IMG/VR virus record: IMGVR_UViG_3300046012_000185
Coordinates: 1-30,695 of that record
Direction: 5' to 3' (one strand)
Source: a virus
DNA: 30,695 nucleotides
Part shown: positions 1 to 30,695 of the stretch, piece by piece
Numbering within the stretch: position 1 is the stretch's first letter
Layout: each line of letters starts with the position of its first letter
Notes under the pieces: model-generated
Databases searched by the model: none
Seen by the model: the letters and a program-made list of their open reading frames with translations, nothing else
Told to the model about the DNA's origin: nothing
Position numbers and translations under genes: made by a program

Positions 1-1
1 A

Positions 2-1126
2 TTCGAAAAGTACGCGGTTAACCCGTCTCTCTTAGGTCAGCCATCAGCAGCGGCTGATACTATGAAAGCACGGGAAAGCCGCGATGCGGCACTCCTCCGT
101 CAGATGATGGACTCGGCGGCGAGTTTCGGTGGAGCGAGTGTCTTGAAAGATCAACGGATTCGCCTGAACGTCATGGATGCGGCAGTGGCAGGAGGTATGG
201 CTTTTCTGGAGTCGGAGTTGGAAAAGCGCGATACCAAGGTTTATGAGCCGCTGACCTCGGTGACGTGGATGCGCGACATGCCGGTGAAAACTGGGGGCGG
301 CTGGGTTGACTACACCAGCAACCTGTTCGTAGACTACGGGATTTCCGGGCCTAACGGGTACGGCATTCAGGGTACCCAGACGACCACAATTCCCATTGTC
401 CAAGCGAACTTGACCAAAGACCTCTATCCCACTTTCAACTGGGGTAACGTTCTGAAGGTCAACTTCATCGACATGCAGAAGTTGCAAGGCGTCGGACGCT
501 CGTTGGACGATATGCTCGACAAGGGCATTAAGCTCAACTGGAACAAGACGCTGGACCAGCTGGCCTACACCGGGCCGTTCGGAACCACAGCTCGACCGGG
601 GCTGATTAACAACCCCAACGTCAGCGCCTCTTCGGTTGCAACAGGCGCGGGCGGGTCAAAGCTGTGGATCAACAAAACCCCGGCGGAGATTCTGTATGAC
701 GTGAACACGGCCATGGTCAGCACCGTAGCCTCCAGCCAGTATGATGTCACGGGCATGGCGGATACGATTCTGATTCCGTGGTCTCAGTTCGCGTACATCA
801 GCAGCCAGCTGATTAGCACGGCCGGTTCGGTCAGCATCCTGACCTACCTGCTCCAGAACAACATCGGAAAGTCTCAGGGTATCAATCTGAAGATTTTCCC
901 GTTGCGCTGGTGCACAGGTGCGGGCTCAGCCGGTACTGACCGTATGGTTTGCTACGTGAACGACCCCAACCGCGTCTATCTGGACATTACCGTGCCCATT
1001 CAGCGCGTTATGACCACGCCGAACATCAGCGATGGTGGGGGTGCGTATCTCACCCTGTACCAAGGCCAGTTGGGCGTTGTGAAATTCATGTACTACACCC
1101 CGGCGCTGTATCAGGACGGTATCTAA
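2..1126 (+). CDS. Major capsid protein, DUF2184-like (5' partial)
   Basis: Likely the HK97-fold subunit of the head shell. The middle and C-terminal parts look like DUF2184 capsid proteins: a beta-rich start with VTWMRDMP and GGWVDYTSN, a tryptophan-containing helix region, then LIPWSQF and a basic IQRV segment before a beta-rich end. There is an ATG at 62, but the frame is open back to base 2 with no stop (reading FEKYAVNPSLLGQPS), and no Shine-Dalgarno sequence precedes 62. The gene therefore most likely starts left of the window. Position just ahead of the connector and neck genes supports the role. Family assignment is by recall of sequence style; capsid identity is fairly secure, the exact family less so. 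Confidence 0.8.
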   Translation, partial: FEKYAVNPSLLGQPSAAADTMKARESRDAALLRQMMDSAASFGGASVLKDQRIRLNVMDAAVAGGMAFLESELEKRDTKVYEPLTSVTWMRDMPVKTGGGWVDYTSNLFVDYGISGPNGYGIQGTQTTTIPIVQANLTKDLYPTFNWGNVLKVNFIDMQKLQGVGRSLDDMLDKGIKLNWNKTLDQLAYTGPFGTTARPGLINNPNVSASSVATGAGGSKLWINKTPAEILYDVNTAMVSTVASSQYDVTGMADTILIPWSQFAYISSQLISTAGSVSILTYLLQNNIGKSQGINLKIFPLRWCTGAGSAGTDRMVCYVNDPNRVYLDITVPIQRVMTTPNISDGGGAYLTLYQGQLGVVKFMYYTPALYQDGI

Positions 1127-1145
1127 GTCCTGCCGGATTGAGGCC

Positions 1146-1394
1146 ATGAACCAAAACGAAGAAAAACAGATTGTGATCCGAGACGCCGATAAGTCTCGGT
1201 GTATCTCGGATCACGATCTGGCTTTACTCGCCGACTGGGCTAACATGCAGAAATTCAAGACCGATGACCAAAAGTGGCGGCGGGCTTTCGCTCTGATCCG
1301 AGAAGGTGCGGACCTGCTACTGAGACGGCGAGCGGCTTTAACCTCGGATCAATCAAACTCACAGGGGAAGAAAAATGATACGGATTCTCACTAA
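1146..1394 (+). CDS. Small hypothetical head-region protein, 82 aa
   Basis: Not recognised. A charged 82-residue protein with a helical middle (DLALLADWANMQKF, then WRRAFALIREGADLLLRRR) and a polar tail. It begins 19 bases after the capsid stop, behind a weak GAGG at 1140-1143, and its last 20 bases overlap the next gene. Position between capsid and connector genes suggests a head accessory or assembly protein, but nothing in the sequence proves that. No signal peptide, cysteine cluster or membrane segment is seen. Confidence 0.55.
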   Translation: MNQNEEKQIVIRDADKSRCISDHDLALLADWANMQKFKTDDQKWRRAFALIREGADLLLRRRAALTSDQSNSQGKKNDTDSH

Positions 1395-1854
1395 GAAGGC
1401 TTTTCGCTTCACCAACCACAAAGGCGAGGGTTCGATTTCTCGCCCCAAAGCTAACGAGACGCCGGAAGAAGCGGCGCAGCGTTCGGCCCGTGATGCAGCT
1501 TTCGCACTATCTCGCGCCAGCAACATCGAGAAACACAAGGACCATATCTTTGATGTTCAGCCAGGGGTGGTAACTACTTGTCCCGACTGGATCAAGAGTG
1601 ACGAGCTCTTCAATTGGGGGGTAGCCGATGACGATATTGTGGAGCTGGTGAACAAGCCTACAGTATCGGTTGCTTCTGAGGTAGCTGCTGCTGAAGCTGG
1701 TGAGACAGCGAAGCAGGATGACGAAGGCGGGGAAGGCGGGGAAGGCGTAGCCGAAGATGGCAACATGGCTAGCTTGACCGAAGACGGTACAGAGGGCGGA
1801 CCAGTACAGCGCCGCCGTATTGCTGGGCCAGGTAGGAAGAAAGCCAAGGAGTAA
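1375..1854 (+). CDS. Hypothetical head/neck-region protein with acidic tail, 159 aa
   Basis: Not firmly recognised. The start is well set by AGGGGAAG a few bases upstream of the ATG. The first ~95 residues look folded and contain a segment PDWIKSDELFNWGVADDDIVEL, of a kind often seen in short phage proteins between capsid and connector genes. Residues ~100-140 are low-complexity acidic and glycine-rich (DDEGGEGGEG), and the end is strongly basic (RRRIAGPGRKKAKE). It overlaps the preceding gene by 20 bases and ends 4 bases before the connector start. A head accessory role is inferred from place only. Confidence 0.6.
   Translation: MIRILTKKAFRFTNHKGEGSISRPKANETPEEAAQRSARDAAFALSRASNIEKHKDHIFDVQPGVVTTCPDWIKSDELFNWGVADDDIVELVNKPTVSVASEVAAAEAGETAKQDDEGGEGGEGVAEDGNMASLTEDGTEGGPVQRRRIAGPGRKKAKE
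1846..1851 (+). promoter_or_regulatory. Shine-Dalgarno that decides the DUF4054 start
   Basis: AAGGAG lies 7 bases before ATG 1859. It argues for this ATG over the in-frame TTG at 1820, which lies inside the previous gene and has no such site. Confidence 0.75.
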
Positions 1855-1858
1855 CTTT

Positions 1859-2650
1859 ATGGGCGGAGGAAATTTCGGCGCACCCCCTTCAATAGAAGCG
1901 CTACTGGCTGAGTGGTGGGGGGGACCCCCAGCCGATCCGCTCTTTACTTTCAACCCAGGGCTAGCGAGTAATCTGGCCTTCGGCGGCAACCCGTTGTACC
2001 AAGTTTCTGACTTCTTGAACACGTTCCCCAAGTTCGGCACTTACGTGCAAGCCATCGCTTCTGGAGCGGTAGTGAACGGGGGAACTGGCTACGCGGTCAA
2101 TGACGTTCTGGTACCAACACAGAGCGGAGGTAGTGGGGCTTCGCTGGTAGTTACTGCTGTAGACGGTGCGGGCGCAGTCACAGCGTTACAGATCAGTGCG
2201 GGCGGTCAAGGCTACTCTGTGGCGAACGGTCTAGCTGTGACCGGCGGAACGGGTACGGGCGCTACGATCAACATTACGGCGCTAGCTGCGCCTAACCTGT
2301 TGAAGAACCTTTCGCTCCCTGTGCTTCAGGTCTATATCACGCTGGCTAATGCTTCGCTTCAGCAAGCTCGCTGGCTAGATTATTGGTACGTTGGTATGGG
2401 CTTGTTCGTAGCTCACTTCATCTCGCTCTTCCTGCTCAGCGACGGCAACGGCGCTACTACGCCGGGTCAAGCCGCTGCCCAAGCTTTGTCGCGGGGGCTG
2501 GTAGTCAGCAAGAGCGCTGGGGATGTAAGCGTCAGCTACCAGGTAACTCCCGGCTTAGAAAGCTGGGGGGCTTGGTTGAAAACCGAATACGGTCAGCAGT
2601 TGGCTACCTTCGCCAAGGTCATCGGTATGGGGCCCTCATATGTTTATTAG
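1859..2650 (+). CDS. Head-tail connector (adaptor), DUF4054-like, with inserted beta module
   Basis: Likely the adaptor that joins the portal to the neck. Residues ~50-65 (DFLNTFPKF) and ~145-263 (helices with LQQARWLDYWYVG, AHFISLFLLS, then LSRGLVVSKSAGDVSVSYQ and YGQQLATFAK) match the style of DUF4054, a family of HK97 gp6-like connectors. Residues ~66-143 are a separate glycine-rich beta module with two GxGY motifs and a TGGTGTGA signature. The same module occurs in the sheath and the gpI-like protein of this phage. The ATG at 1859 is preferred because of its strong ribosome binding site, giving 263 residues. The C-terminal end overlaps the start of the broken endonuclease gene by 11 bases. 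Confidence 0.75.
   Translation: MGGGNFGAPPSIEALLAEWWGGPPADPLFTFNPGLASNLAFGGNPLYQVSDFLNTFPKFGTYVQAIASGAVVNGGTGYAVNDVLVPTQSGGSGASLVVTAVDGAGAVTALQISAGGQGYSVANGLAVTGGTGTGATINITALAAPNLLKNLSLPVLQVYITLANASLQQARWLDYWYVGMGLFVAHFISLFLLSDGNGATTPGQAAAQALSRGLVVSKSAGDVSVSYQVTPGLESWGAWLKTEYGQQLATFAKVIGMGPSYVY
2054..2287 (+). repeat. GxGY beta module, copy 1 (in connector)
   Basis: Encodes about 78 residues: GGTGYAVNDVL, a glycine-serine turn (SGGSGAS), VVTAVDGAGAVTALQI, GGQGYSVANGL and GGTGTGATINI. It interrupts the DUF4054 helical fold. Boundaries are judged by eye from the change in composition and from alignment with the copies at 10242 and 19161. Confidence 0.7.
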
Positions 2651-3127
2651 CCCTATTTGGGGCATTATTTACCTGCTAAGAAATACCCTTAACGGTAAAA
2701 GGTACATAGGTCAAACTACCCAACCTTTATCCGCCAGAGTAGCTAGTCACCAACGTAGTCCGCAGCCGTTAGGTCGATCTATAAGGAAGTACGGTTTAAC
2801 TTCGAGGTCAGCATAATTGACACTGCCATAACTCGGAGTAGCTTAGATAAGAAAGAAAAATTGTGGATAGAATTCTATAACTCCCGAGTACATCGGGGAG
2901 GATATAACATCTGTTCTGGCGGTCAAGGGTCATCAGGAACTAAGGTGAGTAAAAAGACCCGTTTAAAAATGAGTGCCAGCAGAATCGGGATTCAGAAATC
3001 AAAAAATCATAGAGAGAGATTATCCCTTGCCAATAAGGGCAAACATTGGCAGCTATGCGGGATACCTAAGACCCGAGCCCATCGCAATAAAATATCTGAA
3101 GCTTTACTACGTTTTCATTCAGAATGA
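2640..3127 (+). pseudogene. GIY-YIG homing endonuclease with NUMOD3-like tail, broken by a frameshift
   Basis: The ATG at 2640 opens a 58-residue frame ending at TAA 2814. It carries a clear GIY-YIG start: GIIYLL, then GKRYIGQT and Arg33 in the catalytic arginine position. The rest of the domain continues in the -1 frame from about 2798: NFEVSIIDTA, KKEKLWIEFYNS (candidate catalytic Glu) and GGYNICSGG. After that come NUMOD3-like DNA-binding repeats rich in SKKTRLKMS and HRERLSLANKG, ending at 3127. Restoring one base in the TTT run at 2795-2797 would rejoin the parts as about 162 residues. The insert is about 42% GC by my count, lower than its neighbours. It overlaps the upstream stop and shares ATGA with the next start, so it fills a gene joint without cutting a gene. 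A sequencing error at the T run is the main alternative to real decay. Confidence 0.88.
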
Positions 3128-3705
3128 AACCTACTGTATCAGTTAAAGTCAGCGGACCGGGCGGCGCTAAGGTGAAAGCGCTGCTTACGGAGTTGACAAA
3201 GACTCAAGTGCTTGTGGGCGTTCCCCAGAAGACGACCAAGCGCAATGGCGGGAAGATCACGAATGCAGAGTTGGCCTACATCCACAGCAACGGAGTTAGA
3301 AGCTTCATCATGCGCGCCTGGATGGACTTGCGTATGAAGAAGGGCACTACCTACCCGGCTGCGCTTCAGATGTACATACACTCTAAGGGCTCCCCGAACT
3401 GGAACATACCCCCGCGTCCCATTATTGAGCCGGCAATTATGGACAAGCAGAACCGCCGCTTGATTGAAGCGGAGCTGGTAGAAGCGGGCAAGGCGGCGCT
3501 GGCGGGGGACAAGCAGCTGATGATGCAGTTCTTTAAGCGGGCGGGCATGACGGCGCAGAACGTAGTAAAAGCCTGGTTTACTAACCCACGCAACGGCTGG
3601 GCTCCGAACGCGCCCAGCACTATTAAGCGTAAGGGCAGCGACAAACCCTTGATCGATAAGGGCCAGCTACGCAACGCCATTGACTACGTGATCATCACAA
3701 AATGA
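3124..3705 (+). CDS. Neck / tail-completion protein, HK97 gp10-like
   Basis: A 193-residue protein with features usual for gp10-like or virion morphogenesis proteins at the head-tail joint: an N-terminal beta region with VLVGVPQKT, a helical middle, NIPPRPIIEPAI near residue 100, AALAGDKQLMMQFFKRAGMTAQNVVKAW, and a conserved-looking end SDKPLIDKGQLRNAIDYVI. It would act in joining the finished head to the tail. Its ATG overlaps the endonuclease stop (ATGA at 3124-3127) and has no good Shine-Dalgarno of its own, so its translation may once have depended on coupling to the upstream gene. It overlaps the next gene by 4 bases. Confidence 0.7.
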   Translation: MKPTVSVKVSGPGGAKVKALLTELTKTQVLVGVPQKTTKRNGGKITNAELAYIHSNGVRSFIMRAWMDLRMKKGTTYPAALQMYIHSKGSPNWNIPPRPIIEPAIMDKQNRRLIEAELVEAGKAALAGDKQLMMQFFKRAGMTAQNVVKAWFTNPRNGWAPNAPSTIKRKGSDKPLIDKGQLRNAIDYVIITK

Positions 3706-4073
3706 TAGACGTTTCCGAACTCTTGAACGATCCGGACCTCTGTAGCGAATTTACTATTGAGCGCCCTACTGGTAAGTTCGCTATGGGCGGCTGGCAAGCC
3801 GGGGACCCCGAGATCATTCCCGCTTATGGCGCGGTACGTAACTTGAGCGGCAATGAAATCCAACAGTTGCCGGAAGCGGATCGTGTGTTAGACGTTCTTT
3901 CCGTCCGTTCGGTTACGCCCATGAATGGCAGTACGACCGGTAACGCGGACGGCAACGCGCAGACCAGCGACATTATTATATGGAATGGGTCACGTTACCG
4001 AGTGGTACGCACCCGAGATTACAGCGAGCAAGGCTACTATTACGCAGAAGCCAGCCGCATGGAAGGGAACTAA
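3702..4073 (+). CDS. Putative head-closure / neck protein, 123 aa
   Basis: Small mainly beta protein ending in DIIIWNGSRYRVVRTRDYSEQGYY, a pattern of the form 'substance, then G-x-Y-x-V' common in head-closure and head-tail joining proteins. Its middle (GAVRNLSGNEIQQLPEADRV) is also typical of short neck proteins in this position. It starts inside an ATGA overlap with the gp10-like gene and ends in TAATG shared with the next gene. The role is inferred mostly from order: connector, gp10-like, this gene, terminator. Confidence 0.6.
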   Translation: MIDVSELLNDPDLCSEFTIERPTGKFAMGGWQAGDPEIIPAYGAVRNLSGNEIQQLPEADRVLDVLSVRSVTPMNGSTTGNADGNAQTSDIIIWNGSRYRVVRTRDYSEQGYYYAEASRMEGN

Positions 4074-4279
4074 TGAGAAAACGTTTTTGGCGTTGGGTAG
4101 CATTGTACGCGGCGAAGAAAGCGGGGTTGCCTGTAGAGCGTCGTCATACTGCGGCAGTTAATTGGAATCCTCCGGTTGTTAACAAGCCGTTGGACACAGC
4201 TTACGCTCAGATGGGTCCGCCCACTCAGCGGCGACGCAGTGCTATGGATCGCTATAACTGGGAGACAGAAGAGAGCTAA
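4073..4279 (+). CDS. Small basic hypothetical protein, 68 aa
   Basis: Not recognised. The ATG at 4073 overlaps the upstream stop by one base and follows GGAAGGGA, a good ribosome binding site; a longer in-frame reading from 3980 would lie wholly inside the previous gene and lacks such a site. The protein begins with an aromatic and basic helix (MRKRFWRWVALYAAKKAG) and ends in a charged tail. It could be a small neck or assembly factor, but its sequence gives no function. Confidence 0.6.
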   Translation: MRKRFWRWVALYAAKKAGLPVERRHTAAVNWNPPVVNKPLDTAYAQMGPPTQRRRSAMDRYNWETEES

Positions 4280-4918
4280 GTGGCCGCCGCCCCTCTAGTT
4301 CCGAAGCAAATTGAGCCGCTGTTCCAGGCGCTCACCATGACTGTTCTGGGTACAGACGACCCCAGCGCGGTGCGCATCGGTTGGCAAACTCAGGGACAGC
4401 CCGCTACGTCTGTTGATGTGGATGTAGTCTACGTCCGCTGCGTGGAAGATGATGATGATTATAACCGTATACGGGACCTGAAAAATGTCACCACTTTTGA
4501 CGTAGACGGCACCGAGATTAACCAGCAGATCGTCAGATATACGCGAGTATGGAAGTGCTTCTGGGTCGCTGAAGGGCCCAATAGCTTCGACAACATGCGC
4601 CAGGTTAAGTCAGCGCTGCTTACTGACCAAGCGACACACGATACGCTAGCTCAGGCCTTGTTGTTTCTGATTACCGACATGCCAACGGCTATACGCCTTC
4701 CCGAAGTATTTCCCGGTAATCAGTGGGGAGAGCGCGTTGACTTCGAGGCCCGCTTTAACGAGCAGGTTACAGAAATTACCTATTACCAGTCGGTCAAGAG
4801 CGCGGAAGTAATCGTCCTAGATCAGGATTCTACTCTGTCTGATCCAGCGGAAGACATCGTTATTATTGACAGCGGGTATGGCTCAGGGCCGTACGGAGCG
4901 GGGGGTTATGGTGCGTAA
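4280..4918 (+). CDS. Phage neck / tail terminator protein (LIC_12616, gp12-like)
   Basis: A 212-residue protein expected to cap the head-proximal end of the tail. The pattern VRIGWQTQGQPA, then DVVYVRCVEDDDDYNRIRD, YTRVWKCFWVAEGPNSFDN and WGERVDFEARFNEQV matches the neck terminator family known as LIC_12616 or gp12-like. The start is GTG directly after the upstream TAA; no nearer ATG keeps the conserved N-terminus. The tail is glycine- and tyrosine-rich (GYGSGPYGAGGYGA). The last 11 bases overlap the start of the large fibre gene, suggesting translational coupling. Confidence 0.78.
   Translation: MAAAPLVPKQIEPLFQALTMTVLGTDDPSAVRIGWQTQGQPATSVDVDVVYVRCVEDDDDYNRIRDLKNVTTFDVDGTEINQQIVRYTRVWKCFWVAEGPNSFDNMRQVKSALLTDQATHDTLAQALLFLITDMPTAIRLPEVFPGNQWGERVDFEARFNEQVTEITYYQSVKSAEVIVLDQDSTLSDPAEDIVIIDSGYGSGPYGAGGYGA
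4895..4898 (+). promoter_or_regulatory. Ribosome binding site supporting the fibre start at 4908
   Basis: GGAG lies 9 bases before ATG 4908. It supports a start that places the signal peptide at the very N-terminus, rather than the in-frame start at 4866. Confidence 0.6.
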
Positions 4919-7900
4919 GATTCTATTGTTGATCCTGCTGATGACGGGGGTGGCGCTGGCGCAGAATCAGACGCCCAACTACCACTTCAACTTGCCGCCT
5001 CATGGTTCTTTGAACTATGACATTCCTATCAACTCCAATTTCTCTACTCTGGATAACCTGCTTAAACAGGGAATGGTCAACTCTTACACGGCTGACCCTA
5101 ACCCGTGTACTGGGCTAGTCTGGTATAACTCTACCAGCGGGCTCTATAAGCTTTGTTCCAATGGCTTTCCCAGTGTCATCAGCACATCGGGTATTAGTTT
5201 CTCGGTGTCGGGACTTTTACCGCTCTTCAGCACTTCTACCGGTTCTTCAGCCATAACTTTTACACTACTAGCCGCCCAAGCTAATACTGTGTTTGGTAAT
5301 TTCAACAGCTTTCCGAATACGCCTAGCTACAATTCGATCTCCCCTTGCGGAGACAGTTCTCACGCTCTAAGCTTTGTTGGCGGTACGGGTTTTGGGTGTC
5401 AAGCTCTTAATGCAGGAACGGTAACTGGTCTTTCTTCTGGTAATGTTGGTGGCTTGTTTAATGTCAGCATAGCGAATCCCAACACCGCGCCGTCAATAAC
5501 GTTCACTGCCCAGAACTCTCCAGCTAACAGTATTTTCGGTAACTTCACAGGTAGCAGCCTTCCTCCGACCAATAACTTGATGTCACCTTGTGGCGATTCT
5601 GCCCATGCCTTGGGCTGGGTGGCCGGTGCAGGCTTCAATTGTGTCACTGTAAGCGGCGGGACCATAACTTCTCTCAATGTAAGCAATTTGTCTCCGCTCT
5701 TCAACACCAACATAACCAACCCAAATACTACGCCCAGTGTTACTTACACTTTAAGCAACGCGGCGGCTAACACGCTCTTCGGCAACTTCACAGGTTCAAG
5801 CGCCGGACCAATCTACAACTCTATATCGCCTTGCGGAGACGGCACTCATGCGCTGGGCTGGGTCGCTGGTACAGGCTTCACCTGCCAAGCTGTAGGAGTT
5901 TTGCCGAGCGCTTCCGCGCAAGGGCAAGTGTTAGTTTCCGCTGGGGCGGGCACCACCTATGTAGCCCAGACTAAGCCAGCTATTAACCCCTTGGACTTCG
6001 GCGTAGACTGCACCGGCTTGACCGACACGTCTGCGGCGTTAAATACGCTGTTCACGGCGATTAACCAAAGGGAAGTAGACTTCCCTCAGACTTGTCAGAT
6101 GCGGGTTGACCATCAGGTGGTAATTCAGAGCCAAGCAGCTTTTGTGTTGAAGGGATTGGGCGATCGTCCCGGCGTTGGCGGTTACGGCGGGCCTTCGATC
6201 TACGGCTGTAACGGCTCAGCTGGCGCGGTACTCTACATCAACCGTTCGGGCTTCGGGCGCATTGAAGGACTGGGCATTTATCCCAAAGGTAACCCCGGCG
6301 TCTCTGGTTGCGCCGCGTCCAGTTTCACTGGCTCCGTACAAGTTGACTCAACGGGCAACCCCGGCGTCACCACACATAAGATCATTTTTGACCATGTGGC
6401 CCTGACTACCAGCCCGCAGGGGGGCGCGATTACTGGTTACTTCGGGATAAAGATTACGGACGGGGGCAAGCAGAACGGCGAGAACATTGTCCTGAGGAAT
6501 TCTTGGATTCACTGCCAGAACTCAGTGGGTAGTTTCGGCTGGGATAATGAGAACGGGACAAGCGACAAGGATGCCGTTGAAGACAGTGACATTCACGGAT
6601 GTTTTCAGGGAGCGCGACTCTTTGGTGGCAATACCACGCTGAAAGGCAACCTGTTTTCTGCTAACGGAAACTTCAGCGTGTTCGGTTCAGGCGGTGGGTC
6701 AATCTGGATTGGGTCATGTTCTTCAGGCCCGCTGAACATCGTATACAACGAAGAGACCGACGGCGCGCAGTTCATCAACACCGATAACGATGCTGGCGGC
6801 GGCGTCGGGTGTACGGGCGGAGTGAACGTCATTGGTAACGACATGGGTGTGTCCGACTATGATACAGCCAACACCTACCCGATCAATCTTGGTACCACCA
6901 CAGGTTCTTACATCGTAGAAGGTAACCAGATCAACCTTACACAGACGCCGACCACCACTGTTGTCGGGTCTAAGTCCCAAGGCACGTTCGGCCCGCAAGG
7001 AACTATCATCCTAAAAGGCAATACGTTCCAGAATAATAACGGAGTTGCCTTGGGATTCTGTTGTCAAAGTCCCGGTTGGCAACAAGGTCAGTTTGAATTA
7101 GGCGGCGCGGGTTTTCACTTTATTGTTCCAACGGTTAGCACTACTTATGATGAAGTTGATTACGGAACCGCTAAGTTCGGTTTTCCCTCGCCTTTTAAGA
7201 TGTTCCGCGCTACATCAACAGCGGGCGGGATCAATGACGATTGGACACTGGAGAACGTTACCACCAACGTCCCGTCGAATTCCACCAGCTTTATTATCGC
7301 CCATACTGCCGGTCAGACTGGAACAGCCTACGCCGCAATCGATGGCGCTCTATCAGGGCTAACTCTAGCCCCCATCACTGCACCGGGCACGCCCACGCTA
7401 CAGCAATTCGGCTCAGCGGGTACTACTTCTTACAGCTACGTGGTCTGTGCGGTTACGTCGGGGGGCCAAGTCTGTAGCGCAGTGGCTACAACCGCTCTTG
7501 GCGCGGCAACACTCAACACTACCAACTATAACGAGATACAATCCAACGGAACGGCCGGAGCGCTGAAGTATTGCTTCTACCGCACAGCCTCAGCCGGAAC
7601 TCCGAACACTACGGGCTTAATTAAGTGCATTCCAGCGGCTTCTTTCCCCTTGGCTAAGTTGGGATACACCGCCAACACCTTCGGCACCAGCGCCGGGTAC
7701 TTTGTTGATGACAAGGGCCTAGCCGGAGACGGTACCACTCCCCAAGTAGGTAACACCACAGGTCAGCTTAACTTGGCCAACCTAGGGAAAGGTAACCCTC
7801 TCACCACTGACGGGACTAGCATTAAGAACTCTCAGATATATGTGGACGCTTCTCAGTTCGTAGGCGCGAACGGCGCTGATCCTACGGACGACTGCGCCAC

Positions 7901-9932
7901 TGTGAAACAAGCCTTGCTAGCGGCTACTCTGGGTCAGCGCGTTACGGCCAGCGCTTTAACCGGAGACCGTAAGTGTAAAAGTAACCCTTACCCTTCTACG
8001 GGGCAAGATATCGTTGAATGGGGCCCATCGCACTGGTGGATGCAAGGTAACTTCTCCGTAGTAGTTCCTTCCCGTCTGTACACAATAGGCCGAGGACGAG
8101 ACGCCAACCCCCCAACAGGCTTGGGCGCAACTACCTTCACCGCGTGCACTAGTATTACCTCTAACTGCCTGTCTACTTTCACCAGTAATATTATGTGGTG
8201 CTGGGGGGCGGGTGGCGTCTGCGGTGTGGGCGGCGGGACCTCGATTGTAGACGCGCCTATTACCAATATTACTCTGGATTGCGCCTCAGCAACTAACATT
8301 ATCGGTTTACAAGATATGGTCTCTGGGGGGCGCTCGGGGGCCCACAATGTTAAGCTCGAAAACTGTGTTAACCAAAATTCTCGCGGGCTTCAGCTCGCCG
8401 GCACCAACTATCCCTCTACCACTACAGTAACCGTAACGCTGGGTTCTAATCTAGTAGCCGGTACGGGCTTTACGCCGGATATGCTGAATAACCAGATTCA
8501 GTTCTCCAGCCAAGCAGGAACAAACTATCACGTTACCGCCCGGACGCCTACGCAGTTAACGCTGGACGTCAACTACACCGGGACTACGAGCGCGGCAGCT
8601 ACGATAACTGTCTCAAATAGTTCAACCCAGAGCTCCGACTTTAGTGACCTATTCTTTAGTAGTGGCTCTGTTTGTGATCATACGGGCGTTCCGCTTCTGG
8701 TCAATACCGGCAGCGATACGAATTTTGGGCCACTTGCTATACAGCGGGTTATGGTAACAAACAGCTGTACTACCACCACTGAGCCCGACTACACCATACG
8801 CTTCAGCGGCACTAAGACCCGCTTCACCGATATTCACGTAGAGGGTTTCAACATAGCCGGTACAGTCTTCGGGTTAGACGCGCCGACGGCCGAAGTCTCG
8901 CTTGTAAACGTAGACTGCGGCGCGGTCAACACTACTACCGGGTCAACGACCAATCTTCTGCTGATCTCCAACGCCTTCACCGCCCGCGATATAAAGACTA
9001 CCAATCTGAAGTGCGTTGCGCCTAACCCAGTGAACCTGATACAGGACCAGATCAATAGCAATACCGTACCGTGGAGCAGCGAAGCCTCGATGGCGGAGTA
9101 TACCATTGGGCTGTCAAGCAACATTGTCCAAACTACCTCTGGCACTGTGACGAGCAAGCTTTACGGTATGCAGGTTTTAAGTAACTACGGCTTCAGTTCC
9201 ACAACCACTTGCTCCTCGGGAACGAACATCTTCCAGGCTGTAGCAAATACATTAAGTACTTGTATCAACGGAGTAGAAACAATCCGTTGGGGTAGCGCGG
9301 GCTCCAGGCTCTTTTCTACCTACGCGCTACAGTGGACTAATGGTACAGCAGGTGGCGGTACTGTTGATCTAACGGTACAGCGCAGCAATCCGCAGACTTT
9401 AAATATTGGGACTACCAGCGCTGATGGTAAAGGCTATATTGAAGCTTCAGCGGTTCGCGTGCTCAGCAACGCTACGTTCGGTACGGGCGGCAACGTCATT
9501 ACTACTACGGCGCTGACAGCCATTCCGGGCCTTAGCTGGACGATTCCCGCTGCCGCTCAGGCTTATGACCTGAATTGTAAACTGGCCTATACTCAGGCTA
9601 CCGCCGCAGCTGCCAACCAATTCGGCGTGCAGTTCAATACCACCGCACCCCAACATGGGTTGGGCTTCGGTCACACGCAGATTACGGTAGGTCCTCCCTC
9701 GACTTACACCGACGGCACCAGTTCTTCGCTTGCCGTTACCACTCCAGTATCGCTGGTAACGTTCACCCCCGGCGCTACGGCTACCGTGTACCAGTCGGAA
9801 TTACATGTTACGTTCTTAGCCTCTGGTTCAGGCACGGCCACTGTGAACATATTGGCGGCTACGGGAAGCATCGCCGATCTTCTCACGATTAATGCGGATA
9901 GCTCTTGCCGCATCGAAGTTACGAATAACTAA
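4908..9932 (+). CDS. Giant tail fibre / spike with signal peptide and two beta-helix regions, 1674 aa
   Basis: Probable receptor-binding or polysaccharide-degrading fibre. Residues 1-18 form a textbook Sec signal peptide (VRK, then a Leu/Ile core, ending GVALA before QNQ). Residues ~22-53 are a fibre N-terminal motif (TPNYHFNLPPHG, INSNFSTLDNLL). Residues ~94-329 are three repeats of about 80 residues, each ending near SPCGD..HALGWV.G.GF.C. Residues ~357-745 look like a pectate-lyase-type beta-helix (FGVDCTGLTDTSAALNTLF), ~820-935 resemble fibronectin III, ~975-1430 hold a second helix (ANGADPTDDCATVKQAL) and ~1510-1674 look like a jelly-roll tip. No catalytic residues can be named. The place, between neck terminator and sheath, is unusual for a fibre. 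The ORF could start at 4866, but the site at 4895 and the signal peptide favour 4908. Confidence 0.8.
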   Translation: MVRKILLLILLMTGVALAQNQTPNYHFNLPPHGSLNYDIPINSNFSTLDNLLKQGMVNSYTADPNPCTGLVWYNSTSGLYKLCSNGFPSVISTSGISFSVSGLLPLFSTSTGSSAITFTLLAAQANTVFGNFNSFPNTPSYNSISPCGDSSHALSFVGGTGFGCQALNAGTVTGLSSGNVGGLFNVSIANPNTAPSITFTAQNSPANSIFGNFTGSSLPPTNNLMSPCGDSAHALGWVAGAGFNCVTVSGGTITSLNVSNLSPLFNTNITNPNTTPSVTYTLSNAAANTLFGNFTGSSAGPIYNSISPCGDGTHALGWVAGTGFTCQAVGVLPSASAQGQVLVSAGAGTTYVAQTKPAINPLDFGVDCTGLTDTSAALNTLFTAINQREVDFPQTCQMRVDHQVVIQSQAAFVLKGLGDRPGVGGYGGPSIYGCNGSAGAVLYINRSGFGRIEGLGIYPKGNPGVSGCAASSFTGSVQVDSTGNPGVTTHKIIFDHVALTTSPQGGAITGYFGIKITDGGKQNGENIVLRNSWIHCQNSVGSFGWDNENGTSDKDAVEDSDIHGCFQGARLFGGNTTLKGNLFSANGNFSVFGSGGGSIWIGSCSSGPLNIVYNEETDGAQFINTDNDAGGGVGCTGGVNVIGNDMGVSDYDTANTYPINLGTTTGSYIVEGNQINLTQTPTTTVVGSKSQGTFGPQGTIILKGNTFQNNNGVALGFCCQSPGWQQGQFELGGAGFHFIVPTVSTTYDEVDYGTAKFGFPSPFKMFRATSTAGGINDDWTLENVTTNVPSNSTSFIIAHTAGQTGTAYAAIDGALSGLTLAPITAPGTPTLQQFGSAGTTSYSYVVCAVTSGGQVCSAVATTALGAATLNTTNYNEIQSNGTAGALKYCFYRTASAGTPNTTGLIKCIPAASFPLAKLGYTANTFGTSAGYFVDDKGLAGDGTTPQVGNTTGQLNLANLGKGNPLTTDGTSIKNSQIYVDASQFVGANGADPTDDCATVKQALLAATLGQRVTASALTGDRKCKSNPYPSTGQDIVEWGPSHWWMQGNFSVVVPSRLYTIGRGRDANPPTGLGATTFTACTSITSNCLSTFTSNIMWCWGAGGVCGVGGGTSIVDAPITNITLDCASATNIIGLQDMVSGGRSGAHNVKLENCVNQNSRGLQLAGTNYPSTTTVTVTLGSNLVAGTGFTPDMLNNQIQFSSQAGTNYHVTARTPTQLTLDVNYTGTTSAAATITVSNSSTQSSDFSDLFFSSGSVCDHTGVPLLVNTGSDTNFGPLAIQRVMVTNSCTTTTEPDYTIRFSGTKTRFTDIHVEGFNIAGTVFGLDAPTAEVSLVNVDCGAVNTTTGSTTNLLLISNAFTARDIKTTNLKCVAPNPVNLIQDQINSNTVPWSSEASMAEYTIGLSSNIVQTTSGTVTSKLYGMQVLSNYGFSSTTTCSSGTNIFQAVANTLSTCINGVETIRWGSAGSRLFSTYALQWTNGTAGGGTVDLTVQRSNPQTLNIGTTSADGKGYIEASAVRVLSNATFGTGGNVITTTALTAIPGLSWTIPAAAQAYDLNCKLAYTQATAAAANQFGVQFNTTAPQHGLGFGHTQITVGPPSTYTDGTSSSLAVTTPVSLVTFTPGATATVYQSELHVTFLASGSGTATVNILAATGSIADLLTINADSSCRIEVTNN
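5187..5894 (+). repeat. Three tandem ~80-residue coding repeats in the giant fibre
   Basis: Residues ~94-168, 169-248 and 249-329 repeat the order: LF with a Ser/Asn-rich strand, P.ITFT or PSVTYT, AN.(V/I/L)FGNF, SPCGD..HAL.(W/F)V.G.GF.C. Copies 2 and 3 are closest. Each has a conserved Cys pair (SPCGD and GFxC), which could form a disulfide outside the cytoplasm. Confidence 0.8.
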
Positions 9933-9941
9933 GGAGAATTC

Positions 9942-11378
9942 ATGGCCAGCTCCACACTGCCCCTAAGCAACATTGTTGACGTAATAGTCAGCGTAGCGCC
10001 CATCTCTCCGGCTACGCCTACCTTTAATCAGGGGCTGATCGTAGGCCCGAGCACGGTCATCCCTTCTCAGCAAGGCCAAACCAGCCCACGCTTGAGACAG
10101 TACACCTCACTGTCTCAGATGCTTCAAGACGGCTTTACGCTCACCAGTCCAGAGTATATTGCCGCTTCAATCTATTTTGGGCAAACTCCGCCCCCTCAGT
10201 TTCTTTGGGTTGGACGGCAGGACCTCACCAGCTTAGCCACCATTGCTCCGAACGGCGGTGCCCTAGGGGTTAACTATGTAGTAGGAGACACCTTCCTCAT
10301 TACTCATGCCGGAGCCAGCCTGGGCTTTGGAGTAGTGACGGCGGTAGGTGGCGGCGGCGTAGTTACCTCTATTGCTATCGCCACTATTAACGGCGTGCTT
10401 GCCGACGGTACGGGTTATGCCGTTAGCACTGCCAACGCCACCACCACCCTAACGGGCATCGGTAGTGGTTTGCAGGTGGACATCAACGCCGTCGGGGAGT
10501 CCCCGCTGGTTGCTCTACAGATTTGCCGCTCGGTTAATAATACCTGGTACAGCTGCTTTGTAACCAGCGCCGCGACGGCGGATCACCTAGCTATCGCTGC
10601 TTGGATTCAGGGAACCACCCCCGCCAGCTTCTATTTCTTCACCACGGGGGATACCGAAGTTCTGAATAACGTACCTAACAACATCTTCGCCCAGATGAAG
10701 GCCCTGTTGTATACCAGGGTTATGGGTATCTATAGCACAACCCAAAGCGGCGTATTCCCGAATAACATCTACGCGGGGGCGGCGCTCATGGGTACGGCTA
10801 TGGGCTTAAATACAGGGCTGGCGAACAGCTTCTTTGACATGATGTTCAAGACGCTGACGGGTATTGCCGTGGAGCCGCTTACGCAGACTCAGGTCAACGG
10901 CATTGCCGGCACGCCGGGGTCGGGCACGGGTAACAACGGCAATGTATATGTGAATTACGCCAGCGCTTACAGCATCACCATGTCCGGAACCGTCCCCAGC
11001 GGGCAGTTCTTTGATGAGATTCTGAATCTGGATATGTTGACTTCTGACATTCAGTTCTCCATCATCAATCTGCTTACAGGTAATCCCAGTATTCCGCAGA
11101 CTGATGCGGGTCAGACTCAGTTGCTCCACGCCGTTAACGGAGCTGCTGAACGTGCCCGTGTCAGAGGGTTCATTGCCAAGGGAACTTGGAACGGTGTCGG
11201 CATTCTTAACTTGATTGCCGGCGATGTCTTACCTAGCGGTTATCTGGCTCAGTCCCCCGCCTACAGCACACAAGCGGCTTCGGATCGTGCCTCCCGCAAA
11301 GCCATGCCAATCTATTTGGCAATTATCGAAGCCGGAGCGGTCCATTTTGTACTGATCGGCGTATACGTCCAGCGCTAA
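9942..11378 (+). CDS. Contractile tail sheath protein, DUF3383-like, with inserted beta module
   Basis: Likely the sheath subunit that contracts around the tube. The N-terminus (LPLSNIVDVIVSVAP, then GLIVGPSTVIP) and the early segment YTSLSQMLQDGF, PEYIAASIYFGQTPPPQFLWVGR match DUF3383 sheath proteins. The C-terminal half contains AAERARVRGFIAKGTWNG, GYLAQSP and a final beta segment, as expected for a sheath core. Residues ~101-185 are a glycine-rich beta module, also found in the connector and gpI-like proteins, inserted between QFLWVGRQDL and SPLVALQICRS. AAGGAG at 9931-9936 lies 5 bases before the ATG. The gene is followed by the tube gene, the usual sheath-tube order. Confidence 0.85.
   Translation: MASSTLPLSNIVDVIVSVAPISPATPTFNQGLIVGPSTVIPSQQGQTSPRLRQYTSLSQMLQDGFTLTSPEYIAASIYFGQTPPPQFLWVGRQDLTSLATIAPNGGALGVNYVVGDTFLITHAGASLGFGVVTAVGGGGVVTSIAIATINGVLADGTGYAVSTANATTTLTGIGSGLQVDINAVGESPLVALQICRSVNNTWYSCFVTSAATADHLAIAAWIQGTTPASFYFFTTGDTEVLNNVPNNIFAQMKALLYTRVMGIYSTTQSGVFPNNIYAGAALMGTAMGLNTGLANSFFDMMFKTLTGIAVEPLTQTQVNGIAGTPGSGTGNNGNVYVNYASAYSITMSGTVPSGQFFDEILNLDMLTSDIQFSIINLLTGNPSIPQTDAGQTQLLHAVNGAAERARVRGFIAKGTWNGVGILNLIAGDVLPSGYLAQSPAYSTQAASDRASRKAMPIYLAIIEAGAVHFVLIGVYVQR
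10242..10496 (+). repeat. GxGY beta module, copy 2 (in sheath)
   Basis: About 85 residues: GVNYVVGDTFLI, a Gly-rich strand pair (VVTAVGGGGVVTSIAI), DGTGYAVSTANATTTL and GIGSGLQVDI. It is the most divergent of the three copies. Edges are set by eye against copies at 2054 and 19161. Confidence 0.6.
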
Positions 11379-11389
11379 CGTTCTGGACG
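11366..11389 (+). other. Perfect 7-bp inverted repeat across the sheath stop
   Basis: CGTCCAG at 11366-11372 pairs with CTGGACG at 11383-11389 around a 10-base loop that contains the sheath stop codon. CGCTA (11373) can alternatively pair with TAGCG (11393). No T run follows, so a simple intrinsic terminator is unlikely. It may affect RNA processing or sheath/tube balance; this is inference. Confidence 0.45.
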
Positions 11390-11427
11390 CCGTAGCGAGC
11401 TAGAAACACCCTCAGGAGATGAACTAG

Positions 11428-11880
11428 ATGACGACCTACAGCTTTAAAGACACCACTGGCGCATTCGAACATCCCAATGTGGGGGAGTTTCAATTCGCTG
11501 GTCAAATTGGCATGGGAGAGTTTGTTGTCGTTATGGCCCAAGAACGCACCTCCCATGACATCGCCGCTGACGGAAACGTTATGGTCAGCTACTTGGCCGG
11601 AGACAACGGTAGCTTGGATATTCAGGTTCAACAGACCAGCGCCTTACACGCTTTCCTGTTGGCCTGGTTTAACACGGTTAAAACCGCTGCCGACAATCAG
11701 GATGTAGCAAACTGGGCAGCGGCTACCGTTACCTTACGAAGTCTTGTGGACGGCTCTACCCACGTTCTTACCGGCGTGAGCCCCAGCAAGATTCCCGACA
11801 AAACCTATGCAGCTCAGGGCGGCAAAGTAACCTGGCGCCTTATGGCTGCTGATGTACAGAGCGTAGTACTGGGGGTGTAA
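11428..11880 (+). CDS. Tail tube protein, DUF3277-like
   Basis: A 150-residue protein matching the DUF3277 tube style closely: TYSFKDTTGAFEHPNVGEF at the N-terminus, ERTSHDIAADGNVMVSYLAGDNG in the middle, then IQVQQTSALHAFLLAWFN and a C-terminal KIPDKTYAAQGGKVTWRLMAA. It would polymerise into the rigid inner tube through which DNA passes. AGGAG at 11414-11418 lies 9 bases before the ATG, and the gene follows the sheath after a 49-base spacer with an inverted repeat. The chaperone gene starts two bases after its stop. Confidence 0.85.
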   Translation: MTTYSFKDTTGAFEHPNVGEFQFAGQIGMGEFVVVMAQERTSHDIAADGNVMVSYLAGDNGSLDIQVQQTSALHAFLLAWFNTVKTAADNQDVANWAAATVTLRSLVDGSTHVLTGVSPSKIPDKTYAAQGGKVTWRLMAADVQSVVLGV

Positions 11881-11881
11881 G

Positions 11882-12373
11882 TTGAAGACGAAGGATGTCG
11901 AAATTAACAATAACCGGTACCAGTTACGGAAACTGGATGCTTTGGTTGCATCTTGGATTCTCAATCTGCTGGTTGTAACCAGCTCAAAGCTTCCTAAGCC
12001 TGACTCTGACGTTACGGTGGAACAGCGCGAGGAAATGGAAGCCGCCATGGACAGCATGAAAGCGGAAGATCGCGGGCGGCAAATGATCAAGTTCCTGTGG
12101 GCTATTGCCGGGGCAGAGTTAGACGAGGAGCGCTACCGCAAGATTCAGCTTCACGCTTTGCGCGTCTGTTCCTGGGTAAGTCCCGCTGGCAACTCGCCGG
12201 TCATTATGGCCGACGGAAGAATCACAGTTCCGGCTCTTGATGATAACCCGATGAGTCTTACACAGCTGATCGGGGAGAGCCTGGAATTTAACCTGTCCGT
12301 GTTTTTTCAAGGCGACGCATTGAAAGCCGACTCAAAGGACACGGCTTCGCAGCCGCTGAATGCGTCGAAATAG
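11882..12373 (+). CDS. Tail assembly chaperone (0 frame), 163 aa
   Basis: The position between tube and tape measure, and the sequence VEINNNRYQLRKLDALVASWILNLL followed by a helical acidic region, are those of phage tail assembly chaperones, which hold the tape measure before tube polymerisation. The start is TTG, preceded by GGGGGTG at the end of the tube gene. After about residue 146 the sequence becomes polar and weakly structured (ADSKDTASQPLNASK), as if the tail is only the unshifted end. A second open frame in -1 overlaps from 12292 and continues to 12528, which fits a shifted longer product as in the lambda G / G-T pair. Confidence 0.75.
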   Translation: MKTKDVEINNNRYQLRKLDALVASWILNLLVVTSSKLPKPDSDVTVEQREEMEAAMDSMKAEDRGRQMIKFLWAIAGAELDEERYRKIQLHALRVCSWVSPAGNSPVIMADGRITVPALDDNPMSLTQLIGESLEFNLSVFFQGDALKADSKDTASQPLNASK

Positions 12374-12528
12374 ATCCTTTTGTATGGCGGCTAGTGCTCC
12401 GTGGCCTCTGGTCGCATAGAGACTTGAGAAACGGAGTATATGACGTTGATGACCTGCTGGATGCTCACGAGGCTTTAGACTGGCAGGAAGCTAACGAAGC
12501 GATCATAAGGGAAAACCTTAATGGCTAA
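12292..12528 (+). CDS. Chaperone extension in the -1 frame (frameshift product C-terminus)
   Basis: The -1 frame opens after TAA 12289-12291 and runs to TAA 12526-12528, overlapping the tape measure start. It has no ATG and no ribosome binding site. Its translation contains ECVEIDPFVWRLVLRGLW, then NGVYDVDDLLDAHEALDWQ, in the style of downstream chaperone domains. If the shift occurs at 12301-12308 the joined product is 215 residues: 142 from the 0 frame and 73 from this one. This fills the 147 bases between the 0-frame stop and the tape measure, which would otherwise be empty. Expression by shifting is inferred from pattern; it has not been shown. Confidence 0.7.
   Translation, partial: PVRVFSRRRIESRLKGHGFAAAECVEIDPFVWRLVLRGLWSHRDLRNGVYDVDDLLDAHEALDWQEANEAIIRENLNG
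12301..12308 (+). other. Candidate -1 slippery site G TTT TTT C
   Basis: 0-frame codons TTT TTT (Phe141, Phe142) are preceded by G. It lies in the only part of the 0 frame where -1 is open (12292-12370). A-site re-pairing is perfect; P-site re-pairing from TTT to GTT has one mismatch, so this is not the canonical heptamer. Confidence 0.5.
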
Positions 12529-13912
12529 TGTAATGAACGAGTATTTGGTAGCTCTGGGTTGGCAAGTCAACCAGGGCGAGCTTCGGAAGTTTACCGAGGC
12601 TCTGCGCCACATGTCGGAGCAGGTTGAGCGCTATACCAATAACGAGTTCTATGGCATCGTCCCCAAGTTTGCCAAAGCTGGGGCCATGATAACTGGCGTG
12701 TTAGCCAGTATTGCAGCCGGCACGGTAGGGCTTCTAGCTCATACGGCTAAGGCAGACTTGGATTTTCAAGTGTTGGCGCGGCGCATGTTTATGACCGGCG
12801 ATGCTGCCAAGCAGATGAAGATAGCTACGGATGCGCTGGGCTACTCTCTGGAAGACATCATCTGGGGTCCTCCCGAACTGCGGCGACGTTATGCTACCCT
12901 GATCGAAGACCAGCGCAAGATGCAGTCTGGCTTGGGCCCGGACTTCGAAAAGCAGATGTTGATGATCAGAGACATCGGCTTTGAATTTACCCGGTTCGAA
13001 GTAGAGCTCCAGTACTTCGCTATGAATTTCGCTAAGTCTATGAGCAAGGCGCTGTTCGGCGATGAGAACGCCTTGTTACCTAAGCTGCGGGAATTCAATG
13101 ACTACTTCCAACAGCACATGCCGGAGATTGCCGACAAGATCACGTCCAAACTGGTGCCCGCGTTGAAGCAAGGCTGGGAAATATTGAAAGACGTGTGGGA
13201 CGTTGTGCAGAAGATATACGGCGCTTTTAAGTGGATGTACGAAACCTTCGGAGCCAAAACGCTAGGGGGCGCTGTAGTAGGCGGTTATCTAGGTGGGCCA
13301 ATGGGGGCAGTAGCCGGGGGATTCATGGGCGCGGTCGCTACGGCTACGGATGACTGGACTAAGCGAGCCCCCAATCCCATGGTAGCGGCTGGCCAGGTAA
13401 CACAGTACAAGCTTTTGGCGAAAGTGCTGGCGAGAAAGTACGGAGTTGACCCCTCGGTATTCGCTTCGCTTATTCAGCAGGAGTCAGGCTGGAACCCCAA
13501 CGCTACTAATAAAGATACTGGAGCGTTTGGCTTGGGTCAGTTTATGCCCGGTAACATGCATATGTACGGAATGAACGCTGGCATACCTGAGCAGAACTTG
13601 GAGATGTCCGCTCACTACCTGGGCGACTTGCTGAAGAAGTATCATGGCGATTGGAACCAGGTGCTGAAAGAGTACGGCGGTTTTTCTACCAAAGACCCTA
13701 GCGGCTACATTAACTCGATCATGGGCGGAGCCAAGCTTCATCCCTCCTCCTTCTCTACAGGCGGGGGCGGCGGGACTACGGTGAATGTAAACGTGGCCAA
13801 CTCCAACGCTAGTGCGCAGGAGATCGCTTCCACCGTCGAACGTACTCTAGATGCGCGGGACAAGCGGGTTAACCAGCGGCTAGCGGTACAGCTGAGCGGA
13901 GCTTACGCATAA
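12521..13912 (+). CDS. Tape measure protein with lytic transglycosylase domain, 463 aa
   Basis: Sets tail length and probably helps local cell wall opening. The N-terminus (residues 1-50) and long amphipathic helices to ~245 fit a tape measure; residues ~247-275 form a Gly/Ala hydrophobic stretch (GGAVVGGYLGGPMGAVAGGF) that may insert into membrane. Residues ~300-405 are an SLT/lysozyme-like domain: LIQQESGWNP with probable catalytic Glu321, then GAFGLGQFMP and YGGF. The C-terminal ~45 residues are a glycine stretch and a beta/helix tail. At 463 residues it is short, which predicts a tail of roughly 70 nm at the usual ratio of about 0.15 nm per residue. AAGGG lies 9 bases before the ATG. Confidence 0.82.
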   Translation: MANVMNEYLVALGWQVNQGELRKFTEALRHMSEQVERYTNNEFYGIVPKFAKAGAMITGVLASIAAGTVGLLAHTAKADLDFQVLARRMFMTGDAAKQMKIATDALGYSLEDIIWGPPELRRRYATLIEDQRKMQSGLGPDFEKQMLMIRDIGFEFTRFEVELQYFAMNFAKSMSKALFGDENALLPKLREFNDYFQQHMPEIADKITSKLVPALKQGWEILKDVWDVVQKIYGAFKWMYETFGAKTLGGAVVGGYLGGPMGAVAGGFMGAVATATDDWTKRAPNPMVAAGQVTQYKLLAKVLARKYGVDPSVFASLIQQESGWNPNATNKDTGAFGLGQFMPGNMHMYGMNAGIPEQNLEMSAHYLGDLLKKYHGDWNQVLKEYGGFSTKDPSGYINSIMGGAKLHPSSFSTGGGGGTTVNVNVANSNASAQEIASTVERTLDARDKRVNQRLAVQLSGAYA

Positions 13913-14754
13913 TGGGGATCATCTCTGCGCTTGAAAGAGCCGAGCTAGACGCCTCCCATCTTCATTCGGGGTTTAGGCCGTGGCAGGTATACGCCACTCG
14001 TATTTCCCCTGCGGGAGTTGCGCTGTTCAATCTTATTACACTGGGTCAGTGGCGACCTCCCTTGTGGGGTAATCAGCCTCAGCTGGTGAGCTTGACCACT
14101 ACGCTTCCGGGGTTACCTAAGGCCACAGTTACTTCAAAAATTCTATTCGGAAATGAAATTGTTCCCGGAACTAGTAGCGGTGGCACACAGGAAGCCACTC
14201 CAGCGCAGTCTACTATCTATTTCTTCGATGCTGTGTTGCGGTTGGATCACGTAGAAGAAGTGGTTATCACTTCCCACCCGGTTCAAGATGGCGCGGCCAT
14301 CAGTGATCATGCCTTCGCTGTGCCCGCTCGCGTCCTACTGGAAGTCAAGTTCTCTGACGCTCAACAGAGCTACAACGTCAACCAGTATCGCGGAGGGACC
14401 ACTAAGTCCATAGCCGCGTATCAGGCTTTTAAAAGTATTAAAGACCAGCGACTACCTTGCAAATTGTCGACCAAGTTGAACACCTATAACAACATGATTA
14501 TTGAAAGCATGGCGGCCCACGAGACCAGAGATACCATATACTCATTGCACTTGTCCATTCGGCTTCAGCAGATCATCGTTGGTACCGTGTCGGTGAACAC
14601 GGTGAGCGCCCGTCCTGATCAGACCAGCACTACGAATCAAGGGACCAAGGCTCCCAACGCTCCCGCTCAGAATCTTCAATACCTTCAGGACGTGGCTAAC
14701 CCTGGTCAGTGGAACAGTAATAACAAGAGCAGCGGCGCGGTGCCGAGCAACTAA
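13912..14754 (+). CDS. Dit-like baseplate/distal tail protein, 280 aa
   Basis: Resembles the Dit-like N-terminal domain proteins of simplified contractile tails: FFDAVLRLDHVEEVVITSHPVQDGA and ISDHAFAVPARVLLEVKFSD, then a conserved segment SIAAYQAFKSIKDQRLPCKLSTKLNTY and TIYSLHLSIRLQQI. It would form a ring around the tube at the baseplate. The C-terminal 50 residues are polar and Asn/Gln/Ser-rich. Its ATG overlaps the tape measure stop by one base (TAATG), and the plug gene starts 5 bases after its stop. Confidence 0.78.
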   Translation: MGIISALERAELDASHLHSGFRPWQVYATRISPAGVALFNLITLGQWRPPLWGNQPQLVSLTTTLPGLPKATVTSKILFGNEIVPGTSSGGTQEATPAQSTIYFFDAVLRLDHVEEVVITSHPVQDGAAISDHAFAVPARVLLEVKFSDAQQSYNVNQYRGGTTKSIAAYQAFKSIKDQRLPCKLSTKLNTYNNMIIESMAAHETRDTIYSLHLSIRLQQIIVGTVSVNTVSARPDQTSTTNQGTKAPNAPAQNLQYLQDVANPGQWNSNNKSSGAVPSN

Positions 14755-14759
14755 AAAAT

Positions 14760-15107
14760 ATGAGCGCCCAGATCATACCGCTTACTCCGGACCCGAACCA
14801 AGTGTTCGAAGTGCCGTTGAACATTAACAATACGGTCAAGAGCCTTTACCTTACTCTGCGCTACAACGAACTGGCGCAGTACTGGTTTATGACGGTAAAG
14901 AACTCCCAAGGCGTCATCATCTTAGATTCCATACCGTTAGTCACAGGAAACGTTCCCAGTGGCAATATCCTGCGGCAGTTCGCTTATTTGGGTATAGGCT
15001 CGGCTTACGTGTTGAACGCCAGCGAAGTGGCAACCCCGGACTTCCCTAACAACAAGAATCTCGGAACGGATTTCGTTCTACTGTGGGATGATACCCCAGC
15101 AGCATGA
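14760..15107 (+). CDS. Baseplate plug protein (Pam3 gp18-like)
   Basis: A 115-residue beta-rich protein whose start MSAQIIPLTPDPNQVFEVPL, middle YWFMTVKN and end LGTDFVLLWDD resemble the plug domain described from the cyanophage Pam3 baseplate (Pam3_gp18). Such proteins sit at the tip of the tube before DNA release. It lies between Dit-like and hub genes, which is the order expected for this baseplate type. Its stop overlaps the hub start (ATGA). Confidence 0.75.
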   Translation: MSAQIIPLTPDPNQVFEVPLNINNTVKSLYLTLRYNELAQYWFMTVKNSQGVIILDSIPLVTGNVPSGNILRQFAYLGIGSAYVLNASEVATPDFPNNKNLGTDFVLLWDDTPAA

Positions 15108-16171
15108 GTACCCCCTCTACACCGTTACAGGCTTCAAGTACCGAGCAGCTAAGCAACCTTAAGCTGTTTGGGCGGCGCTACAGCCTCAAGGTGTACTTGC
15201 CTACGGCTAGGGATCAACAAACAGTTATTACTTTGGCGAATAATGGCTTTGAGCCCGAAGCGCTGCGCATTACCTTTGATGTACAGACGGTCTTTTTCCA
15301 GACTGCTTGGTATGCCACAATAGACATCTATAATCTAGATCGGGGCACTACCACTCAGCTTATCAATGCGGCAGGGCAGACCTCCTCCAGCAACACAACC
15401 ATTAAGCAAGGCATGACCGTGTCGCTTAGCGCAGGTTATCAGAACGGCAACTACGGAGAGATATTCAACGGGCCGGTCTTCCAGGCGCTCTTTACCCGTG
15501 AGAATGTTACGGATTACAAGCTGACCCTCCATTGTATGTTGTGGCTGGACCCGATGACCCGAACTTCGATCTCTTCTACCGTAGCGGCGTTTACCAACCA
15601 AGCCACGATCATAGAACAGATTGCCATAAAAGCTTTCGGAGCGGGCGCACAGGTTAACATCTCCCCTAACATCAACTCTACCCAGCTTTCCCGTCAGAAA
15701 GTCATCTTCGGCAGCGCCTCGGAGTTTCTGGATGAACTGGCGAATGACAACAATATGCAGTACTTTCTTGATAGTCACGGCTTAAACTTCGCCCGCGTTG
15801 ATGACAACCTAGGCGTGACTTCTTCCGCTCAAGCTAAGGTGTTTACTTCGTCAACTGGACTGGTAGGAGTTCCAGTACAGACTCAATACGGCGTGGCTTT
15901 CCGTGTTCTACTCGACCCCACGGTGAAGGTGCAGTATCCCGCGCAAGTGGTAAACATAGATAACAGCCAAATTGTGCAGCTGAAGAAGTATCAAGGTGAC
16001 GTACCTAGCGTCTTAGACCAGAGCGGTAACTATATTGTCTTCGGCGCTCGCTACATCGGCGACAGCCGGGGGCGATCTTGGTACACAGAAATCGACGGCT
16101 TGACCAGTGTTAATGGCAAGATGGCGGCGGCGCAGTACTTGGCTTCCAAAGGATTATTAAACGCCCAATGA
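15104..16171 (+). CDS. Baseplate hub protein (gp27 / gpD-like)
   Basis: A 355-residue protein with features of a simple hub: LRITFDVQTVFFQTAWYATIDIYNLD near the N-terminus, GMTVSLSAGYQNGNYGEIFNGPV for a beta-barrel turn, and IIEQIAIKAFGAGAQVNISP plus SASEFLDELANDNNMQYFLDSHG typical of gp27/gpD-type hubs. The hub would hold the spike below the tube. It shares ATGA overlaps with the plug and spike genes on either side, which fits equal production in one complex. Confidence 0.78.
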   Translation: MSTPSTPLQASSTEQLSNLKLFGRRYSLKVYLPTARDQQTVITLANNGFEPEALRITFDVQTVFFQTAWYATIDIYNLDRGTTTQLINAAGQTSSSNTTIKQGMTVSLSAGYQNGNYGEIFNGPVFQALFTRENVTDYKLTLHCMLWLDPMTRTSISSTVAAFTNQATIIEQIAIKAFGAGAQVNISPNINSTQLSRQKVIFGSASEFLDELANDNNMQYFLDSHGLNFARVDDNLGVTSSAQAKVFTSSTGLVGVPVQTQYGVAFRVLLDPTVKVQYPAQVVNIDNSQIVQLKKYQGDVPSVLDQSGNYIVFGARYIGDSRGRSWYTEIDGLTSVNGKMAAAQYLASKGLLNAQ

Positions 16172-16899
16172 GTAATGCTTCCAGCTGGCTTAGTGTACCG
16201 CAACGTTTGGGACTACCCGAGACCCCCTTTAAAGAGGCTCTGTGGCAGCTGATGTGCCGCCTCCGCGTAGCTGCTCCCGGGATCATACAGAGCTTCGATT
16301 CGGTGAAGCAGACGGTAACAGTACGCCTCGCGATCTTGGAGAAAATGAAGGTCAACACTCCGGACGGTCAAGGCGGCGTTGCCCCCATAGCTCAGGATAC
16401 GCAAATTCCTGACTTAGAGAACGTACCTATCGTACTGCCACGCGCCGGGGGCTATGAGCTGACCTTTCCTGTTCATGCTGGCGACGAGTGCCTGGTAGTA
16501 TTCGGGGACAATTGCTACAACTCCTGGTGGGCCAGCGGCGGCGTACAAGGGCAAGAAGAGCGCCGCCGCCACAGCTTGTCGGACGCCATCGCTGTTCTGG
16601 GCGTCTGGTCTCAGCCCCGTAAGATAGGCAACTACGCCACGGATTCGGTGCAGTTGCGTTCTGATGACGGGACCCGAGTAGTAAAAATTGACGGAACACA
16701 AGTTAGTTTAATTGTCAGCCCCCACAGCATTGTGATTGATAGCTCTGGCATCACTATTAACGGGCCGGTAACAATCAACGGAACTTTAAGTAGCAACCAA
16801 TTTACCACTACCGGCGCTACCATCGCGGGCCGAGCATTCCTGGCACATGAGCATACGGGCGTTACCACAGGCGGCGGCGTCTCAGGAGGAGTTGTATGA
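16168..16899 (+). CDS. Baseplate spike protein, Gp138/gpV-like
   Basis: Membrane-piercing central spike. Residues ~35-150 have the Gp138 N-terminal OB-like pattern: PGIIQSFDSVKQTVTV, VPIVLPRAGGYELTFPVHAGDECLVVF, then NSWWASGG and LSDAIAVLGVWSQP. The rest is a beta-helix (repeats around GITINGPVTINGT) ending in a tip with HEH at residues 227-229 and GGGVSGGVV. An HxH pair near the tip recalls the metal-binding apex of the gpV/gp5.7 class, but metal binding here is inferred. It shares ATGA overlaps with the hub and wedge genes. Confidence 0.82.
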   Translation: MSNASSWLSVPQRLGLPETPFKEALWQLMCRLRVAAPGIIQSFDSVKQTVTVRLAILEKMKVNTPDGQGGVAPIAQDTQIPDLENVPIVLPRAGGYELTFPVHAGDECLVVFGDNCYNSWWASGGVQGQEERRRHSLSDAIAVLGVWSQPRKIGNYATDSVQLRSDDGTRVVKIDGTQVSLIVSPHSIVIDSSGITINGPVTINGTLSSNQFTTTGATIAGRAFLAHEHTGVTTGGGVSGGVV

Positions 16900-17288
16900 G
16901 TACTCCTGTCATAGTCTATCGCCAGCTGGTCAGCGGAGAACCAGCTTGGGGTCAGGGACAAGACAACTTGATCAGCAATACCGACGCCGTAGCCCAGCTT
17001 ATTCAGACCCGTTTACTGCTCTTCGAGAACGAGTGGTGGGCTAACCTTTCTGATGGGCTGCCGTTGTGGCAGTCTATCTTGGGGCAGACCGCGAACGTAA
17101 ACGCCATAACCTTGCTCATTAACCAGCGCATTCTTTCTACCCCTTTTGTGAACGGGATAGAAAGTCTGACAGTTGGCTACGATAGCGCTAACCGTGCTTT
17201 CTCCTACACCGCTGCGGTTACTACTCAATTCGGAGTAGTCACTGTAACGAACATACCCACCGTTCCTTCTCAAGAGGTGCCCTTGTGA
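16896..17288 (+). CDS. Baseplate wedge protein, gp25/gpW-like
   Basis: A 130-residue protein with WWANLSDGLPLWQSILGQT, LINQRILSTPFVNGIESL and a closing strand AFSYTAAVTTQFGVV. This is the pattern of gp25-like wedge proteins, which start sheath assembly on the baseplate. It sits between the spike and the gpJ-like gene, the usual wedge order, and overlaps both by 4 bases (ATGA and GTGA). Confidence 0.78.
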   Translation: MSTPVIVYRQLVSGEPAWGQGQDNLISNTDAVAQLIQTRLLLFENEWWANLSDGLPLWQSILGQTANVNAITLLINQRILSTPFVNGIESLTVGYDSANRAFSYTAAVTTQFGVVTVTNIPTVPSQEVPL

Positions 17289-18478
17289 GCTACGTAGCGC
17301 CTACCATTAGCGAGACTGGGCTAACGGTTCCCAGCTATAACGACATAGTCAATTTCTATATCGGCCAGCTTCAGTCCATCTATGGAGCTGGCGTAGTTAC
17401 CGATAACAGTTCTGCGGATATTCAGCTGCTTTCGATCCTAGCGTTGGCCGCTTCTGACGTAATGGCAGCTCTAGTTTTAGAGTACAGCAACCGCGCCCCC
17501 AACTTTTCTATCGGCGCGGCGCTGGACAGTTTGGTGACATTGAACGGGTTGGCTCGCAAAGTGGCCACAGCGTCTACCGTATCCGTAACTTTAACCGGCG
17601 ATGTTGGCGCGGTGATTAACAACGGCATTGTTGCTGATACCGTACAGGGGCTGCAATGGCTCTTGCCCGCTACTGTGACTATCGGCGGCGGGGGAACGGT
17701 TACCGTTACCGCCGTTTGCGCTACGCTGGGCGCGGTGAACATCGGTGTAGGAACTGTTACTATAAAGGTCACGCCTACTGCCGGCTGGCTTTCTGTGACT
17801 AACCCGACGGCCAGCGTACCTGGCCAGCCGGTTGAAAGCGATAGTCAGCTGCGCACCCGTCAGGCTATCAGCGTAGCGCTGCCCAGTCAGACCATCCTTT
17901 CTGGCACCCTAGCGGCGATTGCAGCTGTACCAAACGTTACGCGCTATCAGATTGACGAGAACACTGGCTCGGTTACTAACGGCAACGGCACGCCCGGTCA
18001 CAGCATCCAAGCGGTAGTCGAGAACGGGGCCAACGCGGATATCGCCGAAGCTATCTTTAACAATCGCGGGCTGGGGTGTGGGACGTCCGGCACGGTTACC
18101 ATAGCCGTAACAGACCCCAATACTGGTTTGACGATGAACATTAACTTCAACCGTCCAACCAACGTAAACATCTATGTGATCGTGAATGCCCATAACCAAG
18201 CGGGCGGTTCGCTCACCTCCGCTCAGATTGCCGCTATTCAAAACGGCATAGTAGCCTACTTGAACAGCCTCCAGATGGGCCAGACTATCAGCTTCGGAGA
18301 ACTGGTGCAAGCGGCGGCGCTGGCTGTTAATGCTAACCAGAACAATCCGACGGTATCGATACGTAGCCCGTTCTTATTCGGGACTGCGCCGGGACCGGGC
18401 AGCAGCGCTGATGTGGTTCTGGCTTTCGGTAGTGTCGCTGTAGGGCTTACAGCCAATGTGACGGTGAACAGTGTCTAG
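17285..18478 (+). CDS. Baseplate wedge protein, gpJ-like
   Basis: A 397-residue wedge subunit of the gpJ/gp6 class. Signs are SYVAPTISETGLTVPSYNDIVNFYIGQL at the start, LEYSNRAPNFSIGAALDSLVTLNGL, the internal SVPGQPVESDSQLRTRQAISV, and a C-terminal block ending in SIRSPFLFGTAPGPG. The start is GTG inside a GTGA overlap with the gp25-like gene. The stop overlaps the GTG of the gpI-like gene by 8 bases. Confidence 0.82.
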   Translation: MSYVAPTISETGLTVPSYNDIVNFYIGQLQSIYGAGVVTDNSSADIQLLSILALAASDVMAALVLEYSNRAPNFSIGAALDSLVTLNGLARKVATASTVSVTLTGDVGAVINNGIVADTVQGLQWLLPATVTIGGGGTVTVTAVCATLGAVNIGVGTVTIKVTPTAGWLSVTNPTASVPGQPVESDSQLRTRQAISVALPSQTILSGTLAAIAAVPNVTRYQIDENTGSVTNGNGTPGHSIQAVVENGANADIAEAIFNNRGLGCGTSGTVTIAVTDPNTGLTMNINFNRPTNVNIYVIVNAHNQAGGSLTSAQIAAIQNGIVAYLNSLQMGQTISFGELVQAAALAVNANQNNPTVSIRSPFLFGTAPGPGSSADVVLAFGSVAVGLTANVTVNSV

Positions 18479-19742
18479 CCTACCTCTATTTCTTCCTACT
18501 CCGCTGGCAGTAGTCAACCCCGACTTTGAAGCTGACGTAACGCTTCCGCCGTCGGGTTGGACGGTTAACGACCCGGTCGTAACGCTGGCCTATGATAAGG
18601 TAATCCCCTACCAGGGGTTACAGTCCTTAATAGTTGAAGCGACGGCAGCGGGCCAAGGCGTTTTGTCCTCAGCGTTTCGTGTAAAGCCCAACCAGTACCT
18701 TACCATGAGCGTAGCGGCAGCTACAATCTCCGGAGACGCGGTGCGCGTCGGGCTGTACTTCTACGATTACCTAGGAAACTTTCTAGGATCGCTTGCTACC
18801 ACGGAAGCGTCTCTGGCTTTTGACATACTTACGGTAAAAGGCTACGCGCCGCCGTACTCCGCCAGCGTGCAAATTTTCCTGGGGTTGGACGATGTGTCGC
18901 TCGGAGGCCAAGCAGAGTTTGATGCGGTGACGCTGGCCTCTTGTCAAGCTTCCGCGTATTACATTAGCCTGTTCTCCAGCCAGTATCAAGGTTCCCCCAA
19001 GTTTCTTTCCTTTGCCCAGGCCCTACTAACGCCTTTTGTAGACGCGGGTATTTGCGCCGGAAGCATGTACCAGGCTTTTGATATTGAATTCGCCGTAGGG
19101 TCCCAGCTCGATATCTTAGGGCAAGTACTCGGGATTTCCCGGACGCTGCCGTTCACGCCTACTGCTGGCCAGATTTTCCTGGTTACAGCAGAAAGCGCCA
19201 CGGGCGCGGGCTACGTGGTTGGGGATACGCTTGCTGTGGTACAGGGCGGCGGTAGTGGCGGGCAGATTAAAGTGCTTTCCGTTACCAGCGGCAGACCTAC
19301 GAACTACCAGATTGTAGCTCAGGGAACGGGTTACGCCACAGCAACGGGCTTAACTACTACGGGGGGTACGGGTACGGGGGCCAAGGTAGACATCGTTGTT
19401 CAGACTTTTGACCCTGTGCTCACTGACGATGTTTACCGCATACTGCTGAAAGCCAAGGTAGCGTTCAACCAATGGAACGGACAAATTGATACGCTCTATG
19501 CTATCTGGCAAGAGCTGTTTCCGGGCGGATTGATTGATGTTATAGACAACCAAAACATGACGGCTACGATCATTCTGGCGGGAACCTTCAACGCCATTAT
19601 TATAGACCTCATTAACCACGGCTACATCATCCCCCGCCCGCAAGCGGTGCAATACACCATTGCCTTCCCGGTCCTGCCCGTCTTCGGGTTCGACCAGAAC
19701 AATTCTTTCGTCGCCGGATTCGACTCCGGTCATTGGGTATAA
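18471..19742 (+). CDS. Baseplate protein DUF2612 (gpI-like) with N-terminal CBM-like domain and beta module
   Basis: Three parts can be seen in 423 residues. Residues ~14-157 look like a carbohydrate-binding-type jelly roll (VVNPDFEADVTLPPSGW, YQGLQSLIVEA, FDAVTL). From ~160 the DUF2612 core starts (YYISLFSSQYQGSPKFLSF, AFDIEFAVGSQLDILGQVLG). It is interrupted at ~231-313 by the GxGY beta module seen in the connector and sheath, and resumes at DPVLTDDVYRILLKAKVAFNQW, ending DNQNMTA, FGFD and GHW. It would join the wedge to the fibres. The GTG start overlaps the gpJ-like gene. The N-terminal domain is not a usual part of this family. Confidence 0.8.
   Translation: MSSLPLFLPTPLAVVNPDFEADVTLPPSGWTVNDPVVTLAYDKVIPYQGLQSLIVEATAAGQGVLSSAFRVKPNQYLTMSVAAATISGDAVRVGLYFYDYLGNFLGSLATTEASLAFDILTVKGYAPPYSASVQIFLGLDDVSLGGQAEFDAVTLASCQASAYYISLFSSQYQGSPKFLSFAQALLTPFVDAGICAGSMYQAFDIEFAVGSQLDILGQVLGISRTLPFTPTAGQIFLVTAESATGAGYVVGDTLAVVQGGGSGGQIKVLSVTSGRPTNYQIVAQGTGYATATGLTTTGGTGTGAKVDIVVQTFDPVLTDDVYRILLKAKVAFNQWNGQIDTLYAIWQELFPGGLIDVIDNQNMTATIILAGTFNAIIIDLINHGYIIPRPQAVQYTIAFPVLPVFGFDQNNSFVAGFDSGHWV
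19161..19409 (+). repeat. GxGY beta module, copy 3 (in gpI-like protein)
   Basis: About 83 residues: GAGYVVGDTLAVVQGGGSGGQIKVLSV, YQIVAQGTGYATATGL, TGGTGTGAKVDIVV. It cuts the DUF2612 core between SRTLPFTPT and DPVLTDD. The DNA for the end (ACGGGTACGGG) matches copy 1 closely. Confidence 0.72.
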
Positions 19743-19751
19743 AAGGAGCTT

Positions 19752-20474
19752 ATGGCTAACAACTTTCTACCGTGGAATCCTAACGCGGCTAACCAAGAAT
19801 CAGATGCGGCTTATGCCGCAGACTCGCAGCGTACCGGGGGCGCAGCTTCGGGCTCGATCTTTACCAGCTTGTTGGCTAATAAGTTCTTCTATCAAATTGG
19901 AATTTGGATCGCCGCCATGGCGGCTATGCTTACCGACAAGGGTTTTGTACCCAACGATGGCAGCAGCTCTCCCGGCACAGCGCTAACCAGCTTAAAAGCA
20001 GTGTTAGCTAACATTCTCACCAAGGCTGACCCCATTCCACAGATTGCGGTATTTTTTGCAGCATTTAATAACTTTGGGGCGATCCCGCTTCAATCGATAT
20101 ACACCGTCCCTACTTTCGCCGTGTTTCCCACAGCACTTTACGCTCGTGGCTATCGCTTTAATTGGCATGCTAGAGTCGTTCAAGCGGCGGGAGGTTCCGG
20201 GAACATCATTGGCCCTTTGACGCTTACTTATGTAAGACCGGATGGCTCCTCTGCTACTATAACCATAACTGGGGCAGCTTTTACAGAAGCAGGGGGTATA
20301 GCCACTACCCATGGTGGAAACGCTATAACGTCGGTACTTTCAGGAATGCCTATAACAATTCTTGCTAAGCCCGGAACCAATATCAGCGTAGGTTTTGGGT
20401 ATCACTGGTCCGGCGTCAGTCCGTCATTAGCTATGGAGTTCTACTCCATTCTTGAGTACTTGAACACCAATTAA
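19752..20474 (+). CDS. Tail fibre / baseplate-linked short fibre protein, 240 aa
   Basis: The N-terminal ~50 residues (FLPWNPNAANQESDAAYAADSQRTGG, then LANKFFYQIGIWIAAMAAML) match an attachment segment common at the start of phage fibre proteins placed right after gpI-like genes. The following region (SLKAVLANILTKADPIPQ) is also usual there. The C-terminal half is a beta-rich tip with VRPDGSSATITITGA and FGYHWSGVSPSLAM. It has no signal peptide, unlike its neighbours. AAAAGGAG about 5 bases upstream sets the ATG. Confidence 0.72.
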   Translation: MANNFLPWNPNAANQESDAAYAADSQRTGGAASGSIFTSLLANKFFYQIGIWIAAMAAMLTDKGFVPNDGSSSPGTALTSLKAVLANILTKADPIPQIAVFFAAFNNFGAIPLQSIYTVPTFAVFPTALYARGYRFNWHARVVQAAGGSGNIIGPLTLTYVRPDGSSATITITGAAFTEAGGIATTHGGNAITSVLSGMPITILAKPGTNISVGFGYHWSGVSPSLAMEFYSILEYLNTN

Positions 20475-20484
20475 AGGAATCCCA

Positions 20485-23256
20485 ATGAAAAAATTGATAC
20501 CTGTCCTGACCTTTCTTATGTGTGGCTGGGCGTGTCCCCCGCACAGTCAGGCGCAAAGTTTCCTTCCCATAACTTCGACCAGCATCTACAACGGTTCTAA
20601 CGGACTGCTGAGCACGGGAACGCTTTCGCTCCAAGCTGTGAACGCCAATGGAGCGCCGATCAGTTACCAAGCCGGAGGCGGGGGCCAGCAGATTCTTTAC
20701 CCTACGGTGTGCTCGGTTAAGAACGGCGCGGTAGCGCCTAACTGTATGGTAGCGAATACAGCCGCTACCAACCCGCTCAACGTCTGCTTTATGGTTACAG
20801 TGCGTGACGGTAACAACCGTGTAATGCTGGGCGGTAGCGTAGCCAGCGGATATGGATGTATACAACCCGCTCCTACTGCTTACTGGTGTACCACAAGTTG
20901 CAACTTCGACCAGTTCGTTCCCAACGTGAGCGGCGTTCCTATCGCCAAGTTACCGCTGCCCGCCAATAACTCGCTGGGCGGGGTGTTTGTAGACAACTGT
21001 CCAGCTAACCAGGTACAGATCGGTATTCTAGCTACCGGACGGCCCAACTGTGCTTTCGGGAGCGGCTCTGGGTCTATCAACCCCGCTGGTACGATTACAC
21101 CTACGACTATAGCCCAGTGGGTAGACGCCGGGCATATTCAAAGTCTAGCAGTAACGGGTAGCGGCAGCGCGGTACTTAATATCAGTCCTGTACTCGTCAC
21201 GCCTACGTTTAGTGGGCTCGCCGTGGGCTCAATCAGCGGCAACGCCGGCACGGCTGCCGCTTTGGCTTCCTTGCCTACGCCTTGTGGACCTAACCAATTT
21301 GCCACCGGTATACAAGCCAGTGGTAACGCCATCTGCTCAACCCCGCCAGGAGGCGGTAACGTTTCGAACTCTGGCGTTCCTTCGCCGGGTCAGCTGGCCT
21401 TGTGGGCTAACACTACCCAGCTTAGCGGTCAGACTATGAACGGAGACGCGGTTATTAATCCCAGCGGAGTAATAACTGTAACCAAAACCAGTGGCTTATC
21501 TTTCGGCCCGTTCGCTACTATGTCTATTCCAGTTCCGCGCAACGCTGGGGGGCTTAACACAGTTACGCCCGGCACGGGGCTTCTACGCGATGGCGCAACT
21601 CCTTCGGCCAGCGAGCTGAGCGGGGACTGTACCACTTCGGGTTCTAATACCATTAGCTGTACAAAAACCTTGGGAGTGCTGTTCGGGAACCTGGTCACCG
21701 CTGCTGCCGACGGTACCACGCTTCGCCTTCTGGCGGGAGTGCTAAGCGTAAACGCCATTGCCCAGTCGCAAGTTACTGGGCTGGGTACAACCTTATCCGC
21801 GCTGGCGCCGCTGATCAATCCGGCTTTTAGCGGAGCGCCTACCGCGCCTACGCCGCCTACAGCGGACAGCAGTACGCGGCTAGCTACCACCGCGTGGGTC
21901 AATCTCCAGGGCTTTACCACCGGTAGCGGCAACGTAAACGGTCCGGCTTCGGCGGTTATCAACAACCTGGTCTTATTCAGCGCTATCAACGGTAAAAGTA
22001 TTGCTGATGCGGGCTTTGGGTTTCCGCTTGATAAAGTTCACATTGGCACACTGGCAGCGGGCTCCAACGGGCTGGCTACTTCTGCGACCACCGACACGAC
22101 CGACGCCACTAATATCACTTCTGGGACGCTGCCCCTGGCGCGGCTCACAACGCAAGGTACTGGAGCCAAGGTGATAACCTCCGGTACGATTACTGGCACG
22201 AACGCCCCGCTTTGCTCGGATGCCACGGGTACAGGTATCAGCTGCACCAGCATTGTAACAGGGGCTACGGCTACCATTACAGCAGCGGACTTAAGCGGAG
22301 CCAAGAATTGGACAATAACCGACGTAAGCTCTCTAGCCGGGGATCATACGGTTAACGGCTTTTTTAACACCGGGGGCTCTAGCCAACATTACCCCTTTGC
22401 TGTGGCTATTCAAAACATTGACCAGCTCCAAATTTGTTGGCAGCCTGGGCCGCAGGGGGAAACAGTTTTCGGCTCCGCAGTTACTTGCCCTAATGTGGGG
22501 CAGTCCCCGTTCGCCAAGGTAGTCATGCAGAGTATAACCGGGGCGCATTCTGTGTTGCGACTGTTCCAGGGCTCTACTTCAGCTACGGGCATTATGCAAG
22601 AGTACAACAATGCCTCTGTATGGAACGGAACCACGGCTACTTACTTCTTCCAAAAGTTCTGCTCAGGAGCCAGTACCACTACCACGCTTTGTGCTACCGG
22701 CACCACGGTAGCTTCTCTACGCGGCGATGGGCTGTTGTCGGCAGTAGCTGTTGACGCTACCAACGGTTATACCGTGAATAACTCTGCCCCTTCGGGCCAC
22801 GTCCTCTGTGGAAACGGGACGCGCTACATTGACGGAGTAAGCTGCGGCTCAATGGTTTCGGCCACTGGTACGCTTACTGCTAACCAGCCAGTAGTCGGGG
22901 CGGGCAGCTTCAGCATGTCTCCGATACCTACGTCCTTTAGTAATCTGACCAGCGCTTGTGCTGGCGTACAAAGCTGGAACTTGGCAAGTACCTGGGTAGT
23001 AAATGCTTCGCTTACGCTAACGGGGGCTTGCACGGTGAATGTGTCTAACCCGCTGATCGGGGGCAACTATCTGCTCCAGATTATTCAAGGGGGAACGGGT
23101 AGCAATACTCTTACTCTCGCGGGGTGTACCTGGAGAATCTCTAACGGCGGGGTTGGGGCCATAACCCCAACTTCAACCGTAGGCGCAGTAGACATCTTAG
23201 CTTTTACTTATGATGGGGCCAATTGCTATGCGAATTACTCTCGCAACTTTAATTAA
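20485..23256 (+). CDS. Tail fibre with signal peptide, 923 aa
   Basis: Probable receptor-binding fibre. Residues 1-24 are a Sec signal peptide (MKK, hydrophobic core, likely cleavage in SQAQS). The middle is a chain of short beta repeats, including GAPTAPTPPTADSSTRLATTAW, a motif of tail-fibre repeats, and PLPANNSLGGVFVDNCPAN. The last ~85 residues (LTLTGACTVNVSNPL, LQIIQGGTGSNTLTL, VDILAFTYDGANCYA) are like a common fibre tip. Cysteines are frequent. AGGA lies 7 bases before the ATG, so the start with the signal peptide is well supported. It overlaps the next gene by 29 bases. Confidence 0.75.
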   Translation: MKKLIPVLTFLMCGWACPPHSQAQSFLPITSTSIYNGSNGLLSTGTLSLQAVNANGAPISYQAGGGGQQILYPTVCSVKNGAVAPNCMVANTAATNPLNVCFMVTVRDGNNRVMLGGSVASGYGCIQPAPTAYWCTTSCNFDQFVPNVSGVPIAKLPLPANNSLGGVFVDNCPANQVQIGILATGRPNCAFGSGSGSINPAGTITPTTIAQWVDAGHIQSLAVTGSGSAVLNISPVLVTPTFSGLAVGSISGNAGTAAALASLPTPCGPNQFATGIQASGNAICSTPPGGGNVSNSGVPSPGQLALWANTTQLSGQTMNGDAVINPSGVITVTKTSGLSFGPFATMSIPVPRNAGGLNTVTPGTGLLRDGATPSASELSGDCTTSGSNTISCTKTLGVLFGNLVTAAADGTTLRLLAGVLSVNAIAQSQVTGLGTTLSALAPLINPAFSGAPTAPTPPTADSSTRLATTAWVNLQGFTTGSGNVNGPASAVINNLVLFSAINGKSIADAGFGFPLDKVHIGTLAAGSNGLATSATTDTTDATNITSGTLPLARLTTQGTGAKVITSGTITGTNAPLCSDATGTGISCTSIVTGATATITAADLSGAKNWTITDVSSLAGDHTVNGFFNTGGSSQHYPFAVAIQNIDQLQICWQPGPQGETVFGSAVTCPNVGQSPFAKVVMQSITGAHSVLRLFQGSTSATGIMQEYNNASVWNGTTATYFFQKFCSGASTTTTLCATGTTVASLRGDGLLSAVAVDATNGYTVNNSAPSGHVLCGNGTRYIDGVSCGSMVSATGTLTANQPVVGAGSFSMSPIPTSFSNLTSACAGVQSWNLASTWVVNASLTLTGACTVNVSNPLIGGNYLLQIIQGGTGSNTLTLAGCTWRISNGGVGAITPTSTVGAVDILAFTYDGANCYANYSRNFN

Positions 23257-25375
23257 AACGTTTCTCGCTTTCGCGCTATTCGCGTTAGCTGTATTTTTAC
23301 TTCTGGGAGCTAAGCCCAGCGGACAAAGTTCGCTGTTCTTCTCTGCCGGGGGCTGTACACCGCCTAACTACTGCGGTCCCACCACTCTGGCAATTGCTAC
23401 GATACCTACGCCCCCCAGCGTAGGGCAAATTACTGGCGCTGGTAATCTCTTTGTAGACCCGATCTACGGTAGCCGAGGAGTACGGCTAACAGATGCGTGC
23501 TTCGATCCTTCGATGGTCAAAGCGAGTGCCGCTTGTCCGAATGGAACAGCGCCAGCCGACAATGGCAACAATTCTTACAGTGGCTCGCAGACGGGTTCTG
23601 CCGATGATCTGGAATTCAATACCGGGGACTTCCTGACCGTCGTCGCCAACCAGGGCGGGCGGCATTACCTCGTCGGCTTCAATCCAACTACGCTGGCAAT
23701 CTCGCGGCCTTACGCATCAGCCACTTCCGGCTGCGCCCACGACTTTCCAAACTGCTCGAATTTTGGGGGGTGGGTAACGGCGGACGGGCTGGACTTCTCG
23801 CTGGCTGATCCGTGCAAGATTTTCGATACCAACAACACGGCTATCACGGCGTACACGTTTGGCTCGAATATCGTTCCGTGGACCAATCCCTGCTCCGGCT
23901 TAATCGTCGGGCCTCCCGCGTCTGTTCCCGTCGTGGATCTGGTTGAGAACTCCCCGGCGTCATGCGTTGGAGTAGCGTGCAACTGTTTACCCTCTGACTT
24001 CGGAACTGCGACATGGAGCAACTCCGGTGGCGAGAACGTAGGCGATACCATAATGTCTCGCGCCTTCTCTTCGGCTAGTTACTATGAACACCCCACATGG
24101 AAGCCTTCCAACGCTTATTCTCTAAATAGTCAAATCAAGCCAAGTAGTAATAACCCTAACCACTACACGTTCGTTGTTACTATTGCAGGAACTTCGAGCG
24201 GCACGGAGCCTAACTGGAATTTGAGCTGCCCGAATCTAAACAATACTTGTACTGATGGCACGGTAACGTGGAAGAACCAGAACGTTATCGCCAATCAAGG
24301 TACAGGGGAATACGTTGTAGCCTGGTCTCCTACAAAGGGCTGCGTCAGCTACAACACTGCTACCGGCGTAATTCATGCTGACATCGGTTGGGCTGGGGGA
24401 AGCGGGTTGACTTGTGGTGTAAATAGTTGCTCCGGAACTTCGACGGCCAATGCTGGAGCACGATTCACCATCCATAACCATAAGATGAACAAGAGTGGCA
24501 ACGCTATTTCGATCTCGCCTACTTACAACCTCAGCGGGACGGGCGCGTGCCAATGGCAGTGGATATGGGTTCCGGGAACGACCACGGTTTACTGCTCACA
24601 AGTCAACAAGGCCAGCGGGCACTGGGTACTCGGTCAAAATGGGATGATCAACGATCCCGGCTCGCCACTTTACCAGTTCTACTATCGGCTGGAACCTGCT
24701 ACTGGACCCTCCGGAACTCCGGTAGCAGTCAACAACATTCCCAGTCCGGCTTGTTCGACTAACTCTGATCAACATGCAAGTTGGCAGTCCGCGGACGTCA
24801 ACGATACCTGGCCGTTCTTAACCGTTCGCTCCAATGCGACCGTGGCTAATAGTGGATTAATGCCCTTTGATCCCCCAGTTTGCGCCTGGGTAAACGAGAT
24901 AGTTATGGTGGATATGAATGGTGACCACTTAACCCATCGTGAAGCTTTTACCTTTGGCACTGGGTTTAGTATATTTTTCAACACAGAGTGGGGCATTCCC
25001 GAGCTTTCGCCTTCCGGTAAATTTGCTTCGGTTGGTAGCGATTGGCTGAATAGCATAAGGAACGCAGCGGGAACTGCGCCCTGTAACGGAATACTGAACC
25101 CAACTTCAACTTGTATTCCTAACGGGCCCACATGGAAGACTAGCAAAATTTACGCCTTTAAATACATCATTAACCCGAACGTGGCCAACGCAGGAAACTT
25201 TTCTTATCAAGCCACTGTTGCTGGAACAGCCGGAACTACTCAGCCGCTGTGGTCTACTAATTGCGCGACCGTCGGCAGCTCTTGTACCGACGGCGGCGTA
25301 ACGTGGCTTAACATCGGGGCACCCGTGGGAGTGAATGCTGTTGGGTCTGACGCTTTCTTGTGGGCTTTACAGTAA
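23228..25375 (+). CDS. Cysteine-rich secreted or membrane-anchored surface protein, 715 aa
   Basis: Begins with MRITLATLIK, a hydrophobic segment at ~11-27, then a polar mature part: an export signal or anchor. About 30 cysteines in the rest, many in close pairs, point to folding outside the cytoplasm. Segments such as HYLVGFNPTTLAISRPY, TGEYVVAWSPTKGCVSYN and ELSPSGKFASVGSDWLNSI look like beta-propeller blades. Two similar inserts at residues ~289-352 and ~634-698 resemble carbohydrate-binding modules. The ATG at 23228 is chosen over 23210 because GGGG lies just upstream. It could be a third fibre-like protein or a secreted moron; no enzyme motif is seen. Confidence 0.65.
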   Translation: MRITLATLIKTFLAFALFALAVFLLLGAKPSGQSSLFFSAGGCTPPNYCGPTTLAIATIPTPPSVGQITGAGNLFVDPIYGSRGVRLTDACFDPSMVKASAACPNGTAPADNGNNSYSGSQTGSADDLEFNTGDFLTVVANQGGRHYLVGFNPTTLAISRPYASATSGCAHDFPNCSNFGGWVTADGLDFSLADPCKIFDTNNTAITAYTFGSNIVPWTNPCSGLIVGPPASVPVVDLVENSPASCVGVACNCLPSDFGTATWSNSGGENVGDTIMSRAFSSASYYEHPTWKPSNAYSLNSQIKPSSNNPNHYTFVVTIAGTSSGTEPNWNLSCPNLNNTCTDGTVTWKNQNVIANQGTGEYVVAWSPTKGCVSYNTATGVIHADIGWAGGSGLTCGVNSCSGTSTANAGARFTIHNHKMNKSGNAISISPTYNLSGTGACQWQWIWVPGTTTVYCSQVNKASGHWVLGQNGMINDPGSPLYQFYYRLEPATGPSGTPVAVNNIPSPACSTNSDQHASWQSADVNDTWPFLTVRSNATVANSGLMPFDPPVCAWVNEIVMVDMNGDHLTHREAFTFGTGFSIFFNTEWGIPELSPSGKFASVGSDWLNSIRNAAGTAPCNGILNPTSTCIPNGPTWKTSKIYAFKYIINPNVANAGNFSYQATVAGTAGTTQPLWSTNCATVGSSCTDGGVTWLNIGAPVGVNAVGSDAFLWALQ
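24092..24283 (+). repeat. CBM5/12-like module, copy 1
   Basis: Encodes PTWKPSNAYSLNSQIKPSS, then TFVVTIAGTSSGTEPNW and CTDGTVTWKN: the pattern W...Y...I.P...Y...AGTSG..EP.W...C.DG.VTW.N. Copy 2 at 25127 has the same order and Cys pair. Confidence 0.65.
25127..25321 (+). repeat. CBM5/12-like module, copy 2
   Basis: Encodes PTWKTSKIYAFKYIINPN, then ATVAGTAGTTQPLWSTNC and CTDGGVTWLN. It matches copy 1 along its whole length and lies close to the C-terminus, before a final SDAFLWAL strand. Confidence 0.65.
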
Positions 25376-25383
25376 CTTTAGAA

Positions 25384-25389
25384 AAGGAG
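25384..25389 (+). promoter_or_regulatory. Ribosome binding site of the holin-like gene
   Basis: AAGGAG is 9 bases before ATG 25399. It supports this start over an in-frame ATG at 25360 that lies within the preceding gene. Confidence 0.75.
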
Positions 25390-25398
25390 AACACTTTT

Positions 25399-25659
25399 AT
25401 GTGGAAGAGAATAGCAGCCTGGTGGAGCGGGTTACCCCACGGACTACAAGCGGCGTTGGTCGGTTTCGGGGGTGGGGCTTTGGGAGTACTAGAGCCGGTT
25501 ATACAAAACTGGTCCGAGGGTAAAGCTGTATGTGCGGTAGCTGCAGCTGTCTGCGTTAAAGGCTATCTGTATTCTGCGATCAAAGCCGGAGTTATGGCAA
25601 TTTTTGGCTTGTACATTCGCTCAAGCTACCACAAAGCAACTCCCCCTAACTCTTTATAA
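25399..25659 (+). CDS. Putative holin, 86 aa
   Basis: Two hydrophobic segments can be seen (residues ~15-36, GLQAALVGFGGGALGVL, and ~46-75, AVAAAVCVKGYLYSAIKAGVMAIFGLYI), with a tryptophan-rich start (MWKRIAAWWSG) and a basic, polar end. Size, two membrane segments and place directly ahead of the M15 endolysin fit a class II holin. No specific family was recognised, so another small membrane role is possible. Confidence 0.55.
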   Translation: MWKRIAAWWSGLPHGLQAALVGFGGGALGVLEPVIQNWSEGKAVCAVAAAVCVKGYLYSAIKAGVMAIFGLYIRSSYHKATPPNSL

Positions 25660-25674
25660 AGGAGGACTCGCCCC

Positions 25675-26037
25675 TTGCAAGCTGCAATTCCCTTCGACAC
25701 TATTCACCTAGGTGACGTTCTAACGATATGTCTACTGGCGTTAGGTTTTATAACCTATCGAAGAGACCGTCTAAAAGAACGAGAGGCGAACTCTCAAAAC
25801 AAAGAGGAGGGAATACGAGAGCGGGCGCGTATGCACGCAGAAAATGGCGAGCGATTAAGAGCGCTAACCGCCTTTATGGATAATCAACATAAGATCAACG
25901 CCAACATGGAAAATCAGATACGCGAATTACAAAAACAAACCGCTCTCATACTTCAAGCTGCTGAGTCGAACGGGCGGCGCTTGCGTATGATTGAAAACCT
26001 TTACTTTAAACTGAGAGAAGACAGTGGATCAGATTAG
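25675..26037 (+). CDS. Membrane-anchored coiled-coil protein, spanin/Rz-like or holin partner
   Basis: One N-terminal membrane segment (~residues 12-28, LGDVLTICLLALGFITY) is followed by a long charged helix (RRDRLKEREANSQNKEEGIRERARM ... KINANMENQIRELQKQTALILQ), likely a coiled coil. This layout is that of an inner-membrane spanin or a similar lysis accessory protein, and it lies in the lysis cassette. The start is TTG with a strong AAGGAGG upstream. The end overlaps the endolysin start by 14 bases. No matching outer-membrane lipoprotein partner was seen. Confidence 0.5.
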   Translation: MQAAIPFDTIHLGDVLTICLLALGFITYRRDRLKEREANSQNKEEGIRERARMHAENGERLRALTAFMDNQHKINANMENQIRELQKQTALILQAAESNGRRLRMIENLYFKLREDSGSD

Positions 26038-26518
26038 TCAAGCCCGCTTGCAACTGGTTTACCCCCGGCTCTCTGAGATCGTTACCCAGCTGATGTTGCA
26101 ACTGGAATACGAGAGTATAGAAACCCGCATAACCCAGGCGTTGCGCAGCTGGAACGAACAGGACAAGCTCTATGCTCAGGGGCGAACCACACCGGGCGAC
26201 AAGGTGACCAACTGTCCGGGCGGAAAGTCCTATCACAACTTCGGGCTGGCGGTAGACGTAGTTCCTAGTGAATTCGCCCCCGATCAGCCTTATAGCCCGG
26301 ACTGGCACCCGCAGCACCCGACATGGAAGCGCATGATAACGCTGGGCACGGCTCTGGGCTTAACTTCTGGCGCAGCGTGGAGGTCTTTTCCCGACGCGCC
26401 CCATTTTCAATTTACCGGCCGTTTTGCTGTAGGAGAGCCGGACGATGAAGTTCGTCAGTTGTTTAAAGACGGCGGGATGCAAGCCGTCTGGGACGAAGTT
26501 AGTAAGTCAAATCAATAA
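26024..26518 (+). CDS. Endolysin, M15 family L-Ala-D-Glu peptidase-like
   Basis: A 164-residue zinc peptidase predicted to cut peptidoglycan cross-stems at lysis. The M15 pattern is clear: QALRSWNEQDKLYAQGRT, then SYHNFGLAVDV with metal ligands His71 and Asp78, and FPDAPHFQF with catalytic-type Asp124 and ligand His127. The start is GTG at 26024, overlapping the preceding gene by 14 bases. No signal peptide, so access to the wall would depend on the holin. Neighbours with membrane segments support the lysis role. Confidence 0.85.
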   Translation: MDQISQARLQLVYPRLSEIVTQLMLQLEYESIETRITQALRSWNEQDKLYAQGRTTPGDKVTNCPGGKSYHNFGLAVDVVPSEFAPDQPYSPDWHPQHPTWKRMITLGTALGLTSGAAWRSFPDAPHFQFTGRFAVGEPDDEVRQLFKDGGMQAVWDEVSKSNQ

Positions 26519-26527
26519 GGAGAAAGC

Positions 26528-27151
26528 ATGAAAACACTCAGTTCATTGTTAATTGTTCTGGCGCTGGCTGTGGGAGCCTGGGCGCAGGGGCCATCAACCA
26601 ATGCCCCCCAATTCTCGGTCAATATGAACTTTTTGGCTGGGACGCCCTATGGGCAGAGTTCCGCTATCAGCAACGCTTTTACCACCCAGTTCACCACTAA
26701 CACCCTGTTGCGTGCGGACGTCATTGTGATGCCGGGCGCGGGATACTCCGGTTACTTCGGTGGCCCGCAATACAATCTAGCAGCAGCTTGTCCGCTGTTG
26801 GCAACGACTAGCCTTAACTGCGGGAAGTTCATGCCCTACGTTAACGGCGCAGTCGGGCTCGGTACTGTTTCCGTAGGTGGCGTGACTAACAAGGAGATCG
26901 CGGGGCTGGTGCGTACCGGCGCTAACTATGATGTCACTGGCACTGGCAAGTTCTCGCTTAATCTCTACGAATGTGGCTGGGGCCGTTTCGGTCACGGCGC
27001 TAACTCATCTTGGTTCTGCCAGACGGGCTTTAGCTTGGGGTTGGGTACAAACAGCGCGGCTACACAAGCCAAAGCTATGCGTATCCAGAAGTCCAACGCT
27101 AAGAAGCTTCAGAAGCTTCAGGCAGCTATCAACAAGGCGAACAAGGGGTGA
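26528..27151 (+). CDS. Secreted beta-rich protein, outer-membrane-like, 207 aa
   Basis: Residues 1-19 are a clear Sec signal peptide (MKTLSSLLIVLALAVGAWA before QGP). The mature part alternates polar and hydrophobic residues (FSVNMNFLAGTPYG, LLRADVIVMPGAGYSGYFGG, KFSLNLYECGWGRFG), as in a small beta-barrel or surface protein. It contains four cysteines. The final ~30 residues are a basic helix (KKLQKLQAAINKANKG). AAGGAG precedes the ATG. It may change the host surface, for example to block superinfection, but that is inference. It overlaps the protease by 4 bases (GTGA). Confidence 0.65.
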   Translation: MKTLSSLLIVLALAVGAWAQGPSTNAPQFSVNMNFLAGTPYGQSSAISNAFTTQFTTNTLLRADVIVMPGAGYSGYFGGPQYNLAAACPLLATTSLNCGKFMPYVNGAVGLGTVSVGGVTNKEIAGLVRTGANYDVTGTGKFSLNLYECGWGRFGHGANSSWFCQTGFSLGLGTNSAATQAKAMRIQKSNAKKLQKLQAAINKANKG

Positions 27152-27939
27152 GCCAGGAACTCCAGTTATCTCCTGCTGGGCGGCGCTACGGTTTTATACC
27201 GTCGCCGCCCGATCATAGGGATTACGGGCTGACAGCTCTAAAGCTGCCGGCCACTCCCTTCGCGCTTCCCTCTTCGATCGACCTGGAACCCTGGTGTGGG
27301 CCCGTCTTTGATCAAGGCGACGAGGGAAGCTGTACGGCTAACGCCGGTTGCGGGAACTTCGAGTACTTGATGAAACGCTTCCGGGGGCAGGACGTCATCT
27401 TCAGCCGGGCTTTTCTGTATTACAAGGAGCGTGAGCTGGATGGAGACCTGAGTGAGGGGGATACCGGCTCCTGGGGCCGCACAGCTTGTAAGGTCATGCG
27501 CTCAACCGGAGTCTGTCTGGAAGCGGAGATGCCTTACGTACCGGGGGACTTCAACAAAGCCCCAAGTACGGAAGCGCTGTTAAGTGCCAGCAAGAATCTG
27601 TCAGGTGCTTATCACGCCTTAAACGGCGTCTTCGATATAAAGAGCTGCCTGGCCAGCCAGTATCCCTGCCTGATTGGGTTTACGGTGTACGATAGCTTTG
27701 AATCCAACTGGACCACGCCGGGCCTGATGCCCATTCCCAACAAGAATACGGAGCTAGTCTTGGGCGGTCACGAAGTTCTGTTTATTGGTTACGATGATGA
27801 TAAACAGGCATTCAAGACCCGTAACTCTTGGGGAATCAACTGGGGCTTGGGAGGAAACTTCTGGTTTCCTTACAAAGCCGTTGCTGATCGGGAGATTCTG
27901 AGCGAAGCCTGGATTCAGCATTTCGGCAAAGCCTGGTAA
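27148..27939 (+). CDS. Papain-like (C1A) cysteine protease, 263 aa
   Basis: All four hallmark positions of a papain-fold protease are visible: Gln56 (VFDQGDEGSC, oxyanion), catalytic Cys62 (SCTANA), His208 (GGHEVLFIGYDDD) and Asn226 (RNSWGINWG). The N-terminal ~45 residues (HRDYGLTALKLPATPFALPSSIDL) are as in bacterial and phage members that begin with a short extension. There is no signal peptide. The GTG start overlaps the gene before by 4 bases, so it is co-expressed with late genes. Target is unknown: virion processing, host protein cleavage or defence against the host are all possible. Confidence 0.85.
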   Translation: MSQELQLSPAGRRYGFIPSPPDHRDYGLTALKLPATPFALPSSIDLEPWCGPVFDQGDEGSCTANAGCGNFEYLMKRFRGQDVIFSRAFLYYKERELDGDLSEGDTGSWGRTACKVMRSTGVCLEAEMPYVPGDFNKAPSTEALLSASKNLSGAYHALNGVFDIKSCLASQYPCLIGFTVYDSFESNWTTPGLMPIPNKNTELVLGGHEVLFIGYDDDKQAFKTRNSWGINWGLGGNFWFPYKAVADREILSEAWIQHFGKAW

Positions 27940-27940
27940 T

Positions 27941-28219
27941 TTAACGGGAAGTTACTGCTCCGTAAGTATGGCCCACAATGGAAGCGCCGGTAATGAAGTC
28001 CGCCGCTTTCTCGTGGTGATGCTTACGTAGCTGATGATCCGTAGCCAGGGTTAAAGCAAAGCCCGCTCCCGAAGACACGGCAAGCCAAGTTTCGCCGTGG
28101 ACAAAGGAGCGGGCCATTATATTGTGCTCAACGCCGTGCTGATGGTTGATATTGCGGTTGGTCAAATAAGCATCTGTGCCGTGGGACGCGGCCAGTGCCA
28201 AGATCATTAGGAATTTCAT
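27941..28219 (-). CDS. Small membrane protein, DUF5658-like; likely moron, 92 aa
   Basis: Two hydrophobic stretches (first 16 residues, MKFLMILALAAS, and ~45-60, WLAVSSGAGFALTLATD) surround a His-rich polar loop (NINHQHGVEHNIMARSFVHGE), plus a second His cluster (HQLRKHHHEKA). The pattern DAYLTNRNI ... EHN.MARSFV recalls DUF5658-like proteins, with low certainty. It converges with the protease gene: their stops lie one base apart, with no terminator. It has its own ribosome binding site and a promoter at 28249-28277, separate from the late operon. Confidence 0.6.
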   Translation of the reverse strand: MKFLMILALAASHGTDAYLTNRNINHQHGVEHNIMARSFVHGETWLAVSSGAGFALTLATDHQLRKHHHEKAADFITGASIVGHTYGAVTSR

Positions 28220-28226
28220 TTGAGTG

Positions 28227-28232
28227 CTCCTT
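28227..28232 (-). promoter_or_regulatory. Ribosome binding site of the - strand membrane protein
   Basis: Reads AAGGAG on the - strand, 7 bases before the ATG at 28219-28217. Confidence 0.75.
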
Positions 28233-28248
28233 GATCGTACTTCTATGG

Positions 28249-28277
28249 TTTATAGTCCGAAGCCAAAGAAGCGTCAA
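28249..28277 (-). promoter_or_regulatory. Sigma70-like promoter
   Basis: On the - strand: TTGACG (28277-28272), 17-base spacer, TATAAA (28254-28249). This is close to TTGACA-17-TATAAT. It faces the gene at 28219 and ends about 30 bases from its ATG. The spacing is ideal; activity is not shown. Confidence 0.7.
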
Positions 28278-28369
28278 GGAACAATGCGCCCAGAGCCCGT
28301 AATAGGCCTGATAGCGAGAATCTGATGGGAAACCCTAGTAATCGTAGCTTACGGCTCTTAAAACTCCCG

Positions 28370-28753
28370 CTAGGCGCCTGTAGAGGGTGTTTTTGACCGC
28401 ATTTCAGACTGCTTCTTGCAGTCTTCGCAATACTTCTCTGTAACGGGAATTCTCTTGTCACAGGTTCTCTCCCCAGTGATGCCACCTGGAACGATCCCCA
28501 TACAATAGCTGTTTGCGTACTGATTTACCAAGTCCTTATTTTTAGCCATAATCTCTGACATGACCTCCGCTGATTTCCAATTCTTACGCAGCTGAGCCGC
28601 GCTGATACTCAAGTCTACCAACAGTCGATCCAGTGTGTTCCTGTGGATTTCGAGTCGTCTAGCGGCCTCGCTGAGATTGCACCCGGCGTCTAAGACAGCT
28701 CGGAGCACTACCCCTCTCTTAAACTCCTGGACTTGTTCTCGAAAAGACTTCAT
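28370..28753 (-). CDS. Fis-type HTH regulator with Cys4 (zinc-finger-like) tail, 127 aa
   Basis: Residues ~14-55 (VVLRAVLDAGCNLSEAARRLEIHRNTLDRLL) are a Fis-type helix-turn-helix, as at the C-terminus of NtrC-class activators. The C-terminal part has Cys84, Cys98, Cys109 and Cys112 (the last two in YCEDCKK), a spacing that could hold one zinc. It is translated from ATG overlapping the ThyX stop by 4 bases, with AGAGG upstream. It would bind DNA as a phage regulator; target sites are unknown. Confidence 0.7.
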   Translation of the reverse strand: MKSFREQVQEFKRGVVLRAVLDAGCNLSEAARRLEIHRNTLDRLLVDLSISAAQLRKNWKSAEVMSEIMAKNKDLVNQYANSYCMGIVPGGITGERTCDKRIPVTEKYCEDCKKQSEMRSKTPSTGA

Positions 28754-29502
28754 CTCATCCTCTTCATAGATTCTGACTGCTTTGCCAGAGGTTCTATGTC
28801 ATCGAAGATGAGAGGAAAGCTTCTCTTAAACTCAGCTAGCAGAGGGATAGTGACTTGTTTCATCTGCGGATGAGCTTCCATTGTAGTACGCATGATGAAG
28901 AAGTGACGCCAGTTCCGAAGATTGCCTGTGGTAACGATTCGGGAAGCAAGGGCATTCGGGAACACAGAACGTGCCTCTTGTGGCCTCCAGCCCTTAACAA
29001 GCAGCCGCTTGTACATGTGCTCGGACTGATCGATCATCAGCAGCCATTCCTTCTCGTAGGCACAAACTTCCCAAGTTTCTTCCGATAATATATGTAGGTA
29101 GTCACAGCCCCCATTTTTAATGTTGTACTCTGGGAAATTGCCAGCTAAACAGTGCTTACATTCTACCTCGGGCTTTGGGTAGATAAAGCTGGGCGGCATC
29201 TTCTTGTCGTAGTTAACGAACCGAGTGCTCTCCTGTGTGAAACTGAAGAGGCGATGTCTCACCCATTCATGGGTAATACCGCGATCTACCACAGCGTCCA
29301 CTGTGACTGAGACGTGCTCGACCACTGACCAATCTCCGTGCTTCAGCACTACCTCAGAGATGAAGCGCCTCCAGCTGACGTCCGATTGAGCTTCTTCGGC
29401 ACGGTGGGAGATACGAGCGCACCATTCGATGTGCTGCATCCCGTGTTCCTCTCCGTACACATTGGCGTTAAGAATCTTTGCGTAAGGCCTAACGATCTGC
29501 AT
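28750..29502 (-). CDS. thyX: Flavin-dependent thymidylate synthase ThyX
   Basis: Makes dTMP from dUMP with methylenetetrahydrofolate and FAD. The ThyX signature RHR..S.....SxR is present as RHRLFSFTQESTR at residues 82-94. Other family regions are HGDWSVVEHVSVT early and TGNLRNWRHFFIMR late. The size of 250 residues is normal. Between the signature and the C-terminal region there is a Cys-rich segment (Cys115, Cys118 in CKHC, Cys133) that may bind a metal; this is also seen in some phage ThyX but was not checked. AAGGGGA precedes the ATG. It is in an operon with the HTH gene and probably supplies thymidylate for phage DNA synthesis. Confidence 0.92.
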   Translation of the reverse strand: MQIVRPYAKILNANVYGEEHGMQHIEWCARISHRAEEAQSDVSWRRFISEVVLKHGDWSVVEHVSVTVDAVVDRGITHEWVRHRLFSFTQESTRFVNYDKKMPPSFIYPKPEVECKHCLAGNFPEYNIKNGGCDYLHILSEETWEVCAYEKEWLLMIDQSEHMYKRLLVKGWRPQEARSVFPNALASRIVTTGNLRNWRHFFIMRTTMEAHPQMKQVTIPLLAEFKRSFPLIFDDIEPLAKQSESMKRMR

Positions 29503-29504
29503 TT

Positions 29505-29900
29505 TTAATCCCCTTCTTTTCTACGCTCTCTCTGTCTTCGTTCTTCCGCCAACTCACTAAGGCGGTTTTTTAATCGACGTTTATCGCGTGTGACAAAGCC
29601 CGGTGACTCATGCGAAGCTGTGGGCCGAAAGTGGGACTTACGATGTGAAGGAGCCATAAATTCCATCATGGCAAAGTTGGCTACGTCAACGAGCCATTCT
29701 GTGTTGCCGGTTTTACGATAGAGGTCAAGGCGATCTTTAAGGCACTTGATGCTATCAGGCTTGTCTGTCTGTCGTAATACATGCCCGTACTTATGAAAGC
29801 CGTGCATCATACGATTTAGCATCCCTTGGATGAACTCATGGGAAACTTGATCCTTAGGAACGCCGCTTATCCACGTAAATTCTTTCGACGTAAGTGCCAT
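29505..29900 (-). CDS. Conserved phage hypothetical protein, 131 aa
   Basis: Helical protein with a central block DRLDLYRKTGNTEWLVDVANFAMMEFMAP, which I recognise as a pattern shared by phage and actinobacterial proteins of unknown function. EWLVDVANFAMM recalls the metal-site helix of MazG-type nucleotide hydrolases, but the usual EExxE motif is not complete, so this is weak. The C-terminus is highly basic (RDKRRLKNRL, EERRQRERRKEGD). GAGGGGG lies 5 bases before the ATG. It overlaps the VRR-NUC gene by 34 bases and ends 2 bases before thyX. Confidence 0.7.
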   Translation of the reverse strand: MALTSKEFTWISGVPKDQVSHEFIQGMLNRMMHGFHKYGHVLRQTDKPDSIKCLKDRLDLYRKTGNTEWLVDVANFAMMEFMAPSHRKSHFRPTASHESPGFVTRDKRRLKNRLSELAEERRQRERRKEGD

Positions 29901-30190
29901 GCCAGCCCCCTCTCGACCAGATTCAACGTTTCATCTATTGAAGTAACTACTCCGAACACCCCTTTGGAATTGATCACTCTTCGCCCTTCAAGCATCTGAG
30001 CCTCCGTAGCTTTCTTCCCGGGTATCTTTATCTCAAGAGCGAAGAAGTACCCTTCGATGCTGCACAGCAGATCGGCAATACCTATATTCTGAAAGGCGTT
30101 CCCGTGAATTTTCCTGATGTAAGCCCTTGGGTATTTCTCCTGAAGAGCTTTGACGATCTTCTTGCGTAGTCGGGTTTCAGGGCCTCTCAT
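29867..30190 (-). CDS. VRR-NUC domain nuclease
   Basis: A 107-residue single-domain PD-(D/E)xK nuclease. Starts RGPETRLRKKIVKALQEKYP, then KIHGNAFQNIGIADLL with Asp40, FALEIK with Glu53 and Lys55, and a Gln65 in the conserved position. Phage VRR-NUC proteins are thought to act in DNA repair or junction cutting. GGAG lies just upstream of the ATG. It sits in the early operon with ThyX and the unknown 131-residue protein. Confidence 0.85.
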   Translation of the reverse strand: MRGPETRLRKKIVKALQEKYPRAYIRKIHGNAFQNIGIADLLCSIEGYFFALEIKIPGKKATEAQMLEGRRVINSKGVFGVVTSIDETLNLVERGLAWHLRRKNLRG

Positions 30191-30314
30191 AACTCTCCAA
30201 ACCCAGAGGAGAGCGGGCTCGCCGATTGGCTTCTAGCACCCGCCCTCGCCATGTCGCTTTCCTCTGGTAGCGTACCGTATGTACGGCACGATTATGTTCG
30301 AACGTTTTACGCAT
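30177..30314 (-). CDS. Possible small basic protein, 45 aa
   Basis: The only - strand reading that fills the joint between the acidic-tailed gene and VRR-NUC. It is basic (MRKTFEHNRAVHTVRYQRKATW) and overlaps the VRR-NUC start by 14 bases. It has no good ribosome binding site; a GTG 15 bases further upstream has a GGGGAAG. It could equally be noncoding. The 246 bases between VRR-NUC and the next stop (30191-30436) hold nothing else I can support. Confidence 0.2.
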   Translation of the reverse strand: MRKTFEHNRAVHTVRYQRKATWRGRVLEANRRARSPLGLESYERP

Positions 30315-30436
30315 TAGAGGAAGCAGCACATAACTTCCCCGTTCCGCCCGCCCGTTGGTACATTAAAGTACTGGGCCGAAGCCACTCGAAACCCTTGCGG
30401 GATACAGGCGGGACGCGGAAGTTACCCGCGCCCAGC

Positions 30437-30695
30437 TTAGCTGAATAAGTCTTCCTCCTCAGACTCTTCAGCCTCTTCAGCTTCTTCCTCTTCTTCCGCC
30501 GGCTTGGCTTTCTTTTTCTTCTTCGCCGTCTTCTCTTCTTCCGCTTCTTTCTCGGCTTCTTCTTCCTCTTCCTCGACTGCGGGCTTCGCTTTCTTCTTCT
30601 TGGGTTTCGCTTCTTCTTGCTCTTCTTCAGCCTCTTCCTCGACTTCGGAGCCAGTCTCAGAGGTGTTGCCTAAGTCTTCCAGCGGAAAGAATGCC
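30437..30695 (-). CDS. Acidic C-terminus of an SSB-like DNA-binding protein (5' partial)
   Basis: The - strand frame runs off the right edge and stops at 30437-30439. The visible 85 residues begin AFFPLEDLGNTSE, then alternate Lys-rich and Glu-rich blocks (two units of AKKKKKAKP followed by EEEEE), and end SEEEDLFS. A long acidic tail ending near DLF is typical of phage single-stranded DNA binding proteins (gp32/gp2.5 style), where it contacts partner proteins. With the core out of view, another acidic-tailed protein, such as a structural or histone-like one, is possible. Confidence 0.55.
   Translation of the reverse strand, partial: AFFPLEDLGNTSETGSEVEEEAEEEQEEAKPKKKKAKPAVEEEEEEAEKEAEEEKTAKKKKKAKPAEEEEEAEEAEESEEEDLFS
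30449..30640 (-). repeat. Low-complexity polypurine tract coding Lys/Glu blocks
   Basis: The + strand is nearly all TTC/CTT; the - strand is GAA/GAG/AAG. Two similar units of basic then acidic residues suggest slippage or duplication. Confidence 0.7.

Follow-up and report, generated by a model that had tools for sequence, protein, structure and literature searches.

The head-to-tail connector, the tail sheath and a baseplate wedge protein of this phage each carry a copy of one homologous beta-barrel module built of two similar halves. The module folds like domain I of gp18, the T4 sheath protein, and the positions that hold it in the window (the whole stretch of 30,695 bases of a virus record analyzed here, with a contractile-tail gene block) have differing contents in related phages. 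The favored explanation, to which we give slightly better than even chances, is that the three modules are gp18-domain-I-fold barrels in exchangeable slots that act as multivalent, low-affinity binders. Phages are already known to have promiscuous Ig-like domains, additional domains on the sheath (PMC9230969) and shuffled domains in neck proteins (PMC10684548), and the new part is the link to gp18 domain I together with slot swapping in several proteins. In the open-access papers searched, no statement was found that places gp18 domain I in a module family also present on the connector, terminator and baseplate proteins.

Three copies of one module

A module profile built from ten copies and searched against all open reading frames of the window matches the three carrier proteins and no other, at the coordinates given in the original prediction of a similar glycine-rich module of about 80 residues in each of them (Table 1). 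All three carriers score over the Pfam cut-offs of their families. The connector frame is open from position 1820 (1820-2650), with the ATG at 1859 as the probable start, and with its module removed the protein matches E217 gp27 (8fvh) at an E-value of 5e-5. The connector copy is flanked by helix 1 (ending in FLNTFPKF) and helix 2 (starting with LPVLQVY), and the copy in the DUF2612 wedge protein by GISRTLPF and PVLTDDVYR. The predicted GGTGTGA motif occurs in these two copies only, and the sheath copy has GIGSGLQ instead.

Table 1. Carrier proteins, module copies and slots in the window
Feature	Position	Strand	Basis
Head-to-tail connector (adaptor), DUF4054	1859..2650	+	Pfam DUF4054 55.4 bits (cut-off 23.9); phrog_302
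Module copy 1, in connector	2051..2287	+	Profile match residues 78-156, E 3e-25
Tail terminator slot, empty in window	4502..4526 (approximate; gene 4280-4918)	+	Window gene is Phage_tail_terminator_9
Tail sheath, DUF3383	9942..11378	+	Pfam DUF3383 182.8 bits (cut-off 34.9); phrog_205 E 1.5e-85
Module copy 2, outer-domain slot of sheath	10242..10496	+	Profile match residues 101-185, E 9e-21
Baseplate J slot, empty in window	18390..18397 (approximate; gene 17285-18478)	+	Alignment with module-bearing relatives
Baseplate wedge protein, DUF2612 (XM1 gp17 / T4 gp7-like)	18471..19742	+	Pfam DUF2612 96 bits (cut-off 23.5); phrog_587; XM1 gp17 7kh1
Extra N-terminal domain of DUF2612 protein	18504..18944	+	phrog_14138 (minor tail protein), phrog_16363
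Module copy 3, in DUF2612 protein	19179..19406	+	Profile match residues 237-312, E 4e-28

Pairwise scores between the three modules correspond to z = 13.8, 6.9 and 8.4, and none of 2000 composition-preserving shuffles scores as high. BLASTP between the full carrier proteins, with composition correction off, returns E-values of 2e-16, 5e-10 and 2e-9 in alignments that chiefly cover the module segments, and the module profile finds no match among reversed proteins and none better than E 0.015 among shuffled ones. The connector copy consists of two similar halves of about 35 residues (z 5.8), a repeat that is weaker in the wedge copy (z 3.7). The positions kept across 29 module copies are mostly Gly, Tyr and Asp and may be structural. 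Chance convergence of glycine-rich, low-complexity sequence would be in keeping with the Gly/Ala/Thr-rich composition of the copies and with the poorly supported module tree, but the shuffles, the reversed decoys, the confident AlphaFold2 fold and the whole-domain match to gp18 described below all oppose it, and it was rejected as having virtually no chance of being right.

Spread by recombination had been proposed as one origin of the copies, and recent spread is not supported by these comparisons. The presence of three copies within one genome is what recent copying of one module into three genes would leave behind, but copies from the same genome share a mean identity of 46.5%, as against 45.0% for copies that differ in both genome and carrier and 51.4% for the same carrier across genomes, a pattern that disfavors recent copying. 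There is also almost no similarity among the copies at the DNA level (the best alignment is 51 bp at 71%), and such a history is very improbable. The identities suggest that sheath copies were mostly inherited together with the sheath. As the module tree is poorly resolved, with one starred branch of 29, it was used only alongside the identity comparisons. The connector tree requires at least three state changes but is compatible with a single origin in the AU test (p 0.54, 0.59), so that repeated gain in connectors is not proven and exchange is described here as differing contents at one point in relatives and not as counted events.

Fold of the module and its relation to gp18 domain I

The fold evidence comes from two AlphaFold2 models, one of the connector module run with 28 relatives and one of the full sheath. 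The connector module is modeled as a six-strand barrel (pLDDT 94.6), and the full sheath model (mean pLDDT 84.8) reproduces the order of its strands. The best matches of the sheath model are solved sheaths, including that of Vibrio phage XM1 (Z 31.5). In a Foldseek search of 350,542 PDB chains the first seven ranks are all T4 gp18, with modest E-values of 0.8-2.2 and a probability of up to 0.91. Structural alignment with VIA places 75 of the 79 module residues on residues 99-188 of T4 gp18 (3fo8) at Z 7.1 and 2.9 A. A Z-score below 8 would be weak alone, and this one counts because the match is isolated, extends over the entire module and coincides at its ends with the published boundaries of domain I. 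The next structural match is a KP1-type sheath (Z 5.5), and unrelated chains begin at Z 4.0. In T4, domain I comprises residues 98-188 and is a six-stranded barrel that projects outwards without inter-subunit contacts (PMC3004832).

Profile-profile comparison with gp18 domain I gives a score of 42.7 over 45 columns at a probability of 94%, in the first half of the module only. The maximum for 100 column-shuffled decoys is 14.0, and the two controls, an unrelated module and an alternative sheath domain, each stay under 1%. The module profile also matches gp18 of Aeromonas phage Aeh1 at 2e-5. Against PF22639 (Gp18_dom_I, cut-off 27) the sheath copy scores 15.9 bits and the connector and DUF2612 copies give no match, and the module model has no helix of four or more residues, whereas T4 domain I is a barrel with one alpha-helix. 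With a moderate overall match (TM 0.65, 20% identity), the module is thus a fold relative of gp18 domain I and not a member of PF22639. The two share the six-strand barrel (PDB 3fo8/3foa) and a G-x-x-Y-x-V-x-D motif, and in both sheaths the insertion falls in the N-terminal part of the chain. Unlike domain I, the module has two similar half repeats and GGTGTGA, and it is found in non-sheath proteins too.

The module also recalls the promiscuous Ig-like domains, small beta domains reused on many unrelated virion proteins and proposed to give weak carbohydrate adhesion (Fraser 2006 via PMC10684548; discussed in PMC9230969). It differs from phage Ig-like domains in having gp18 domain I as its best fold match and in being inserted in internal loops. 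None of the ten module copies has a Pfam Ig match and the fold-match lists contain no Ig entry, so far as these searches reach, and the module could still be Ig-like. The match to gp18 also assigns a fold and a solved relative to a glycine-rich segment, so far without a name, that is met repeatedly among phage structural proteins.

Insertion points and their contents in relatives

The module had been predicted to interrupt a known fold at a single point in each carrier. This stands for the connector and the wedge protein, in which the copies are, as judged from family alignments, lineage-specific insertions at fixed points and not native to the families. The DUF4054 connectors of named phages such as Magia, IFTN9 and BUCTT20 are 127-128 residues long, of which seven lie at the insertion point, as against 93 in the window connector. 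The DUF2612 core aligns to residues 8-70 and 115-215 of XM1 gp17, and the module therefore replaces the variable segment between them, of which residues 80-106 lack resolved structure and fall in tail-spike density (PMC10457771). For the sheath the claim stands in part only. Nothing fills the corresponding slot in Mulock, an Agathobaculum phage or Vibrio phage 138. An unrelated domain fills it in Magia, IFTN9 and PSTCR3, and the XM1 sheath has an insert of its own, InD, whose fold is FliD D3-like (PMC10457771). The sheath position is therefore an already known variable slot. The module fills this existing outer-domain slot in the manner of T4 gp18 domain I and XM1 InD. The XM1 sheath, gp6, is about as long as the one here and likewise has an outer domain set into its N-terminal domain, and the fold reported for InD differs from that of the module (PMC10457771). 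The module is absent from most members of each of the three carrier families, and with the short, empty or otherwise filled slots this bears out the view that the segments are not native parts of the families.

The survey covered 34 relatives found by their sheath, 80 found by their wedge protein and 80 found by their connector. In the connector, relatives have nothing in the slot, between one and three GxGY modules, or a GLxVGQ module unrelated to GxGY. The connector scan counted 40 GLxVGQ, 13 GxGY and 4 empty slots, figures that are biased to insert-bearing genes because the scan used a query with inserts and N-terminal patterns. Two or three tandem module copies stand in one connector slot in L141, L142, L144, L145, L153 and L138. 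The second module, of about 75 residues, occupies the same slot in L004, L006, L024, L028, L029, L030, L033, L037, L042 and L046, also occurs in the gene before the sheath and in other head and neck genes of the same phages, and stands beside GxGY in some sheaths; GLxVGQ and GxGY show no profile similarity to each other. The sheath slot is empty, holds another domain or holds GxGY. In the L006 sheath (10001-11653), a further insert upstream of GxGY matches the pectin-lyase phrog_32881, so that this sheath contains a stretch of tailspike type.

The wedge slot is mostly short among relatives. It holds GxGY in the window, in L022 (the same contig as L065), in L054 and in L056, and a second beta-rich insert in L032/L069, L057, L062 and L063. 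In L068 (2983-3951) it contains a CBM_4_9 domain (26.8 bits against the Pfam cut-off of 25.9), and in L096 (3085-4512) a 300-residue repeat that looks propeller-like by eye. The extra N-terminal domain of the window wedge protein has a sequence pattern suggestive of a jelly-roll or carbohydrate-binding-like fold; it has no match in a Pfam search, CBM_4_9 included, and the equivalent region of L054 scores 17.5 bits for CBM_4_9, under the cut-off of 25.9.

Two further slots are empty in the window and occupied in relatives. The terminator of L140 (L140_4731_5606) carries the module at residues 95-168, and the baseplate J proteins of L127, L090, L084, L119 and L093 carry it as well, so that at least five carrier proteins hold the module in this lineage. 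The module also matches several structural PHROGs, and a fold search of predicted viral proteins picks it up in proteins of the tip attachment J, baseplate wedge and fibre types. Taken together with the carriers in relatives, these matches indicate that the module is widespread and unnamed and not peculiar to this phage. A tblastn search of phage records with single modules found nothing, in contrast to the profile and fold searches, probably because of low-complexity masking and short queries. The alignment of the modules offered no conserved stretch with which to scan viral sequences. A sheath-alignment scan of genome contigs returned no relatives, and neither did a single-query search of viral contigs for connectors.

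These defined insertion points in tail proteins tolerate whole foreign domains. Domains are likewise exchanged in neck and receptor-binding proteins in the phage domain shuffling described in PMC10684548; the text of that paper makes no mention of the sheath, and no case was found there of a single module that one lineage carries on its connector, terminator, sheath and wedge. In environmental phages the domain I fold is reused on connector, terminator, sheath, baseplate J and wedge, and comparison among these carriers offers a way to test what it does. As a tentative generalization, which we hold to be somewhat less probable than its opposite, contractile phages may share standard surface slots on these five consecutive tail proteins that exchange a pool of unrelated binding modules, with T4 domain I as one member. 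If so, the whole tail exterior, and not the fibre tips alone, would be under selection as an evolvable adhesive surface.

Possible roles on the tail surface

Each module would occupy a permissive slot of an oligomer, namely the 12-fold neck connector, the stacked 6-fold sheath and the 6-fold baseplate wedge. The XM1 tail has 18 sheath rings, which amount to 108 copies of the sheath protein, along with 12 copies of the connector, 6 of the wedge and a tape measure of 479 amino acids (PMC10457771). The putative tape measure of the window (12521-13912, + strand) has only 463 residues and includes an SLT transglycosylase domain. From the similar tape measure lengths about 100 sheath copies are expected, and the hundreds originally envisaged on the sheath are too high a figure. 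The outside of the tail would then display about 100 copies on the sheath, 12 at the neck and 6 on the wedge.

As a fold that points outwards on the T4 tail is present here on three proteins, the module looks like a reusable surface attachment that phages can add to their tails or drop from them. Outward exposure is established for T4 domain I and is presumed for the copies in this phage. Through weak multivalent binding the modules could keep the particle close to the cell envelope or to matrix glycans. The CBM_4_9 carbohydrate-binding domain that a relative has at the same DUF2612 point is indirect support for binding of a host surface or glycan. We assign about one half of the weight to such adhesion and about one quarter to docking of the phage's own appendages, with a filler role third. 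Against adhesion, the studied role of T4 domain I is the binding of retracted long tail fibres and the baseplate, not of the host. The conserved Gly, Tyr and Asp positions of the module, which may be structural, point to no particular binding residue or ligand. The gp18 fold on which the adhesion reading is based is itself a moderate match, with profile similarity in the first half only and no helix.

The same T4 data favor the alternative that appendages of the phage itself, such as fibres, spikes or collar proteins, dock onto the module. The gp18 substitutions G106S, S175F and A178V in domain I inhibit fibre retraction (PMC3004832). In the T4 record the glycine of GxxY is G106. The loop preceding the last strand contains S175 and A178, and GGTGTGA of the module would correspond to this loop by its order, so that both module motifs may mark loops that T4 uses in docking. 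In XM1, the gp17 segment replaced here falls in tail-spike density, and gp1 touches the collar spike. The slots nevertheless accept unrelated modules, CBM_4_9 or nothing, and a specific partner would limit such exchange, which leaves docking a possible but distinctly less probable role than weak adhesion.

A neutral or stabilizing filler is an unlikely third explanation, in which surface loops accommodate a soluble barrel that is retained because it shields or stiffens the tail. Additional sheath domains of T4 are held to be non-essential for sheath formation, with a proposed role in stability (PMC9230969), and the slots are empty in many relatives. A filler would not readily account for the number of different carriers, the tandem copies in some connectors or the Gly, Tyr and Asp positions kept across copies.

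Several other genes of the window stand apart from the module. Between the terminator and the sheath, a 1688-residue open reading frame (4866-9932, + strand) has a signal-peptide-like stretch, MVRKILLLILLMTGVALAQ, near its start and no PHROG match. Signal-peptide-like starts, unusual among virion proteins, also occur in the frames at 20485-23256 and 26528-27151. A short frame between the connector and the next neck gene (2861-3127, + strand) has a NUMOD3 motif just above the cut-off and is probably a homing endonuclease remnant. The window further encodes a cysteine protease of the papain family (Peptidase_C1; 27148-27939, + strand), here in a phage genome, and a ThyX-type thymidylate synthase (Thy1; 28750-29502, - strand).
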